Assembly: GCF_014174395.1 (NCBI RefSeq)
Contig: NZ_JABEQD010000002.1
Location: 186,001 to 250,000 of the forward strand
Length of the DNA: 64,000 nt
Direction of reading: 5' to 3'
Source of the DNA: Gluconacetobacter aggeris
GTDB lineage: Bacteria > Pseudomonadota > Alphaproteobacteria > Acetobacterales > Acetobacteraceae
Position 1 is the first letter of the stretch, and each line of letters begins with the position of its first letter. The notes below the pieces were generated by a model. The model did no database searches and was not told the origin of the DNA. It worked only from the letters and a program-made list of their open reading frames with translations. Position numbers and translations under genes: made by a program. Shown here piece by piece: positions 1 through 64,000 of the stretch.

Positions 1-467
1 TTCAGGATGGTCGAGCGCGAGACCAGCGCCGGCGTCAGCACATGATAAGGATTGCCGGTCGTGGCCCCGATAAAATCGGCCGTACCCTCCTCGCAGATGG
101 CCAGCAGATCATCCGCCTGCGTCGCCGAAAAGCGCTGCACCTCATCGACGAAGATCAGCAGCGGCACCATCCGCGCCTCATCCGCCAGCTTGCGAATGTC
201 CGCAACCCCGCTGCGCGTCGCGTGCAGCGGGCGAAAATTCTTGCCGAGCATGTTCCCCACCGCCCGCGCGATCGAGGTCTTGCCCACCCCCGGCGGCCCA
301 TACAGAATCACGCTGCCCAGCGCCCCACCGGCAATCCGCCGCCGCAGGATCGAACCGCGCGCGACCGCCCCCGGCTGGCCGATCACGTCATCCAGCGTCG
401 CCGGGCGCAACTGCGCGGCAAGCGGCATCCGCCCCAGTGCCACCCCACGGTCAAAAAGGTCGCTCAT
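1..467 (-). CDS. rarA: Replication-associated recombination protein RarA (MgsA), N-terminal part, runs off the window
   Basis: AAA+ ATPase of the clamp-loader/RuvB superfamily that acts at stalled replication forks. About 155 N-terminal residues are visible; the C-terminus lies beyond position 1. The start ATG is at 467, reading MSDLFDRG. A Walker A motif GPPGVGKTS lies near residues 55-63, a Walker B motif LLIFVDEV near residue 105, and the sensor-1 stretch GATTGNP further on. The usual RarA Walker B reads DEIHRFN, whereas here it is DEVQRFS, so the family is clear but the sequence is somewhat divergent. It is followed downstream of its start, on the same strand, by arfB, which lies upstream in transcription and may share the transcript. 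Family assignment is confident; activity is inferred. Confidence 0.88.
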   Translation of the reverse strand, partial: MSDLFDRGVALGRMPLAAQLRPATLDDVIGQPGAVARGSILRRRIAGGALGSVILYGPPGVGKTSIARAVGNMLGKNFRPLHATRSGVADIRKLADEARMVPLLIFVDEVQRFSATQADDLLAICEEGTADFIGATTGNPYHVLTPALVSRSTIL

Positions 468-512
468 CCCTCACCCCAGACACGGAATTCCCCGGAACGA
501 CACAAGCTGCGC

Positions 513-935
513 CTAATCATCGAACCGCCCGGAACGCCCGCGCTTGATGCCCGCCCGGTGCGCCTTGCCGTCCAGCCGGCGCTGGCGGGCCGCACGGCCG
601 GGACGGGTGGCCACACGAAAAGCGGGGCGATGCGCCGCCTCGCGGATCAGTTCGGCCAGCCGTTCAATGGCATCCTCGCGGTTGCGTATTTGCGTGCGAA
701 AGCGCCGGGCGGTGATGACGATCACCCCATCCCGCGTGGCACGGCTGCCCGCCACCTCCAGCAGCCGGGCGCGCACTCGCTCGGGCAACGAGGGCGAGCG
801 CGCGGCATCGAACCGCAATTGCGCCGCCGTGGCCACCTTGTTGACGTTCTGCCCACCGGGGCCGGACGCAAGGATATAGCTGACCTCCAGCTCGGACTCG
901 GCCAGGGACAGTCCGGGAAGGATCGGGATTGCCAT
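513..935 (-). CDS. arfB: Alternative ribosome-rescue factor ArfB (peptidyl-tRNA hydrolase, YaeJ type)
   Basis: This 140-residue protein hydrolyses peptidyl-tRNA on ribosomes stalled without a stop codon. The class-I release-factor GGQ motif is visible as SGPGGQNVNK at about residues 24-33. The C-terminal tail is strongly basic (RPGRAARQRRLDGKAHRAG...KRGRSGR), as expected for the part that enters the empty mRNA channel. Its length matches the family's usual 135-140 residues. The gene ends about 45 bases before the rarA start on the same strand. Function is inferred from the motif plus tail; it could not be a full release factor because it lacks the codon-recognition domains. Confidence 0.92.
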   Translation of the reverse strand: MAIPILPGLSLAESELEVSYILASGPGGQNVNKVATAAQLRFDAARSPSLPERVRARLLEVAGSRATRDGVIVITARRFRTQIRNREDAIERLAELIREAAHRPAFRVATRPGRAARQRRLDGKAHRAGIKRGRSGRFDD

Positions 936-1009
936 GCGCGCGGCATAGCATGTTTTGCGCCCCCGCGCGTGCTATTCCCCACCTTGGCGCAGGGCGCCAA
1001 CCTGCCCCT

Positions 1010-1729
1010 TCACCCCTTGTCGTGAGAGACAGGATGTTCCGGGTGACCAGTCATCCGACTGCTTTCAGGCTTGCCGTCCGACTGGTCCGGCAGCTCGAAC
1101 ATATCGATGATTTCGGCTTCATCCTGTCCGGAAACAAACCACTCCCGCACCAGTGGATGCGCGAGCATCCGCTCCAGATACGTCGCGGCGCCCCCCTGCA
1201 AGGAAACACCATAGGTCTGAAATCGAGAGGCCACCGGCGCGAACATGATATCGGCGGCATTGAAGCGCCCGAACAGCCAGGGCCCCTCGGGATGACTCCC
1301 CGCCGTCTTCCATATCGCCGCCACGCGCGCAATATCGTCTTCGACAGCCTGCGTCCGCACGGCCCGCCGATTGCGCCCCCTCGCATTGACCGGCATCGCC
1401 TCCCGCAGCGCATTCAGGCCCGAATGGACCTCTCCGGCATAGCTGCGTGCCCTCGGCCGCAGGAAGCGGTCGGCCGGCCAGAGGGCAGGATATTGCTCGT
1501 AAAGATATTCCACGATCGCAAGCGTGTCCCAGATCGGGAAGCCGTCGACGCGCAAAACAGGCACAAGGCCAGTCTCGCCGCCACGTTCAATGACGCACGC
1601 CCGGGCGCCCTTTACATAAAGCGACTGGATCGTCTCTTCGAAAGGCACGCCAGCCAGACGCAGCAGCATCCACGCCCGCATCGACCATGACGAATAATTC
1701 CTGTTCCCCAGGATGATCTCCAACGCCAT
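1010..1729 (-). CDS. Glutathione S-transferase family protein
   Basis: A 239-residue GST-like protein. The N-terminal thioredoxin fold begins IILGNRNYSSWSMRAWML, whose N-x-x-Y-S-S-W/S-x-R pattern is typical of a bacterial GST subgroup. The proline-containing glutathione loop (TGLVPVLRVDG) and the following DTLAIVEYL stretch are present, and a helical C-terminal domain follows. The start at 1729 was chosen because it gives the canonical N-terminus; the open frame extends upstream into the neighbouring GST without homology. It lies 19 bases downstream of a second GST on the same strand, so the two are probably co-transcribed for conjugation or reduction of electrophiles. The substrate cannot be read from the sequence. 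Confidence 0.85.
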   Translation of the reverse strand: MALEIILGNRNYSSWSMRAWMLLRLAGVPFEETIQSLYVKGARACVIERGGETGLVPVLRVDGFPIWDTLAIVEYLYEQYPALWPADRFLRPRARSYAGEVHSGLNALREAMPVNARGRNRRAVRTQAVEDDIARVAAIWKTAGSHPEGPWLFGRFNAADIMFAPVASRFQTYGVSLQGGAATYLERMLAHPLVREWFVSGQDEAEIIDMFELPDQSDGKPESSRMTGHPEHPVSHDKG

Positions 1730-1748
1730 CAATTCGTCCTCCAGAAGA

Positions 1749-2333
1749 TCAGATCCAGGGCATCGGCAGAAAGCCGGGCAGAACCTCGACACGCAGGAGC
1801 CATGCCCGCACGTTCGGATAGGGCTCCAGCGACACATGGCCTTCCGGAGCGTGGGCGACATAGCCATAGCAGGCAAGATCCGCGATCGTCGGATGGCGCG
1901 CGGCCAGGAACGTCCGGTCGCCAAGATGCGCGTCCATGAACGCCAGCAATCGCTCGGCGCGCACGCACGCATCGGCGGGCTCGCCCGAGCGTTGCCACAG
2001 CGCCACCATACGAGCGGCAGCCGGCCCTTGCCTCAATTCCCCCGCCGCAATCGAAAGCCAGCGCTGAACGCGCGCCGCACCTACCGGATCGTCCGGCAGC
2101 CACAAGGTGCCCGCGCCGTAGGCCTTGGCCAGATAGACCAGAATGGCATTGCTGTCGGCCAGCACCAGATCACCGTCACACAGGATCGGAATCTGTCCGA
2201 GCGGGTTCAGACGCAGCAATTCCGGCGTCGGACCGGAAACGATCTCGAACCTGTAATCGATGCCGAGCATCGACAGAAGCAATTGTACGCGATGCACATG
2301 GCCTGAAAGAGGCATGCCGTAGAGAATCATCAT
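1749..2333 (-). CDS. Glutathione S-transferase family protein
   Basis: This 194-residue protein starts MMILYGMPLSGHVHRVQLLLS, the thioredoxin-fold strand and helix with the catalytic Ser region (LSGHVHRV). The cis-Pro loop GQIPILCDGD and the glutathione-binding motif LADSNAILVYLA follow, then a C-terminal all-helical domain with the N-capping motif PTIADLACYGY. It is the first gene of a probable two-gene GST operon. Its start faces a LysR regulator gene across about 100 bases, an arrangement in which the regulator commonly controls the divergent operon. Only the family is recognised. Confidence 0.87.
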   Translation of the reverse strand: MMILYGMPLSGHVHRVQLLLSMLGIDYRFEIVSGPTPELLRLNPLGQIPILCDGDLVLADSNAILVYLAKAYGAGTLWLPDDPVGAARVQRWLSIAAGELRQGPAAARMVALWQRSGEPADACVRAERLLAFMDAHLGDRTFLAARHPTIADLACYGYVAHAPEGHVSLEPYPNVRAWLLRVEVLPGFLPMPWI

Positions 2334-2436
2334 CGGTGCGATCTTTTGCTATGGTTGCTCCAGGGTCACTGTTTTGTCCGAACATGGCGATACGCTATCC
2401 TGGCACGACAGTCTTTCGGATGATGGAAGAATAGCG

Positions 2437-3417
2437 TTGGACCGCCTGGATGAACTGGCAGTGTTCGTTGCCGTGCTCGACTCAGGAAGCATGGCGGCGG
2501 CGGCGCGACGCCTACATCGCTCTCCTCCCAGCATCAGCCGTATCCTGGCAGGGCTGGAGCAACGACTGGGCGCACGCCTGATCGATCGCACGACGCGACG
2601 CCTGGCTCCGACCGAATTCGGCCGTCACTTCGCCATGCAGGCGCGGGATCTCATCGCGCAATACGAAGCGCTGACCCAGGCAGCCACGCATGAGGCCGAT
2701 CAACCCGCCGGCATGCTCCGGATCACGGCCCCGGCGACATTCGGGCGCCGCCACGTGGCCCCCATGCTTGCGGATTTCCTGGCACGGTTCGAAAGGGTCC
2801 GGGCCACATTGGTGTTGTCGGACCGCAATCTCGACCTGATCGAAGACGGTCTGGATGTCGCCATCCGCATCGGCACACTGACCGATTCAACCCTCGTGGC
2901 CCGCAAAGTGGGCAGCGTCGGGCGCATTCTGGTTGCCAGCCCCGCCTATCTGGAAAAACGGGGCACGCCGCGATCCGTCCGTGGCCTGGCGAACCATGAC
3001 AGTATCCTCATCGAAAGCCGGCCTGTCGCGCGGGAATGGCGCTTCGCCTCAGGCCCACACGACCGTGAGCAGCATCAGGTCATACGATTGACTCCGCGCG
3101 TCCTGGCCAATGACGTCGAAGGCGCCATCGCAATGGCACGCGCAGGATTGGGCATCGTGCAGGTTCTGTCATACCAGGTGACGGAGGAACTCTCGGCGGG
3201 CCACCTCGTCAGGCTCCTGCCGGAGGCAGAACTTCCCCCCACCACGGTACATCTGATCAGCACCTGCACTTCCCATCGGCCCGCGAAAACGACCGCCTTT
3301 CTCGATTTCGCGGCGAACGCGCTGGAACAGCGTCTCCAGGTCATATCCCGCTCATCGAACCCGCCTGCCCCGGCCATGTCGCCACCCGGCAATCACGAGA
3401 TCGAAACAAGACAATAA
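2437..3417 (+). CDS. LysR-family transcriptional regulator
   Basis: One-component regulator with an N-terminal winged helix-turn-helix (FVAVLDSGSMAAAARRLHRSPPSISRILAGLE) and a periplasmic-binding-protein-like effector domain. No ATG fits the start: a TTG at 2437 gives the standard LysR beginning (L/M)DRLDELAVFV and has a GGAAGA ribosome site at 2425-2430; a further TTG at 2374 would add 21 unrelated residues. About 326 residues long. It is divergent from the two GST genes, so autoregulation and control of the GST operon are the natural inference. The inducer is unknown. Confidence 0.88.
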   Translation: MDRLDELAVFVAVLDSGSMAAAARRLHRSPPSISRILAGLEQRLGARLIDRTTRRLAPTEFGRHFAMQARDLIAQYEALTQAATHEADQPAGMLRITAPATFGRRHVAPMLADFLARFERVRATLVLSDRNLDLIEDGLDVAIRIGTLTDSTLVARKVGSVGRILVASPAYLEKRGTPRSVRGLANHDSILIESRPVAREWRFASGPHDREQHQVIRLTPRVLANDVEGAIAMARAGLGIVQVLSYQVTEELSAGHLVRLLPEAELPPTTVHLISTCTSHRPAKTTAFLDFAANALEQRLQVISRSSNPPAPAMSPPGNHEIETRQ

Positions 3418-3608
3418 CGCATAAAAATATGATCATTATATAAATGTGAATGATAAAGATGCCTCTCGCACCTCACGAATAGAACACTCTATTGCGCGAT
3501 CCGACGCGGCCGCCAGCATGAAACATCCTTCATATTGGTATACGCAATTTGCATAAATGACATACGCTCCGTTAGGGTGTCCGCCGAATGAACCAGAAGA
3601 GGTGAGCA

Positions 3609-4864
3609 ATACATAACATTACGGCGCTGATAGCGATGCCGCGGTCTTCGTGCTGCTACCCTGGCTGCTGTGGCGCCTGACGCGACGCGCCCTGCCCATC
3701 GCGGTACTGCCGATCCCGATCGGCATCCTGCTGGCGGTCTGGCACGTTCCCGTCGGCAAACTGGGTGTCCCGTCGCTCTATGGCGACGATATCGGCTGAG
3801 TGGCCGTGCTGATCCTGGCCTTCACCGCCGGGCTCGAGATGTGGCAGCACCCTGGCGAAGACGCCAATGCGGCCCATCGGCTCCCGCCCCAGCCTCTTGG
3901 CCGGCTCCTCGGCAGCGCGCTGGTCGCCCTGGGCGGCCCGTTCCTGGTCGGTTCCTTCCTGGCCTATGAATTCTTCCTGCCCCTGGAGGGCTGGCACGCG
4001 CCGCATGCCGCGCCATGGGTCGCAGCGGCCTCGATCGGGCTCTGCATGGCCGTCAGCGCGCTGCCGGTGCTCATCGGCGTGGTGCGCGAACTGGAGCCCG
4101 CCCAGCGCCCGCTGGGCCAACTGGCGCTCAAGCTCGCCGTGGTCGATGACGCCGCCCTCTGGATCGGTCTGGCAGCACTCCAGTTCGCCGCCAGGGGCAG
4201 CGCCGCACTCCATGGATGGACCAGCCTGGAATTCCTGGCGGTCGCGCTCCTCGTGGGGCTGGCGGCCACAGGCAACTGGGCCTCCCGGCATTTCAGGCAC
4301 CCGCCGGCCTGGGTCATCTGGACCGCCGTGCCGATCTATCTCGCCGCCGGCTCCTGGGCCAGCAAGCAGCTGGGGCTTCACGAGCTGATCGGCGCCTATT
4401 TCGCGGGCGCGATCATGCCGCCCAGCTGGGTGCGCCGCCTCCCCATCGAATGGGCCGGGACCTTCGCCCTGATCTGGCTGGCGCCGATGTTCTTCGGGCA
4501 TAGCGGCCTGCGCATCGATGGCGATGCGCTTACCTGGCCGTCTGTCCTCGCCTCGCTGGCACTGGTGGCCGTCTCGATCGTGACGAAGATCGCGGCCATC
4601 TATATCTGCCCCCCGGCGGCGGGCCTGACACGCCGGCAGACCTTGGGCGTCGGCGCCCTGCTGCAATGCAAGGGGCTGATGGAAATCGTCGCCGCGACCA
4701 TCCTGCACCAGCAGGGCATGCTCTCCGAATTCGCCTTCGCCGCGCTGGTGGTGGCCGTGATCTCGACCACGCTGACCGGGCCGATGCTCCACGCCCTGGC
4801 CCCGAAACCGGGCGCCAGGAAACCCGCAACGCTGCCGGCGGAAGTGATCACGGCCAATTCCTGA
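3609..4864 (+). pseudogene. Broken cation/proton antiporter (CPA-type)
   Basis: Sequence from about 3800 to 4864 encodes most of a Na+/H+ antiporter of the CPA membrane-transport type: many hydrophobic segments, the central motif KLAVVDDAALW (the DD pair of ion-binding aspartates), and a final helix ending LTGPMLHAL. The same frame continues upstream as VLLPWLLWRLTRRALP...LYGDDIG, but is cut by TGA at 3797-3799, exactly where a Trp (TGG) would fit. Upstream of that, a one-base deletion near 3637 would join ITALIA to AAVFVLLPW, and there is no ATG start, only ATA at 3609 behind a GAGGTGAG ribosome site. A restart at GTG 3800 (354 residues) would lack the first membrane helices. The nonsense codon is seen; the frameshift and lost start are inferred. 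Confidence 0.75.
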
Positions 4865-4899
4865 TCCCAGCCGCCTCCCTTACGACCCGTGCGCCGCCA

Positions 4900-5790
4900 T
4901 CACGACATCGGTGGCGGCGCCGTGTCGGCCGAAGGCAGGGGGATGAACTCGTCATGGTCCGCATCGGGCAGTTTCATCCGCCCTTCCTTCCAGTCCTCGG
5001 CCGCCTGCGCCAGCCGCTCCTTCGAGGAACTGACGAAATTCCAGAACAGGAACCGCTCGCCAACGGGCTCGCCCCCCAGCACCATCGCGATCGTGGGCGC
5101 CAGGGCCCGAAAGGATGAGACATCAGGCCCCAGCACCAGCATCCGTCCCGCCGCGTATTGCTCTCCATCGATCTCGATCGCACCCTGGGCGATATAGACG
5201 GCCCGCTCCGGGTAGCCCATGGGAATTTCCGCCCGCGCCCCGGCATCCAGTTCCAGATGCACATAGAAGAGCGGCGAATGCGTCCGCGCGGCGGCGGTCA
5301 GGCCGTAAGCGTGGCCGGCAATCACCTGCCCCCGCACACCGCCCGCATCCCATTGCGGCAGATCCGCCCCCTCATGATGCGAGAAGGACGGCGCCGCTTC
5401 CTCATCCCCCGTCGGCAGCGCGACCCACGCCTGGATACCGTGCAGATGATCGCCGACCGCCCGCGCCTTCTCGAACCGCTCGCTATGCGTGATCCCTCGG
5501 CCGGCCGTCATCCAGTTGACCTCCTGCGGCCGGATCGCCTGTTCCGACCCCAGACTGTCGCGATGCATGACCTCGCCCGAGAACAGATAGGTGACGGTCG
5601 ACAGGCCGATATGCGGATGCGGCCGCACATCCACGCTGCGATCCACCCCGGCCGCCAGATCCAGCGGCCCCATATGGTCGAAGAAGATGAACGGCCCGAC
5701 CATCCGCCGCCGCGCGAACGGCAGGATGCGCCCCACTTCCAGACCACCGCCCAGACTGCGGCGACGCTGCTCGATCATCATCTCGATCAT
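4900..5790 (-). CDS. Pirin family protein (cupin)
   Basis: A 296-residue bicupin of the pirin family. The N-terminal cupin carries the metal-site pattern RPHPHIGLSTVTYLFSGE with its histidines, followed by GITHSER; the C-terminal pirin domain contains LGGEPVGERFLFWNFVSSSKER, a signature of bacterial pirins. The start at 5790 is preceded by an AGGGAGAAG ribosome site; an upstream extension has no homology. It follows a second pirin gene on the same strand after 94 bases, so they probably form one transcript controlled by the divergent LysR gene. Some bacterial pirins have quercetin dioxygenase activity; which reaction applies here cannot be told. Confidence 0.9.
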   Translation of the reverse strand: MIEMMIEQRRRSLGGGLEVGRILPFARRRMVGPFIFFDHMGPLDLAAGVDRSVDVRPHPHIGLSTVTYLFSGEVMHRDSLGSEQAIRPQEVNWMTAGRGITHSERFEKARAVGDHLHGIQAWVALPTGDEEAAPSFSHHEGADLPQWDAGGVRGQVIAGHAYGLTAAARTHSPLFYVHLELDAGARAEIPMGYPERAVYIAQGAIEIDGEQYAAGRMLVLGPDVSSFRALAPTIAMVLGGEPVGERFLFWNFVSSSKERLAQAAEDWKEGRMKLPDADHDEFIPLPSADTAPPPMS

Positions 5791-5884
5791 CGCACTTCTC
5801 CCTTCCAGCCCCACATGATCGAACCGCCCACGATAGGCGGCGAGGGCAACCGCCCCCGCCACCGTCACGGCGATCCGGGCGCGC

Positions 5885-6754
5885 TCAGGCGGCGATCCCG
5901 CCGAAACGCCCGTTATTGAAATCCTCGATCGCCTGACGGATCTCCTCCTGCGTGTTCATGACGAAGGGCCCATATCCGGCAATCGGCTCATTCAGAGGCT
6001 GACCCGTCAGGACCAGGAAACCGGCCTCTTCCGCCGCCTGAAGCGTCACCTCCGTTCCCTCCCGACTCAGCAGAGCGAACTGCGCGCTGCCCAGTTCCGT
6101 ACCGCCATTCACAATCAGGCGTCCCTCCAGCGAGACAATCGCCGTACTGTGCCCGGCGGGCAGGTCGAGCGTGACCTGCGCACCGGCCCGCAGCGTGCCG
6201 TCCCACACATTCAGCGGCGAGAAGATGCGCGCCGGTCCATGCGCCGCCCGATACTCTCCGGCGATGATGCGCAGCCGCCCGGCATCATCAGCAAAGCGCA
6301 CCACCGGAATATCGGCCGCATGCAGCGTCTGATAGGCCGGCGGCGCAGCCTTGTCCTTCGCCGGCAGGTTCACCCACAGCTGCACCATCCGGAACGCACC
6401 GCCCTGCCGCGCATAGGATGCCGAATGGAATTCCTCATGCTGGATGCCATTCCCCGCAGTCATCCACTGCACATCGCCCGGCCCGATGACACCACCGCCG
6501 CCGGCGGAATCGCGATGTTCCACCTCGCCGTCATAGACGATCGTCACCGTATCGAACCCCTTGTGCGGATGCTCGCCCACACCGCGCCGGCTTTCCGTGG
6601 GGCCGAACGCATAGGGCCCGGCATAATCCAGCAGCAGGAACGGGCTCAGATGTTCGCCGAAATTGCTGTAGGAAAACAGGGAGCGGACCGGAAACCCGTC
6701 CCCCACCCAATGGCCGCGATCATTGCCGTAACGGCCGAGAATCGTCTTCTGCAT
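5885..6754 (-). CDS. Pirin family protein (cupin)
   Basis: A 289-residue pirin. The N-terminal cupin metal-binding residues are visible in GEHPHKGFDTVTIVYDGEVEHRDSAG and GIQHEEF, and the C-terminal half ends with the typical LTGQPLNEPIAGYGPFVMNT. The start at 6754 (MQKTILGRY) is preferred over the longer frame, which reads into the divergent promoter. It is paralogous to the next gene, so the pair is an old duplication. A LysR gene starts divergently 122 bases away and is the likely regulator. The function is a redox-linked cupin of uncertain substrate. Confidence 0.9.
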   Translation of the reverse strand: MQKTILGRYGNDRGHWVGDGFPVRSLFSYSNFGEHLSPFLLLDYAGPYAFGPTESRRGVGEHPHKGFDTVTIVYDGEVEHRDSAGGGGVIGPGDVQWMTAGNGIQHEEFHSASYARQGGAFRMVQLWVNLPAKDKAAPPAYQTLHAADIPVVRFADDAGRLRIIAGEYRAAHGPARIFSPLNVWDGTLRAGAQVTLDLPAGHSTAIVSLEGRLIVNGGTELGSAQFALLSREGTEVTLQAAEEAGFLVLTGQPLNEPIAGYGPFVMNTQEEIRQAIEDFNNGRFGGIAA

Positions 6755-6876
6755 TGCCCATACTCCCAATCGACAGCACCCCGATGAAGGGCGCCGTTGC
6801 ATGGCAAGGACAATGGGGCGCTCCCCCCGCCGCATGAAGATTGCCGTATCGAACGGTGCGTCCTATTCATGAGACG

Positions 6877-7797
6877 ATGAAGGACCTCAACGACCTTTAT
6901 TACTTCGTGCAGGTCGTCCGCCACGGCGGCTTCGCCAGCGCCGCGCGCGCCACGGGGCTGCAGAAATCCCTCCTCAGCCGCCGGGTGCGCCTGCTGGAAG
7001 AACGGCTGGACATCTTGCTGCTCCAGCGCTCCTCCCGCCATTTCTCGGTCACCGATGCCGGGCGCGCCTTCTACGAACGCTGCACGGTGGTCCTGGAAGA
7101 CGCCGAGGCAGCGGAGCAGTCGGTCGCACAGCACCATGCCGAACCATGCGGCATCATCCGCCTCAGTTGCCCGGTAGCCCTCCTGACCTTCCAGTTCGGG
7201 GCGCTGCTCGCCAAATTCATCATGTGCTACCCCGCCGTCACCCTCAGCCTCGAGAGCACGAACCGACGGGTGGAGGTGCTGGAAGAACGGTTCGATCTCG
7301 CCATCCGCGTGCGTTTCCCGCCACTGGAATCGGAAAATCTCATCATGCGCGTGCTCGACACCAGCACACAGTGCCTGGTTGCCGCACCCGGCCTGATCGC
7401 AGCCCCCCTCACCTCGCCCGCGGACCTGAACACGCTGCCCAGCCTCGATTTCAATACCGCGCCCACCAGCCATTCCTGGCTTCTCGAAAGCAGGGACGGT
7501 CAGACGGCAACGATCTTCCATACGCCGCGCCTGGCAACCGACGACATGGCCGTCCTGCGCGAGGCGGCCCTGGCCGGCGCAGGCATCGTCCAGCTCCCGA
7601 CCATGATGGTCTGGCGAGACATCGCGGAAGGCCGCCTGATCCACCTTCTCCCCGACTGGCGGCCCCGCGCCGGGATCGTCCACGCCGTCTTCCCCTCCCG
7701 CCGGGGGCTTACCCCCGCCGTGCGCACACTGATCGACTTCCTCGCCGCCGAATGCGCGGCCCAGCGGCACGATGCATCACGGGTGCTGGAACCATGA
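6877..7797 (+). CDS. LysR-family transcriptional regulator
   Basis: A 306-residue regulator starting MKDLNDLYYFVQVVRHGGFASAARA at ATG 6877, with the DNA-binding helix-turn-helix in residues 20-40 (LQKSLLSRRVRLLEERL) and the effector-binding domain after about residue 90. It belongs to the large group that regulates pirin and quinone-related genes in proteobacteria, which agrees with its divergent position next to two pirin genes. Its TGA stop overlaps the ATG of the next gene (ATGA), indicating translational coupling with the small lipoprotein. Confidence 0.9.
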   Translation: MKDLNDLYYFVQVVRHGGFASAARATGLQKSLLSRRVRLLEERLDILLLQRSSRHFSVTDAGRAFYERCTVVLEDAEAAEQSVAQHHAEPCGIIRLSCPVALLTFQFGALLAKFIMCYPAVTLSLESTNRRVEVLEERFDLAIRVRFPPLESENLIMRVLDTSTQCLVAAPGLIAAPLTSPADLNTLPSLDFNTAPTSHSWLLESRDGQTATIFHTPRLATDDMAVLREAALAGAGIVQLPTMMVWRDIAEGRLIHLLPDWRPRAGIVHAVFPSRRGLTPAVRTLIDFLAAECAAQRHDASRVLEP

Positions 7798-8189
7798 GTC
7801 GCCTGCCTGCCCTTGCCTTCCTCTGCGCCCTGTCGGCAGGCTGTGCGGATGATCAGGGCAAGGGCGATCTGCACGCGGCCGTTTCCCGCTGTTTCGCAAC
7901 CTATCCGTTCCGCAAGGGCACCGCATACGACCGGTTCAGTTGCATCGCCGGCGCCCACCTCCACTACGGCCCGGACGCGGTCGGCCCCCAGTACGACCTG
8001 ATTTCACAGATCGACATGGCCTCCCTGCGCATTGGCCTGGATATCGACACCGGCACATTGAGCATGCCGGAAGCCGAGAAAGAACTGCACTGGGTCACCA
8101 CCAAGGCCCGGAACGAGGCCATTCAGCGATCGACCAGCCAACCGGTCACAACGGCGCCTCGCATGGACGATAAAAGACCAGCCAGTTGA
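7794..8189 (+). CDS. Small putative lipoprotein of unknown function
   Basis: A 131-residue protein starting at ATG 7794 inside the stop codon of the LysR gene. The N-terminus MSRLPALAFLCALSAGC is a lipoprotein signal with lipobox LSAGC (Cys17). The mature part is polar, with two cysteines (AVSRCFATYPF, DRFSCIAGA) and no recognised domain. It is probably anchored in the periplasm. I do not recognise the family; the four-base overlap suggests it depends on transcription of the LysR gene. Confidence 0.7.
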   Translation: MSRLPALAFLCALSAGCADDQGKGDLHAAVSRCFATYPFRKGTAYDRFSCIAGAHLHYGPDAVGPQYDLISQIDMASLRIGLDIDTGTLSMPEAEKELHWVTTKARNEAIQRSTSQPVTTAPRMDDKRPAS

Positions 8190-8204
8190 TCGGCCGGAAA
8201 ATCC

Positions 8205-8804
8205 TTACTGCGTCCGCGGAATAACGGCCGGGTCCGAAGATTTCGCATCGGGATTGAGCACGACCATTCCGGATTGCGGGGAATAGGTGCCGGACGTCGA
8301 CTGGTTCGGGGTGATGGGCGGATGGAACGCCGAAACCGGACCGAAGATGCCGCCGGCAGAACGCTTCATCGTGCCTTCCGGCTGGCGCGCACATCCACGG
8401 GTGATAATGGAACAGATCCCGTCCGTTCCGACCAGTTCGTCATTATCGCCCGTATAGTGCACGTCCGACACCCGGTCATGGTCCAGACGGATCACGGCCG
8501 TGCAGGTCGTCCCGCCCCCTCCGCCGAACTGCGAGATCGTCGTGACGATGTCGCCAACCGGAATCAGCGTCGAGCCTCCATAGTTCGGCTGCGCATGCGT
8601 ACCGGTATAGATGAAGATCTGGGTCGTATCGTTCAGTTGCTTGGTGGCAGCCGGAATCCCGGCGCACGCCTGAAGATCGTAGGATGTCATCCCGATCATG
8701 GTGATCTGCGCCTTGTGAGCCGCCCGTGAATCCAGATATCCGCACCCACCCAGACCAAAAGAGAGTGAAGACATAGCGAGCAGACACAGAGTACGACAGT
8801 TCAT
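8205..8804 (-). CDS. Putative lipoprotein of unknown function
   Basis: A 199-residue exported protein. The start at 8804 gives MNCRTLCLLAMSSLSFGLGG followed by Cys, a lipoprotein signal with lipobox LGGC; a longer frame adds residues without character. The mature protein contains an SmpA/OmlA-like opening (DSRAAHKAQITMIGMTSYDLQACAGIP), that is, the short helical repeat seen in outer-membrane assembly lipoproteins, followed by TTQIFIYTG and a Gly-rich turn. The C-terminal tail is rich in Pro/Ser/Thr. It converges with the preceding small lipoprotein gene. The SmpA-like resemblance is only suggestive. Confidence 0.75.
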   Translation of the reverse strand: MNCRTLCLLAMSSLSFGLGGCGYLDSRAAHKAQITMIGMTSYDLQACAGIPAATKQLNDTTQIFIYTGTHAQPNYGGSTLIPVGDIVTTISQFGGGGGTTCTAVIRLDHDRVSDVHYTGDNDELVGTDGICSIITRGCARQPEGTMKRSAGGIFGPVSAFHPPITPNQSTSGTYSPQSGMVVLNPDAKSSDPAVIPRTQ

Positions 8805-9166
8805 TCCTGGATTATCCCCACATCTCGATCGAACCACGCCCGGCACGGCGTATTTGTCCGACGACCCTAGTGCGCTCTTTCCGGTCGATGCAAGGCCAGT
8901 CCGGGCACAAATTCCCCTTTTCCCAATGAAACGGACCGTTACAGGAATTATGGCCACATCATGACGGGCCGATCTTCAAATATCTTAATGAAGGGCTTAC
9001 GCCTATACTTCACCATTGCCTTCTCCGCCCCGCACTATCATCATGATGCCTATCGCCAGTACGGAGGGCGTCCATGACGGATCGAAAGACCGGGCACGCC
9101 ACGTCATCCGGCACCACGGGCCGCCATGCGGAACCGCATCGGAAATCCAGGGAGAATCCGCCACTC
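8805..9166. other. Divergent intergenic region, no gene seen
   Basis: This stretch of 362 bases separates two divergently transcribed lipoprotein genes (8804 leftward, 9167 rightward) and so must hold both promoters. It is less GC-rich than the flanking genes around 8930-9010. I see no convincing open frame, hairpin or repeat in it. A short open frame from 9074 is merely the upstream extension of the DUF4142 gene. Confidence 0.6.
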
Positions 9167-9709
9167 ATGTCGCTTCTGTCTCGCCACACATCGCTTGCCC
9201 TGCCCGCTCTTGTGGCCAGCCTGCTCGCACTCGGCGCCTGCACGGCCGGCCATCCTCCCGCACCCCCCTTGCCGGCCCTGCAAAAAGCCCCCGACCTGAC
9301 GACCGCCGACGCGGCTTTCGTGCAGAAACTCAACGACATGAACGTAACGCAGATCGCCCTGGCCAAGGCGGCCCAGACCCACGCGGCCCGCAGCGACATC
9401 GCAACCCTCGGCGCGACCATTGAAAAGGACCTGACAGGCAACCAGGACAAGCTGGCGAAACTGGTGGCCCCCCACGCCATTACCCTGGCAACCAAACCTT
9501 CCCCCGAAGACCAGAAAATCATCGACCGGATGCAGCATCTTCATGGCGCCGCATTCGACCGAAGCTATATCCGCTACCTTTCCCGCAACCAGGCCGGAAT
9601 GAAGCCCGTCATCGAAACCGAGATCGCCACCTCGAAGAACACCGACCTGGCCAAACTCGCAACCGACACCAAGGCCATGCTCGCCGCCTACACGGCCCAA
9701 CTCAGATAA
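9167..9709 (+). CDS. DUF4142-type lipoprotein
   Basis: A 180-residue protein with ATG at 9167 behind GGAGAA. The N-terminus is a lipoprotein signal with lipobox LGAC (LLALGACTAG). The mature part is helical and reads ADAAFVQKLNDMNVTQIALAKAA...LATLGATIEKD-like heptads, then HGAAFDRSYIRYLSRNQAGM, which is the pattern of the ferritin-like DUF4142 family of periplasmic proteins. These are common in alphaproteobacteria and often stress-linked, but have no proven activity. The domain call is from recognition of the helical pattern. Confidence 0.78.
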   Translation: MSLLSRHTSLALPALVASLLALGACTAGHPPAPPLPALQKAPDLTTADAAFVQKLNDMNVTQIALAKAAQTHAARSDIATLGATIEKDLTGNQDKLAKLVAPHAITLATKPSPEDQKIIDRMQHLHGAAFDRSYIRYLSRNQAGMKPVIETEIATSKNTDLAKLATDTKAMLAAYTAQLR

Positions 9710-9759
9710 CCCCCTCCGGAATGCGACATACGCAACGCACAGCCTGAAGAGAGGTACCG

Positions 9760-10284
9760 ATGGATATCAGGATTGCCGAACTGGATGAGAAGGCTCTCGT
9801 CAACGGCCTTGATGATTTGTCGGGAATTCTTGTCGACAGCGTCACGGCTGGCGCCGCCATCGGCTTCATGCTGCCCCTGTCAAAGGAAGAGGCGAGTCGT
9901 TTCTGGTCGCAAGATATCGGGAATGCACTATCGCGGGGAGAGCGCATCCTCTTTGGCGCCAAGCTGGGGCCGCGCCTCGTCGGCACTGTGCAGCTTGTCA
10001 CAGCCTGTCCACGAAATCAGCCGCATCGCTGTGAAATAGCCAAGATGATGGTGCATCCCGAAATGCGCCGGCGCGGTATCGGACGGATGCTGATGAATGC
10101 CGCGCTCGAGCGCGCCCGCGACATCGGCAAGACCCTTGTGACATTGGATACGCGCAGCCGCGATGTCGCCCAGGGACTGTATTCGTCACTGGGTTTCGAA
10201 ATTGCCGGTGAAATCCCCGATTACGCCTGGGATTCCGATGGTCAGGCGATGCATGCTACGACCTACATGTTTCGACGCCTGTAG
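9760..10284 (+). CDS. GNAT-family N-acetyltransferase
   Basis: A 174-residue acetyltransferase of the GCN5-related fold, ATG at 9760 behind GAGAGG. The acetyl-CoA pyrophosphate loop is visible as MRRRGIGRMLMNAALERA (motif A, Q/RxxGxG/A), preceded by strand AKMMVHPE, and the C-terminal motif B appears as GLYSSLGFEIAGEIPDYA. Length is normal for the family. It follows the DUF4142 gene by 50 bases in the same direction. The acceptor substrate cannot be predicted. Confidence 0.88.
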   Translation: MDIRIAELDEKALVNGLDDLSGILVDSVTAGAAIGFMLPLSKEEASRFWSQDIGNALSRGERILFGAKLGPRLVGTVQLVTACPRNQPHRCEIAKMMVHPEMRRRGIGRMLMNAALERARDIGKTLVTLDTRSRDVAQGLYSSLGFEIAGEIPDYAWDSDGQAMHATTYMFRRL

Positions 10285-10393
10285 GCATATCCTCTGCAAT
10301 TTCCATTTTCCCATGCGCGCACAGACGCCCCGGATGTCACTCCCTGCCGAACAACCGAATCTGCGATGAACGATCTGACAGCCTCCATAACGC

Positions 10394-12955
10394 TCAAGGC
10401 GGGGCGGAAGGCGAGTTTCCTGAAATACGGGGCAGCGCCCCGCTCGCACCCTTCTCCTCCCCGGCCTCGGCCTGCTCCGAAGACAGTGAAATCAATTCCA
10501 CACTCTGCGCCGGCCGCGCCAGCCGAATACCCTCGCCGGCGAAGCGCTGGACCAGAAGCCGATTGAACGCACGCTGCACCGGCCACCGGGCCGCATCGGT
10601 GCAGACGATCTGCCCCAGCAGCGTGACGGCCTGCGACGAAACCGCGTTCACCCCCCAATATTGCAGGTCGCTCAACATGCCGGGGGCGAGTTCCGGGTCC
10701 TGGCGCATGTCCTCCACAATCTCCGCCAGCAGGGCGGCGGCACGGTCTATATCCTGGTCCGGCGCGATATCGACGCTGACGGCGGCATTGCCCATACCGC
10801 GATTGGTGTTGGTGACGGTGGAAACCGCGCTGAAGGGAATGATATGCACCGACCCGTCGCTCGCCCGCAGGCGCAGCGTGCGGATCGACAATGTTTCCAC
10901 CACGCCGGACAGGCCGCCGGCAGTCACCGTGTCTCCCACCTCCATCGCGTTTTCCAGCAGCAGGAAAATGCCGGTAATGAAATCCTGCACCAGCTTCTGC
11001 GACCCGAACCCGACGGCGACACCGATGATCCCCGCCCCGGCCAGCAGCGGCGCGATATTCAGCCCGATCTGGCTGAGCACGGTCATGACCACCACAATGC
11101 TCAGACACACCAGCAGCACGGTGCGCAGGATCGGTGAGAGCGTGCGCAACCGCATCGCCCGCCCGGGCTGCGCGCTGCTGGCATAATGGCCGATCTGCCG
11201 GTCCAGCGCGGCATTGACATATTCCCAGACGATAATGCCGATCGCCAGCGCCACCAGCACCGTGGCCGCGGCCGAAACCAGCCGGCGCCCCACCTTGCCG
11301 CTATCGAACCACGCGAAGGCCGGCACCCCCCAGGCCTGCAACAGCGTGACGGCACCCGCGATGCCCAATATCCACGCCAGCGTCTGACGGACATACGGGT
11401 AATAGCGCGCGCCACGCCGGACCAGGCCCGATGCCGCCGTGTCCGTATCCTGATCAGGGCGGAACGCACGGTCCAGCAACCCGAACAGCAGGATCGCCAG
11501 CGCCCGGAACACGATCAGAAGGCCGAGGGCAATGGCACACAGGCGCCACACCCTCGTATAGCCCCCCGGAATGTCGGCCGCCGACACCAGCCAGAGCGCC
11601 CCGTCGAGGACCAGCGCAAAGATCCACCACCGCTCGGCCAGCCCGTCGAACAGACCATGGCCCAGCCGCCAGCGTACCATGCCCGGCGGCTGCAACATGC
11701 GCGCAACCGGGCGCCGCACCTGCACGATCAGTCCCGCTACCAGCAGATGTTCCTCCAGCAGGATCACCAGCCCGATCGCATCCTGCCCCGGTTCCGACAG
11801 CCCCAGCAGTCCGCCCGCGTCGACCAGGCACAGCGCCGCGACAGGCAGCGCGATCAGCGCGGTCGTCCATCCTGTGAGAATCCGCGCCATACCGTCACTC
11901 AGCGGCACCGGCCGCAGATGCGGCAGCCGGGGCGACAGCAGGGCACCCAGCCCGATGATCGCCGCACGACCGATCGCATAGGCATTGATGACCATCAGCA
12001 TGATCTGTGCTGTCGGCAGCACGTCGTCCTCGCCGGCCAGGACATTGGCCATCAGCGTGGCAACCCCCAGGAACGCGGCGAGCGGCACCAGTTCCAGCAC
12101 CAGACGCAGCACGATCCAGGGCAACAGACGCAATTGCCGCAGCAGGCGCGCGGCACGCCAGCGGGTCGCGGCCTCCTGCACGCGCACCCGTTCCGCAGAG
12201 GCACCGTTACCTTCAGCCGCGACGGCCGCATCGGACGGCGGCCCCACCGCTTCATGATCCGGCTCGCGGACCGGCAGCGGCAGGCGCGTCGCCAGCACCG
12301 TGTCGATGCGGACCAGATACCGGTGCAGCAGCATGGCCACTCCGCGCTCGAGGGCGAGCCCGATCAGCATCACCAGCCCCAGCCGCCATCCCAGCGCGAC
12401 CAGCCCATCGCGCCGGGCACCGGGCGCCATGATCCGCCGCCCCCAGACGCCCACACTGCGCAGGTCCGTAAACAGGGCACCGAAACGGCGCACATGCTGG
12501 GTCACCGCGCCCGCAATCCCCCCCAACCCATGCAGGGCCACAGCCCCCAGACTGCCCGGGGCCAGGGCGATCGGCGCCGGAGCCGCTGCCGGAGCCGCCG
12601 CCTTGGCCGCGTCCGCCGCAGGCGGTAGGGCAGCGGCCGCCTTGCCCGCCGCACCGGCAGGTGTCCGGCCCGCCGCATTCGGCGGCAGTCCCTGCAACGC
12701 ACGCAGATCCTGCAGAAAGGCCGCCCGCCGCTGCGGATCGTCCAGCGTGTTCAGCAGATGCTGCAACTGCGCCTGGTCCGGCATCGCCCCCTGCCCCCCA
12801 GGCACCGCGCGATCCTGCGCCCGCGCCACCGGGCACAGCCAGGATCGGGGCGCGATCAATGCGGCCAGAAGCATGACCGTCATCAGCGCAAGCGCAACAC
12901 GCAGACAGGCGGAAGCCAGGCGATGGCGAGACGTAACAGAGGCGTCGACGGGCAT
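10394..12955 (-). CDS. Large MscS-family mechanosensitive ion channel (YbiO-like)
   Basis: An 853-residue inner-membrane channel. It has an N-terminal signal (ALALMTVMLLAALIAPRSW), an Ala/Pro-rich periplasmic region with a helical segment (QLQHLLNTLDDPQRRAAFL), about ten hydrophobic segments, and a C-terminal MscS domain from about residue 620. The pore helix and beta domain read LLAGAGIIGVAVGFGSQK, then LLENAMEVGDTV and the conserved IRTLRLR...IPFSAV. Its size and architecture resemble E. coli YbiO more than the short MscS. The start at 12955 gives the signal sequence; the frame is open further upstream without homology. Role: release of solutes on osmotic downshock. Confidence 0.87.
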   Translation of the reverse strand: MPVDASVTSRHRLASACLRVALALMTVMLLAALIAPRSWLCPVARAQDRAVPGGQGAMPDQAQLQHLLNTLDDPQRRAAFLQDLRALQGLPPNAAGRTPAGAAGKAAAALPPAADAAKAAAPAAAPAPIALAPGSLGAVALHGLGGIAGAVTQHVRRFGALFTDLRSVGVWGRRIMAPGARRDGLVALGWRLGLVMLIGLALERGVAMLLHRYLVRIDTVLATRLPLPVREPDHEAVGPPSDAAVAAEGNGASAERVRVQEAATRWRAARLLRQLRLLPWIVLRLVLELVPLAAFLGVATLMANVLAGEDDVLPTAQIMLMVINAYAIGRAAIIGLGALLSPRLPHLRPVPLSDGMARILTGWTTALIALPVAALCLVDAGGLLGLSEPGQDAIGLVILLEEHLLVAGLIVQVRRPVARMLQPPGMVRWRLGHGLFDGLAERWWIFALVLDGALWLVSAADIPGGYTRVWRLCAIALGLLIVFRALAILLFGLLDRAFRPDQDTDTAASGLVRRGARYYPYVRQTLAWILGIAGAVTLLQAWGVPAFAWFDSGKVGRRLVSAAATVLVALAIGIIVWEYVNAALDRQIGHYASSAQPGRAMRLRTLSPILRTVLLVCLSIVVVMTVLSQIGLNIAPLLAGAGIIGVAVGFGSQKLVQDFITGIFLLLENAMEVGDTVTAGGLSGVVETLSIRTLRLRASDGSVHIIPFSAVSTVTNTNRGMGNAAVSVDIAPDQDIDRAAALLAEIVEDMRQDPELAPGMLSDLQYWGVNAVSSQAVTLLGQIVCTDAARWPVQRAFNRLLVQRFAGEGIRLARPAQSVELISLSSEQAEAGEEKGASGALPRISGNSPSAPP

Positions 12956-13270
12956 GAGTCCTCCCGCTGAGCGATCTGGCGGACAGATATGGACCGACGG
13001 CGGCATATGCGTTTGCGCCGGGCGCGCGGCGCTAAACGCATGAGACAACAGGAAAGTTCGCGCGCACCCCGGCTGACGCGCGGCGGCACCGACGAGGACC
13101 GGTCTGGAAATGTGGGCGGGCAAGCGGGAACGCCGCCCAGGCGCACGACCAGCCAGTCCCAACGAAAAACCGGGGCCAGAGGCCCCGGTTTCCCACATGA
13201 TTCGGAGTGCAGGCTCAGCCTGTTCCGCCAGCAGAATGGCGCGAATGCCGGGCCAATGGTTTGATCTGGA
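12956..13270. other. Intergenic region between tetR and the MscS gene
   Basis: About 315 bases between the end of the TetR gene (13271) and the start of the channel gene (12955), both leftward. It holds the tetR terminator hairpin at 13167-13191 and presumably the mscS promoter between it and 12955. No supported gene was seen. Confidence 0.6.
13160..13193 (-). terminator. Intrinsic terminator of the tetR gene
   Basis: A perfect 11-bp inverted repeat (AAACCGGGGCC / GGCCCCGGTTT, 13167-13191) with an AGA loop. On the minus strand the stem is followed by a run of T (GGTTTTTCG), the arrangement of a Rho-independent terminator for transcription coming from tetR. It sits 80 bases after the tetR stop. 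Confidence 0.8.
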
Positions 13271-13951
13271 TCAAGCCGGCGCGTCGGGAATCGCTTCCGG
13301 AACAGACGGCCCCTTTCCCACCTGGAACGTGTTCAGGAACATCCGCGTCACCGCCCGCGCGATCATCGCGATATGGGCCGGGTCGGAATCGACCGGCAAT
13401 TGCAGTCGCTTGCGCCAGGTAATGCGCGTCTGGCACAGGGCATAGAACAGTTCGGCCGCCAGTTCCGGGTCCGGCACGTCCAGAATACCGTCACTGGTAC
13501 GCGCCCGCAGCCAGTCAGACAGGATGCCGATCGCCTTGCACGGCCCGACCTGCCAGAAAATCTCAGCCAGATGCGGAAAGGTCGCCGCTTCCGACACCAC
13601 GATGCGGTTCAGCATCAGCGACAGCGGCGAAATGGTCAGCCGGATCATCGCGGCGGCAATGCCTTCCAGCGTGGCCTCGGGGCTCTGGGCCTCCCCGATC
13701 GTCTCGAACAGCTTCGGCAGCTTCTCGCAGGCACATTCCTCGATGAAGGCCGCGAACAGGCTCGCCTTGCTGTCATAGTAATTATATAGCGTGCCCTTCG
13801 AGACCCCGGCATCGCGCGCGATCTGCGACATGCTGGCGCCCTCGTACCCGTGCTCGGCAAAGATGCGGGCCGCCCCATCCAGGATCTGCCGCCGCTTCGC
13901 GCTGGAAATCCCCGGCAGATCCGGCACGTGGGGCGACTGAACGGCTGACAT
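13271..13951 (-). CDS. TetR/AcrR-family transcriptional repressor
   Basis: A 226-residue regulator. The N-terminal helix-turn-helix reads ILDGAARIFAEHGYEGASMSQIARDAGVSKGTLYNYYDSKASL, a textbook TetR domain, and the C-terminal half resembles the AcrR-type ligand domain (TetR_C, with LTISPLSLMLNRIVVSEAATFP). The start ATG at 13951 gives MSAVQSPHVP. It faces the outer-membrane efflux gene at 14084; the palindrome at 14031-14053 between them is the obvious operator for repression of both. It ends in a clear terminator. Confidence 0.92.
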   Translation of the reverse strand: MSAVQSPHVPDLPGISSAKRRQILDGAARIFAEHGYEGASMSQIARDAGVSKGTLYNYYDSKASLFAAFIEECACEKLPKLFETIGEAQSPEATLEGIAAAMIRLTISPLSLMLNRIVVSEAATFPHLAEIFWQVGPCKAIGILSDWLRARTSDGILDVPDPELAAELFYALCQTRITWRKRLQLPVDSDPAHIAMIARAVTRMFLNTFQVGKGPSVPEAIPDAPA

Positions 13952-14030
13952 GGCGCTTACTACCTCCGGCGACCATTGCTTTCCAGCCCGGACGGATTGA
14001 CCGGGCGGGGAAAGCCGATAGGGTATCGGC

Positions 14031-14053
14031 AATGACCGAACCGGTCGGTCATT
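14031..14053. promoter_or_regulatory. Palindromic TetR-type operator
   Basis: Perfect inverted repeat AATGACCGA-(ACCGG)-TCGGTCATT, 9-bp arms with a 5-base spacer, midway between the divergent tetR start (13951) and efflux gene start (14084). Its size and symmetry suit a TetR dimer or pair of dimers. The assignment to the adjacent TetR protein is inferred from position. Confidence 0.8.
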
Positions 14054-14083
14054 GTTCATCATGATGTCATATTGCCTCCCGTC

Positions 14084-15742
14084 ATGTCGATAGGACCGCT
14101 GGCGGGACCGGAGGAAGCAGGGGACCGTCTGGTGTATAAGGGATATTCTTGGCGGGCCGCCATCATCGGATTCTCCGCCCTGGCCGGTGGATGCGCGGTC
14201 GGGCCCGATTTTCACAAGCCCGCAAGCTGGACGCCCCCGCACTGGGCCGGCCCGGGCTCGTCCCCGCCGACCGGCCCGGCAACGGGCCCGGTCACCAGCG
14301 ACATTTCCGACGCGGCACCCGACCCGGCCTGGTGGGACGTGTTCCACGATGCCGAGCTGTCGGCGCTGGAACGCCGCGTGGCCTCGCAGAACCTGTCGGT
14401 CGGCATCGCCACCGCCCGCCTGGCGCAAAGCCGCGCCCAGCTCCGCATTGCCGGGGCCGAACGCTATCCGGGCCTCAGCGCCGCGGGGTCGTATTCGCGC
14501 GCGCAGTACAGCACCAAGATGCTGCAACGCATCGTCAGCGACGTAGGCCAGTCCCCGCAGGTACAGCAGGCCATCCGCCAGTCCGGGCAACTGGGCAACG
14601 CCACCCTGGCCGACGAATCGGGCCACCTGACGATTCCCCTGTTCGACCAGTGGAAAGACAGTATCGACGCGACGTGGGAGGTCGATCTGTGGGGCCGCGT
14701 ACGCCGGCAATACGAAGCCGCCGGCGCCGACCTGCAAGCCTCGAACGAGGAACGGCGCGGCGTGCTGACGGCCCGGATGGCCGAACTGGCCCGCGACTAC
14801 ATGGCCCTGCGCGAGGCCCAGACCCTGCTGCACATCCTGCTGGACAATCGCGACACCGCCGCCCGCACGCTGGAGCTCAGCCGCCAGCGCAACCAGGCCG
14901 GCCTGGTCAGCGAACTGGACGTGCAGAGCGCCCAGTCCCAGCTCGACGCCACCACCGCCCGCATTCCGCAGACCGAGCAGCAGATCGCCGTGCAGGTCAA
15001 CGCGCTCAGCCTGCTGCTGGGTGAACCGCCTGCCGCCCTGGCCGGCGAACTGCTCAAGGCCGAGGCCATTCCGCCGGTGCCGCCGCGCGTCCCCGCCGGG
15101 GTGCCGTCCGAACTGGCCCGCCGCCGCCCCGACATCCGCCAGGCGGAAGCGCAACTGCACGCCGCCACCGCGCAGGTCGGCGAGGCGGTGGCCGAATTCT
15201 ACCCCCGCGTGACCATCGACGCCGGATTCGGCTTCCAGTCGCTCTCGTTCCGCGACCTGGGATTCTGGAACGCACGGGCGTGGAATGTCGGCCCTTCGAT
15301 CACATTGCCCATCTTCCAGGGCGGCAGGCTGCGCGGCCAGCTCGAACTGCGCAAATCCGCCCAGCAGGAAGCCGCGATCTCCTACCGCCAGACCGTGCTG
15401 GGCGCGTGGCACGAGGTCGATAACGCACTGACCGCCTATCGCGACGAACAGATGCGCCGCGACAGCCTGGCGCGCGAGGTCGCGGCCGACCAGCGCGGAC
15501 TGGACCTGGCCCGCGACCAGTATCGCCACGGTATGGTGACGTTCCTGACGGTGCTGGATGCCGAACGCCGCCTGCTGGCCGCCCAGACCGACCTCACCGG
15601 CAGCACAGCCACCCTGTCGACCAACCTGGTGCAGCTTTATTCCGCCCTCGGCGGCGGATGGGAGACCAGCTTCCCCGACGTCACACAAGCCGGCTCCGTC
15701 CCGCATGCGATCGCGCAAGCATCTCCCCATGACCCGGCCTGA
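14084..15742 (+). CDS. NodT/OprM-type outer-membrane efflux lipoprotein
   Basis: A TolC-like outer-membrane channel of the RND/MFS-associated NodT family, about 550 residues. The lipoprotein signal ends LAGGCAVGPDFHKP (lipobox LAGGC), then the typical TAxPAWWDVFHDAELSALE. The two OEP repeats are visible, each with helical heptads; the second opens with ELARRRPDIRQAEAQLHAATA and contains ITLPIFQGGRLRGQLEL. Start at ATG 14084 or GTG 14132 (the latter gives a more normal signal length). It stands alone: no membrane-fusion or pump gene adjoins it, so its inner-membrane partner must be elsewhere. Expression is probably controlled by the divergent TetR repressor through the palindrome at 14031. Confidence 0.9.
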   Translation: MSIGPLAGPEEAGDRLVYKGYSWRAAIIGFSALAGGCAVGPDFHKPASWTPPHWAGPGSSPPTGPATGPVTSDISDAAPDPAWWDVFHDAELSALERRVASQNLSVGIATARLAQSRAQLRIAGAERYPGLSAAGSYSRAQYSTKMLQRIVSDVGQSPQVQQAIRQSGQLGNATLADESGHLTIPLFDQWKDSIDATWEVDLWGRVRRQYEAAGADLQASNEERRGVLTARMAELARDYMALREAQTLLHILLDNRDTAARTLELSRQRNQAGLVSELDVQSAQSQLDATTARIPQTEQQIAVQVNALSLLLGEPPAALAGELLKAEAIPPVPPRVPAGVPSELARRRPDIRQAEAQLHAATAQVGEAVAEFYPRVTIDAGFGFQSLSFRDLGFWNARAWNVGPSITLPIFQGGRLRGQLELRKSAQQEAAISYRQTVLGAWHEVDNALTAYRDEQMRRDSLAREVAADQRGLDLARDQYRHGMVTFLTVLDAERRLLAAQTDLTGSTATLSTNLVQLYSALGGGWETSFPDVTQAGSVPHAIAQASPHDPA

Positions 15743-15808
15743 AGGGAACTTCGAGTCGAAACCTGCTTTTCCGAACGGCTCAAGCCGGCTTCAGGCTTGG
15801 CGGATGGC

Positions 15809-15837
15809 GGGCGGCAGCGTATAAGCCGCCCGTTTCG
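15809..15837 (+). terminator. Possible terminator between the efflux gene and dksA
   Basis: Inverted repeat GGGCGGC / GCCGCCC (15809-15815 and 15825-15831) with a 9-base loop, followed by GTTT. The U-run is short, so this is a weak intrinsic terminator or simply a GC-rich hairpin in the dksA leader. Confidence 0.45.
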
Positions 15838-15897
15838 CGGCGGGTCCCTGTCGGGCGATGATCTCGTCCCGGGGGGCAATATTCAAGGACGCGCATC

Positions 15898-16311
15898 ATG
15901 ATCACACTGCCCCCCGATTACCACCCCTCGGAAGACGAGGAGTTCATGAACCCGCTTCAGGTGGAATATTTCCGCCAGAAGCTCCTGAAATGGCGCGCCG
16001 ACCTGCTGAAAGAGGCGGACGAGACCCTGGCCAGCCTCTCCGAAGGCGGCATCCATGAAGCCGACATCACCGACCGCGCCAGCGTCGAGACCGATCGCGC
16101 GCTGGAACTGCGCACCCGCGACCGGGCCCGCAAGCTGATTTCCAAGATCAACCAGGCCCTGCTGCGAATCGAGAACGGATCGTACGGCTTCTGCGAGGAA
16201 ACCGGCGAGCCGATCGGCCTGAAGCGCCTGGAAGCCCGCCCGATCGCCACCCTGTCGATCGAGGCGCAGGAGCGGCACGAGCGCATGGAAAAGATCCACC
16301 GCGACGACTGA
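15898..16311 (+). CDS. dksA: RNA polymerase-binding transcription factor DksA
   Basis: A 137-residue DksA that binds the secondary channel of RNA polymerase and acts with ppGpp in the stringent response. The coiled coil lies in residues 20-85 (VEYFRQKLLKWRADLLKEADE...RTRDRARKLISKINQALLRI). The coil-tip region contains ADITDRASVETDRALEL. The zinc-finger region reads GSYGFCEETGEPIGLKRLEARP and has only one Cys instead of four, the cysteine-poor type usual in alphaproteobacteria. ATG at 15898 behind AAGGA. A strong hairpin terminator follows at 16329. Confident. Confidence 0.94.
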   Translation: MITLPPDYHPSEDEEFMNPLQVEYFRQKLLKWRADLLKEADETLASLSEGGIHEADITDRASVETDRALELRTRDRARKLISKINQALLRIENGSYGFCEETGEPIGLKRLEARPIATLSIEAQERHERMEKIHRDD

Positions 16312-16328
16312 CCGCACTCCGGCGGAGG

Positions 16329-16362
16329 CATGACCGGCTATCATACGGCCCGGTCATGTTTT
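16329..16362 (+). terminator. Intrinsic terminator of dksA
   Basis: Inverted repeat CATGACCGG / CCGGTCATG (16329-16337 and 16350-16358) followed directly by TTTT, 18 bases after the dksA stop. A Rho-independent terminator in form and position. Confidence 0.85.
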
Positions 16363-16419
16363 CTCGCCAAGGGGGGTTGCAACGCTCCCCGGGAGGCGGT
16401 AGGAACCCCCCACCCCGTT

Positions 16420-16494
<75 letters not shown>

Positions 16495-16704
16495 TGATTT
16501 CCCTAAATTTTATCGATAGACCGCCTGGCTCTGTTCTGGTCCATGTGGACCAGGGAACGCGGCTAACACGTCCGTAGCGCGCACCAGAGGGTCTCCGCGC
16601 AACCTCTCGCCGGGTGCGATGGCCACCGGACCTGCGCCCGCCCTCGAACCGGCCATTTTACGGGCCGGCACGTTGGCGCACCGGCCTACGCCGTCCATAT
16701 GGCG
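16495..16704. other. Spacer after tRNA-Thr
   Basis: No gene or RNA was recognised between the tRNA and the small unknown gene that follows. Base composition becomes visibly lower in GC from about 16700 onward. I looked for a second copy of the tRNA 3' end that would mark an integrated element and did not see one in the next kilobase. Confidence 0.5.
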
Positions 16705-16971
16705 TTACGGCGCATCGATCTTTTCTGTCTCGTCGACCATGGACAAAAATTGCCGGTCTGTAATTCTGCGGCAACAGCGCAACAAATGCGCCAGCGGAAG
16801 CAATATCGGCAGGTGTCCCGATGACTGTATTTCTATAAGTGTCTCAATCGCGGCCACCCGTGCCAATTTCGTCATGGGACGAAGAACCAATAGAACGTTC
16901 AGGAACTGCAACTGCAAATCCGGTGCAAGTGTTCGCACGACTTCTTGGACCATAAATCGAGGTGTCAACAC
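16705..16971 (-). CDS. Small hypothetical protein
   Basis: A possible 88-residue protein from GTG 16971, chosen because AGAGGA stands just upstream; an ATG at 17013 would add 14 residues with no ribosome site. The sequence is Leu-rich and amphipathic (LAPDLQLQFLNVLLVLRPMTKLARVAAIETLIEIQ) and ends with a charged tail. The composition looks protein-like rather than random, but I do not recognise a family. It lies in an AT-richer patch after the tRNA and may belong to a small acquired segment. Confidence 0.4.
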   Translation of the reverse strand: MLTPRFMVQEVVRTLAPDLQLQFLNVLLVLRPMTKLARVAAIETLIEIQSSGHLPILLPLAHLLRCCRRITDRQFLSMVDETEKIDAP

Positions 16972-17227
16972 ATTATCCTCTGCTCTATGTTCGCAATTAC
17001 AAATTAATCTCATTTCGTTAATAAAGCGTAATGCAAAATAAAAGAATTCTTATGCGACCCGGTTTCCTTCTCTCTCTTTTATCTTTTATTCCTAAATTCT
17101 ATGATTACGCGGAGGCCGACTGTCCGAATGGCCGCTCCCGCATCCGCGTGGCGAACGTCTGATGAGGGCTGCCGGCGCGCCGACCAGGCAGATCACCAGG
17201 CTCTGACGTAGGAGAAAATTCCGCATC

Positions 17228-17416
17228 ATGGACATATTGACGATGGCCCGCGCCATGGGCGCCGCACGCGCGGAACTGAGCCGTCAGAGTGCTGAAGGAC
17301 CAGATGCGCCAGCGATCGGATTTGACGGTTGGCCAACCGACGTGACGCTGGAGGGCCGTTTCGATATCGAGGCCCTGGTGAAGGCCATCCTGTCCGGGGT
17401 AACTGCCCACCCGTAA
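17228..17416 (+). CDS. Small hypothetical protein
   Basis: A possible 62-residue protein, MDILTMARAMGAARAELSRQ..., with a purine-rich AGGAGAAAA stretch about 12 bases before the ATG. The mix of a helical N-terminus and a DVTLEGRFDIEALVKAI segment is protein-like, and codon use is GC-rich like the surroundings. I cannot assign a family or function. Confidence 0.45.
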   Translation: MDILTMARAMGAARAELSRQSAEGPDAPAIGFDGWPTDVTLEGRFDIEALVKAILSGVTAHP

Positions 17417-17539
17417 GAACCTGTCTGGACCGGCGCGGGCAGCGTGTCTTCCGCGCCTTTCCCACGCCGGGCGCGACCCTTCGGACCATTCTCGGAGACT
17501 GCGCGCTCCACGCGCCCGCGCGGCACCCCTACCAGGGCG

Positions 17540-18916
17540 TCACACCAGGGACGCCCCCGCCCGACGCGCCGACAGCCGCCCATGCAGCAGCACCAGCGCC
17601 GCCAGCCACGCCGCATCCAGCAGGAACGGCACATACAGATGCCCGCCCCAGACGATATCCAGCCCGATCGCCAGCAGGAACATGATGGCCAGCCAGTTGC
17701 TGGCCGGCGCCCCCGGCAGCGCCGCCACCTGCCCCCGCGCGCCGTCCGCGCTGCGCCGATAGGCCAGATGCGCCACCATGATCGACGCCCAGACGAAGAT
17801 CAGCAGAAACGCCACACCCTGGATCGCGTAGCCGAACAGCCGGTCGGGCAGGAAATAATTCAGTCCCACGCCGGCCAGCACGGTGGCGAACGAGGCCGCG
17901 AAAGCCATCGCGGGCACCCCCGCCGCCGAACGTTCGCGCAGCCGCGCCGAGGCCATGCCGCTTTCGGCCAGCGACGCCAGCGTGCGGCTGGTGGCATACA
18001 GCCCGGCATTGCATGACGACAGCGCCGCCAGCGCCATGACGGCATTGATCGCCTCGCCCGCCGTCGGCAGCCCCATATGCTGGAAGGCCAGCACGAACGG
18101 GCTGTGCGTCGCATCCGCCTCGCCCCACGGCACGATCGCCATGATCACGGCCAGGCTGCCGACATAGAAGACGATGATGCGCCCGACGATGCCGTTGATC
18201 ACACGCGGCAGCACCCGCACGGCATTATCCGTCTCGGCCGCCGTCAGCGCGATGATCTCGGTGCCGCCGAAGGCGAACAGCGCCATCGGCAGGATGGCGG
18301 CAAAACCGGCCATCCCATGCGGCAGCATCACCCCCGCATCCCACAGATGGCCAAAGGAGGCACGCGGCCCCGCCGGTCCCACATGACCCAGGATCGTGAC
18401 CAGCCCGCAGCCGATCAACGCGACGATGGCCCATATCTTGATGAGCGCCAGCCAGAATTCCATCTCGCCGAAAGTCGCCACCGCACGCGATCCCACGGCC
18501 AGCAGCACGCCCCCCAGCACGGCGGCAACCGCCCATTGCGGCACCTCCGGAATCCAGTGGCGCACGAAGATCCCGGCGGCGGTGATCTCGGAAATGCACA
18601 CCAGCGTCCAGATCAGCCAGTAGCTCCAGCCGACCAGGAATTCCATGCGCGCGCCCAGATACCGCCCGACGAACGCATTCAGCGTCCGCCCTTCCGGGTC
18701 CGACAGCGCCAGTTCCGCCGCCGCCCGGCCGATCAGGAACACGACGCTTCCGCACAGCACGTAGGCCAGCAGCACCGACGTCCCCGCCTGCTGGATCGCC
18801 CCGCCGGAGCCGAGGAACAACCCGGCCCCCACCGACCCGCCCAATGCCATGAACAGAATATGGCGCTGCTTCAGACCCAAGAACCGTCCCCCCGAAACCA
18901 ACAGGGGCGGCGCCAT
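17540..18916 (-). CDS. Amino-acid permease (APC superfamily, AAT type)
   Basis: A 458-residue transporter with about twelve hydrophobic segments. The first helix carries the APC signature MALGGSVGAGLFLGSG, followed by GPAIQQAG-like GGAIQQAGTSVLLAY and the second-helix motif AELALSDPEGRTLNAFVGRYLG. Helix 6 reads FAFGGTEIIALTAAET, the conserved substrate-site segment of the amino-acid transporter (AAT) family of GABA, D-Ala/Ser/Gly and asparagine permeases. The substrate cannot be fixed from sequence. It is a single gene, convergent with the small unknown gene at 17228. Confidence 0.88.
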   Translation of the reverse strand: MAPPLLVSGGRFLGLKQRHILFMALGGSVGAGLFLGSGGAIQQAGTSVLLAYVLCGSVVFLIGRAAAELALSDPEGRTLNAFVGRYLGARMEFLVGWSYWLIWTLVCISEITAAGIFVRHWIPEVPQWAVAAVLGGVLLAVGSRAVATFGEMEFWLALIKIWAIVALIGCGLVTILGHVGPAGPRASFGHLWDAGVMLPHGMAGFAAILPMALFAFGGTEIIALTAAETDNAVRVLPRVINGIVGRIIVFYVGSLAVIMAIVPWGEADATHSPFVLAFQHMGLPTAGEAINAVMALAALSSCNAGLYATSRTLASLAESGMASARLRERSAAGVPAMAFAASFATVLAGVGLNYFLPDRLFGYAIQGVAFLLIFVWASIMVAHLAYRRSADGARGQVAALPGAPASNWLAIMFLLAIGLDIVWGGHLYVPFLLDAAWLAALVLLHGRLSARRAGASLV

Positions 18917-19003
18917 GCCGCGCCGCCCTGGCCCTCACCATAGACACGGCCCATGCCGGCGCAAAGCCGGATCGCAGGGGGAACGACCGGGCGACCGGCG
19001 CGA

Positions 19004-19777
19004 CTATTTGGTCGTGTACCCCCCATTGATCAGGATGGTCTGCCCGGTGATCCACCAACCTTCCGACACCAGGAAGCGGATGAAGGGCGCCACATCCCCG
19101 ATCTCCGTCAGGCCGGTGGGGCTGAAGGCCGACAGCGCCGCCGCCTGCCTGTGATAGGCCACGGCCTCCGGCGCCTCCTGCCCATAGAAGAACGGGGTAT
19201 CCATCGGTCCGGGCCCTACCGCGTTGACCGAAATCCCCCGCGCTCCAAACTCCTTCGAGGCCGCGCGGGTATAATGCTCCACCGGCGCCTTGGCCCCGGC
19301 ATAGGTCGAATAGAACGGCGTATAGGCCCCCAGCAGCGAGGTCACGAGCGTCACCAGCTTGCCGTTATCCTTCAGGTAAAGCCCGGCCTCCTTGATGAAG
19401 AAATAGGCCGCCTTGGAATTGATCGCCGTCATCGCGTCGAATTCCGCCTCCGTGGTTTCCACGATCGGCTTCTTCAGCACCTTTCCCACGGTATTGATCG
19501 CGATATCCGGCCGGCCGATCGCCCCCACCGTGTCCGCGAACAGCGCGCCACAGGCACCGGCACGGGTCAGATCGGCCTGAAAGGCCACCGCCTCGGCCCC
19601 CGCCGCGCGAATGTCGGCCAGGGTCTTCTCAGCCTCGGGCCGCGAGGAATCGCTGTTGTAATGGATCGCGATCGCGCGCGCCCCGGCCGCCGCCAGGTCC
19701 CGCGCGATCAGCCCGCCCAGATTCTTCGCCCCGCCGGCAATCAGGACCGTCTTTCCACGAACGCTGTGATCGGCCAT
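19004..19777 (-). CDS. Short-chain dehydrogenase/reductase
   Basis: A 257-residue SDR oxidoreductase. The NAD(P) loop reads VLIAGGAKNLGGLIARDLA, a variant of TGxxxGxG; the adenine-site region is FQADLTRA; the catalytic residues appear as TSLLG (Ser) and YAGAK (Tyr, Lys); the C-terminus ends ITGQTILINGGYTTK. The acidic/basic choice after strand 2 (HYNSDSS) suggests NADP, but this is weak. It is divergent from a LysR gene, which is the likely regulator. Confidence 0.9.
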   Translation of the reverse strand: MADHSVRGKTVLIAGGAKNLGGLIARDLAAAGARAIAIHYNSDSSRPEAEKTLADIRAAGAEAVAFQADLTRAGACGALFADTVGAIGRPDIAINTVGKVLKKPIVETTEAEFDAMTAINSKAAYFFIKEAGLYLKDNGKLVTLVTSLLGAYTPFYSTYAGAKAPVEHYTRAASKEFGARGISVNAVGPGPMDTPFFYGQEAPEAVAYHRQAAALSAFSPTGLTEIGDVAPFIRFLVSEGWWITGQTILINGGYTTK

Positions 19778-19933
19778 CTCGATGGCTCCCTCCCGTGCCT
19801 CCCCCGCCGGATGCGGAAGATCATCCAGCGCACGATATCATCCCAAAAACGCGGATAAATTTGCGTTTCCGAACAACACATGTCGTAGAATCCGAACAAA
19901 CATCCCCATGCCGGGAAGGTTCCGAGGCAGATA

Positions 19934-20836
19934 ATGGACCGCATCGACCTGTTCCGCATCTTCGCCCGCGTGGTCGAAAGCGCCAGCTTCACCCGGGCCG
20001 CCGCCACGCTGGACCTGCCGCGCTCCACGGTCTCGACCGCGATCCAGGATCTGGAGGCCAGGCTGGGCACCCGCCTGCTGGCCCGCACCACCCGCCGCGT
20101 CGCCCCCACCCCGGACGGCGCGGCCTTCTACGAACAATGCCTCCGCCTGGTGGCGGATGTGGAGGAAGCGGAAGGCCAGTTCCGCCGTGAACCCGGCGGC
20201 CCGCACGGCGTGCTGCGGGTGGACATGCCCGGCCGCATCGGCCGGCTGGTCGTCGCCCCCGCCCTGCCCGACTTCCTGGCCCGCCACCCCGGCATCAGCA
20301 TCGAACTGGGCGTGACCGACCGCGCCGTGAACCTGATCGAGGACGGAACCGACTGCGCGCTGCGCGTCGGCCCGGTGCATGATTCCACGCTGATCGCCCG
20401 CCACATGGGCGAATTCCGCCTGCTCAACGTGGCCAGCCCGGCCTATCTGGCCCGCCAAGGCACGCCGCACCAGCCGGACGACCTGCCCAACCACCTGGCC
20501 GTCCGCTACGCATCCCCCGCCACCGGGCGCGTCGAGCCTTGGGAATGGGTCCAGGACGGTACAATCCGCACGCTCCCCCTGCCCGGCCAAGTCACCGTCA
20601 ACAGCGCCGAAGCCCTGATCGCCTGCTGCCTGGCCGGCCTGGGCATGATCCAGGTCCCCGCCTACGACGTGCAGGACCATCTGCGCTCCGGCGCGCTGGT
20701 CGACCTGCTGCCCGACTGGCGCGCCGAGCCCATGAAGCTCACCCTGCTGTATCCCCACCGCCGACACGCCGCACGCCGCGTGCGCGTCTTCGCCGACTGG
20801 CTGGCCGGATTGCTGGCGCCCCTGCTGCGCGCCTGA
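19934..20836 (+). CDS. LysR-family transcriptional regulator
   Basis: A 300-residue LysR protein beginning MDRIDLFRIFARVVESASFTRAAA at ATG 19934, with GAGGCAG just upstream. The helix-turn-helix is TRAAATLDLPRSTVSTAIQDLE; the effector domain contains the frequent FLARHPGISIELGVTDRAVNLIEDG. It diverges from the SDR gene across 156 AT-richer bases, so it probably regulates that gene and itself. Confidence 0.91.
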   Translation: MDRIDLFRIFARVVESASFTRAAATLDLPRSTVSTAIQDLEARLGTRLLARTTRRVAPTPDGAAFYEQCLRLVADVEEAEGQFRREPGGPHGVLRVDMPGRIGRLVVAPALPDFLARHPGISIELGVTDRAVNLIEDGTDCALRVGPVHDSTLIARHMGEFRLLNVASPAYLARQGTPHQPDDLPNHLAVRYASPATGRVEPWEWVQDGTIRTLPLPGQVTVNSAEALIACCLAGLGMIQVPAYDVQDHLRSGALVDLLPDWRAEPMKLTLLYPHRRHAARRVRVFADWLAGLLAPLLRA

Positions 20837-20924
20837 GAGACTAAATTTTCAAGCAGCCTTTAACTTTAACGTGCCATGACCGGCTGGTGATGGTGAGATG
20901 GATACCGGAAAGCCTCTTCCTGTC

Positions 20925-20940
20925 CTTTTTTCGAAAAAAG
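20925..20940. repeat. Oligo-T/oligo-A palindrome, copy 1
   Basis: Perfect palindrome CTTTTTTCGAAAAAAG followed by AACCAGAAAACG. The same kind of palindrome with the trailing GAACC(A) recurs at 21017-21040 and 53144-53163. Located between the LysR gene and the ytcA operon, it may act as a bidirectional terminator because the arms carry both a stem and T-runs. Confidence 0.6.
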
Positions 20941-20996
20941 AACCAGAAAACGTCTGGACCTCTTCAGCAAAACCCTGCCAGCCCGCATGGAGGCCA

Positions 20997-21287
20997 ATGA
21001 GACAAAAGTCTTTTTGCTTCTTTTTCTTCAGAAAAAGAAGAACCCTCCTCCCGCTCCTCGCCCTGAACGGCTGCGCCCTGCGCGGCGCGCCCTCCTATCC
21101 CATCGTCGGCGCCTATTTCCCGGCCTGGATGCTGTGCGCACTCACGGGCATCGCCGTGGCCGTGGGGCTGCGCGTGGTGTTCCTGCAAACCGGGATCGAC
21201 GCCCTGCTCAGCTTCCGCCTGTTCACCTATGTCGCCCTCGGCACGCTGGCCGCCCTCGCCCTGTGGGCGCTGGCATTCGGGCCCTGA
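20997..21287 (+). CDS. ytcA: YtcA-like small membrane lipoprotein
   Basis: A 96-residue protein with lipobox LNGC and two membrane segments (FPAWMLCALTGIAVAVGLRVVFL and FTYVALGTLAALALWALAFG). The mature part GAPSYPIVGAYFPAW...GIDALLSFRLFTY matches the YtcA family found ahead of the MdtN exporter in E. coli. ATG 20997 has GGAGG just upstream. Its first 18 residues (MRQKSFCFFFFRKRRTLL) are encoded by a palindromic repeat at 21017-21040, which is odd for a signal peptide. The stop is 2 bases before the start of mdtN, so it is the first gene of the four-gene operon. Its role in export is unknown. Confidence 0.83.
   Translation: MRQKSFCFFFFRKRRTLLPLLALNGCALRGAPSYPIVGAYFPAWMLCALTGIAVAVGLRVVFLQTGIDALLSFRLFTYVALGTLAALALWALAFGP
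21017..21040. repeat. Oligo-T/oligo-A palindrome, copy 2, inside ytcA
   Basis: Arms CTTCTTTTTC and GAAAAAGAAG with a TTCA loop, followed by AACC. Related to copies at 20925 and 53144. It lies in the coding sequence for the ytcA signal peptide. Confidence 0.65.
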
Positions 21288-21289
21288 GC

Positions 21290-22339
21290 ATGGAGCGGAT
21301 ACGCATGGGCGGCAGAAGCCGTATCGGCATCCTGATTGCCCTGGCCTGCATCGGCGCGGCCATCCTGGCCGGGCTCTCTGTCGCCCATTGGGACGATGCC
21401 TACCCCTCGACCGACAGCGCCACCATCGATGCCGAACTGGTCCATGTCGCCTCGGTCGTCGGCGGCCGGCTGGTGGACCTGCCGGTGCGCGAGAACCAGC
21501 ATGTCCACAAGGGCGACCTGCTCTACCGCATCGACCCGGAACCCTACGCGCTGACAGTGCGGCAGGCCGAAGCCAATCTCGCACTGGCCACGGCGGAACT
21601 GGCCAACCAGCGCCGCCTGCTGGCCGTCCGCACCGCCCAGGCCGCCACCGCCCGCGACCAGGTCACGCGGGCACAGACCAACCGCGACCTGGCCGGCCGC
21701 ACCGTCACACGATTGGAACCGCTGGCCAGCCGCTCCTACGTCCCGTGGCAGCAATACGACCAGGCACGCGTGGCGCGGAACGATGCCGAGATCTCACTGG
21801 CCCAGGCCCGCCAGCAATCGGCGGCTTCCGAGGCCGCAATCGGCGACCTGGCCAGCGCAACGGCCGCGCAGGCCGCCAGCCAGGCGGCCCTCGACCGCGC
21901 CCGCTACGAACTGCGCCAGACGGCGGTGACAGCCCCGACCGACGGCTACGTCACCAGCCTGCGGGTAAAGGCAGGCGAGGTTCTGGCCCCCTCACAGGTC
22001 CTGTTCACCCTGATCGCCGACGAGGCATGGTACGCCGTCGCCAACCTGCGCGAAATCACCCTCCCGGCCGTCCACCCCGGCGACTGCGCGACGATCTATT
22101 CGATGATCGACCGCCGCACCCCGATCCAGGGTCGGGTGGAGAGCATCGGCTGGGGCGTGCTGTCGGCGGATTCGGCCGGCCCGGCACGCACGCTGCCCCT
22201 GGTGCCGCGCCAGATGGACTGGGTGCATGTCGCCCAGCGCTTCCCGGTGCGGGTGCATCTGCAAGGAGCCGCCCCCACCCTGCTGCGGATGGGTGCCACA
22301 GCCACGGTCGAGATCCGGCATGGCGCCGCCTGTCCCTGA
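21290..22339 (+). CDS. mdtN: HlyD-family membrane-fusion protein (MdtN-like)
   Basis: A 349-residue periplasmic adaptor. One N-terminal membrane anchor (IGILIALACIGAAILAGLSVA) is followed by the biotinyl-lipoyl half DAELVHVASVVGGRLVDLPVRENQHVHKGDLLYRIDP, a long helical hairpin with Ala/Gln heptads (residues 90-200), and the returning half TAPTDGYVTSLRVKAGEVL. Length equals E. coli MdtN (343). It is the periplasmic link between the inner-membrane FUSC protein and the outer-membrane channel encoded next. Confidence 0.9.
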   Translation: MERIRMGGRSRIGILIALACIGAAILAGLSVAHWDDAYPSTDSATIDAELVHVASVVGGRLVDLPVRENQHVHKGDLLYRIDPEPYALTVRQAEANLALATAELANQRRLLAVRTAQAATARDQVTRAQTNRDLAGRTVTRLEPLASRSYVPWQQYDQARVARNDAEISLAQARQQSAASEAAIGDLASATAAQAASQAALDRARYELRQTAVTAPTDGYVTSLRVKAGEVLAPSQVLFTLIADEAWYAVANLREITLPAVHPGDCATIYSMIDRRTPIQGRVESIGWGVLSADSAGPARTLPLVPRQMDWVHVAQRFPVRVHLQGAAPTLLRMGATATVEIRHGAACP

Positions 22340-24146
22340 CCCCGGCATGGCCGACGCCCCCCTCACGCCGCCCCGGCTGTGGCGCCTGGTGCGCGACCCC
22401 ACGCCCGGCCGGCTGGGTCACGCGCTGCGCATGGCGGCCGGCTGCACGACCACGGTGCTGGTGGGCGAAATCTGGCAGGTGCCCGATCTGGCGGTGCCGG
22501 CCCTGGTCACCCTGGCACTCTGGCAGAAGGACCGCGTGACCAACGCCGTAGCCGGCGTGGCGGTCAATCTGCTGATCGTCATCCTGCTGGTGCTGATCTA
22601 CGGGCTGGTCGCGCTGACGCTGGACCACCCGGTGGCGCTGGTGCTGGTCATCACCCTGCTGTCCTTCGGCTTCTTCTTCCTCGGCTCGGCCAGCAAGCTG
22701 AAGCCGGTGGCCTATATGCTGGGGCTGATCGTGGTCTACGGGCTGGTCGCCATCGATCAGGCCCCGATCGGCGAAATCGTCACCCGCGCGCTGCTCTATA
22801 CCGATCTGTTCCTGGCCGTTCCCGGCGCGGTCATGCTGGTGCTGGGCCTGCTGATCTGCCCCTCGCCGCGCCGGGTACTGACCGACGACATCGCCGCCCG
22901 CCTGCGCCTCAGCGCCGCCCTGCTGCGCGGCACCGACGCCGGGGCCCGCGCGCACGCCACCGGCCTCCTGCGCGAAGGCTCCGCCGGCATGACGAAGGCC
23001 CTGCGCATGGCTACCCTGGAACGGCTGTGGCGCCCGGCCGACCTCACCTGCCTGCGCCAGGCGGCCGATTGCGCCGTCGCGGTACTGGCCCTGGCGGAGT
23101 CCGAGGCCGCGCACCAGCACGACACACCGCCCCAGGCGCGGCACCAGGCACTGCCCCAGGCACTGATCGACACGCTGGAGGAAATGGCCGCCATCTTCGC
23201 CGACGGCGACTACCCGACCGCCATCGCCGCCCCCGCCACACCGCCCGACCGGCCGGCCTGCGCGGCCATCGCCGCATTGCTGGCGGTCTTCACCACCCCC
23301 GACCCGATACCCGGACGGCAGGACGCGCCGGCGAAAAGGAAAGGCGGCTTCTTCGCCCCCGATGCCTTCACCAACCCCGTCCATGTCCGCTTCGCGGTAA
23401 AAGGCACCGCCGCCGTCATGACCAGCTATCTCCTGTTCCGGATGATCGACTGGCCGGGCATCCATACCTGCATCATCACCTGCTTCATCGTCGCCCTGCC
23501 GACGATGGGCGAAATGATCGCGAAGCTGACGCTGCGGATCAGCGGCGCGCTGATCGGCGGCGCCATCGGCATCGCCGCCATCATCTTCGTCCAGCCGCAT
23601 CTCCAGGACATCACCGGCTTCCTGGTCCTGGTCTTCGCGGTCTCGCTGCTGGCAGCATGGGTCAAGACCGGCGACGAGCGGATCGCCTATGCCGGGCTCC
23701 AGATCGGGCTGGCCTTCTACCTGACCGACCTCAAGGGCTACGGCCCCACCAGCGACATGGCGACAGCCCGCGACCGCATCGTGGGCATCATGCTGGGCAA
23801 CGCCATCACCTACGCCATGTTCACCAGCTTCTGGCCCACCAGCGCCTATGACGGCATCGCCCAGCGCCTGCGCGCGGTCGCGGCCCTGCTGCGCCGCCAG
23901 CGCGCGGCCACCACCAGGCAGGAGCAGGCCACCTGCGTCGCCGCCCTGCAATCCGCCGTCTCGCAGGGCGAACGGCAGGTGGAATACGCCCTGGCCGAAC
24001 CCATCCACATACGCGCGGAAATGGACCGGATCACCGCCTTCCAGGCCGGCTTCGCCGACGCCGGCCGCCTTGGCGCCGACATGCTCGACGGCACGGCAGC
24101 CGACCCCGGCGCCCGCATCGCAGCCCTGGAGGCGCTGGCATCATGA
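22320..24146 (+). CDS. mdtO: FUSC-family inner-membrane transporter (MdtO-like)
   Basis: An aromatic-acid-exporter-type membrane protein of about 608 residues. Two blocks of hydrophobic helices (around residues 25-150 and 355-500) flank a soluble region rich in Ala and His, the layout of the FUSC/AaeB group. Candidate starts are ATG 22320, overlapping mdtN by 20 bases, or ATG 22347 just after it; neither has a strong ribosome site, suggesting translational coupling. It ends in an ATGA overlap with the next gene. Gene order ytcA-mdtN-mdtO-mdtP matches E. coli, where the system has been linked to puromycin, acriflavine and sulfa resistance. Confidence 0.88.
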   Translation: MAPPVPDPGMADAPLTPPRLWRLVRDPTPGRLGHALRMAAGCTTTVLVGEIWQVPDLAVPALVTLALWQKDRVTNAVAGVAVNLLIVILLVLIYGLVALTLDHPVALVLVITLLSFGFFFLGSASKLKPVAYMLGLIVVYGLVAIDQAPIGEIVTRALLYTDLFLAVPGAVMLVLGLLICPSPRRVLTDDIAARLRLSAALLRGTDAGARAHATGLLREGSAGMTKALRMATLERLWRPADLTCLRQAADCAVAVLALAESEAAHQHDTPPQARHQALPQALIDTLEEMAAIFADGDYPTAIAAPATPPDRPACAAIAALLAVFTTPDPIPGRQDAPAKRKGGFFAPDAFTNPVHVRFAVKGTAAVMTSYLLFRMIDWPGIHTCIITCFIVALPTMGEMIAKLTLRISGALIGGAIGIAAIIFVQPHLQDITGFLVLVFAVSLLAAWVKTGDERIAYAGLQIGLAFYLTDLKGYGPTSDMATARDRIVGIMLGNAITYAMFTSFWPTSAYDGIAQRLRAVAALLRRQRAATTRQEQATCVAALQSAVSQGERQVEYALAEPIHIRAEMDRITAFQAGFADAGRLGADMLDGTAADPGARIAALEALAS

Positions 24147-25753
24147 AAGGCCGCTTCAAGACTGCCGGCACGCCGCCCCGCAGGCGCCGCGCGTCCCTGC
24201 CCATATTAGCCGCCACCACGCTGCTGCTCGCCGGATGCGCCACCGCCGAACTGGCCACCGCTCCACCGCGTCCCGACCGGCCCTGGACCCCGGACGTGAC
24301 GGCGGCGGGCACCATCGTGCCGCCCGGCCACGGACAGCGCGGCCTGACGCTGCCGCCCGGATACACCCTGCCCGCCGACCCGGCGGTGGTAACGCGCGGC
24401 GCCTCCCCCACCCTGCCGGCACAAACGGCACATCCCTACACGCTGGCGGACCTCATCGACGCTGCGCAATCCGCCAACCCCCAGACCCGCCGCGCCTGGA
24501 ACACCGCGCGCGACGCGGCGCTGGCGGTCGGCATCGCCCGCAGCACCTACCTGCCGCACCTGACGGCCACCGTGGTCGGCGGCTGGTCGCACAGCCACGG
24601 CCAGACATCCGATGCATCGCTGGACACCGGCGGCGACGGCACGCTGCCGCTGGGCAACGGCCCCGGCACCCGCAATTCCGGCGCCGGCGAGGTGCAGACG
24701 CTGGGCCTGGAATGGCTGCTGTTCGATTTCGGCCGGCGCGCGGCCACCATCGCGGCCGCGCGCCAGGCCCAGATCGCCACCAATATCCTGTTCACGGCGG
24801 CACATCAGAAGGTGATCTATGCCGTCACCACCGCCTTCTACACCCACGCCGCCGCCACCGCCCGCGCACGATTGCTGCACACCGCCCTGGATAATGCGCG
24901 CCGCGTCCAGGCGGCGGCCGAGGCCCGGCTGCACCAGGGCCAGGGCACGATCGTCGATGTCACGCAGGCACGGCAGGCCACGGCGCAAGTCGTCCTCCGC
25001 CTGGTCCAGGCCGAAGGCGATGACGAAAACACCTATCTGACCCTGCTGGCCGCCACGGGCGTCTCCGCCGAAACCCGCATCGGGCTGGAAGACGTGTCGG
25101 GCCGCCCCCTGACCCAGGACGACGCCCGGCTGAGCGAGGACATGGTCAGGCGCGCGGTGGCCCGCCGCCCCGACGTACTGGCGGCCTATGCGGCAGCGCG
25201 CGCGGCCCACAGCCGCGTCAGCGCGGCACGCGACGCATTCCTGCCCAGCATCTTCATGACCGGCAACGTCTCCTACGCCACCGGCCGCATGAGCCTCACC
25301 TCGGTGCCCGGCATCGGCAGCGATTCCGCGCCGACGCTGAACCTGTCGGCCAACCGTTTCAGCAGCCTGGTGCTCGGCGGCATCAGCGTGCCGATCTTCG
25401 ATGGCGGCCTGCGCGCGGCGGTGGTCAAACAGGCGCAGGACCAGTCGGACAGCGCCGAGGCCACGCTGCGCGAAACGGTCAACGACGCCATCCAGCAGGT
25501 CGTGGCGGCGGAAAACGCCCTGCGCACCGGCCTGAACGCCTACGCCGCCGCAACCACGCTGCGCACGGCCGCCCGGACCAGCTTCGACGCCGCCCTGACC
25601 GCCTATCGCAGCGGCACCGGCTCGATCACCCAGACGCAACTGGCGCAGAACGGCCTGCTGGACGCCGATATCAGCCGCTCCGACGCCTATTACGCGACAT
25701 TGATCGCCGCCGCCGGGCTCGCCTTCGGCACCGGCGCACTCGGCGGGGCGTGA
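24143..25753 (+). CDS. mdtP: TolC-like outer-membrane efflux protein (MdtP-like)
   Basis: A 536-residue outer-membrane channel. The signal peptide ends with lipobox LAGC (LLLAGCATAE); the mature part starts with a Pro-rich linker, then two OEP repeats: LADLIDAAQSANPQTRRAWNTAR...LEWLLFDFGRRAATIAAA and VARRPDVLAAYAAARAAHSRV...ISVPIFDGGLRAAVV. The start overlaps the mdtO stop (ATGA). It closes the operon, giving a complete tripartite exporter. Its TGA stop lies in the base stem of a structured repeat element. Confidence 0.9.
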   Translation: MKGRFKTAGTPPRRRRASLPILAATTLLLAGCATAELATAPPRPDRPWTPDVTAAGTIVPPGHGQRGLTLPPGYTLPADPAVVTRGASPTLPAQTAHPYTLADLIDAAQSANPQTRRAWNTARDAALAVGIARSTYLPHLTATVVGGWSHSHGQTSDASLDTGGDGTLPLGNGPGTRNSGAGEVQTLGLEWLLFDFGRRAATIAAARQAQIATNILFTAAHQKVIYAVTTAFYTHAAATARARLLHTALDNARRVQAAAEARLHQGQGTIVDVTQARQATAQVVLRLVQAEGDDENTYLTLLAATGVSAETRIGLEDVSGRPLTQDDARLSEDMVRRAVARRPDVLAAYAAARAAHSRVSAARDAFLPSIFMTGNVSYATGRMSLTSVPGIGSDSAPTLNLSANRFSSLVLGGISVPIFDGGLRAAVVKQAQDQSDSAEATLRETVNDAIQQVVAAENALRTGLNAYAAATTLRTAARTSFDAALTAYRSGTGSITQTQLAQNGLLDADISRSDAYYATLIAAAGLAFGTGALGGA

Positions 25754-25902
25754 GCGGACAGGCGCGCTGGTGGCGATCCGACGCGCGCTTCCTCTGCTCC
25801 GATGCTCACGGCCGTCAAGGCCGCTCCGCTTCGGTGCTCGGAAACACACGACGGCCGTGCCGCTTCGCGGCACTCTCGCTCACCAGCCCACCTGTCCGCT
25901 CA
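25751..25902 (-). repeat. Structured dispersed element, copy A
   Basis: About 152 bp bounded by a perfect 12-bp inverted repeat (TGAGCGGACAGG / CCTGTCCGCTCA). The left arm contains the TGA stop codon of mdtP. Between the arms are two hairpins and a long-range stem shared with copies at 53263, 57827 and 59649, here in the opposite orientation on the plus strand. The interior is nearly identical to the copy at 59649, while the terminal arms differ, showing that the arms are not simply copied with the element. Confidence 0.85.
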
Positions 25903-26178
25903 CGCCCCCATCCACCGGACCGCGCGCGAACACAACTCGTGCGAATCATCCCAAAAATACATATTCAACATATTGTTATATAACATTTTTACACGATATT
26001 ATTATGACACTCAGTGCCATTTTTCACAAGGATGTGACCGCGCTCCCGATTGCCGGGCGTCCTCCCATCTATATAACACGGAATACAGCAACACGGACCA
26101 ACCCGGTCCTGTTTGATGTCCGGCTCCGTTTCCGGCCGCCTGTCGGATAGGGCCGTCGCAGTCCAAGGAGTGTCCGCA
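25903..26178 (+). promoter_or_regulatory. Promoter region of the aldehyde dehydrogenase gene
   Basis: This stretch is strongly AT-rich between 25950 and 26030, unlike the genes on both sides, and lies directly ahead of a single gene, so it is the probable promoter and leader. I could not fix -35 and -10 boxes with confidence. AAGGAG at 26165-26170 is the ribosome site of the gene. Confidence 0.5.
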
Positions 26179-27681
26179 ATGTCTGTCAACGAACAGCCGC
26201 CGTTCAAGGCACGCTACGAGAATTATATCGGTGGAGAGTGGGTGGCCCCGGTCAAGGGCGCCTACATGTCCAACATCACCCCCGTCGACGGAAGCGTGCT
26301 GTGCGAGGTCCCGCAATCCACCGCCGAGGATATCGAGCTGGCGCTGGATGCCGCCCACAAGGCGTTCAAGAGCTGGGCCCACACCTCCCCCGCCGACCGC
26401 TCGCTGATCCTGCTCAAGGCCGCCGACCGGATGGAGCAGAATCTCGACCTGCTGGCCCGCGCCGAAACCTGGGATAACGGCAAGCCGATCCGCGAGACGC
26501 TGAACGCCGACATCCCGCTGGCGATCGATCATTTCCGCTATTTCGCCGGCTGTATCCGCGCCCAGGAAGGCGCGCTGAGCGAGATCACCGACACCACCAT
26601 CGCCTATCATTTCCACGAGCCGCTGGGCGTGGTCGGCCAGATCATCCCCTGGAACTTCCCGCTGCTGATGGGCTCGTGGAAGCTGGCCCCCGCGCTGGCC
26701 GCCGGCAATTGCGTGGTCATGAAACCCGCCGAGACCACCCCCGCCAGCATCCTGGTGCTGATGGAACTGATCGGCGACCTGTTCCCGCCCGGCACGCTCA
26801 ACATCGTCAACGGCCTGGGCCGCGATGTCGGCGCCGCGCTGTCCAACAGCGACCGCATCGCCAAGATCGCCTTCACCGGTTCCACCCCCACCGGCAAGAT
26901 GATCGCCCACGCGGCCGCCGAGCACCTGATCCCGGCGACGCTGGAACTGGGCGGCAAGTCGCCGAACATCTTCTTCGCCGACGTCATGGACCATGACGAC
27001 GATTATCTGGACAAGGCCATCGAAGGCTTCGCCCTGTTCGCGCTGAACCAGGGCCAGATCTGCTCCTGCCCCAGCCGCGCGCTGGTGCACGAATCGATCT
27101 ACGAACGTTTCATCGAGCGCGCCCTTCCCCGCGTGAAGGCGATCAAGCAGGGCAACCCGCTGGACCCCACCACCATGATGGGCGCCCAGAACTCGCTGAT
27201 GCAGCAGCAGAAGATCCTGGACTATATCGACATCGGCAGGAACGAGGGCGCACAGCTCCTGACCGGCGGCGGCAAGCCGGATCTCGGTGCCGTGCTCAAG
27301 GAAGGCTTCTACGTCCAGCCCACCGTCTTCAAGGGCAACAACAAGATGCGGATCTTCCAGGAAGAGATCTTCGGCCCGGTGCTGGCCGTCACGACCTTCC
27401 GCACCGAGGAAGAGGCCCTCGCCATCGCCAACGATACCGAATTCGGCCTCGGTTCGGGCGTCTGGTCCCGCAACGCGAATACCTGCTACCGTATGGGACG
27501 CGGCATGGAAGCTGGACGTGTGTGGATCAACTGCTATCACGTCTATCCGGCTCACGCCGCCTTCGGCGGCTACAAGAAGTCGGGGATCGGTCGTGAAACG
27601 CACAAGATGGTGCTCGAACATTATCAGCAGACCAAGAATCTCCTGGTCAGCTATAGTGAAAAGAAGCTCGGCTTCTTCTGA
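26179..27681 (+). CDS. NAD-dependent aldehyde dehydrogenase (AldB-like)
   Basis: A 500-residue ALDH oxidising aldehydes to acids. The oxyanion Asn region is [15 protein letters not shown]; the NAD loop [11 protein letters not shown]; the catalytic Glu lies in LELGGKSPN (about residue 256); the nucleophile Cys in [16 protein letters not shown] (about residue 295), the AldB-type CSCPS/CTCPS pattern rather than the usual CxAGS. It closely resembles bacterial acetaldehyde and chloroacetaldehyde dehydrogenases of the AldB/ExaC group, so acetaldehyde from ethanol oxidation is a likely substrate in an acetic acid bacterium. ATG 26179 follows AAGGAG by 8 bases. A shortened structured repeat begins at its stop codon. 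Confidence 0.93.
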
Positions 27682-27747
27682 GAACCAGACCGGACATGCG
27701 CGCCGGTGGCGATCCGGCGCGCGTTTCCTGTGCTTCGGTCTGGTTCT
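27681..27747 (-). repeat. Structured dispersed element, copy E, internally deleted
   Basis: A 67-bp derivative of the same element, bounded by perfect 12-bp arms (AGAACCAGACCG / CGGTCTGGTTCT). The first base of the left arm is the A of the ALDH stop codon TGA. Inside, only one end of the element remains (GGTGGCGATCCGGCGCGC and GTTTCCTGTGCTTCGG); the middle hairpins are missing. As a hairpin behind a stop codon it may double as a terminator. Confidence 0.8.
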
Positions 27748-27824
27748 AAATCACGGGGGGTGCCGGATACGGCGCCCCTACCAACCCGGCAGGCCGCCGG
27801 ACCACCCGTGGCAACCCCTTGCAG

Positions 27825-29126
27825 ATGGACCCTGAAGACGCGATGGCGACAAAACCGGAAATTCTCATCGTAGGGGGCGGCGTCGCGGGGCTGGCTCTGG
27901 CCACCCGGCTGGGCGACACGCTGGGCCGGCAGGGTCAGGCCCGGATCACGCTGATCGACAAGAGCTTCTCCCATGTCTGGAAGCCCATGCTGCATTGTTT
28001 CGCGGCCGGCACGGCCCAGAACGAGAATGACCGCATCAGCTTCATGGCGCAGGCCAGCAGCCGCCATTTCGAATTCTGGCCCGGCGAGATCGTGGCGCTG
28101 GACCGCGCGAACAAGCGCGCCATCCTCGGCCCGTTCCGCTCCGCCGAGGGCGAGGTGGTGCTGGAAAGCCGTACGGTCGAATATGCCGCACTGGTGCTGG
28201 CCATCGGCAGCCGCGCCAATGATTTCGGCACGCGGGGCGTGGCGGAACATTGCCTGTTCATCGACAATCTGGTCGAAGCCAACAGCTTCAACGAAAAATT
28301 CCGCATGGAACTGCTGCGCGCCTACGCGGCCGACAAGCCGCTCGACATCGCCATTGTCGGCGGCGGCGCGACCGGCACGCAGCTCGCGGCCGAACTGCAC
28401 AAGGCGCTGGACCTGGTCGCCCTGCATTCCTTCGGCGCGGCGCCCCCGCAGCTCAAGATCACGCTGCTCGAAGCCGGTCCCCGCATTCTCCCCGCGTTCC
28501 CCGAAGCCGTGTCCACCGCAGCCCAGCGCCAGCTCGAGCGCATCGGCGTCTCGGTCCGCACCTCCGCCATGGTCTCCGGCGCCGATGCCGAAGGGCTGAG
28601 CCTGAAGGACGGCACGCGCATCCCCGCCACGCTGCGCGTCTGGGCCGCCGGCGTAAAGGCGCCGGACGTCACGTCGGCCTTCGACGGGCTCTCCCTCAGC
28701 CGCTCGGGCCAGATCCTGGTCCACCCCAACCTGCAATCGCAGGATGACGAGCATATCTTCGCCATGGGCGACTGCTCGTTCATCTCCGAAGATCCCCTGC
28801 CGCCCACGGCCCAGGTGGCCCGCCAGCAGGCCCACCATCTCGCCCGCCACCTGCCGGCCTGGCTGCGCAACGGAAGTGCCGTTCCCAACTGCGTCTTCCA
28901 CAACAAGGGCGCCATCGTGGCGCTGGGCAATTACAATGGCTGGGGCACCCTGCCCGGCGGCACCGTCTTCGGCGGCGGCTTCCTCAACGGCCTCACCGCA
29001 CGGCTCGGCCATCTGATGCTCTACCGCCAGCACCAGGTGGAACTGTACGGCCTGTTCCGCGGCCTGATGTCCATCCTGGCCGACCGGATCGATGCGTTCG
29101 TGCGTCCATCCGTGCGGCTGGATTAG
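27825..29126 (+). CDS. ndh: Type II NADH dehydrogenase (NDH-2)
   Basis: A 433-residue single-subunit NADH:quinone oxidoreductase of the membrane surface. The FAD loop is EILIVGGGVAGLALATRLG at the N-terminus and the NADH loop is DIAIVGGGATGTQLAAEL near residue 178; the FAD-binding C-terminal motif is HIFAMGDCSFI. The region AQVARQQAHHLARHL is the quinone-side Q-Q motif of NDH-2, and the C-terminus has the expected amphipathic membrane-binding segment. Start ATG 27825 or 27843; no strong ribosome site decides. NDH-2 is a main respiratory NADH enzyme in acetic acid bacteria. Confidence 0.91.
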   Translation: MDPEDAMATKPEILIVGGGVAGLALATRLGDTLGRQGQARITLIDKSFSHVWKPMLHCFAAGTAQNENDRISFMAQASSRHFEFWPGEIVALDRANKRAILGPFRSAEGEVVLESRTVEYAALVLAIGSRANDFGTRGVAEHCLFIDNLVEANSFNEKFRMELLRAYAADKPLDIAIVGGGATGTQLAAELHKALDLVALHSFGAAPPQLKITLLEAGPRILPAFPEAVSTAAQRQLERIGVSVRTSAMVSGADAEGLSLKDGTRIPATLRVWAAGVKAPDVTSAFDGLSLSRSGQILVHPNLQSQDDEHIFAMGDCSFISEDPLPPTAQVARQQAHHLARHLPAWLRNGSAVPNCVFHNKGAIVALGNYNGWGTLPGGTVFGGGFLNGLTARLGHLMLYRQHQVELYGLFRGLMSILADRIDAFVRPSVRLD

Positions 29127-29129
29127 CGA

Positions 29130-29777
29130 CTAGCCAGGCGGGGCCAGAAGCCCCGCCTGCAACGCCAGCACCTTGTGCAGGATCGGCACCAGCGCCGGGC
29201 GCCCCTTGAGCCTGATCCACTCATCCAGCGCGGTGCGAAAGGCCGCGATCCCCGATCGCGCGGCCACACGCGCCGCCAGCGCCTGATCGGGCGACGGCGG
29301 CAACCGGCTGGCCAAGGCGGCGGCCAGCGCATCCTCCCACCGCGCATATTTCCGCAGGCTGACCGACAGCAGCGCCGGCGTCCGCTCGATCAAGCAGACG
29401 AAGGCGTATGCCTCGGCCCGGTTCTTCGCCATCTGCGGCACCACGGCTTCCAGCGCCATGCGGATAATATCCTGCGGCGTGAAATCCGCCGGGCAGGATT
29501 CGACGCTGGCGGTCAGCACATCGGTCATGTTCTGCGCCCAGGCGGTCACGATATCCGCCTTGGTCGGAAAATACCGGAACAGCGTCCGGCGCGAAATGCC
29601 GGCGCTGGCCGCGATCTCATCGACCGTGGTGGTGTCGAACCCCTGGGTGGACAGCAGGCGCATCGCACCTTCGATCAGCGCGGCATGGGTCTCGCTCCGC
29701 CGGGCCTCCCGCCGGGACGGCGCGGAGGCGGAAGCGGCGACACGCAGGGAAGAAACCGGGGGCCGGGACACGGGCAA
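29130..29777 (-). CDS. TetR-family transcriptional regulator
   Basis: A regulator of roughly 215 residues. The helix-turn-helix is AALIEGAMRLLSTQGFDTTTVDEIAASAGISRRTLFRYFPTKADI, a standard TetR domain. The C-terminal part resembles the MftR-like group, with WAQNMTDVLTASVE. The start is uncertain: the frame is open far upstream, and TTG 29777 was picked because GAGAG lies 9-13 bases before it; GTG 29828 is an alternative. It converges with ndh, three bases apart, and a 10-bp inverted repeat lies within its last codons. Confidence 0.82.
   Translation of the reverse strand: MPVSRPPVSSLRVAASASAPSRREARRSETHAALIEGAMRLLSTQGFDTTTVDEIAASAGISRRTLFRYFPTKADIVTAWAQNMTDVLTASVESCPADFTPQDIIRMALEAVVPQMAKNRAEAYAFVCLIERTPALLSVSLRKYARWEDALAAALASRLPPSPDQALAARVAARSGIAAFRTALDEWIRLKGRPALVPILHKVLALQAGLLAPPG
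29135..29159. terminator. Stem-loop at the ndh/tetR convergence
   Basis: Perfect inverted repeat CAGGCGGGGC-(CAGAA)-GCCCCGCCTG that starts nine bases after the ndh stop codon and forms the last codons of the convergent tetR gene. No T-run follows on the plus strand, so it is at most a Rho-assisted or pausing hairpin. Confidence 0.5.
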
Positions 29778-30120
29778 GACAGGATCGCTCTCGAACAGGA
29801 CGGACCGGCGCACCGAACGGATCGGCACACCGAAAAAGGGGAAACCGGCAGGGTATCGGCCCACAAGACCGCCCCTCCCCGGCCGATGATAGTCGCGAAC
29901 GGCAAAAGCCTCCACCCTCGCCACCGCACCCCTTCCCGGCGACACAGACACACCGGAAAATGGCACTCACCATCCCGGCCCCGCATCGCCACGATGCGAA
30001 TATCCATGAAATTTCATTTTTAAATCAACGATGTTTACGAAAAACCCCCATACCGGGTTGCACCGCGCAGTGCCAACGGACGATAATGCGCCGAAAGAAA
30101 CAGCAGCGAGAGAAAAACGC

Positions 30121-30825
30121 ATGACGGGATATCCGATCCCCACCCACCTGAGCCCATCCGCCTTCCAGGCCGTCAAGGGCGTGATCTTCGACATGGACGG
30201 CCTGCTTCTGGACAGCGAAACCCTGGCGATGGACGCACTGGCCGAAGCCGGGACCGACCTGGGTTACGACGTCCCGCTCGCCTTCTGCCGCGGCATGATC
30301 GGCATGCCCGCCGATACCTGCCGCCAGATGGTGCACGACACGTACGGCACCGATTTCCCGCTGGAACGCTTCTTCGCGCTGCAGGAAGAGCATCTCCGCC
30401 GCTATGTCGACAGCGACCGCCTGGTGCTGAAAAAGGGCGTCATCCCCCTGCTGGACCTGCTCGACCGGCTGGCCCTGCCGCGCGCAATCGCCACCTCGTC
30501 CAGCCGCTACCGTACCGACCATCATCTGGAACTGGTCGGGCTCCTGACCCGCTTCGACGCCATCGTGACCCGCGACGACGTCACACGCGGCAAGCCGAAT
30601 CCCGAACCCTATTTGACGGCCGCGGAAAAAATCGGAATCGCCCCCGAAGCCTGCCTGGCATTGGAAGATTCCCACAACGGCGCCCGCGCCGCCCACGCCG
30701 CCGGCATCCCCGTCATCGTGGTGCCCGATCTCCTGGCCCCCACTGAGGACATCCACGAAAAGGCCCTGGCCATCGTCAACGATCTGGACCATGTCCGCCA
30801 CTGGCTGGAACAGGCCCACGCCTGA
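30121..30825 (+). CDS. HAD-superfamily phosphatase/phosphoglucomutase-like hydrolase
   Basis: A 234-residue HAD hydrolase, ATG 30121 behind GAGAG. Motif I is VIFDMDGLLLDSE (nucleophile Asp and acid Asp), motif II IATSSSRY, motif III K in TRGKPNPEPYL, and motif IV LALEDSHNGARAAHAAG. The cap domain is the alpha-helical type in residues 25-100. This is the subfamily of beta-phosphoglucomutase and sugar phosphatases such as YniC; the substrate cannot be assigned. Confidence 0.9.
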   Translation: MTGYPIPTHLSPSAFQAVKGVIFDMDGLLLDSETLAMDALAEAGTDLGYDVPLAFCRGMIGMPADTCRQMVHDTYGTDFPLERFFALQEEHLRRYVDSDRLVLKKGVIPLLDLLDRLALPRAIATSSSRYRTDHHLELVGLLTRFDAIVTRDDVTRGKPNPEPYLTAAEKIGIAPEACLALEDSHNGARAAHAAGIPVIVVPDLLAPTEDIHEKALAIVNDLDHVRHWLEQAHA

Positions 30826-31032
30826 ACGCCGGGCAAAAATGCACGCCGGGAGACCTCGGCGCGCATGTCCCGACACATTCCCCCAAAACCGGAGGAAGGG
30901 GCAACGCGCCCTTTCCTCCCGCCCACGATGTCCCTCACTTTAGCGATTACGCGTCGCCCGACATGGCCGCTTCCGCCTACTTTCCAGACGACAGATGCAA
31001 GCACATGCCTTCCCGACAGCGGACGCCCAATC

Positions 31033-32571
31033 TTACGGCACCATCCCTATCGCTCTACCCCACGGCATTGGTGCCTGATGCATCGCGTAGACAGTCTGCG
31101 GCGCGATATGCGCCCGCGCAACCGCTGTTTCCACTTCATGCATCAGTTCAGGATTATACAACGAATTGTCCGGGTTCAGTACCAGCGTGTCGCTCGCGTA
31201 GAGGAGTTTCGCATCGGGCCAGTAAACCATGTATTGTCGCTCGGTCGAGGGCCCGCAGATCGGGATCAGCATGATCGGATTGTGACGGCTGGGGATCGCA
31301 AGCACCTGATTCACCATATGCCATTGCGGCGGCCGGGGATGACGGGCAAGGTCGTCGGGTCGCAGGATATGGGGAGCAGCGATCAATCGGTCCAGCAACG
31401 GACGGTTCAGATCGAGCTGATAAACCGGAATACCCCGCGCCACGGCTTCCCGCAGTCCCGCGACATGCGGCCAGGAATCCGTCGTCGAGATCACGGCCTT
31501 GATTGGCTTGCCCGGCACAAGGTGCGCGGCAGCATCTAGCGCTTGTGCCGTATAGGACGCGGAAATCGGCGCTTCGAGCAGAATCAAGCCATCATCCTGT
31601 TCGATCACGCTGACATTCCATGCCCCCTGGAACAGCCAGACCCCGGGAACGATCGTTTGTGCCTGTGGTGGGAACGGCCGTTCCCATCCCGGCGACCGCA
31701 GGCTCTCGGCCGCCGCCGCTGAATCGACGGAGAAGGCGTCGCTTGCCAGGGCCGGATCGAATCGCACGTCCAGATATTGCTCGTGAGCAGTCTCCAAGCC
31801 GTTGCGCTGATCGACCCGGCTGGCCGGGAAAAGCACGCCGCCGACATCCTGCCAGCTGTCGAGATAGATGCGCTGATCGACGTCGCCCCAGACGTTCCAG
31901 AAATCTTCGAACGTCCGGGTCCGCTCGATCGCGTCGGGCAGATGGCTTCCGGCATTCAGGACGAGACGAACCGTCTGCCCGTGATCCGTGAATGTCACCA
32001 CCGTATGCGGTGCCGCGTGCAGCCATTCGGGCGCGGCGTAGCGCAGATCGGGCGCCTTTGCTGCGGCCTGCAGCACCATCATGGGCTCGTCATGCAGGAT
32101 ATCGTCACCTTGTTCGCGCGTTTGCCTGGCGGCCGGCCTGTCACCGCCTGGCGTTTTCATGACCGCGCCGGCTGCCGACACCACGACATGGGTTTTGTTG
32201 ATATTTTCGTCCGGTGCGGTCGAGGGGAAAATGGACTCATGCACGCGATCGACCGCACCATGCCGATAGTCGACGATTCGGGTCTCCCGACCATATTCGA
32301 TCTGGAATGGCGCCTGACGATAGGATTGTTCCGCTTCCTCACGATGGCCGATGATCGCATATCGCGCCGTTCGCACTCCGGCCAGGCGGTTCGCACCCCC
32401 CATAGCCTCAAGTGCGATGCCGATGCACGCATGGGGCGCAAGGCCGGCGCAGCCGGGTGCTCCATGCGCTGACGTGACGGGCGCCCCATCGGGCGGCGGC
32501 GCAGCGGCACAGAGGAAAACCGGCACGGTCGCGCAGGTAATTGCCAGGAAAATCCGGTTCGCAGGAGCCAT
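31033..32571 (-). CDS. Exported metallo-beta-lactamase-fold protein with degenerate metal site
   Basis: A 512-residue protein with an N-terminal signal (IFLAITCATVPVFLCAAAPPP). The N-terminal domain is unassigned; from about residue 285 the sequence is MBL-like (TIVPGVWLFQGAWNVSVIEQDDGLILLEAP). The metal-binding HxHxDH motif is replaced: where VTHHHFDHxGG is expected, the text is ISTTDSWPHVAGLREAVARG, so only the last His of the motif is kept. The C-terminal part conserves the fold (YWPDAKLLYASDTLVLNPDN). Either the metal site is rebuilt or the enzyme is inactive. Start ATG 32571 gives a compact signal; ATG 32613 would add 14 basic residues. It is divergent from two further exported proteins. 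Confidence 0.75.
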   Translation of the reverse strand: MAPANRIFLAITCATVPVFLCAAAPPPDGAPVTSAHGAPGCAGLAPHACIGIALEAMGGANRLAGVRTARYAIIGHREEAEQSYRQAPFQIEYGRETRIVDYRHGAVDRVHESIFPSTAPDENINKTHVVVSAAGAVMKTPGGDRPAARQTREQGDDILHDEPMMVLQAAAKAPDLRYAAPEWLHAAPHTVVTFTDHGQTVRLVLNAGSHLPDAIERTRTFEDFWNVWGDVDQRIYLDSWQDVGGVLFPASRVDQRNGLETAHEQYLDVRFDPALASDAFSVDSAAAAESLRSPGWERPFPPQAQTIVPGVWLFQGAWNVSVIEQDDGLILLEAPISASYTAQALDAAAHLVPGKPIKAVISTTDSWPHVAGLREAVARGIPVYQLDLNRPLLDRLIAAPHILRPDDLARHPRPPQWHMVNQVLAIPSRHNPIMLIPICGPSTERQYMVYWPDAKLLYASDTLVLNPDNSLYNPELMHEVETAVARAHIAPQTVYAMHQAPMPWGRAIGMVP

Positions 32572-32774
32572 AAGATACCGTCTCAACGAGAGTCGCCAAT
32601 CTGCATCAGGCATATTGCGGCAATCGCCATGCAGGAGTTACCGCACATTACCTTTCTGCAATTTTATTATGATTCATGTTTGAGAGCGGACAGTTCGTGG
32701 ATACCGTCGCCTCCAGAAACGTTACGGCGGCGGCGATATCGCGTCAACGCCCTCCAAGGAGACTGGCAACGTCA

Positions 32775-33749
32775 ATGGCACGCCCTTCTTTGTCCGGACG
32801 ATGGGGCCTCGGACTGACTCTTCTCGTGGGCATGACACAGACTGCGCTCGCCGAGGAGGTTCCTCCGGTTTCCCCCGCCGGGTTCGGCGTCTTTCAGCCG
32901 TTCTCCAGCGATCCGGGCTTTACTCTGAACGCCGCATTCACGCCGGATGGCAACACCGTCTACGTCTCCAAAAGCCAGCCGACATGGGATGGCTTGACCA
33001 TTTTCGCGGCGACGCAACAGCACGGCATATGGTCCGCCCCACAAGTCGCGCCGTTCTCCGGCGTGGACAAGGACACCGACCCGGCCGTGTCCCCTGACGG
33101 CACGTCGATCGTGTTCGCCTCGATCCGTCCCGCCACCGGGGCGGGCTATCGCTTGTATCGCTACGATTTCAAGGCCGGCCTGACCGCGCCGGCCCTGCCC
33201 GAGCCAGCTTCGGCGACCGACAATGACCTTTACCCGAGCTTTACCCGAACCGGCGTCCTGTATTTCATGAAGATGGGCACAACCGGAACGGCGATCTATC
33301 GCGCCTCGCCAGCCGGTCATGGGTTTGCAACGCCGTCGCCTATCGTCATCCCTGGCGCGGATAAAACGACCCACGACATGGATCCGACCATCGCGCCGGA
33401 CGAGAGCTTCATCGTCTTCGCCAGCAACCGTGCGGGCACGCTGGGCGCGAAGGATCTGTTCATCGCGTTCCGCACCACAACCGGCTGGTGTACGCCGTTG
33501 CATTTTGGTGCCCCGATCAACAGTACCGGCAACGAGGTCGCGACCGGTCTATCGCCGGATGGGCAGACATTATATTTCTCCACTGCCCGCTCAAGTGTCA
33601 CGACACCGCGCACAAAACCAGCCAACAGCATGGCTTTCCGCGTGGAACAGGCCAATTATGCCAACGGACTCCTGCGGCCCTACAAGGTGTCGATCGGCGC
33701 ATTCGTTGCGACGCACCGGCCAATCGGCGGTGTGTGCAGTCATCCATGA
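32775..33749 (+). CDS. Exported TolB/PD40-type beta-propeller protein
   Basis: A 324-residue protein, ATG 32775 with AGGAG about 12 bases upstream. The signal peptide ends ALAEE. The mature part has repeats of the WD40-like PD40 kind: FTPDGNTVYVSKSQ, VSPDGTSIVFASIRP, IAPDESFIVFASNRAG and LSPDGQTLYFSTARS, about 60-90 residues apart, which form propeller blades. Such domains bind ligands or protein partners in the periplasm. Its stop overlaps the region just before the next gene, so the two are probably co-expressed. Partner unknown. Confidence 0.78.
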   Translation: MARPSLSGRWGLGLTLLVGMTQTALAEEVPPVSPAGFGVFQPFSSDPGFTLNAAFTPDGNTVYVSKSQPTWDGLTIFAATQQHGIWSAPQVAPFSGVDKDTDPAVSPDGTSIVFASIRPATGAGYRLYRYDFKAGLTAPALPEPASATDNDLYPSFTRTGVLYFMKMGTTGTAIYRASPAGHGFATPSPIVIPGADKTTHDMDPTIAPDESFIVFASNRAGTLGAKDLFIAFRTTTGWCTPLHFGAPINSTGNEVATGLSPDGQTLYFSTARSSVTTPRTKPANSMAFRVEQANYANGLLRPYKVSIGAFVATHRPIGGVCSHP

Positions 33750-33805
33750 TGAAGCTGGTTCCCACCAAAGGCGCGCAAGGTGTCAGTCCCGCGAGGAAAA
33801 AGCGC

Positions 33806-34651
33806 ATGAAGAGGTGCCTTTTGCCGACGCATGCGCATTATCGGCTGTTGCAACTTTCCTCAGGAAGCCTCGCCTGCTTATGCAGCGCCGTCCTGTGGTG
33901 CAGCGACGCTCTTGCGACGCCGGACCCTTCATTCGAACCGAGCCTGAAATCAGGAGACTTGTTCAGCAACGCTTTCTCGATCCAGCGTTCCGTAACGGCC
34001 CCTGGTTATCAGGAGTTCGTTTGGCGCAATGGCGGCACTGCCGATTACCGGGTGACCAAGTCGACCACCCACGGCATCGAGTTCGATATGCAGGCGCGGT
34101 ACGATGGGCGACCGATCGCCCGGCACCATATCTCGATGACACCGGGTGGCGATCGCTTCTGCATCTTTAATGCGACCAAGGTTGCATGCGAGTCCGATCG
34201 CGATGCCAGTGGGTTATTGTTCAACCAAGCTGTATGGGGCAGACCGCTTGGCGGTCTGAAAAGCGGCAGTCATTGGCACGAGAGCCATCTGCCTGCCTGG
34301 GAATTCGGGGGGGCGGGTGGCTCGCAGGACGTCATTGTGACCGGCTATGACGTCACCACAGGCGCAATGACCTTATCAAGAGCCGGATCGGCGGAGGGTT
34401 TCTATTCCGAGAACGATCCGGGAACAATCACCCTTCTGAAAGATGGTCATCAGAAGGAGTTTCATCTACGGCCGGGCCATACCTCATGGCGCGGTGTGAC
34501 GATCATTAAGGCTGGCATCGTCCTCAGCGATGAGATTATCGTCGAGCGTGATGACGTTCTTGTCGACGGCGCGAACCAGACGGTCACCGCGCATGAACGT
34601 CGGATCATGCTGGAGAATGCGGCACCGTTTCCGACAATCGGTGTGTTGTGA
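33806..34651 (+). CDS. Exported protein of unknown function
   Basis: A 281-residue protein. ATG 33806 follows GAGG at a good distance and gives a signal peptide (LACLCSAVLWCSDALATPD); an in-frame ATG pair at 33746, overlapping the previous stop, would give an improbable 20-residue extension. The mature part is beta-rich with many Gly, His and aromatic residues (WHESHLPAWEFGGAGGSQDVIVTGYDVTTGAM), and there are two Cys (FCIFNATKVACE) likely to form a disulfide. I do not recognise the family. It probably functions with the propeller protein encoded just upstream. Confidence 0.65.
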   Translation: MKRCLLPTHAHYRLLQLSSGSLACLCSAVLWCSDALATPDPSFEPSLKSGDLFSNAFSIQRSVTAPGYQEFVWRNGGTADYRVTKSTTHGIEFDMQARYDGRPIARHHISMTPGGDRFCIFNATKVACESDRDASGLLFNQAVWGRPLGGLKSGSHWHESHLPAWEFGGAGGSQDVIVTGYDVTTGAMTLSRAGSAEGFYSENDPGTITLLKDGHQKEFHLRPGHTSWRGVTIIKAGIVLSDEIIVERDDVLVDGANQTVTAHERRIMLENAAPFPTIGVL

Positions 34652-35080
34652 CCATGTAGAGGAAACTGCTGCGCGATCAAACCCGAGACTAAACACCTTG
34701 TCGAGGTATCGTCATGGCCTGCTCATGCTGGCCCGATATCGCGGTCGCCGCGGTCATGGGCGCTCTCGGCCCGCATGGCGGCGGACAGATCATCCGTCAT
34801 GCCCGGCGTGAAAGGAAGGGAGTTTCACGTCGGGGCTGCGCGCTTATTATCCCCTGCAGGGCTACTTGAACGGGAGTGCGCAGGGGGCGTGTCGTCTTTC
34901 GCCTACACACGCGACCTGCCGATTTGTCTTTTAACGTGTCCATAAAGCAGACACGATATCTTCCGCAGGAGCATCCCCGATTGCGCAGAACATGGAAAAA
35001 TGCAGGAGTTAGAGACGTTCCAAATGGTTCGGTAGGCAATTGCCAGAACGCAACTTTATGCTCGAAAGATCGATCCCAAT
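34652..35080. other. Intergenic stretch without a supported gene
   Basis: About 430 bases between the unknown exported protein and the LOG gene. Short open frames exist on both strands but none has a ribosome site or protein-like composition. Around 34690-34800 there are protein-like fragments (for example reading MGALGPHGGGQIIRHA) that could be the remains of a lost gene; I could not name it. Composition shifts to lower GC from about 34900. Confidence 0.45.
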
Positions 35081-35698
35081 ATGAAACTTGCTGTCTTTTG
35101 TGGCTCAGCACCGGGAGATATTCCTATTTACAAGGAGGCGGCCTATGCGTTCGGGAAACTTGCAGCCCGACGTGGGATCGGGCTTGTCTATGGTGGAGGC
35201 CATGTCGGCCTGATGGGTGCAGTGGCAGACGGAGCCCTCGCGGCAGGTGGGGAGGTGACGGGTATCATGCCGACAGCGTTGGCAGAGAAGGAGATAGCCC
35301 ATACCGGCCTGACACGCCTAGAGGTTGTTCCAGATATGCACACGCGAAAGACCCGAATGGCGGAGTTAGCTTCAGGATTTGTGGCTTTGCCAGGTGGCGC
35401 GGGAACACTGGAGGAAATTTTCGAGCAATGGACTTGGGCGCAACTAGGGATTCACCAGAAGCCATGTGGCTTTCTGAATGTCGCTGGCTACTTTGATCCT
35501 CTTTTTGAAATGATCGAACGAACCGTGTCAGCCGGCTTCATGAAACGGGATTATGCGGAAATGCTGGTGTGTACGGTTGACCCGGATACGCTTTTGGAAC
35601 GATTTGCCCGTTATCGGCCTCCTGCTCAGAAGTGGCAGTCAAAAAGCGCAGAAATCAAAGCCCAATGTATGCTCGAGAATCAAAACAACGGTTCTTGA
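35081..35698 (+). CDS. LOG-family protein (nucleoside monophosphate phosphoribohydrolase type)
   Basis: A 205-residue protein of the LOG / lysine-decarboxylase-like fold, starting MKLAVFCGSAPG at ATG 35081. Signature VYGGGHVGLMGAVADGAL lies at residues 37-54, HTRKTRMAE at 87-95, and the phosphoribohydrolase motif PGGAGTLEE at 104-112. The family cleaves ribose 5-phosphate from cytokinin nucleotides or AMP-like substrates. Base and codon use is clearly lower in GC than the neighbours, so horizontal acquisition is likely; the C-terminal tail (QSKSAEIKAQCMLENQNNGS) is unusual. In a plant-associated host this could yield free cytokinins, which is inference only. Confidence 0.88.
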   Translation: MKLAVFCGSAPGDIPIYKEAAYAFGKLAARRGIGLVYGGGHVGLMGAVADGALAAGGEVTGIMPTALAEKEIAHTGLTRLEVVPDMHTRKTRMAELASGFVALPGGAGTLEEIFEQWTWAQLGIHQKPCGFLNVAGYFDPLFEMIERTVSAGFMKRDYAEMLVCTVDPDTLLERFARYRPPAQKWQSKSAEIKAQCMLENQNNGS

Positions 35699-35767
35699 TA
35701 GTCTCTTGGCACAAGACAGATGGATTTCAATCCGATACCAGACATTCGACTTTTTTGTCCATGTCTG

Positions 35768-35801
35768 CCTGTCTGCTTCAGGATACGAGTAGGCAGACAG
35801 G
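35768..35801. terminator. Inverted repeat after the LOG gene
   Basis: Perfect 9-bp arms CCTGTCTGC / GCAGACAGG separated by 16 bases, about 70 bases past the LOG stop codon and before the convergent nucleotidyltransferase end. A plausible but weak bidirectional terminator; no T-run follows. Confidence 0.4.
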
Positions 35802-35917
35802 ATACGCCTCATGTCAGTCGTTCTGAATAGATAGATGCATGTGGCAAAGCGGCTGTTTATTATTCTGTGGATGTTGCTCGCCTATAGCATGACCAGAAAT
35901 CGACCAGTTGAGGCGGT

Positions 35918-36499
35918 TCACTCTGCATTCCAGGGAATAATCGTCAGACAGGGCCAGTGTTTCAGCCATTTCTCCACTTTCGCCTCATAAATATCAGCCG
36001 TAATCTGACGTTTATTTGGTCTGACAATGCCATTGATTAGGTCTGACAAACCGAATGGTGCGTATACTTCACTGCCATGTTTTCCCGGCTTGATGCCAAT
36101 TGCTGTGGCGGTCGTCGGGAACGTATCAATAGCGTCTTCTACAGAGCGATAGGGTGAAATCGGATAGCCAAATTTTTCTTTATACCAAAGATGCACACGC
36201 GCTTCGTTCTTTACGTCTATCCATACTGGTATGTGCGACAACATTGTCCGGATACGCTCGGCATTTCGTTTCTCACTTAATGCAGAGGTATCATCTGCAT
36301 CGAAATACACAATATCCAGATCCGAAATGCCGTGATTTACGGGTAAGCCGAAATGGTTATTCCATATGGTTTGCGCCAAACAACCAGCCACCAACCAGCA
36401 GTTATCCAGTTCCATTTGCTCCCAGATATACGACAGATCACGTATGAACGGGTTCTGTAAAATAATATCGGAAAATTGAATCGCGAGCGCAGTCTGCAT
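35918..36499 (-). CDS. Nucleotidyltransferase-fold protein (NTP_transf_6 / DUF925)
   Basis: A 193-residue protein from ATG 36499. The core WLVAGCLAQTIWNNHFGLPVNHGISDLDIVYFDADD matches the DUF925 nucleotidyltransferase family: GCxxQTxWN followed by the D-x-D pair of the polymerase-beta fold, then DVKNEARVHLWY and FPTTATAIGI. An ATG at 36550 would add 17 basic residues. The family's reaction is not established. Base composition is much lower in GC than the genes around it, like the LOG gene next door, so the pair looks imported. It is convergent with that gene. Confidence 0.85.
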   Translation of the reverse strand: MQTALAIQFSDIILQNPFIRDLSYIWEQMELDNCWLVAGCLAQTIWNNHFGLPVNHGISDLDIVYFDADDTSALSEKRNAERIRTMLSHIPVWIDVKNEARVHLWYKEKFGYPISPYRSVEDAIDTFPTTATAIGIKPGKHGSEVYAPFGLSDLINGIVRPNKRQITADIYEAKVEKWLKHWPCLTIIPWNAE

Positions 36500-36626
36500 G
36501 CTTGTTTCTATATGCCTACGTGAAAATCGGAACTTACGCGCGTAAAGCATATAGGATCTATTGTCGGCTTTTCCACGATTTATTCTGATAGCCGACATGC
36601 CGCTTACCCCGCGCTGCGGTCGCGCG

Positions 36627-36873
36627 CCTTTACGAACAGGCTCTCGCAACCTCACGCAGCACAGCCCGCCCATCCCCATCCGTCAGCCGCCGCAGCATGT
36701 CTGCAATGGCCGCCACCTGCCCGTCATGATCCGGCAGAGGCGGCCCGAACACGTCCTCCATCGCCAGAAACGTTTCCGCCTGCGCACGATGATCGTCCCG
36801 CGCATCGACACAGATCTGCCACGGTCGGCAGATCCGCCAGCCCCCGGCATAGGCCAGGATCATATGCATGTCC
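36627..36873 (-). pseudogene. Decayed 3' fragment of a mannitol dehydrogenase gene
   Basis: About 240 bases closely similar to the 3' end of the intact gene at 42324-43826. The tail reads ARDDHRAQAETFLAMEDVFG...VLREVARACS and ends in the same TAA. Upstream the match jumps to the HMILAYAGG region, so about 345 bases of the original are deleted at the junction GTGGCAGATCTG, and one G is missing in a G-run, causing a frameshift. Similarity stops at about 36870. It is a remnant of a second copy, in the same orientation as the intact gene. Confidence 0.88.
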
Positions 36874-36899
36874 GCTGAAAACCCCCATACGAAAGGATG

Positions 36900-38375
36900 C
36901 TAGTCCCCGGTCTCCGGCCAGCCGCCGCCCGTCGCCTTGCACAGCGCCACCACGTCCAGCAGCACCACCAGCCGCGCCTGGATGTCGTCCTGCTGCGCGG
37001 TGCCCAGATCAGCCCGTGCATCCAGCACCGCCAGCGCGTCGCCGGTCCCGTCGCGATAGCGGGTTCGGGCCAGGGCCAGCCGGGCGTCGATGCTGGCCAC
37101 CGCCGCCCGGTCGCCCTCCCGCGCCGCGCGGTCGGTGCGCAATGCGACCAGGGCATCCTCCACCTCGCCCAGCGCGTCCAGCACGCGCTGGCGATAGGTC
37201 AGGGCGGCCTCCTGCTGCTGTGCGCGGGCCAGCCGGATCGCGGCCCGCAGCCGCCCGCCCTGGAACAGCGGCAGGGAAATCGCGGGGCCGAACTGGTAGA
37301 ACGTGTTGCCCCAGTCCGCCAGGCTGCCCAGCGTCAGCGTGCGCTGGCCGACCTGCCCGGACAGCGTGATGTCGGGATAAAGCTGCGCCACCGCCGCGCC
37401 GACCCCGGCGGTGGCGGCGTGCAGATCGGCCTCGGCCGCGCGAATATCAGGCCGCAGGCGGGCCAACGCCGCCGGCAGCACCACCGGCACGCGCGGCGGC
37501 GGGTCCGGCAGGGGACGCAGTGCGGCAAGCGGGCCATCCAGCGCCCCCGGCGGTTGCCCGGTCAGGATGGCCAGCCGGTTCAGCGCCTGTCCCGCCTGTC
37601 GCTGGAATCCGGCCGCCTGCTCCTGCGCCCGCGCCAGCGCCGCGCCGGCCAGGTCGACATCCGTGCCGTCTGCCAGCCCCAGTCGGCGCTGGAACGCCCG
37701 CAGCGCCACCGTTCGCGCCCGCGCCGCCGCGACCTCGCCCGCCGAGTCCAGCAGCGCCTGGGTCGCCCGCCATTGCAGATAGGTCCGCACCACGTCGCCC
37801 TGCAGCGTCAGCCGCGCATCGCCCTGGCGGGCGGTCTGCACCGCCACCTGCGCCCGTGCCTGTTCCACCGACCGCCGCACCCGGCCGAACAGGTCCAGTT
37901 CCCACGATGCGTCAAACCCGACCTGATACAGGTCCGTCCCCTGCGTCAGGCCGCCGATCCCGCCCAGGAATGCCGGCTGCCCCGTGCCGCTGCCCGCGCC
38001 CCCCAGCACCGAGAACAACCCCGCCTCGCCCAGCCGCTCGCGCGTATAGCGCGCCGAGGTCCCCAGCTCCGGCAGGCCCGCGGCGCGCTGGACGGCCTCC
38101 TGCTCCCGCGCCTGGACAATGCGCGCCCTGTTTTCCTGAAAGCCCGGGTTGCCCGCCATGGCCCGCGCCACCAGCGCGTCCAGCACCGGGTCGTGAAACA
38201 TCCGCCACCAGCCGGGATCGGGCCGCGCCACCAACGCGACACCACCATCATGGGCCGACACATCATGCCACGCCGCCGGCACCTCGGCGCGCGGGGCATG
38301 GAAGGCCGGCCCCACCGTGCAGCCCCCCACCCAGGCGAGACCCGCGACGCACCCCGCCCGGACGGCCTGGCGCAT
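36900..38375 (-). CDS. NodT/OprM-type outer-membrane efflux lipoprotein
   Basis: A 491-residue outer-membrane channel, last gene of a four-gene exporter operon. The signal ends VGGCTVGPAFHAP (lipobox VGGC). Conserved NodT features: PDPGWWRMFHDPVLDALVARAMAGNP, ASWELDLFGRVRRSVEQARAQV, LARLRPDIRAAEADLHAATAGVGAAVA and ISLPLFQGGRLRAAIRLA. Its ATG overlaps the stop of the permease gene by one base (TGATG), so translation is coupled. It provides the exit duct for the ABC exporter encoded upstream. Confidence 0.92.
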   Translation of the reverse strand: MRQAVRAGCVAGLAWVGGCTVGPAFHAPRAEVPAAWHDVSAHDGGVALVARPDPGWWRMFHDPVLDALVARAMAGNPGFQENRARIVQAREQEAVQRAAGLPELGTSARYTRERLGEAGLFSVLGGAGSGTGQPAFLGGIGGLTQGTDLYQVGFDASWELDLFGRVRRSVEQARAQVAVQTARQGDARLTLQGDVVRTYLQWRATQALLDSAGEVAAARARTVALRAFQRRLGLADGTDVDLAGAALARAQEQAAGFQRQAGQALNRLAILTGQPPGALDGPLAALRPLPDPPPRVPVVLPAALARLRPDIRAAEADLHAATAGVGAAVAQLYPDITLSGQVGQRTLTLGSLADWGNTFYQFGPAISLPLFQGGRLRAAIRLARAQQQEAALTYRQRVLDALGEVEDALVALRTDRAAREGDRAAVASIDARLALARTRYRDGTGDALAVLDARADLGTAQQDDIQARLVVLLDVVALCKATGGGWPETGD

Positions 38376-39499
38376 CAATCCAGCGTTTCCCGATAGAAGC
38401 GCACGGCGACCGCGACCGTGCAGAGCGTGAACAGCACGATCGGCCACAGGTCGGGCAGGATCTCCGCCAGCCCGTTTCCCTTCAGCAGCACCCCGCGCAC
38501 GATGCGCATGGCGTGGGTCGTCGGCATCCCTTCGCCGATCACGCGCGCCCAGCGCGGCATGCCCTGGAAGGGAAAGACGAAGCCCGACAGCAGCATGAAC
38601 GGCAGCATGGTGAACTGCGCCATCTGCTGCGCCTGCATCTGGTTGGCCGCCAGCGTGGAATAGGTGATCCCCAAGGCCAGGTTGCTGGCGATGAACACCC
38701 CCAGCACCCCGAACAGCAGGAGGATCGACCCATGCACCGGCAGGTGCAGCAGCAGCACCGCGATCAGCAGGATCACCAGCACCTGCAGGTAGCCGATGCC
38801 GATATAGGGCGCGATCTTCGCCAGCATGACCTCGACCGGGCGCACCGGCATGGCCAGCAGGTTCTCCATCGTCCCGCGCTCGCGCTCACGCGTGATGGCC
38901 AGCGTGGTCAGCATCAGCGTCGACATCATCAGTACGACGCAGATCAGCCCGGGCACCACGTTCAGCACGGTCAACTGCTCGGGGTTGTAGCGGGTATGCA
39001 CCACGAAGCGGAATGGCACCGGCAACGCCATGCCCCGCCTTGCCGGCGGCAGGTCGCGCGCCAGCACGTCGCCCAGGCCGGACAGCGCGGCGGTGGCATA
39101 GCCCACCGCCGTCGGGTCGGTGCCGTCGGTATCGACCAGGACCGACGGCGCCTCGCCCCGGTCCACCGCGCGGTCGAATCCCGGCGGGAAGTCGACGACG
39201 AACAGCAGCCGCCCTTCCGCGATATCCGCCTCCGCCTCGGCCTCCGACCGGACAAGGCGGGTCCGGTAATAGCCGGTATTGCGCAGCGCGGCGACGATGG
39301 TGCGCTCGTAACGCGACGGCTCCGCCATCAGCACCCCGGTCGGCAGGTCGTGCGGGTTGGAATTGATGGCGTAGCCGAAGATCAGCAACTGCATCACCGG
39401 CAGCGCGATGATCAGCCGCAGGGTCATCGGGTCGCGCCGCACCTGCAGCCATTCCTTGCGCAGCAGCGCGCGCAGGCGGCGGGCGGACAGCATGCCCAT
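38375..39499 (-). CDS. ABC-2 type exporter permease (YhhJ/YbhS/YbhR-like)
   Basis: A 374-residue inner-membrane protein. One N-terminal membrane segment (LRLIIALPVMQLLIFGYAINS), a large periplasmic domain, then five membrane helices ending WPIVLFTLCTVAVAVRFY. The ABC-2 signature REREGTMENLLAMPVRPVEVMLAKI is present, the coupling helix region. The start overlaps the stop of the ATPase gene (ATGA). Only one permease is encoded, so it should form a homodimer, unlike systems such as YbhSR with two. Confidence 0.91.
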   Translation of the reverse strand: MGMLSARRLRALLRKEWLQVRRDPMTLRLIIALPVMQLLIFGYAINSNPHDLPTGVLMAEPSRYERTIVAALRNTGYYRTRLVRSEAEAEADIAEGRLLFVVDFPPGFDRAVDRGEAPSVLVDTDGTDPTAVGYATAALSGLGDVLARDLPPARRGMALPVPFRFVVHTRYNPEQLTVLNVVPGLICVVLMMSTLMLTTLAITRERERGTMENLLAMPVRPVEVMLAKIAPYIGIGYLQVLVILLIAVLLLHLPVHGSILLLFGVLGVFIASNLALGITYSTLAANQMQAQQMAQFTMLPFMLLSGFVFPFQGMPRWARVIGEGMPTTHAMRIVRGVLLKGNGLAEILPDLWPIVLFTLCTVAVAVRFYRETLD

Positions 39500-40422
39500 C
39501 ACCCGTCCTCCTGCCCCAGCAGATGGATGAACACGTCCTCCAGCCGGGGCGGCACCTCCTGCCATGCCAGCCCGCCTCCCTGCGCATGAATGGCCTCCTC
39601 CAGCCGCGCGCGGTCCATCCCCGCGACATGCAGCGCCCGGCCGAAGACGGTCGCGGCCTCGACCCCGGGCGCCTCGCGCAGCCGCCGCACCGCGTCCTCG
39701 ACCCCGTCGCCCGTGCCCTCGAACGTCACCAGCCCGACACGGGCCAGCAACTCCCCGGCGCTGCCCTGGACGACGATGCGTCCGCCGGCCAGGTAGACCA
39801 CGCGCGCGCAGCGTTCCGCCTCATCCATGTAATGGGTGGACACCAGCACCGTCAGCCCGCCGCCGGCCATGTCGTGGATCAGGTCCCAGAACGCGCGCCG
39901 CGCCCGCGCATCCACCCCCGCCGTCGGTTCGTCCAGCAGCAGCAGCGCCGGCCGGTGCAGCACGCAGGCCGTCAGCGCCAGCCGCTGCTTCCAGCCGCCC
40001 GACAACTGGCCGGCCAACTGGCTGGCCCGGCCGCGCAGTTCCATGCGGTCCAGCATGGCGTCGACCGCGCCGCGCGGGTCCGACAGTTCATAGATCCCGG
40101 CGACAAGCTCCAGGTTCTCCCGCACCGTCAGGTCCTCATACAGGCTGAAGCGCTGCGTCATGTAGCCGACTTGCCGGCGGATGCGCGGCGCATCGCGGAT
40201 GATGTCCAGCCCCAGGCAGGTTCCATGCCCCGCGTCGGGCACCAGCAGCCCGCACAGCATGCGAATGGTCGTGGTCTTGCCGCTGCCATTCGCACCCAGG
40301 AAGCCACAGATCTCGCCCCGTGCCACGCGCAGGCTCAGCCCGTCGACCACGCGCAGCGTCCCAAAATCCTTGCGAAGGTCGTGGACGTCTATGACGTAAT
40401 CCTCGGGCTTCGGGCCGTTCAT
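39499..40422 (-). CDS. ABC exporter ATP-binding protein
   Basis: A 307-residue ATPase. Walker A is FLGANGSGKTTT near residues 44-55, the Q-loop GYMTQRFSLYEDLTV, the signature LSGGWKQRLALTA, Walker B LLLLDEPTAGVD, and the switch His in VLVSTHYMDEAERC. It is the type that pairs with ABC-2 permeases in multidrug exporters such as YbhF. It overlaps the adaptor gene by the ATGA arrangement. A C-terminal extra domain (residues 225-307) resembles the DUF4162 tail of drug-export ATPases. Confidence 0.93.
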   Translation of the reverse strand: MNGPKPEDYVIDVHDLRKDFGTLRVVDGLSLRVARGEICGFLGANGSGKTTTIRMLCGLLVPDAGHGTCLGLDIIRDAPRIRRQVGYMTQRFSLYEDLTVRENLELVAGIYELSDPRGAVDAMLDRMELRGRASQLAGQLSGGWKQRLALTACVLHRPALLLLDEPTAGVDARARRAFWDLIHDMAGGGLTVLVSTHYMDEAERCARVVYLAGGRIVVQGSAGELLARVGLVTFEGTGDGVEDAVRRLREAPGVEAATVFGRALHVAGMDRARLEEAIHAQGGGLAWQEVPPRLEDVFIHLLGQEDG

Positions 40423-41426
40423 CGCACCTTCCCCCGCCTGGTGGCCCACGGCGGACTGACCGTCACCGGCTGGCCCGGATTGAGCATCCCCGCCTGGCCG
40501 GTGCGCGGCCGCGCCTGGATCATATAGACCAGCTTGGCCCGGCTCTGGTCGCTGTAGATCAGCGGCGGTGTGTATTCGGCATGCGGCGCGATAAAATCCA
40601 CATACCCCTCCAGCCCGGACGGGCAGCCATCACAAGCCAGTCCCACCCTGTCACCCGGATGAATGCGTGCCAGCATGCCCTCCGGCACGAACAGGCGGAT
40701 CACGATATGACCCGGCGGCAGGAGCGAGATGACCGGCGTGCCGGCGTCCAGCACTTCGCCCGGCCAGGCCATGATATCGGCGATGACGCCGGTATCGGGC
40801 GCCACGACATGGCGCTGCGACAATCGCCAGTCCATGATCGCAAGGGCCGCGCGCGCCGCCGCCGCCGTCGCCGCCTGGGCGAAGATCTGCTCCGTTCGGC
40901 CGCTGGGAGCGCGTGCCTGGTCCAGCGAGGCGCGCAGCCCCGCGACGCGGGCCTCGGCCGAGCGCCAGGCGGCGCGGGCGGCGTCACGCGCCTGCATCGT
41001 CGCGGCGCCAACCGGGGCCGCCACCTCCAGCCGACGCAGGTCGGCCCGCGCGCGGTCACGCGTCGCCTCGGCGTCCGCCAGGTTCGACGCCGCCTGGCGG
41101 ATTTCGGTCTCACGGGCAGGGCCTTGCAGGTTTGCCAACTGGCGCGCGCTTTCCTCGGCCTGGCGCGCTGCCTGGTCACGCGCGGCGCGCTCGGCCACAT
41201 CGTCCTGGTCGAACAGCGCCTGCCCCGCCCGCACCTGATCGCCGCGCATCACATGCAGCCCGGTCAGCAGCCCGGCCTGCGTCGGACCGATCCTTACGAA
41301 ATCCGCATCGACATACCCCTGCAACGTCATCGGCACCGCACGCCACGACAGGCCCCACCACAGGACCGCCGCCAGCAACAGCACCAGCCCGGCCAGGCCG
41401 GCCCGGCGGAGGCCCACCCGCGTCAC
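40419..41426 (-). CDS. HlyD-family membrane-fusion protein (YbhG-like)
   Basis: A 335-residue periplasmic adaptor, first gene of the operon, with GTG start at 41426 behind GGAAG. One membrane anchor (LAGLVLLLAAVLWWGLSW), the lipoyl half FVRIGPTQAGLLTGLHVMRGDQVRAGQALFDQD, a long Ala/Arg-rich coiled hairpin (residues 75-205), and the returning half VVAPDTGVIADIMAWPGEVLDAG. Together with the ATPase, permease and outer-membrane protein it forms a complete drug or toxin exporter spanning both membranes. Confidence 0.91.
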   Translation of the reverse strand: MTRVGLRRAGLAGLVLLLAAVLWWGLSWRAVPMTLQGYVDADFVRIGPTQAGLLTGLHVMRGDQVRAGQALFDQDDVAERAARDQAARQAEESARQLANLQGPARETEIRQAASNLADAEATRDRARADLRRLEVAAPVGAATMQARDAARAAWRSAEARVAGLRASLDQARAPSGRTEQIFAQAATAAAARAALAIMDWRLSQRHVVAPDTGVIADIMAWPGEVLDAGTPVISLLPPGHIVIRLFVPEGMLARIHPGDRVGLACDGCPSGLEGYVDFIAPHAEYTPPLIYSDQSRAKLVYMIQARPRTGQAGMLNPGQPVTVSPPWATRRGKVR

Positions 41427-41672
41427 CGTGCTTCCAGCGCCTCGACCATCGCCCGACCCTTCGCGTATGCCGCACGCCGCGATAACGGCACACCAGGCGC
41501 TGCGTCGCGCACTTCAGCTGAATTTTATCGGGGACAGGAGGATTATTCCGGACGATCACGCTGAACGCATCGAGTGCGCGCGCCATAACCTTTCCCGGCC
41601 GCCGGCCTCCGAAGATCGTGCCCGAAACCGGTCTGTTTGCAGCACGTTCAAGTCTGTCAAAGGAACGATGTC

Positions 41673-42242
41673 ATGACCATTCCCGTGCTGATTACGTTCA
41701 GGAATATGACGCCCTCATCGACGTTGGAAGCCAGAATCCGCGAAAAGGCTTCACTTCTGACCCGGTTCGAGCACGATATCCAGCGATGCCACGTGACGGT
41801 CGAAATCCCCCACCGGCACCATCGTCAGGGCCAGCTCTATCGTGTGAAACTGGTCATCACCGTGCCAGGAGGCGACATCGTCGTCGGGCGCGAAGGGTCG
41901 CAGGATCATGCACATGAAGATGCCCATGTCGCCGTGCGGGATGCGTTCGACGCGGCCATCCGGCAGTTGGAAGACCATGTCCGCATCCGCGGAACCCAGG
42001 TCAAGCATCACGAGCCCCTCTGGCTGGAAGGCCACGTTGCCCGGTTCGTCGCCGAAGCGGATCATGGCTTTATTACGACGCATGACGGGCGAGAGGTCTA
42101 TTTCCATCGCCATAGCGTGGCCGACGATGGGTTTGATCGCCTGCAGGTCGGCAGTCCGGTACACCTGGTCGTGAGCGAAGGCGTAAACGGCTCCCAGGCC
42201 AGCATCGTGCGTGTGGGCGGAAAATCCGATCCATCGTCCTGA
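41673..42242 (+). CDS. HPF/RaiA-like ribosome-binding domain fused to a cold-shock domain
   Basis: A 189-residue protein, ATG 41673 behind AGGA. Residues 1-105 match the ribosome hibernation factor fold (ITFRNMTPSSTLEARIREKASLLTRFEHDIQRCHVTVEIPHRH...DAFDAAIRQLEDHVR). Residues 118-185 are a cold-shock OB domain: GHVARFVAEADHGFITTHDG holds RNP1, and REVYFHRHSV holds RNP2. Both halves bind RNA or ribosomes, so the protein probably acts at the ribosome in stress or stationary phase, in place of the C-terminal dimerisation domain of long HPF. Such fusions are known in alphaproteobacteria; the function of this one is inferred. Confidence 0.88.
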   Translation: MTIPVLITFRNMTPSSTLEARIREKASLLTRFEHDIQRCHVTVEIPHRHHRQGQLYRVKLVITVPGGDIVVGREGSQDHAHEDAHVAVRDAFDAAIRQLEDHVRIRGTQVKHHEPLWLEGHVARFVAEADHGFITTHDGREVYFHRHSVADDGFDRLQVGSPVHLVVSEGVNGSQASIVRVGGKSDPSS

Positions 42243-42283
42243 ATACGGGAGGCCGCCCAAAGCCGCCGGCACACGCACGCTTG

Positions 42284-42311
42284 CCATCCCGGCCATCATC
42301 AACCGGGATGG
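42284..42311. terminator. Stem-loop at the convergent end of HPF-CSD and mannitol dehydrogenase genes
   Basis: Perfect 9-bp arms CCATCCCGG / CCGGGATGG with a 10-base loop, placed in the 81-base gap between two convergent stop codons. Symmetric position suggests a bidirectional terminator; no long T-run follows on either strand. Confidence 0.55.
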
Positions 42312-42323
42312 ATTCAGGCACCT

Positions 42324-43826
42324 TTACGAACAGGCTTTCGCGACCTCACGCAGCACAGCCCGCACATCACCATGCGTCAGGCGCCGCAGCATGTCCGCAA
42401 TGGCCGCCACCTGCCCGTCATGATCCGGCAGAGGCGGCCCGAACACTTCCTCCATCGCCAGAAACGCTTCGGCCTGCGCACGATGATCGTCCCGCGCATC
42501 GGCGCAGATCTGCCGCAGCACATCCGCACGCGGGTCCGTCAGGCCGATTTCCAGGGCTTCCTGCTCATGCAGCGCAAACCAGCGGATCCAGCACGCAATC
42601 AGCAGCACGGCCCCCGTCACCGGGCGACCGGCCTCCAGATTCTCGCGCATCGGCGCAATCACCCGGGCGGCCATCTTCGCCGACCCGTTGCGCCCGATCC
42701 GCTCCACATCATGCGCAATGCCCGGGTTGCGGAACCGCGTCATCAGCCCGGCGGCATAGGCATCCAGATCCTCGTCCGACAGATCGACCCCGGCCGACTG
42801 CTCATGGCGCATGAAATGCGTGGCGATCGCCCCCAGCGCCGGATCGGTCGCGGCCTCGGCCACCGTCGGCAGGTCCGCCAGCCCCCCGGCATAGGCCAGG
42901 ATCATGTGCGTGCCATTGAGCATCTGCAATTTCGCCCGTTCGAACACGCTGACATCGCGCACGAAACGGGTGCCCGGATGCGCCTCCCAGAGCGGCCGCT
43001 CACCATCGAAATTCTGGATGATCCACTGAAACCACGGCTCGGCCGAAACCGGGATCGCATCATCCACGCCCCCCAGCAACCGCCGCGCATCGTCCAGATC
43101 CGCCTCCTGGAACGGCGGCGTGATCCGGTCGACCATCGTGTTGGGAAAGACCACATGTGCGCCGATCCACGCCGACAGCACATCGTCGCCGCGCAGCGAT
43201 GCGTAATCCATCACCACCTGCCGCAGCGTATCGCCATTCTCGGCCACATTGTCGCAGCTCAGCACCACGGGCGGCACGCCCCCCCGCTGCCGTACCAGAT
43301 CCAGCCCCGCCACGAGGATGCCGGGCGCGGTCCGGGGAAACGGCCGCTCCAGATCCTCGCGAATGGCGACGGATTCCGGGTCCAGCCGTCCTTCGGCGGT
43401 GATATGATAACCGCTGGCCGTCACCGTCAGCGTCACCACCCTGATCAGCGGATCGGCAATCCGGCCGATCAACGCCGCCGGATCGGCCCCGGCAAAAACA
43501 GCTTCCGAGATCGCCGCCATCACGGAGGCCACCGTGCCGTCCGGCTCGCGGGTCAGCAGCGTGTAGCAATTCTCCTGCTCCCGCAACTGCTCGGCCAGCA
43601 GCGGCCGACGCATCGTGGCCGACACAATGCCCCAGCGCAGCCCGCCTTCCCCTGCGTGATGGATGGCCGCCTGCGTCGCCGCGACCTGATGCGCGCGATG
43701 GAAACTTCCGCATCCCAGATGCAAAAGCCCGGATTTCAACAGGGCCGGATCGAATTGCGGCCTGTAGACGGTGGCGGGCAGACTGGATAATGCGGAACGG
43801 CTCAATCGCAAAACATCAACCTCCAT
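42324..43826 (-). CDS. Mannitol 2-dehydrogenase/fructuronate reductase family protein
   Basis: A 500-residue polyol-specific long-chain dehydrogenase that uses NAD(P). The N-terminal Rossmann part starts LLHLGCGSFHRAHQVAATQAAI, the family GxGxFxRAH signature. The conserved VVFPNTMVDRITP, KLQMLNGTHMILAYAG (substrate-site Lys/Asn/His) and the helical C-terminal domain are present. Start ATG 43826 gives MEVDVLRLSRS. The family includes mannitol dehydrogenase (MtlK), fructuronate reductase (UxuB) and D-arabinitol dehydrogenase; the sequence alone does not decide among them. A decayed copy of its 3' end lies at 36627. Confidence 0.9.
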   Translation of the reverse strand: MEVDVLRLSRSALSSLPATVYRPQFDPALLKSGLLHLGCGSFHRAHQVAATQAAIHHAGEGGLRWGIVSATMRRPLLAEQLREQENCYTLLTREPDGTVASVMAAISEAVFAGADPAALIGRIADPLIRVVTLTVTASGYHITAEGRLDPESVAIREDLERPFPRTAPGILVAGLDLVRQRGGVPPVVLSCDNVAENGDTLRQVVMDYASLRGDDVLSAWIGAHVVFPNTMVDRITPPFQEADLDDARRLLGGVDDAIPVSAEPWFQWIIQNFDGERPLWEAHPGTRFVRDVSVFERAKLQMLNGTHMILAYAGGLADLPTVAEAATDPALGAIATHFMRHEQSAGVDLSDEDLDAYAAGLMTRFRNPGIAHDVERIGRNGSAKMAARVIAPMRENLEAGRPVTGAVLLIACWIRWFALHEQEALEIGLTDPRADVLRQICADARDDHRAQAEAFLAMEEVFGPPLPDHDGQVAAIADMLRRLTHGDVRAVLREVAKACS

Positions 43827-44052
43827 AAGCTTTATGAGTAAAACCAATCAAACAGGAATTATAAGGAAAATTCAAGATTTTTCACACATTCAAAACAAAC
43901 AGCAATATTTCCCTTTATTTTAAAGGATCTTTCATCACGATATAACAACAGACAAAACCCGGAAGACATTCTCATCCGCCGCCGGATTTTCTCGCCTTCC
44001 CGCCCTGTTCCCGCTAGGCTGCGCGCGAATCCCATCCGTGGTGAGCAGGGTC
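43827..44052. promoter_or_regulatory. AT-rich divergent promoter region
   Basis: About 225 bases between the divergent mannitol dehydrogenase and glgX genes. The stretch 43840-43960 is strongly AT-rich against a GC-rich background and contains the near-palindrome CTTTATTTTAAAG around 43915, which may bind a regulator. Both promoters must lie here. No gene was seen. Confidence 0.5.
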
Positions 44053-46125
44053 ATGCCGAACGCGCCGTTGCCGGTCAGCAGGAGCTTCACCTCGGCCGAT
44101 GGCGCGCCCTTCCCGCCCGGCGCCCTCTGGCTGCCCGAGGAACAGGCGTTCAATTTCAGCCTCTTCTCGCGCAACGCCACCGCCATCACGCTGCTGCTCT
44201 ATCGCGCGGACGACCTCATCACCCCCTGCCTGCGCCTGCCCTTCCGCCTGCCGCACAACAAGACGGGCGACATGTGGCATGCCCGCGTGCCTGCCGGGCA
44301 GGCCGGCGACGCCTGCTATTACGGCTATTCCGTCGCCGGCCCGCACCGGCCGGAAGAAGGGCTGCTGTTCGACGCCGAGAAACTGCTGCTCGACCCCTAT
44401 GCGCGCGGCGTGTTCTTCCCGCCCGGCTTCGACCGCGCGGCGGCCTGCCGGCCGGGGCCGACGGCAGGCCGCGCACCGCTGGGCGTCCTGCCCGATCGCA
44501 CCGGCGTCAGCCCACCCGCCATCCGGCGCCCCCGCCGCCACGATCACGACCTCATCATCTACGAGCTTCACGTCCGCGCCTTCACCCGCCACCCCTCCTC
44601 CGGCATGGCGGAGGCGCAGCGCGGCAGCTACGCCGCGCTGACGGCGCGCATCCCCTATCTCAAGGCGCTGGGGATAACGGCGGTGGAACTGATGCCGGTC
44701 TTACAGCGCGACCCGGTCCACGGCACGTTCTGGGGCTACATGCCGCTCAATTTCTTCTCGCCCCACGCGGGCTACGCCTCGGACGGGGCGGTCGATACGG
44801 CATGGCGCGAATTCCGCACGATGGTCGCCGCCCTGCATGAAGCCGAAATCGAGGTCTTTCTCGATGTCGTCTACAACCATACCGCCGAGGACCATCCCGG
44901 CGGCCCGGTCTGGTCCTATCGCGGCATCGACAATCCCAGCTATTATTCCAGCACACCCGGCACCCCGTTCCGCCCCACCAATCGCAGCGGCTGCGGCAAC
45001 GATCTGGACGTGGCGGCACCGGTGGTGCGGCAGCTCATCCTATCCAGCGTCTGGTTCTGGATCGCGGAGATGGGCATCGACGGCCTGCGCTTCGACCTGG
45101 CCTCGATGTTCTCGGTCGACGAAAACGGCCGCGTCAATCTCGCGGAACCGCCGATCATCACCGAACTGTCCACCGCATCCCAATGGTGGCAGACACGGCT
45201 GATCGCCGAACCCTGGGTCGGCGACGGCTCGCTGATGCAACTGGGCCGGGCCTTTCCGGGCCGGAGCTGGCGGCAATGGAATGCCCATTTCCGCGACGAT
45301 ATCCGCCGCTTCCTGCGCGGTGACGATGGCTGCGTGCCGGTGCTGATGACCCGCCTCTACGGCAGCACCGACCTGTTCCCCGACGACCGCGCCCATGCCG
45401 CGCGGCCCTATCAGAGCGTCAATTACATCGCCAGCCATGACGGGCTGACGCTGCGCGACCTGTTCTCGTTCGACGATCCGGGCCAGATCGCCGCCAATTG
45501 CGGCCATCAGGGTATCGAGGGCGCGCCCGAGCAGGTCCGGTCCCTGCGCCGCCGCCAGACGCGCAACGCCTTCTGCCTGCTGATGCTGGCCAACGGCACG
45601 CCGATGTTCCAGGCCGGCGACGAATTCGGCCACAGCCGGGGCGGCGACCCCAACCCCTATGACCGCGATGACGAAACCAACTGGCTCGACTGGCGCCTGA
45701 CGGAAAACGAAAGCGCCCTGCTGCGTTTCGTACGCATGCTGATCGCCTTTCGCGCCGCCCACCCCTCGATCGCCCGCAGCGTCGGCTGGCGCGACGATGT
45801 CTCGTGGCACGGCGTCGATGGCGGCGACCCGGATCTGCGCCCGGTCTCGCGCAGCCTGGCCTTCTTCCTGCGGGGCACGGCAATGGAGGATGACGATCTC
45901 TATGTCTTCATCAACGGCTGGGACGACACGCTGCATTTCGCCCTGCCCGAGGCCGCACGGGGCGGCGCGCCATGGCGCAGCCTCATCGACACCGCCGCCG
46001 CCCCGCCCGCCGACATTCTCGCCGCCGAAACGGCACAGCCGGTCGGCGACATGGCGCGCCTGCCCGCGCAGGCCCGCTCGATCCGCGTCCTGCTGCGCGG
46101 GCGGCACGACCCGATCACGGAATAG
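44053..46125 (+). CDS. glgX: Glycogen debranching enzyme GlgX
   Basis: A 690-residue GH13 isoamylase-type enzyme that removes the alpha-1,6 branch stubs left by phosphorylase. It has an N-terminal early-set domain (NFSLFSRNATAITLLLYR), then the catalytic barrel with YELHVRAFTRHPSSG, FLDVVYNHTAE, the nucleophile Asp in GLRFDLAS (about residue 348), the acid Glu in LIAEPW (386) and the third Asp in YIASHDGLT (463). Start ATG 44053 has GAGCAGGG upstream. The glgP gene follows after 27 bases, so the pair forms a glycogen-breakdown operon. Confidence 0.93.
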   Translation: MPNAPLPVSRSFTSADGAPFPPGALWLPEEQAFNFSLFSRNATAITLLLYRADDLITPCLRLPFRLPHNKTGDMWHARVPAGQAGDACYYGYSVAGPHRPEEGLLFDAEKLLLDPYARGVFFPPGFDRAAACRPGPTAGRAPLGVLPDRTGVSPPAIRRPRRHDHDLIIYELHVRAFTRHPSSGMAEAQRGSYAALTARIPYLKALGITAVELMPVLQRDPVHGTFWGYMPLNFFSPHAGYASDGAVDTAWREFRTMVAALHEAEIEVFLDVVYNHTAEDHPGGPVWSYRGIDNPSYYSSTPGTPFRPTNRSGCGNDLDVAAPVVRQLILSSVWFWIAEMGIDGLRFDLASMFSVDENGRVNLAEPPIITELSTASQWWQTRLIAEPWVGDGSLMQLGRAFPGRSWRQWNAHFRDDIRRFLRGDDGCVPVLMTRLYGSTDLFPDDRAHAARPYQSVNYIASHDGLTLRDLFSFDDPGQIAANCGHQGIEGAPEQVRSLRRRQTRNAFCLLMLANGTPMFQAGDEFGHSRGGDPNPYDRDDETNWLDWRLTENESALLRFVRMLIAFRAAHPSIARSVGWRDDVSWHGVDGGDPDLRPVSRSLAFFLRGTAMEDDDLYVFINGWDDTLHFALPEAARGGAPWRSLIDTAAAPPADILAAETAQPVGDMARLPAQARSIRVLLRGRHDPITE

Positions 46126-46152
46126 CAGGAACCACAACTACGGAGAGGTGAC

Positions 46153-48669
46153 ATGGCGGCCGACAGTCCCACGCTGACCCCACGCGCGGCGGAACGCGCG
46201 CTGAACAGCCTCGCGCTGGATCTGCTCTGGAGCTGGAACCACGCCACCGACGCGCTCTGGCAGCAGATCAATCCGGATTGCTGGAACCACACCCGCAATC
46301 CGTGGACGACGCTGAACAACGCGTCGCGCGGGCATCTCAAGGCGCTGCTGGGCAAGCCCGCCTTCCGCCGCGCGGTCGGCGACGTCATGGCCGGCCAGGC
46401 CGAACGGCTGCGCCGCCCGACCTGGTTCGCCCAGACGCACGACACATCCGCCCTGTCCTGCGTGGCCTATTTCAGCATGGAATACATGCTCAGCGAGGCC
46501 CTGCCGATCTATTCGGGCGGGCTGGGCAACGTGGCGGGCGATCAGCTCAAGGCCGCCAGCGATCTCGGCGTGCCCGTGGTGGCGGTCGGCCTGCTGTTCG
46601 CCCAGGGCTATTTCCGGCAGGAACTGACACCGGACGGGCGGCAGCAGGCGCTTTACCCCTTCAACGACCCCTCCCTGCTGCCCGTCAGCCCGGTCCTGAC
46701 GAAAGAGGGCGATGTGCTGCGGATTCCCTTCCGTTTCGGCCAGGGGCATGTCTGGGTCCGGGCCTGGAAGGCCATCGTCGGGCGCACGACGCTCTATCTG
46801 CTCGACACCAACGACCCGGCCAATCCGCCGGCCGTGCGCTGCGTGACGACCCAGCTTTATGGCGGCAACGACGACCTGCGGCTGCGCCAGGAACTCACAC
46901 TGGGCATCGCGGGCTGGCGCCTGCTCGACATGCTCGGCTACCAGCCGGATGTCTGCCACCTCAACGAAGGCCACGCCGCCTTCGCGGCGGTGGAACGCGC
47001 GCACGGCCTGATGCAGCGGCTGCAGATCCCCTTCCGCCAGGCCCTGACCATCGCACGGGCGGGCACGCTGTTCACCACTCATACCGCCGTACCGGCCGGT
47101 TTCGACCGGTTTCCGCCCGACCTGCTCCGGACCTATCTCTCGAATTACGCCAAGAACCAGCTCGACATTCCGCTGGACACATTGCTGGCGCTCGGCCGCG
47201 CCAATCCCGAAGATCAGGGCGAGCCCTTCAACATGGCCTGGCTGGCCATCCGCGCCAGCGGCGCGGTCAACGGCGTGTCACGCCTGCACGGCGCGGTCAG
47301 CCGCCGCCTGTTCGCGCCCCTCTTCCCCCGCTGGCCCGAATCCGAGGTCCCGGTCGGCCACGTGACCAACGGCGTGCATACACCAAGCTGGGATTCGATC
47401 GAGGCCGACGCGCTCTGGACCGAAGCCGCCGGCACCGAGCGCTGGCGCGGCACGCAGGAAGGCGTGGCCGACCGCATCCGCGCACTGGACGACCGCATCC
47501 TGTGGTCTACCCGCTGCCAGGCGCGCACCGCCTTCATCGGCAAGATTTCCGCCCTGTATGCCGATCGGCAGAGCTATGCCGACGCCGCCGGGTTGTCGGG
47601 CCGGCCGGTCCCGGCCCTGAGCCCCGACGTGCTGACGCTCGGCTTCGCCCGCCGCTTCGCGACCTACAAGCGGCCGGACCTGCTGCTGCACGATCCGGAG
47701 CGCCTGGCGCGGCTGCTGTCCCACCCTGATCGGCCCATGCAACTGGTGCTGGCGGGCAAGGCCCACCCCGCCGACATCGCGGGGCAGGAGCTCATCACCC
47801 ACTGGATCGCCTTCTCGCAACGGCCCGATATCCGCGGCCGCGTCGTCTTCATGACCGATTACGACCTGGCATTGGCCGAAATCCTGGTCCAGGGGGTCGA
47901 TCTGTGGATCAACACCCCCCGCCGCCCGTGGGAGGCCAGCGGCACCAGCGGCATGAAGGTGCTGGTCAATGGCGGGCTGAACCTGTCCGAACTGGACGGC
48001 TGGTGGGCCGAGGCCTACGCGCCCGAACTCGGCTGGGCCCTGGGCGACGGGCGCGAACATGGCGAGGACCCGGCGGTGGACGCAGCCGAGGCCGATGCGA
48101 TGTACACCCTGCTCGAATCCGAAATCGCTCCGTCCTTCTACGCCCGCGATGCCCAGGGCATTCCCGCCGCATGGGTCGCGCGGATGCGCGAAAGCATGGC
48201 GCGCCTGACACCACTTTTTTCCGCCAACCGCGTGGTGCGCGATTATACCGACCATTTCTACCTGCCGGCCGCCACCCGCTACCACGCCCGCCTGGCCGAC
48301 GGCGGACAGGCGGCGTACGACATCCTGCAATGGCAGGACATGCTCGACACGTGCTGGCCCCAGATGCGCATCGAATCGGTAACGATCTCCGAACCGGACG
48401 GGCAGCGTCACGTGGCGGTCTCGCTCTTCCTCGGGCACATTCCACCCGACGCGGTCCAGGTGCAGCTCTACGCCAACCCCATCGATGGCGGCCCGCCCTT
48501 CGTCACGACCATCCCCCCCGACGGCTGCCCCGACGCGAACGGCATGACCCATTATACAGTAACGACCGGGCTGGACCGGCCGGCGACGGATTATACCGTG
48601 CGCGTCATCCCGGCCCATTGCGGCGTGGCGATCCCGCTGGAAAGCACGCATATCGCCTGGCAGCGATGA
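46153..48669 (+). CDS. glgP: Alpha-glucan (glycogen) phosphorylase
   Basis: An 838-residue GT35 phosphorylase that releases glucose 1-phosphate from glycogen. It opens with a DUF3417 N-terminal domain (LALDLLWSWNHATDALWQQ), the short type common in actinobacteria and many proteobacteria. FSMEYMLSEALPIYSGGLGNVAGDQLKAASDLGVP is the conserved active-site segment; FARRFATYKRPDLLL and the pyridoxal-phosphate region EASGTSGMKVLVNGG (Lys about residue 602) follow. The ribosome site GGAGAGGTGAC precedes ATG 46153. It works with GlgX encoded just upstream. Confidence 0.93.
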   Translation: MAADSPTLTPRAAERALNSLALDLLWSWNHATDALWQQINPDCWNHTRNPWTTLNNASRGHLKALLGKPAFRRAVGDVMAGQAERLRRPTWFAQTHDTSALSCVAYFSMEYMLSEALPIYSGGLGNVAGDQLKAASDLGVPVVAVGLLFAQGYFRQELTPDGRQQALYPFNDPSLLPVSPVLTKEGDVLRIPFRFGQGHVWVRAWKAIVGRTTLYLLDTNDPANPPAVRCVTTQLYGGNDDLRLRQELTLGIAGWRLLDMLGYQPDVCHLNEGHAAFAAVERAHGLMQRLQIPFRQALTIARAGTLFTTHTAVPAGFDRFPPDLLRTYLSNYAKNQLDIPLDTLLALGRANPEDQGEPFNMAWLAIRASGAVNGVSRLHGAVSRRLFAPLFPRWPESEVPVGHVTNGVHTPSWDSIEADALWTEAAGTERWRGTQEGVADRIRALDDRILWSTRCQARTAFIGKISALYADRQSYADAAGLSGRPVPALSPDVLTLGFARRFATYKRPDLLLHDPERLARLLSHPDRPMQLVLAGKAHPADIAGQELITHWIAFSQRPDIRGRVVFMTDYDLALAEILVQGVDLWINTPRRPWEASGTSGMKVLVNGGLNLSELDGWWAEAYAPELGWALGDGREHGEDPAVDAAEADAMYTLLESEIAPSFYARDAQGIPAAWVARMRESMARLTPLFSANRVVRDYTDHFYLPAATRYHARLADGGQAAYDILQWQDMLDTCWPQMRIESVTISEPDGQRHVAVSLFLGHIPPDAVQVQLYANPIDGGPPFVTTIPPDGCPDANGMTHYTVTTGLDRPATDYTVRVIPAHCGVAIPLESTHIAWQR

Positions 48670-49056
48670 AATGCCATCCCGAACATGAAAAGGCCCTGAA
48701 CCACCGGACAGGATGCAAAAGAATAAAAATTCCACATCCGATACAATAAAGGCGCACCAGGGTACAGGCCTCCCCCACGGGGCGCATGATCACCGGCCGG
48801 CGGCCCGGCAAGCCATCCTCACTCGCCTCTCGACCAGCGCACGCCGAGCGCATATGCTGTTGCGACTCTTTGATTATATTTGCCGCTCACGAACAATAAG
48901 CAAAGGCAGGAATCGCCCGTACGGACCTCGCCTGACGTCTCGGGACCGCACACGACGCCGCGCCGCAACACTCAGTATAAGGTCAATCGTGGGAATCAGT
49001 CAGCCTCTCCTGCCCCTCGCTGCGGCAGACGCCGCGATACGGGTAAAGACCTTCTG
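48670..49056. other. Intergenic region before the GGDEF-EAL gene
   Basis: About 390 bases after glgP. The stretch 48710-48900 is AT-richer and must contain the promoter of the signalling gene. No hairpin with a T-run, repeat or convincing small gene was seen; the open frame upstream of 49057 is a non-homologous extension. Confidence 0.5.
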
Positions 49057-51543
49057 ATGCGCGGAGGTGCATTGGCGATCCTGCTGTCAATGCTGATCTC
49101 GTCACTGGGCGTGCCGGCCCGTGCCGACCCGCTGGACCTGCACCCGTCCATCTGCCTGGACGGCGCCGCCGGCATGGTGGAGCAACTGGCCCGGTCGGCT
49201 TACAGCATCCGGGGCTGCGCAACGCCGCCCAGAACGGACGGATGGGTCTGGCTGCATCTCTCCGACCCGTCCGTGCTGAAGGACCTGCCCGCGGGCTGGG
49301 CGCTGCTGCTCGACGAGAATCGTTTCGATCGCATAACCGTCGCCGCAACGAACAGCGACGGCAGCATCCAGAACTATAGTTATGCCGACGGCGGGGTCGG
49401 CCATGACTGGGCCCCGGGCGGCCTGCTGCGATTCGCCTTCGATTCCCCCGGTGTCGAAATCTCCAGCCTGTCGATCGGCTTTCATCATCTCGACGGCGCC
49501 ATCTTCATCCGCAAGATCGAAGCCCGCACCCCTGATGAGGAAGCCGCGCGGAGCATGGCCTGGCTGATCCTGACCGGGGTGCTGATCGGGGCCCTGGTCT
49601 CCGCGATGGTCTACAACATGGCCACCTATAACGGGCGCCGCGATCGTTTCCAGATCTGGTATGCCGTGTGGACCGTGCTGACGCTGGGCTACTGCCTTTC
49701 CTGGACGAACTTCCTCGGCCTGTTCGACGACCGCCTGACCGGCCCGCTGGCGGTCAGGCTCAGCGACTGTTTCCTGGGCGCCACGGTCGCCGCCGGAACC
49801 ATGCTTCTTATGACGCTCATCGAGTTCCAGGCGCGCCACAAATACCTGCTGTGGACAGGCTATGTCCTGACCGTTCTCTCGACCCTCTCCGGCTTCGCCG
49901 CGGCGGCCGACACGCTGCTCCCGCCCGTATGGACCGATCACGTCCTGAATGCCGTGCTGATGCTGGACGTCCTGTGGATTGCCGCGACGAGCGCCTTCGC
50001 CATCCGCAGGCGAAGCCGGATCATCTGGTTCTTCCTGCTGGCCTGGATGCCCGTCATTTCGGTCTTCATGTTGCGGCTGGCCCGCAATATGGGCTTCCTG
50101 CCCCAGAGCGACGCGATCGACATGGCGACATTCGCCTGCATCGCCTTCGAAGCGATCGCGCTGTCGGTCACCGTCGCCTATCGGCTGCGCGATATCGGGC
50201 GCGCGCGCGACAGGGCGGCCCGCGCAATGGCCGTGATGCAGACCGAAGCCGAAACGCTGCGCCGCGCCGCAATGACCGACCATCTGACCCAATTGGACAA
50301 TCGCGCCGCGTTCCAGGCGGCGCTCGACCAGGCCGACCCGCTGACCACGCTGCTGCTGATCGACGTGGATCACCTGAAATCGGTCAACGATTCCTACGGT
50401 CAGGAGCAGGGCGACAATCTGCTGCGCCACATGGCCATGCGCCTCAGCCAGATCGTTCCCGACGGCACCGCCCTCGCCCGGCTGGGGGGCGACGAATTCG
50501 GCATCCTCGTGTCCCGACCGGTAGAACAGGTGCTGCTCGAACGTCTCGATGCCCTTCAGGGAGAACCCTGGTCCCAGTCCGGCCGCGCCCTGTCGCTCTG
50601 GTTCAGCGTGGGACAGGCGGAATGCAACGGCTCCCCGGTCTCCGCCATGCATCGGGCGGACCGGGCGCTGTACTGGGCCAAGCAGCGCGGCGGCGGTCGC
50701 CGGCAGTCCTACACCGCGGAATTCGACCACGCCGACAATCTGGCCGCGCGGCTGCTGGCCGACGCACCCCACGCCCTGGCGGCGGGGGAATTCACGCTCT
50801 ACTACCAGCCCCTGGTCGATCTGAAGACCGGCCGCCAACGCGGCAACGAAGCCCTGCTGCGCTGGAACCATCCGGAACTCGGCCTGCTGGCGCCGCCCGA
50901 TTTCCAGATCCTGCTGATGGACGAGACGATCGGCCCCCGGCTGCAGGACGAAGTCATCTCCATCGCCCTGGGCGCGCTGTCCGATGTCGGCGACGGGCTG
51001 GCCTATATCGCGGTCAATTTTACCGGCGTGCATCTGCGCGGGGCGGCGGCGGGGCGGCACATCCTCAATCGCCTGCAGGAAGCGGGGGTCCCGCCCCACC
51101 GGCTCTGCGTCGAAGTCACGGAAGGCATCGCCCTCGACCATGCATCCGACGAGATCGCCGAGGCCCTGCACGTCCTGCACACGGCCGGCATCCGCACCGC
51201 CTTCGACGATTTCGGCACCGGCTACGCGTCGCTGGTGCATCTGCTGCGCTTCCCCGTCGACATCATCAAGATCGACCGGTCCTTCGTCCGCCAGTTGACG
51301 ACGCCGGCCCGCAACGCGCACGAGATCGTCCGCTCGGTCATCTCGCTCGGCAAGGCCCTGCACAAGCAGGTCGTCGCCGAGGGAATCGAGACCGAGGCCC
51401 AGGCCGCCATCCTGCGGGAATTGGGCTGCGATTATGGGCAGGGCTATCTGTTCGCCCGCCCCGGCCCGCTTCTCCAGCCGCCGATCTACTGGCCCATCCG
51501 CGATGAAAGCCACGAAGCCCTGGACGACGCGCCGCGTTCATAA
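49057..51543 (+). CDS. 7TMR-DISM membrane protein with GGDEF and EAL domains (cyclic-di-GMP turnover)
   Basis: An 828-residue signalling protein. Signal peptide (ALAILLSMLISSLGVPARA), a periplasmic sensing domain to about residue 165, seven membrane helices (166-378), then a GGDEF domain with intact LGGDEFG near 476-480 and an EAL domain. The EAL residues are kept: EALLR at 598-602, VNFTGVHL, EVTEG, DDFGTG at 717-722, KIDRSFV and EGIET. Both domains may therefore be active, or GGDEF may bind GTP to tune the phosphodiesterase. Cyclic-di-GMP controls cellulose synthesis and motility in acetic acid bacteria, a link here by inference only. ATG 49057 is chosen for its signal peptide. Confidence 0.92.
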   Translation: MRGGALAILLSMLISSLGVPARADPLDLHPSICLDGAAGMVEQLARSAYSIRGCATPPRTDGWVWLHLSDPSVLKDLPAGWALLLDENRFDRITVAATNSDGSIQNYSYADGGVGHDWAPGGLLRFAFDSPGVEISSLSIGFHHLDGAIFIRKIEARTPDEEAARSMAWLILTGVLIGALVSAMVYNMATYNGRRDRFQIWYAVWTVLTLGYCLSWTNFLGLFDDRLTGPLAVRLSDCFLGATVAAGTMLLMTLIEFQARHKYLLWTGYVLTVLSTLSGFAAAADTLLPPVWTDHVLNAVLMLDVLWIAATSAFAIRRRSRIIWFFLLAWMPVISVFMLRLARNMGFLPQSDAIDMATFACIAFEAIALSVTVAYRLRDIGRARDRAARAMAVMQTEAETLRRAAMTDHLTQLDNRAAFQAALDQADPLTTLLLIDVDHLKSVNDSYGQEQGDNLLRHMAMRLSQIVPDGTALARLGGDEFGILVSRPVEQVLLERLDALQGEPWSQSGRALSLWFSVGQAECNGSPVSAMHRADRALYWAKQRGGGRRQSYTAEFDHADNLAARLLADAPHALAAGEFTLYYQPLVDLKTGRQRGNEALLRWNHPELGLLAPPDFQILLMDETIGPRLQDEVISIALGALSDVGDGLAYIAVNFTGVHLRGAAAGRHILNRLQEAGVPPHRLCVEVTEGIALDHASDEIAEALHVLHTAGIRTAFDDFGTGYASLVHLLRFPVDIIKIDRSFVRQLTTPARNAHEIVRSVISLGKALHKQVVAEGIETEAQAAILRELGCDYGQGYLFARPGPLLQPPIYWPIRDESHEALDDAPRS

Positions 51544-51632
51544 CGCCCGGCCGGCCCCTCTCTCAATCCAGCAGAACCCGCCCCGCATGTCCTGCCCGAT
51601 TCTGCATTGACCTCAACCAAGCTTGAGATTTT

Positions 51633-53177
51633 ATGACCGACACCGGCACGCCCAGGCAAGCCCCGCGCCAGGACACTCCCCGCGGCACCCGGAAGGCACC
51701 ATTCATGCGTTCTGACACCCCGTCGCGATCATCCCCCGCCCATGCCGCCGAGGCACGGCCGGCCCACACCGCGACCGGCTGGGCGGCCCTTTTTTCCGGC
51801 GGCAACGCGGCGCGCTCCATCACCCTCTCGGCCGGCGTCGTGCTGCACGCCATCAATCTCTACATGGCCATGACCGTGCTGCCCTCAGCGGTGCGCGATA
51901 TCGGCGGCATGCGCTATTACACGTGGAACACCTCGCTGTTCGTCGCCGCCTCGATCGTCGGCTCGTCGCTGTCGGCGCGCGCACTTGGTCGTTTCGGCCC
52001 CCGCACCGCCTACGCAATCGCGGTCGCCATCTTCGCTACCGGCGCCGTGCTGTGCGCCACCGCTCCCGCCATGCCGGCGATGCTGGCCGGGCGCGTGATG
52101 CAGGGGGTCGGCTCCGGCCTGCTGGTTTCGATGGCCTATGCCGTCATCCGGCTGGTCTTCCCGCCCGGCCTGTGGCCACGGGCGATGAGCATGCTGTCCT
52201 CGATGTGGGGCGTCGCGACGCTGATCGGGCCGGCCATCGGCGGCCTGTTCGCGGGGCTGGGCGTCTGGCGCGCCGCCTTCTGGACGCTGGCGGCGCTGTC
52301 GATCCCGTTCGCTGTGCTCGCCACCTGCGTGCTGCCGCGCACCACCGGCGCCGAAGCCGGCAGCTTCCCCGGCATCGCCTGGCGGCAGATCGCGCTGATG
52401 GTCGGCTCGGTGCTGTGCCTGGCGGTGGCCGGCGCCAGCCCGCATGGATGGGAAAACCTGGCCGGATGCCTGATCGTGCTGGGCCTGTTCGCCTGCCTCG
52501 CCCATCTCGAACGGCAGGGCGGCACGCGCCTGCTGCCCGCCCGCGCGCTGGTCTGGGGCTCCAGCCTGGCCCCCTTATACGCCCTGATGGGCTGCCTGGC
52601 CCTGACCGTGGAAGTGATCGAGATCTTCGCGCCGCTCTTCCTGCAGGATCTGCACCGCCAGTCCCCGCTCACCGCCGGCTATCTGTCGGTACTGATGGCC
52701 GCCGGCTGGTCCACCGGCTCGATCCTCAATGCCGGCGCCCCACCAGCCCGCGTCGCACGCGCCCTGGTCGCCGCCCCCGCGCTGGGGCTGGCCGGCATTC
52801 TCTTCCTGGCCTTCTATCTGTCCGTGCCCACCGATGGCACGTGGCAGGCGATGGCGCCCGTCTGCGTCACGTTCCTGATGGTGGGCCTGGGCGTCGGCAC
52901 GGCGTGGCCGCATCTGCTGACGCGCGTATTGCTCACCGCCCAGCCCGCCGACCGCGACCTGGCTTCGGCCTCCCTGACCACAGTGCAGCTCTACACCACG
53001 GCACTGGCCGGCGCCTGGGCCGGCATGATCGCCAACATTGCCGGCCTGGCAGACCCTGGCGGCATGGTGGGGGCCGAAAGGGCAGCATTCTGGGTGTTCG
53101 CGCTGTTCGCGATCATGCCGGCCATGGGTATTCTGACAGGATGTTCTTTTTTGAAAAAAAGAACCAAAAAACTCTGA
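51633..53177 (+). CDS. MFS drug-efflux transporter (DHA2/EmrB-like)
   Basis: A 514-residue multidrug transporter with about fourteen hydrophobic segments. The motif-A loop GRFGPRTAYAIAV and the motif-C region GRVMQGVGSGLLVSMAYAVI...GPAIGGLFAG are visible. The 45-residue N-terminal extension is Pro/Ser/Thr-rich; ATG 51705 is an alternative start. The C-terminus CSFLKKRTKKL is encoded by an oligo-T/oligo-A palindrome (53144-53163), so the protein ends in repeat sequence. It is a single gene; no adaptor adjoins it. Substrate unknown. Confidence 0.88.
   Translation: MTDTGTPRQAPRQDTPRGTRKAPFMRSDTPSRSSPAHAAEARPAHTATGWAALFSGGNAARSITLSAGVVLHAINLYMAMTVLPSAVRDIGGMRYYTWNTSLFVAASIVGSSLSARALGRFGPRTAYAIAVAIFATGAVLCATAPAMPAMLAGRVMQGVGSGLLVSMAYAVIRLVFPPGLWPRAMSMLSSMWGVATLIGPAIGGLFAGLGVWRAAFWTLAALSIPFAVLATCVLPRTTGAEAGSFPGIAWRQIALMVGSVLCLAVAGASPHGWENLAGCLIVLGLFACLAHLERQGGTRLLPARALVWGSSLAPLYALMGCLALTVEVIEIFAPLFLQDLHRQSPLTAGYLSVLMAAGWSTGSILNAGAPPARVARALVAAPALGLAGILFLAFYLSVPTDGTWQAMAPVCVTFLMVGLGVGTAWPHLLTRVLLTAQPADRDLASASLTTVQLYTTALAGAWAGMIANIAGLADPGGMVGAERAAFWVFALFAIMPAMGILTGCSFLKKRTKKL
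53144..53163. repeat. Oligo-T/oligo-A palindrome, copy 3, at the 3' end of the MFS gene
   Basis: TTCTTTTTTGAAAAAAAGAA followed by CCAAAAAACTC. The copy lies within the last codons of the transporter gene and resembles those at 20925 and 21017. The pairing stem plus T-run could terminate transcription in both directions. Confidence 0.65.
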
Positions 53178-53227
53178 TTCGTTCAGGAGTTTTTTTGCTG
53201 GGGACACACAATGTCCCAAAACAGGGA

Positions 53228-53262
53228 AAGGCGCTCCATCTCACGATGGAGCGCCCCTTTTC
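53228..53262 (+). terminator. Intrinsic terminator after the MFS gene
   Basis: Perfect 11-bp arms GGCGCTCCATC / GATGGAGCGCC (53230-53240 and 53245-53255), loop TCAC, followed by CCTTTT. A shorter hairpin GGGACA / TGTCCC lies just before it at 53201-53217. It sits right beside the structured repeat that starts at 53263. Confidence 0.85.
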
Positions 53263-53428
53263 AGAGCCTGACCGGAAATGTGGGCTGGTGAGCGAGAGCG
53301 GCCCGGAACGGGCCGCGCCCGTCGTGTGTTTCCGAACACCGGAGCGGAGCGGCCTTATCGGCCGTGAGCACCGGAGCACAGGAAACGCGCGCCGGATCGC
53401 CACCAGCGCGCATTTACGGTCGGGCTCT
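53263..53428 (+). repeat. Structured dispersed element, copy B
   Basis: About 166 bp bounded by 20-base complementary arms (53263-53282 with 53409-53428); the only imperfections are one G.A and two U.G pairs when read on the plus strand. The last base is the A of the rhlE stop codon TGA (minus strand). The internal hairpin CGGCCCG-GAA-CGGGCCG (53299-53315) replaces GTGCCGC-GAA-GCGGCAC of copies A and F while keeping the pairing. Confidence 0.87.
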
Positions 53429-54702
53429 CAGGCAACGCGACGCGGAGCGCCACGATGCTGCCCGCCGCCCGAGCGGGACTGGTTGCGGCCACCGCCGCCA
53501 CCCCCACGGCCCCGGCCACCGCCGCCGCCCAATACCGGCGGGCGCATGGTCGATTTCTCGGCCGCCTCGGAATGGTACGGATGCTCCATCACCACCGGGA
53601 TCGGCTTGCCGATCGCCTTTTCGATGTCGCGCAGCCACGCCCGCTGCTCGGCATCGCACAGCGACACCGCCCAGCCCTCACGCCCGGCGCGGGCCGTACG
53701 GCCGATCCGGTGGACATAGCTCTCCGGCACGTTGGGCAGGTCGTAGTTGAAGACGTGCGTGACGTCATCGACATCGATGCCGCGCGCCGCAATGTCGGTC
53801 GCCACCAGCACCTTGACGGCACCGGAGCGGAAGCCCGACATCGCCCGCTCGCGCGCGCCCTGCGACTTGTTGCCATGGATCGCCTCGGCCACAATGCCGT
53901 GGTCGTTCAGGAAGGCGGCGACCTTGTTGGCCTCATGCTTCATCAGCGTGAACACCACGGCGCGCTCGACCTTGGGCGAGTCCACCAGCATCTGCAGCGC
54001 GTCACGCTTCTTGTCGGTATCGACGAACATCACCGCCTGACGGATACGGTCGACGGTGCTGGACGGCGGCGTGACCTGCACGGTCGCGGGGTCGCGCAGC
54101 AGGCCGTGCGCCAGCTCGGCAATGCTGCGCGGCATGGTGGCCGAGAACAGCAGCGTCTGCCGGTCGCGCGGCAGTTCGGCCACGATCCGGCGGATGTCGC
54201 GGACAAAGCCCATGTCCAGCATCCGGTCGGCCTCGTCCAGAACCAGCACTTCCAGCCCGGACAGGTCGATATGGCCCTGGCCCATCAGGTCCAGCAGGCG
54301 GCCGGGGGCGGCAACCAGCACGTCAACGCCACGGCGCATCGCCTCGACCTGCCGGCCCTGGCCGACACCGCCGAAGATCACGGCATGGCTCAGGCGCATA
54401 TGGCGGGCATAGGCCTTGAAGCTCTCATCGATCTGCGACGCCAGCTCGCGCGTTGGCGCCAGAACCAGCACGCGCGCGCCCTTGGGGGCGGCACGGCGGT
54501 GATGGGTCAGCAGCCGATGCAGGATCGGCAGCGCGAAGGCCGCCGTCTTGCCGGTGCCCGTCTGCGCCAGGCCCAGCAGGTCCCGCCCGGCCAGCAGGTG
54601 CGGGATGGCCCCGGCCTGGATGGGGGTCGGGGTGGTATATCCTTCCTCGTTCAGCGCGCGCAGCAACGGCTCGGCAAGCTGAAGGTCGGCAAAAGTCGTC
54701 AT
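53428..54702 (-). CDS. rhlE: DEAD-box RNA helicase (RhlE-like)
   Basis: A 424-residue RNA helicase. Motifs in order: Q motif (YTTPTPIQAGAIP), I AQTGTGKT, Ia PTRELASQI, Ib APGRLLDL, II VLDEADRM, III FSATMP, IV VVFTLMKHEA, V ATDIAARGIDV, VI HRIGRTARAG. The C-terminal tail is Gly/Arg-rich (GGGGGRGRGGGGGGRNQSRSGGGQHRG), typical of RhlE and useful for RNA binding. The start ATG 54702 gives MTTFADLQLAEPLL. Its stop codon is part of the base stem of element copy B. Role: remodelling of rRNA and mRNA structure, often in cold conditions. Confidence 0.91.
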   Translation of the reverse strand: MTTFADLQLAEPLLRALNEEGYTTPTPIQAGAIPHLLAGRDLLGLAQTGTGKTAAFALPILHRLLTHHRRAAPKGARVLVLAPTRELASQIDESFKAYARHMRLSHAVIFGGVGQGRQVEAMRRGVDVLVAAPGRLLDLMGQGHIDLSGLEVLVLDEADRMLDMGFVRDIRRIVAELPRDRQTLLFSATMPRSIAELAHGLLRDPATVQVTPPSSTVDRIRQAVMFVDTDKKRDALQMLVDSPKVERAVVFTLMKHEANKVAAFLNDHGIVAEAIHGNKSQGARERAMSGFRSGAVKVLVATDIAARGIDVDDVTHVFNYDLPNVPESYVHRIGRTARAGREGWAVSLCDAEQRAWLRDIEKAIGKPIPVVMEHPYHSEAAEKSTMRPPVLGGGGGRGRGGGGGGRNQSRSGGGQHRGAPRRVA

Positions 54703-54981
54703 GAAATGAAGCGCCTCCGGGCACTCGGCAATGGCCGGATTCCTCACGACAGGATGAGCATCCGGAAAGACTTGAAAGGAAAACACGACGCACGGTTCGC
54801 GCCCCTGCCTGGCAGGGCACGCTGTCATTCACCGTAATCCGTGGGTCAGAAAGGGTCTCTTGTCCGTCCAGTCCGTGCCCCCCGCATCAATAAGGCACGC
54901 GCGTACAAGTCCAGATACGGGACAGGCGGGGACCGTCCACGGGCGAGGCTTCTACCCGCATGCGCTCCCCACCGCAAGTCC

Positions 54982-55899
54982 TTATTCCGGCTGGCTGTCT
55001 CCGGGCGCCTCCGGGGCGGCCTCATGCAGCCGCCGCGCCAGCAGCATCGCGCCGTCGATCGCATGGCCCCTCGGCACCGACAGGCCGGCCTGCGCACCGG
55101 CGGAAAGATAAGGCAGCAGCACCGGCGCCAGCCCGCCCAGCAGGCAGCAGGGCAACGCCCCGAAACCGTCCGCCGCGCGCAGGGCGGCCAGCAGCGCCTC
55201 GACCTCCGCCCCGGCACGGGCCAGCAGCCCCCGCGCCTGCGCGTCGCCCTGCTCCGCCAGCGCGCAGACCAGCGGCGTCACCCGGGCGAAATCGGCAGCC
55301 CGCGCGCCAACCGCCCACAGCATCGGCTCCGCCCCCTCATCCGCCAGCCGCGCGCGCACCGCCTCGCTCAACAGCGTGGGCCGCGCCCGGCCGTCGCCCG
55401 CGCGCAGCATCAGCCGGACGGCCTCCAGCCCGATCCAGGCCCCGCCGCCCTCATCCCCCTGCGGAAAGCCCCAGCCCCCGACCCGCCGGGTGGTTCCGCC
55501 GGCAATGGCCAGTCCCACCATCCCGGTTCCGGCCGCGATCATGGCCCCGTCATCGCCCGCATGGGCCCCGACGCAGGACGTATAGGCATCCGAGACGATA
55601 TCGAGGCGCGCAAACAGCGCCGGCCTGGCCAGGAACCGCGCCACGGCCCCGCTCACCTCGGCCCCCGCCAGCCCAGCCACGGCAACCAGCCGGCATGCCG
55701 CACCCGACAGCCCCGCCCGCGACAGCGCCAGTTCCAGCGCCTGACGGATCGACTCCCATGCCTGCCCGGCATCGGTGGCGATATTGGCGGGCCCGCCCTC
55801 CCCTTCGGCCAGCAGAACACCCTCCGGCGTCACCAGCCGCAGGCGCGTCCGCGTCCCACCCCCGTCGATCCCGACCAGAACGGCAGGGCCGCCCGTCAC
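54982..55899 (-). CDS. BadF/BcrA-type sugar kinase (N-acetylglucosamine kinase-like)
   Basis: A 305-residue ASKHA-fold kinase. The phosphate-1 motif is LVGIDGGGTRTRLRLV, the catalytic region SDAYTSCVGAH, the phosphate-2 motif GAMIAAGTGMVGLAIAGG, and the adenosine motif CLLGGLAPVLLPYL. GWGFPQGDEGGGAWIGLEAVR is the signature of the GlcNAc-kinase branch of the family. The likely role is phosphorylation of an amino sugar from peptidoglycan recycling, by family. It lies 30 bases after metW in the same direction, so may be co-transcribed with metX-metW, an unrelated pathway. Confidence 0.87.
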   Translation of the reverse strand: MTGGPAVLVGIDGGGTRTRLRLVTPEGVLLAEGEGGPANIATDAGQAWESIRQALELALSRAGLSGAACRLVAVAGLAGAEVSGAVARFLARPALFARLDIVSDAYTSCVGAHAGDDGAMIAAGTGMVGLAIAGGTTRRVGGWGFPQGDEGGGAWIGLEAVRLMLRAGDGRARPTLLSEAVRARLADEGAEPMLWAVGARAADFARVTPLVCALAEQGDAQARGLLARAGAEVEALLAALRAADGFGALPCCLLGGLAPVLLPYLSAGAQAGLSVPRGHAIDGAMLLARRLHEAAPEAPGDSQPE

Positions 55900-55929
55900 G
55901 ACAGGTCCGTCAGCGTCTGTAGCAACAGC

Positions 55930-56524
55930 TCAATGTCCCCGGCGGCGTAATAGGAACAGCGCCTGCTCGCCGAACAGATTGGCCAGCCGGATGGAGCGGC
56001 GCCAGGGCGCGCGCTCGCCATCCTCATCCACCGCCATCCACTGCTCGACCACATACCCTTCCTCGCGGCACAGCATCAGGAAGTCGAGGATCGTGCATGG
56101 ATGGATGTTCGGCGTCTGGTACCACGGCGTATGCCACACCGCCGTCATCGGCATGCGCCCGCTCGTCAGCAGCTTCAGCCGCAATTGCCAGTGGCCGAAA
56201 TTGGGAAACGAGACGATGGCATGCCGCCCGATCCGCAGCATCTGCCGCAGCACCTCGCGCGGCCGCTCGACCGCCTGCAAGGTACGCTGCAACACCACAT
56301 AATCGAACGCCTCGTCGGGATAATGCGCCAGGTCATGGTCGGCATCGCCATGCATCACCGGCAGGCCGTGGGCGACCGAGCGCGTGACCTCGCGCATGTC
56401 GATCTCGATCCCCCGCGCATCGCAGCCACGGGTGCGGAACAGGTAATCCAGCAACGTCCCGTCACCGCTGCCGATGTCGAGCACCCGCGTGCCGGGACGG
56501 ATCATGTCGGCAATCAGCCGCTGG

Positions 56525-56535
<11 letters not shown>
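55930..56535 (-). CDS. metW: Methionine biosynthesis protein MetW
   Basis: A 201-residue methyltransferase-fold protein. SAM-site motif [15 protein letters not shown] near residues 18-32, [12 protein letters not shown], and the MetW-specific [44 protein letters not shown]...[10 protein letters not shown]. MetW associates with MetX in proteobacteria that acylate homoserine, and activates it. The start overlaps the metX stop by 11 bases, confirming the pair as an operon. Confidence 0.95.
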
Positions 56536-57709
<1,174 letters not shown>

Positions 57710-57826
57710 TCCGTCATGAACGATTGCAGGGCGCGGGCAACATCCCCGTCACGGTCGATCGTCCTATGGCACCGGCGCCGAACACACGCAACAGGAGGCT
57801 GCGCCCAAACCTATTATCCCATGCGC

Positions 57827-57991
57827 AGAGGCTGTTGCAAAAGCTCCGATGGTGAGCGGAAGCGTGGCGCCAGCCACGCGTCTGGCGGTGGTTTTTGAGC
57901 ATCGGAGCGGAGCGGCCTTGATGGCCGTGAGCACCGAAGCGCAGGAAACCGCCGTCAGGCCGCCGCCAGCGGGGCTTTTGCAGCAGCCTCT
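57827..57991 (+). repeat. Structured dispersed element, copy D
   Basis: About 165 bp with 22-base complementary arms (57827-57848 with 57970-57991), two U.G pairs on the plus strand and otherwise perfect. Divergent from the other copies but with the same architecture: hairpin GTGGC-GCCA-GCCAC, hairpin CGGCC...GGCCG, and a long-range stem joining GGCGGT to ACCGCC. It is the only copy not touching a stop codon; it sits between the divergent metX and OsmC genes. Confidence 0.85.
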
Positions 57992-58082
57992 TTCACCGGA
58001 TCGTGTGCGCCCTGCCGGGTCCCTCCCACGCGGCACCGCGTTATGGTCGGGCACTCCGCCAACCATCGAAGGAACCGACGCC

Positions 58083-58514
58083 ATGACCATCAAGAAATTC
58101 GGCACTGCCCACTGGGAAGGCGGCCTGAAGGACGGCAAGGGCACCGTTTCAACAGAAAGCGGTGCATTGTCCGGCCTGCCCTACGGCTTCAACACCCGCT
58201 TCGAAGGCGTGGCCGGCACCAACCCCGAGGAACTGATCGGCGCATCCCATGCCGCCTGCTTCGCCATGGCCCTGTCGGGCATCCTCGGCGGCGCCGGCCT
58301 CACCGCCACCGCGCTGGACGCCAAATCGGTCATCTCGCTGGAGAAGCAGCCCGACGGCTTCGCGGTCACCGCCGCCCACCTGACCCTCACGGCCACCATC
58401 CCCGGCGCAACCGAGGAACAGTTCCAAGATCTCGCCGCCAAGGCCAAGGCCGGCTGCCCGATCTCCAAACTGCTCAAGGCCGACATCACGCTGGAAGCAA
58501 CCCTGAACGCCTGA
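58083..58514 (+). CDS. OsmC-family peroxiredoxin
   Basis: A 143-residue OsmC/Ohr-fold protein with ATG 58083 behind GAAGGA. The two redox cysteines appear as GASHAACFAMALSGIL (first Cys) and KAKAGCPISKLLKADI (second Cys), the OsmC spacing. MTIKKFGTAHWEGGLKDGKGTVSTESGAL is the typical N-terminal strand pair. It reduces organic hydroperoxides using dihydrolipoamide or similar thiols. It is divergent from metX with element copy D in between, which could lie in its leader. Confidence 0.91.
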   Translation: MTIKKFGTAHWEGGLKDGKGTVSTESGALSGLPYGFNTRFEGVAGTNPEELIGASHAACFAMALSGILGGAGLTATALDAKSVISLEKQPDGFAVTAAHLTLTATIPGATEEQFQDLAAKAKAGCPISKLLKADITLEATLNA

Positions 58515-58519
58515 TCCTC

Positions 58520-59608
58520 TCAGACCGGGCGCGGATCGTGCCCGGTCTGTCCTCTGTGACGCAGCAGATGATCGGCCAGCACACACGCCATCATCGCCTC
58601 GCCAACCGGCACCGCGCGGATGCCCACGCACGGATCATGCCGCCCGCGCGTCGAAACATCGACATTCTCCCCACTCCGAGTCACCGAGGGAACGGGCGTG
58701 AGAATCGAACTGGTCGGCTTCACCGCAAACCGCGCCACCAGCGGCTGGCCGGTGGAAATCCCGCCCAGCACACCGCCGGCATGATTGGCGCCGAAGACCA
58801 GCCGCCCGTCTTCCATCCGCATCGGGTCGGCATTTTCCTCGCCGGTCAGGGCAGCGGCGGCAAACCCGTCGCCGATCTCGACCCCCTTCACGGCATTGAT
58901 GCTCATCAGCGCCATCGCCAGGTCGGAATCGAGCTTGCCGTAAATCGGCGCCCCCAGCCCCGGCGGCACGCCCTCAGCCACGATCTCGACCACCGCACCG
59001 ACAGAAGACCCGGCCTTGCGCACGGCGCCCAGATACTCTTCCCACACCGGCACCATCTCCGGATCGGGGCAGAAGAACGGATTGTCCCCAACCGTATCCC
59101 AGTCCCAGCGCGCCCGGTCGACCTCATGCGTGCCGATCTTCACCAGCGCCCCGCGAATACGCACCCCCGCGCCAAGCACCTGCCGCGCCACGGCACCCGC
59201 CGCCACCCGCATCGCGGTCTCGCGGGCCGAAGACCGTCCCCCGCCGCGATAGTCGCGAATGCCATATTTCAGGTCGTAGGCCACATCGGCATGGCCGGGC
59301 CGATAGCGCTCGGCGATATCGCCATAATCGCGCGACCGCTGGTCCACATTGCGAATCAGCAGCGCGATCGGGGTGCCGGTCGTCTGTCCCTCGAACACGC
59401 CGGACAGGATCTCGACGGAATCGGGCTCCTGCCGCTGGGTGGTGAATTTCGACTGGCCGGGCCGCCGCTGGTCCAGCCAGGGCTGGATATCGGCCTCGGA
59501 CAGCGCAATGCGCGGCGGGCAGCCATCGACCACACAGCCAATCGCCGGCCCATGACTCTCCCCCCAGGTCGTCACCCGGAACAGATGCCCGAAACTGTTA
59601 TCCGACAT
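58520..59608 (-). CDS. aroC: Chorismate synthase AroC
   Basis: A 362-residue FMN-dependent enzyme converting EPSP to chorismate, the last shared step of aromatic amino acid synthesis. Signatures: [19 protein letters not shown] at the N-terminus, the middle [20 protein letters not shown] and the C-terminal [19 protein letters not shown]. Length is normal. It ends five bases from the stop of the convergent OsmC gene. The fabI gene ends 200 bases upstream on the same strand; element copy F lies between them. Confidence 0.96.
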
Positions 59609-59648
59609 ATCCAGATAATCCCTTCACTTGGGGGGCCAGCCTATCCGT

Positions 59649-59811
59649 AAAACCTGATCGGAAATGTGGGCTGGTGAGCGAGAGTGCCGCGAAGCGGCAC
59701 GGCCGTCGTGTGTTTCCGAGCACCGAAGCGGAGCGACCTCCAGGTCGTGAGCATCGGAGCACAGGAAACGCGCGCCGGATCGCCACCAGCGCGCATTTAC
59801 GGTCAGGTTTT
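59649..59811 (+). repeat. Structured dispersed element, copy F
   Basis: About 163 bp. The terminal arms pair (AAAACCTGA at 59649-59657 with TCAGGTTTT at 59803-59811, continuing inward with two U.G pairs and one G.A). The right end is the A of the fabI stop codon TGA (minus strand). Hairpins: GTGCCGC-GAA-GCGGCAC at 59684-59700 and CGACCT-CC-AGGTCG at 59734-59747, the latter a compensated version of CGGCC...GGCCG in the other copies. Confidence 0.88.
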
Positions 59812-60650
59812 CAGTCGCCGGAGACGCTGATGTCGGGTGCCGTGGGGTTCTTCATGCCCACGATATTATAGCCGCAATCCACATGGTGGATCTCGCCGGT
59901 CACACCGCCCGACAGGTCGGAGAGCATATACAGCCCCGCGCCGCCGACTTCCTCCAGCGCCACATTGCGCTCCAGCGGCGCATTGTACTGGTTCCACTTC
60001 AGGATATAGCGGAAATCGCCGATCCCATTGGCCGCCAGCGTCATAACCGGCCCGGCCGAAATGCCGTTGACGCGAATGCCGTCACGGCCCAGATCGGCGG
60101 CCATGTAGCGCACCGAGGCCTCCAGCGCCGCCTTGGCCACGCCCATGACGTTGTAATGCGGCATCACCTTCTCGGCGCCGAGATAGGACAGGGTCAGCAT
60201 CGACCCGCCATTCGTCATCAGCCGCGCCGCCCGGCGGGCAACGGCGGTGAACGAGTAGCAGGAAATATCCATCGCGGTCAGGAAGGCATCGCGCGGCGTG
60301 TCCACATAGCGCCCGCGCAGGAACTGCTTGTCCGCCCAGCCGATGGCATGGACCAGGAAGTCGAGCGTCCCCCACTCTTCCTCGATGCGGGCGAAGGTCT
60401 CGTCCATCGCGGCGTCGTCCGACACATCGCACGGCAGCACCAGCGACGAGCCCACACGCTCGGCCAGCGGACGGACGCGCTTGCCCAGCGCCTCGCCCTG
60501 ATAGGTAAAGGCCAGCTCGCCGCCCTGCGCCGCCACGGCGTTGGCGATGCCCCAGGCGATCGAGCGGTCATTGGCCACACCCATCACAAGTCCGCGCTTG
60601 CCCTTCATCAGGGTGCCGGTGGCCGGGGCTTTGGACGCGCCGTCTGACAT
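59811..60650 (-). CDS. fabI: Enoyl-[acyl-carrier-protein] reductase FabI (NADH)
   Basis: A 279-residue SDR-family enzyme that reduces enoyl-ACP in fatty-acid elongation. GLVMGVANDRSIAWGIANAVAAQG is the FabI nucleotide loop; AIGWADKQFLRGRYVDTPRDAF and the catalytic YLGAEKVMPHYNVMGVAKAALEASVRYMAADLG (Tyr-x6-Lys) are diagnostic. Start ATG 60650 is behind AGGATT. The C-terminal YNIVGMKNPTAPDISV is typical of alphaproteobacterial FabI. It is divergent from pdxH. Confidence 0.95.
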   Translation of the reverse strand: MSDGASKAPATGTLMKGKRGLVMGVANDRSIAWGIANAVAAQGGELAFTYQGEALGKRVRPLAERVGSSLVLPCDVSDDAAMDETFARIEEEWGTLDFLVHAIGWADKQFLRGRYVDTPRDAFLTAMDISCYSFTAVARRAARLMTNGGSMLTLSYLGAEKVMPHYNVMGVAKAALEASVRYMAADLGRDGIRVNGISAGPVMTLAANGIGDFRYILKWNQYNAPLERNVALEEVGGAGLYMLSDLSGGVTGEIHHVDCGYNIVGMKNPTAPDISVSGD

Positions 60651-60820
60651 GATAGAATCCTCGGAATGGATGGAATATGGCATGATCGGAATGGCGCCGT
60701 GGTTGCACAAGCGCGCGCGTCGGACAAGATCCGAGCGGCGAAGCAGCCCCGGTTTCACCGAATGCGTGGCATGCCGGCCATGTTTCCACCCTCCGCCCGG
60801 CCAGAATGGGACCGACCGCT

Positions 60821-61429
60821 ATGACCACGCCACTGATCGACCTGGGGTCCGATCCCTTCGCCCTGTTCGCCCACTGGATGCGCGCGGCCGAAGCCGCCGA
60901 ACCCAACGATGCCAACGCCATGGCGCTGGCCACCGCCACGCCCGACGGCAAGCCCTCGGTGCGGATGATCCTGCTCAAGGGCGCCGACCGGCGCGGCTTC
61001 GTCTTCTATACCAATCTTGAAAGCCGCAAGGCCGGCGAATTGCTGAAAAACCCGCAGGCCGCGCTGCTGTTCCACTGGAAGAGCCTGATGCGGCAGATCC
61101 GGATCGAAGGACCGGTCGAACCCGTCACCAACGAGGAAGCCGACGCCTATTTCGCCAGCCGCTCGCGCCTCTCGCGCTTGGGCGCCATCGCCTCCGACCA
61201 GTCCCGCCCCCTGGCCGACCGGGCAGTGTTCGAACAGAGGCTGGCCGAGGAAGAGGCCCGCTACCCGGAAGGCACGCCGATTCCGCGACCGGCCGACTGG
61301 TCCGGCTTCCGCCTGATTCCGGAGCGGATCGAATTCTGGCAGAACCGCGCGCACCGGCTGCACGACCGGGCGGTATGGCGCCGCATGGGCAAGGACGCGG
61401 AATGGGAGACGACGCGCCTCTACCCCTGA
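60821..61429 (+). CDS. pdxH: Pyridoxamine 5'-phosphate oxidase PdxH
   Basis: A 202-residue FMN enzyme that makes pyridoxal 5'-phosphate. MALATATPDGKPSVRMILLKGADRRGFVFYTN is the FMN-binding split-barrel strand; LLFHWKSLMRQIRIEGPVEPV and the C-terminal FRLIPERIEFWQNRAHRLHDR...WETTRLYP are signature regions. Start ATG 60821 gives MTTPLIDLG. It is divergent from fabI and is followed after 42 bases by a universal-stress gene. Confidence 0.95.
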   Translation: MTTPLIDLGSDPFALFAHWMRAAEAAEPNDANAMALATATPDGKPSVRMILLKGADRRGFVFYTNLESRKAGELLKNPQAALLFHWKSLMRQIRIEGPVEPVTNEEADAYFASRSRLSRLGAIASDQSRPLADRAVFEQRLAEEEARYPEGTPIPRPADWSGFRLIPERIEFWQNRAHRLHDRAVWRRMGKDAEWETTRLYP

Positions 61430-61471
61430 CCCCTCCCGCTGGCGACGTTCCTGGGATTCTGGAGAATAACA

Positions 61472-62356
61472 TTGAAGAATATACAGAAAATCCTTCTACC
61501 CCTGAACGGGACGTCCAATGCCGAGGCCGCCCTGGCCACCAGCCTGCTCTTCGCGCGGCAGTTCGGCGGCCATATCGCCGCCCTGCATGTGCGCGCCGAC
61601 AGCCGTGACGTCGCCCCCCTGGCCGGCGAGGGCCTGTCCGGCGCGATGGTCGAGGACATGATATCCGCCGCCGAGCGCGAGGGCGCACGCCGGGCGCTGG
61701 CCGTGCGTGAGGTGTTCGCGCACTTCACCACCGAAAACGGCGTGACGGTCACCGACGCCATCCCGCCCTTCCACGGCAACCCGATCGGCAGCGCCTCGGC
61801 CAGCCTCGTCACCATGATGGGCCGCGAGCACGAGGTCGTGACCTACCGCGCCCGCCTGTCCGACGTCACCGTGGTCCCGCATCCGGATTCGGGCGAGGAA
61901 ATCTCGTCGTCCGAGACCCTGCACGCCATCCTGTTCGACAGCGGCCGCCCGGTCGTCATCGCCCCCCGCCGCGTCCCCACCGCCGCCGGGCGGCGCATCT
62001 GCATCGCGTGGAACGGCACGTCGGAAGCCACGGCGGCCCTGCATCACATCCTGCCCTGGGCGGCCGAGGCCGAGGCGGTGCGCATCCTCTATTCCGGCGA
62101 CTATCAGCGCCGGGGCCCCGAAGCCCGCGATGCCGCCGACTACCTGACCATCCACGGCATCCACGCCGACCTGGTGGAATTCGGCGACCCGGACGAGACG
62201 GTGGGCGCCAGCCTGCTGGCGGCCTGCCGCGATTTCGGCGCCGACATGCTGGCCATGGGTGCCTATTCCCACTCCCGCCTGCGTCAATTGATCCTGGGCG
62301 GTGTCACACGCCACGTTCTGGAGAATGCCGAAATCCCGGTGCTGATGAGCCGCTGA
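61472..62356 (+). CDS. Universal stress protein (UspA-type, two domains)
   Basis: A 294-residue protein of two Usp folds. The start is TTG 61472 behind GGAGAA, giving (L/M)KNIQKILLPLNGTSNAEAALA. The second domain has RRICIAWNGTSEATAALHHILPWA and the ATP-binding type loop GADMLAMGAYSHSRLRQLILGGVTRHVLENAEIPVLMSR (G-x2-G-x9-G-S/T). The C-terminal domain probably binds ATP, while the first is degenerate. Such tandem Usp proteins are common in acetic acid bacteria; the stress role is by family. Confidence 0.9.
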   Translation: MKNIQKILLPLNGTSNAEAALATSLLFARQFGGHIAALHVRADSRDVAPLAGEGLSGAMVEDMISAAEREGARRALAVREVFAHFTTENGVTVTDAIPPFHGNPIGSASASLVTMMGREHEVVTYRARLSDVTVVPHPDSGEEISSSETLHAILFDSGRPVVIAPRRVPTAAGRRICIAWNGTSEATAALHHILPWAAEAEAVRILYSGDYQRRGPEARDAADYLTIHGIHADLVEFGDPDETVGASLLAACRDFGADMLAMGAYSHSRLRQLILGGVTRHVLENAEIPVLMSR

Positions 62357-62370
62357 TCCCCCTCGCCATG

Positions 62371-62406
62371 GATGTCATGCCAAAAATAGATGTCATGCCA
62401 AAAATA
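62371..62406. repeat. 18-bp tandem duplication upstream of cysH
   Basis: Two adjacent exact copies of GATGTCATGCCAAAAATA (62371-62388 and 62389-62406). It lies between the Usp stop and the cysH start, so copy-number change here could alter promoter spacing. A second short tandem duplication lies within cysH at 62585. Confidence 0.85.
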
Positions 62407-62506
62407 CCACGCCAATAAGGCGTATATTTCACTTGAATATCGATCGAGGAAAGACTAAATCCTCCCTCAAAGCACGATACTATCTCGTGCATTGAGGATC
62501 TGCACC

Positions 62507-63211
62507 GTGCATATCGAGCCGACGATCATCCATGCCATCCAAGCCGCCGGCGAAGACGCACCGGCGATCCTGCGCGCGGCCCTGACCGGCATCCCGCACG
62601 GGCGGACCGGCATCCCGCACGGGCGGATCGGCCTCGTTTCCTCCTTCGGCACCGAATCCGCCGTGCTGCTGGCCATGGCGGCCGAAATCGACCCGTCGGT
62701 CCCCGTACTGTTCCTGGAAACCGGCCAGCATTTCCCCGAGACGCTGGCCTATCGCGACCAGCTCATCGCCCGGCTGGGCCTGACCGGCGTGCGCGACATC
62801 CGCCCCGACCCGGCGCAGATCGCAGCCCGCGACCCGCAGGGTCAGCTCTGGGCCTTCGACCCCGATGCCTGCTGCGCCCTGCGCAAGGTCGAGCCGCTGG
62901 ACGAGGCGATCATCCCCTTCGATGCCTGGATCACCGGCCGCAAGCGCAGCCAGGCCGCCACCCGCGCCCACCTGCCGGTGCTCGAGCCCCAGGCCGACGG
63001 CCGCGTCAAGATCAACCCCCTGGCACGCTGGACGGCGGCGGAACTGGACGCGGAAATGACACGCCGCGACCTGCCCCGCCACCCGCTCAGCCACCTGGGC
63101 TATCGCTCGATCGGCTGCGCGCCCTGCACGCGCCCGGTCGGCGAGGGCGAGGACCCTCGCGCCGGCCGCTGGGCCGGCATGGCCAAGACCGAATGCGGCA
63201 TCCACGTCTGA
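62507..63211 (+). CDS. cysH: Phosphoadenylyl-/adenylyl-sulfate reductase CysH
   Basis: A 234-residue thioredoxin-dependent sulfonucleotide reductase that makes sulfite. GTG 62507 is preferred: AGGAT lies seven bases before it, whereas TTG 62492 has no ribosome site. PP-loop SSFGTESAVLLAM, ETGQHFPETL, and the catalytic ECGIH at the C-terminus are present. The extra cysteines CCALRK and CAPC indicate a [4Fe-4S] cluster, the APS-reductase type. An in-frame 21-bp tandem duplication gives TGIPHGR twice just before the PP-loop. The cysD gene follows after 57 bases, forming a sulfate-assimilation operon. Confidence 0.92.
   Translation: MHIEPTIIHAIQAAGEDAPAILRAALTGIPHGRTGIPHGRIGLVSSFGTESAVLLAMAAEIDPSVPVLFLETGQHFPETLAYRDQLIARLGLTGVRDIRPDPAQIAARDPQGQLWAFDPDACCALRKVEPLDEAIIPFDAWITGRKRSQAATRAHLPVLEPQADGRVKINPLARWTAAELDAEMTRRDLPRHPLSHLGYRSIGCAPCTRPVGEGEDPRAGRWAGMAKTECGIHV
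62585..62626. repeat. 21-bp in-frame tandem duplication in cysH
   Basis: Two adjacent exact copies (62585-62605 and 62606-62626), each encoding TGIPHGR. The duplication adds seven residues to the loop ahead of the PP-loop; reading frame is kept. Confidence 0.88.
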
Positions 63212-63268
63212 GCCCCGCCGCGACGACCCCGAACCCTTTTCCGCCGAACCTGTAAGGTAGCGCCCACC

Positions 63269-64000
63269 ATGGACGATCTCGACCAACTCGAAGCCCAGAG
63301 CATCTACATCCTGCGCGAGGCGTACCGGAAGCTGAAGCCGCTGGCCATGCTGTGGTCCCTGGGCAAGGATTCCAACGTCATGCTGTGGCTGGCCCGCAAG
63401 GCGTTCCTGGGGCGGGTGCCGTTCCCGGTGATGCATGTCGATACCGGCAAGAAATTCCCCGAGATGTACCGCTTCCGCGACGAATATACCCGCAAGTGGG
63501 AGCTTGAGCTGCTGCTGGGCGACTGCCCGCCGGTCGAGGAGATCGACCCGACCCTGCCCCCGGCCGCCCGCTCCGCCGCGCGCAAGACCGCCGGCCTGGC
63601 GGCGATGATCGAGAAATACAAGCTGGAAGGCGTCATCGCCGGCATCCGCCGCGACGAGCAGGCCACCCGCGCCAAGGAGCGCGTCTTCAGCCCGCGCGGG
63701 TCGAGCCATAAATGGGACGTCCGCAACCAGCCCCCCGAATTCTGGGACCAGTACGCCACCCCGCATGAAGAGGGCGTGCATATCCGCGTCCACCCGCTGC
63801 TGTCGTGGCGCGAAATCGACATCTGGCGCTATATCGAGCGCGAGGGCATCCCGCTGGTCGACCTGTATTTCTCCAGGAACGGCAAGCGCTACCGCTCGCT
63901 GGGCGACCAGGACATCACCAGCCCGATCGAGAGCGACGCCGCGACAGTGGCCGAAGTCATCGCCGAACTCCAGACCACCCGCACGTCCGAGCGCGCCGGC
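63269..64000 (+). CDS. cysD: Sulfate adenylyltransferase subunit 2 CysD, runs off the window
   Basis: Start ATG 63269; 244 codons are visible and no stop is reached. CysD is the PP-loop subunit of ATP sulfurylase and acts with the GTPase CysN. MDDLDQLEAQSIYILREAYRKLKPLAMLWSLGKDSNVMLWLARKAF carries the PP-loop (SLGKDS, usually SGGKDS/SIGKDS). HVDTGKKFPEMYRFRDEY, GIRRDEQATRAKERVFSPRG and HPLLSWREIDIWRYIEREGIPLVDLYFS are signature regions. It follows cysH and is probably in the same operon; cysN should lie beyond the window. Confidence 0.94.
   Translation, partial: MDDLDQLEAQSIYILREAYRKLKPLAMLWSLGKDSNVMLWLARKAFLGRVPFPVMHVDTGKKFPEMYRFRDEYTRKWELELLLGDCPPVEEIDPTLPPAARSAARKTAGLAAMIEKYKLEGVIAGIRRDEQATRAKERVFSPRGSSHKWDVRNQPPEFWDQYATPHEEGVHIRVHPLLSWREIDIWRYIEREGIPLVDLYFSRNGKRYRSLGDQDITSPIESDAATVAEVIAELQTTRTSERAG

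What the first reader, a model, noticed from the sequence alone, without database searches (positions are those of the whole stretch)
25751..59811. A family of structured dispersed elements with five copies in this window
Copies lie at 25751-25902, 27681-27747, 53263-53428, 57827-57991 and 59649-59811, all intergenic. Four are full length (about 150-166 bp) and one is internally deleted. The fold is shared: complementary terminal arms, hairpin 1 (GTGCCGC-GAA-GCGGCAC, CGGCCCG-GAA-CGGGCCG or GTGGC-GCCA-GCCAC), hairpin 2 (CGACCT...AGGTCG or CGGCC...GGCCG), and a long-range stem such as GTGTTTCC with GGAAACGC. Stem sequences change together while pairing is kept, which shows selection on structure or a hairpin-dependent replication mechanism. 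I know of no named family with this pattern.
Basis: partly seen in the sequence, partly recalled or inferred. Interest (0 to 1): 0.85.

Follow-up and report, generated by a model that had tools for sequence, protein, structure and literature searches.

The report
Stop-codon-hugging mobile hairpin element
The five repeats belong to a family, for which I found no name, of tiny mobile DNA elements seen in many Alphaproteobacteria; they carry no gene of their own, often lie directly behind a gene's stop codon, nearly always in one orientation there, and contain a conserved RNA-like folded core.

Summary
Four of the five copies are among 81 covariance-model matches in this genome (the 67-bp copy 2 is not). 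The family occurs in all 13 congeners searched, 25 of 102 Acetobacteraceae genera and 13 other alphaproteobacterial families. The fold is real (35 of 63 pairs with double changes, 15.0 in shuffles). It moves as a small non-autonomous transposon: two clean empty sites show a 3-bp TCA duplication, and its ends (TNA|GAG...CTC|TNA) resemble those of DUF4096 insertion sequences in related genomes. So the outer arms are terminal inverted repeats. Two features are odd for a MITE: a folded core kept across a class, with wobbles mostly on one strand (35 GU, 6 AC); and placement, the right end at the stop codon of an opposing gene in 44 of 81 copies, the left end in 3, with orientation skewed only for such copies (49:3 against 8:11). 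A CTNAG target explains part of this. No named family found. Transposase and core function are inferred.

The parts
25745..25908 (-). copy 1, full length; its lower end overlaps the last 9 nt of the + gene ending at 25753 (outer membrane efflux protein)
   Evidence: covariance model match C2:211745-211908, gene calls, Pfam OEP
27681..27747 (-). copy 2, shortened form (67 bp); begins at the last base of the stop codon of the + gene 26179-27681 (aldehyde dehydrogenase family)
   Evidence: sequence and fold, gene calls, Pfam; not listed by the model
53263..53428 (+). copy 3, full length; TCA at 53261-53263 and 53428-53430 as target duplication, the right one being the stop codon (TGA) of the minus-strand DEAD-box helicase gene 53428-54666
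53264..53427 (+). element proper of copy 3; its two ends are the terminal inverted repeats GAGCCTGACCGG... / ...CGGTCGGGCTC (outer stem P1, about 18 bp each side)
   Evidence: alignment and pairs
53298..53316 (+). copy 3 hairpin P3 (approximate limits)
53319..53395 (+). copy 3 long stem P4 with the conserved apex (family form GAGCACCGGAGCGGAGCGGCC ... GGCCGTGAGCACCGGAGC), approximate limits
57827..57991 (+). copy 4, full length, different arm type (GAGGCTGTTGCAAAAGC); between divergent genes, not at a stop codon
59649..59811 (+). copy 5, full length; right end overlaps by 1 nt the stop codon of the minus-strand gene 59811-60710 (enoyl-ACP reductase / short-chain dehydrogenase family)

Best explanation
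A miniature inverted-repeat transposable element (MITE) family. Shown: it inserts with duplication of 3 bp (TCA, of the TNA pattern) at two clean sites; it ends in GAG...CTC inverted repeats like those of DUF4096 insertion sequences of 864-930 bp in related genomes; it carries a folded core of about 100 nt kept over Alphaproteobacteria. Inferred: an IS5-family (IS1031-type) transposase moves it in trans; the preferred target is C-TNA-G. In these GC-rich genomes about a third of the CTNAG sites outside coding sequence or at its end are stop codons (CTGAG and the like), so many insertions can land flush behind a gene without damage. Inferred: flush copies are then kept almost only in the orientation in which the upstream gene's transcript carries the weaker-folding strand, because the other strand, which folds with G-U pairs and a conserved purine-rich apex, is either harmful right behind a stop codon or is the element's own functional RNA. 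Flush copies keep their outer stem better than others.
For: Empty/filled sites with one against two TCA: C1:443928 and C6:206323, each empty in both G003 and G007. TNA outside the ends on the left in 23 of 81 and on the right in 37 of 81, background 3.6%; left TNA in 12 of the 24 copies nearest the consensus against 3 and 4 of 24 in the other thirds (72 copies of at least 110 bp). Six of 61 scanned IS loci have GAG repeats with identical TNA duplications, 0 in 5 shuffles of each locus. A 16-nt identity between the arm of L350 and the repeat of IS locus L306, from two genera. Stop-codon contact: right end 44 of 81, left end 3 of 81; 40 further copies from 8 other genera: 22 right, 1 both, 2 left, 14 generic, 1 with the stop inside the arm. 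C before the stop in 40 of 44 against 75 of 153 genes without the element, p=6e-9; stop codons are 23 of 69 non-disruptive CTNAG sites in the sampled loci. The sense strand folds more weakly than the flipped one in 36 of 36 own and 22 of 23 other flush copies. Arms match each other better in flush than in other copies (15.4 against 13.2 of 17, p=0.0065).
Against: No IS with the majority arm (GAGCCTGACCGGAAATG) was seen among the loci fetched from this genome (9 PF01609 loci and 4 of 5 PF13340 hits). Three of ten other genomes with the element have no PF13340 hit, and no matching IS was seen in the loci of the other seven; other IS5-type families were not searched there. Identical 3-bp flanks (9 of 81) do not exceed shuffled pairs (mean 7.1, p=0.23), because TCA dominates both sides, so proof of the duplication rests on two clean sites. 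The third presence/absence pair (F, G004/G012) has 28 extra nt on the left and no clean duplication. Conservation of the inner fold over a class is not expected of an ordinary short-lived MITE. A palindromic target cannot by itself fix the orientation. Over the first 40 nt behind the stop the own copies are more stable in the actual orientation (28 of 36). The placement rests on my gene calls or open frames, not on annotation.
Confidence: 0.72

Rival explanations
1. REP/BIME-type repeat spread by a RAYT (Y1 HUH) transposase on single-stranded DNA.
For: Many palindromic intergenic copies, some in tandem, close to stop codons; one end abuts a short motif; [quoted passage not shown]
Against: Y1_Tnp (PF01797) found in 0 of 7 genomes that carry the element, while the control search rang in 5 of 14 known genomes. 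A 3-bp target duplication at two clean sites does not fit. Full units are about 160 bp, not 20-40 bp. CGTC repeats are reported missing from Acetobacteraceae (PMC3733652, passage).
Confidence: 0.04
2. Host element first: a terminator or mRNA 3'-end element kept and shaped by selection for gene expression, that only occasionally moves (an ERIC-like role).
For: Immediate position behind stop codons in many genera; arms at the same site change on both sides together between species; flush copies keep arms better. Orientation-dependent effects on upstream transcripts are described for ERIC (PMC2229807, passage), and reduced translation with ribosome stalling for REPs within 15 nt of a stop codon (PMC12306157, passages).
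Against: The full sense strand is the weaker fold; many sites are empty in congeners. For most other genes in the window the best nearby stem does not start at the stop codon.
Confidence: 0.3
3. The paired changes in the stems come from hairpin-templated correction (template switching in quasi-palindromes) rather than from selection.
For: Arms at one site differ wholesale between genomes whose neighbouring gene ends are 95-98% identical, yet stay complementary (s40, s44); a deletion plus small local inversion in an arm between G004 and G012.
Against: Correction should not favour one strand, but G-U cells exceed A-C cells (35 against 6; 98 against 48) and four further pairs are mostly G-U; unpaired letters of the apex are conserved across the class. 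Wholesale change at s40 and s44 can also be replacement by another copy.
Confidence: 0.15
4. A retro-element: a structured + strand RNA reverse transcribed from a nick behind the stop codon.
For: One end and one orientation at the target; RNA-like strand bias.
Against: Inverted repeats at both ends and a 3-bp duplication. Reverse transcriptases were not searched and truncation of the left end was not measured.
Confidence: 0.05

Closest known systems
IS5-family insertion sequences of the IS1031 type (DUF4096 transposases) and MITEs derived from them
   Same: GAG...CTC ends and TNA 3-bp duplications, as in loci L306, L310, L314, L319, L321, L327
   Different: no room for a transposase gene; an inner folded core kept over a class; majority arms not identical to any IS seen here; the group name and its TNA rule are recalled, not from a call
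ERIC / YPAL (RU-1, RU-2) elements of enterobacteria
   Same: structured non-coding mobile repeats of 100-170 bp; orientation of ERIC matters for upstream transcripts (PMC2229807, passages)
   Different: duplication type, sequence, taxonomic range; no contact with the stop codon is described in the passages I saw
REP/BIME with RAYT
   Same: palindromic, intergenic, often close to stop codons
   Different: no Y1 transposase found, three-way fold of about 160 nt, target duplication
CIR repeats of Caulobacter
   Same: alphaproteobacterial intergenic repeats with 5'-end to 3'-end pairing (PMC2229807, passage)
   Different: not compared by sequence here

Membership tests
MITE (non-autonomous DNA transposon) | terminal inverted repeats | tested here: met
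   outer arms of about 18 bp
MITE (non-autonomous DNA transposon) | target site duplication at insertion | tested here: met
   TCA at two clean empty/filled sites; TNA enrichment; identical flanks not above shuffles
MITE (non-autonomous DNA transposon) | many dispersed copies, presence/absence between relatives | tested here: met
MITE (non-autonomous DNA transposon) | no transposase gene inside | tested here: inconclusive
   matches are 59-170 bp, too short for one; no explicit coding test of the element was run and no longer version was looked for
IS5 family, IS1031-type MITE | TNA duplication and GAG ends | tested here: met
   some copies have other heads such as GTTTGTG
IS5 family, IS1031-type MITE | an autonomous IS with near-identical repeats in the same genome | tested here: inconclusive
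   similar head only (GAGGCTGTTTGAAAAGCC in L295/L307 of this genome, against GAGGCTGTTGCAAAAGC of copy 4); the 16-nt match L306/L350 is between two genera
IS5 family, IS1031-type MITE | movement by that transposase | not testable with these tools
   needs a transposition assay
REP/BIME with RAYT | Y1 transposase in the genome | tested here: not met
   0 of 7 genomes
ERIC | 127-bp unit with TA duplication | tested here: not met
   length and TCA duplication; the ERIC definition is partly recalled
any Rfam 15 family | score above the gathering threshold | tested here: not met
   window, gathering: only a tRNA elsewhere; 4 loci, E<=1: microRNA and IRES family matches below their thresholds, one of them over the element of L337

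The most novel reading that the evidence does not exclude
The element is a vehicle for an ancient structured RNA: its + strand, antisense to the gene it sits behind, is a functional RNA with a conserved purine-rich apex (GAG/TGA loop, A-A mismatches) that takes part in its own transposition or target choice at stop codons. It would be a transposon that aims at translation stops with an RNA of fixed polarity.
Probability: 0.2. Interest if true: 0.93.

Novelty: new variant of a known kind. Interest (0 to 1): 0.74.

Why it matters
MITEs are, as I know them, lineage-bound and their insides are not conserved. Here one inner fold is kept over Alphaproteobacteria whose sampled DNA runs from 40 to 72% GC while most stems have been rewritten, and the element repeatedly ends up flush with stop codons in one polarity. 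That makes it a natural experiment on what may stand directly behind a stop codon, a source of ready-made 3' ends for genes, and possibly an unrecognised kind of transposon-borne RNA. The covariance models made here could be rebuilt and used to annotate it.

Tried and rejected
Rfam at gathering and relaxed thresholds: nothing of use. Phage records: no match; plasmids: one weak 59-nt match to the P4 apex in a Phyllobacterium plasmid. RAYT/IS200: not found in 7 genomes. Idea that it sits inside pre-existing terminator hairpins: set aside, because the empty sites show no such hairpin by eye and for most other genes of the window the best nearby stem does not start at the stop. My interim idea of insertion without duplication: dropped. 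DDE_Tnp_1 loci of this genome as autonomous partner: no pair of GAG repeats found. The single genome-contig scan was badly aimed: a helicase with relatives all over; only four Acetobacteraceae loci came back, none with a model match. In the IS loci of seven further genomes no repeats matching the local elements were found. Literature: searches are the ten searches; I saw no paper describing this element in the listings, and three core words occur in 0 papers. The genus is not named by any search; Gluconacetobacter is my guess from recalled lengths of the two G. diazotrophicus PAl 5 chromosomes, which the passages searched in two papers did not confirm. Self-cleavage of the core, promoters and reverse transcriptases were not tested.

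Limits of the counts: model searches scored only part of the first-look candidates (150 of 6261, 14 per genome, 7 per genome), so absence in a genome is weak evidence. One search used the 56 best of 80 aligned rows, another the 17 best of 19; model R2 was built from all 19, of which one is a weak second match and one a reverse-strand match. One search used 56 of the 81 copies (matches under 110 bp, some tandem ones and the least consensus-like were dropped); of the places it listed I read 16 loci at 10 sites: 7 sites empty or nearly so, 1 filled, 2 unclear. The 40 copies were picked from the listed matches and are not a random sample. In the orientation test, copies with the stop inside the right arm (9 of the 49) were counted as flush; none of the left-hand cases qualified for that class. 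Gene calls come from a codon model trained on the window, and one search uses open frames only.
Full report
What was checked. Oriented by the hairpin GTGCCGC...GCGGCAC, copies 1 and 2 are on the minus strand; copies 3, 4 and 5 on the plus strand. Copies 1, 3, 4 and 5 align over their whole length; copy 2 keeps only the ends and the right inner part.

How many. A blastn search of the window's own assembly with copy 5 gave 52 matches, with 40 of 169 candidates scored. A covariance model (R1, 29 copies) gave 81 matches at E<=1e-3 with 150 of 6261 candidates scored: 59 of at least 150 nt, 14 of 100-149 nt, 8 shorter. Copy 2 is not in that list. All 13 congeners examined have the family (20 of 40 genomes in all, own included). 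In 200 Acetobacteraceae genomes, 38 genomes and 25 of 102 genera have matches at E<=1e-6. A second model, R2, made from loci of 15 other genera and one of this genus, found it in 14 genomes of 13 other alphaproteobacterial families, besides the own genome, among 385 genomes at E<=1e-5. The 23 loci read there come from DNA of 40-72% GC and keep the fold while most stems are rewritten.

Is the structure real. On 29 copies, 97.1% of cells are paired against 87.9% in shuffles, 35 of 63 pairs have changes on both sides against 15.0, and slid structures give 10-16. The structure was predicted from the same sequences, so percentages lean its way. Over 17 sequences from 16 genera (own genus included) there are 953 Watson-Crick cells, 69 G-U and 6 A-C; leaving out the three pairs dominated by G-U it is 35 to 6. 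In 56 own copies the figures are 98 to 48 outside four pairs that are mostly G-U (161 to 4 in those). A-C cells on this strand would be G-U on the other, so the plus strand is the one kept foldable. The alignments were fitted to the model, cells are not independent events, and a strand-biased mutation process could give part of this. A purine-rich apex (GAGCACCGGAGCGGAGCGG / GTGAGCACCGGAGC in the family), including unpaired letters, is recognisable in the most distant sequences too.

How it moves. Joined flanks of 56 of the 81 copies were searched in two close congeners, and 16 loci at 10 sites were read. Two sites are clean. At C1:443928 both relatives read ...GATGTCTCAGATGAATTG where this genome reads ...GATGTCTCA|GAGCC...GGCTT|TCAGATG; at C6:206323 both read ...CTTTCAGAAG against ...CTTTCA|GAGCC...GGCTC|TCAGAAG. 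So insertion duplicates TCA. Five more sites (C2:396901, C16:52161, C4:264378, C1:426277, C1:142493) look empty or nearly so in at least one relative, with 2 to 25 other letters between the aligned flanks; these are less certain. One site was filled and two were unclear. A further pair, G004 empty and G012 filled beside a TAA stop, has 28 extra nt on the left and no clean duplication. Over all 81 copies the three letters outside the ends are TNA on the left in 23 and on the right in 37, background 3.6%; identical triplets on both sides (9) are not above shuffles (mean 7.1), because TCA dominates. DUF4096 insertion sequences in G001, G004 and G014 have the same form of end, for example TTA|GAGCCCGATCCGAAAGTT...GGGCTC|TTA (6 of 61 loci scanned, 0 in 5 shuffles of each). 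The arm of L350 and the repeat of IS locus L306, from two genera, share 16 letters. Assignment to the IS1031 group of IS5 is from memory of the IS literature. No IS with the majority arm was seen among the loci fetched from this genome. The Y1 transposase of REP elements was found in 0 of 7 genomes.

Where it sits. With codon-model gene calls, the right end lies within -3..+2 nt of the stop codon of a gene on the opposite strand in 44 of 81 copies, the left end in 3 of 81. In 40 copies from 8 other genera, 22 are flush on the right (window -4..+4), 1 on both sides, 2 on the left, 14 generic and 1 has the stop inside the arm. In the 17 loci, 11 are flush on the right by the same window and none on the left. 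In 23 loci of other families, 11 have a right-hand open frame of at least 150 aa ending at -4..0 and 1 has such a frame on the left. Orthologous empty sites have a stop codon at the same place (read by eye), so the gene's own stop is the target.

Why the stop codon. The base before the stop is C in 40 of 44 flush genes against 75 of 153 others (p=6e-9), and in the sampled loci 23 of 69 non-disruptive CTNAG sites are stop codons (6 of 17 in the window). So a C-TNA-G target alone would put about a third of harmless insertions at stop codons; the observed share is higher. Among the seven empty or nearly empty sites, three are flush, all with the right end, three are generic and one has the stop inside the arm. 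In genus g59, of six copies with near-perfect ends (L387-389, 391, 393, 394) two are flush. This fits retention better than strict targeting, on small numbers. But in this genome the copies nearest the consensus are not less often flush (15 of 24) than expected from retention, being close to the middle third (17 of 24), and the most diverged third is flush least often (9 of 24), which does not speak for retention.

Why one orientation. Among copies between co-directional genes, flush ones (9 with the stop inside the arm included) are 49 right to 3 left, generic ones 8 to 11 (counts; Fisher p=7e-6). A palindromic target cannot do this. In the favoured orientation the upstream mRNA carries the weaker fold over the full element: 36 of 36 own and 22 of 23 other flush copies. 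Over the first 40 nt the own copies go the other way (28 of 36 more stable in the actual orientation; 8 of 23 in other genera). Selection against the strong fold next to a terminating ribosome is one reading; stalling by REPs within 15 nt of a stop codon is reported (PMC12306157, passages). The other reading is that the plus strand is the element's own RNA.

Arms at one site. At s40, s41, s43, s44, s46, s02 and s53 the arms differ between species, mostly with matching changes on both sides; at s44 two unlike arm pairs occur, both flush. Flush copies match themselves better than others (15.4 against 13.2 of 17, p=0.0065; 72 copies). At s46 G006 has a short form with nearly the same arms.

What it is called. 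No Rfam family. The papers seen describe REP, ERIC, YPAL, RUP, CIR and other repeats; I saw passages of PMC3733652, PMC12306157, PMC2229807, PMC2765452 and PMC3035290 and search listings otherwise. In ten library searches I saw none describing this element; most subscription papers are not in that library.

Verdict. A new MITE family of known type in its ends, unusual in its conserved folded core and in its polarity at stop codons. Shown: family, fold, strand bias, 3-bp duplication at two sites, stop contact, orientation. Inferred: transposase, target rule, reason for the orientation, any RNA function.

Noticed in passing
G000 C20:34489-34984 and C2:270354-270836 (loci L042, L275): Head-to-tail arrays of the element: three copies at about 168-bp spacing in the first, two and a partial one in the second.
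   Followed up: no
locus L287 (G012) about 2293-3343: A 1.05-kb insertion absent in G004 with ends GAGCGTGATGATTT / AAATCATCACGCTC and TA on both sides; looks like an IS630-type element (name recalled).
   Followed up: partly
loci L282 and L283 from about 1644: G004 and G012 differ in one arm by a 23-nt deletion plus a short local inversion, perhaps a trace of hairpin-mediated rearrangement.
   Followed up: no
locus L375 (Phyllobacterium zundukense plasmid NZ_CP104971.1) 1501-1560: A piece 80% identical to 59 nt around the P4 apex, between an antitoxin gene and metH; possible Hyphomicrobiales relative.
   Followed up: partly
loci L345, L350 and L352-L374: Two Acetobacteraceae copies of 144-145 nt lack hairpin P3; 22 of 23 copies from other families are 141-148 nt long and one is 122.
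   Followed up: partly
loci L207 and L214 (near contig ends of G007): Cut-off element copies followed by a repeated stretch ACATGACCGCAATCGCTCC... towards the contig end; another repeat or an assembly effect.
   Followed up: no
window 16420-16491: A tRNA gene on the plus strand.
   Followed up: no
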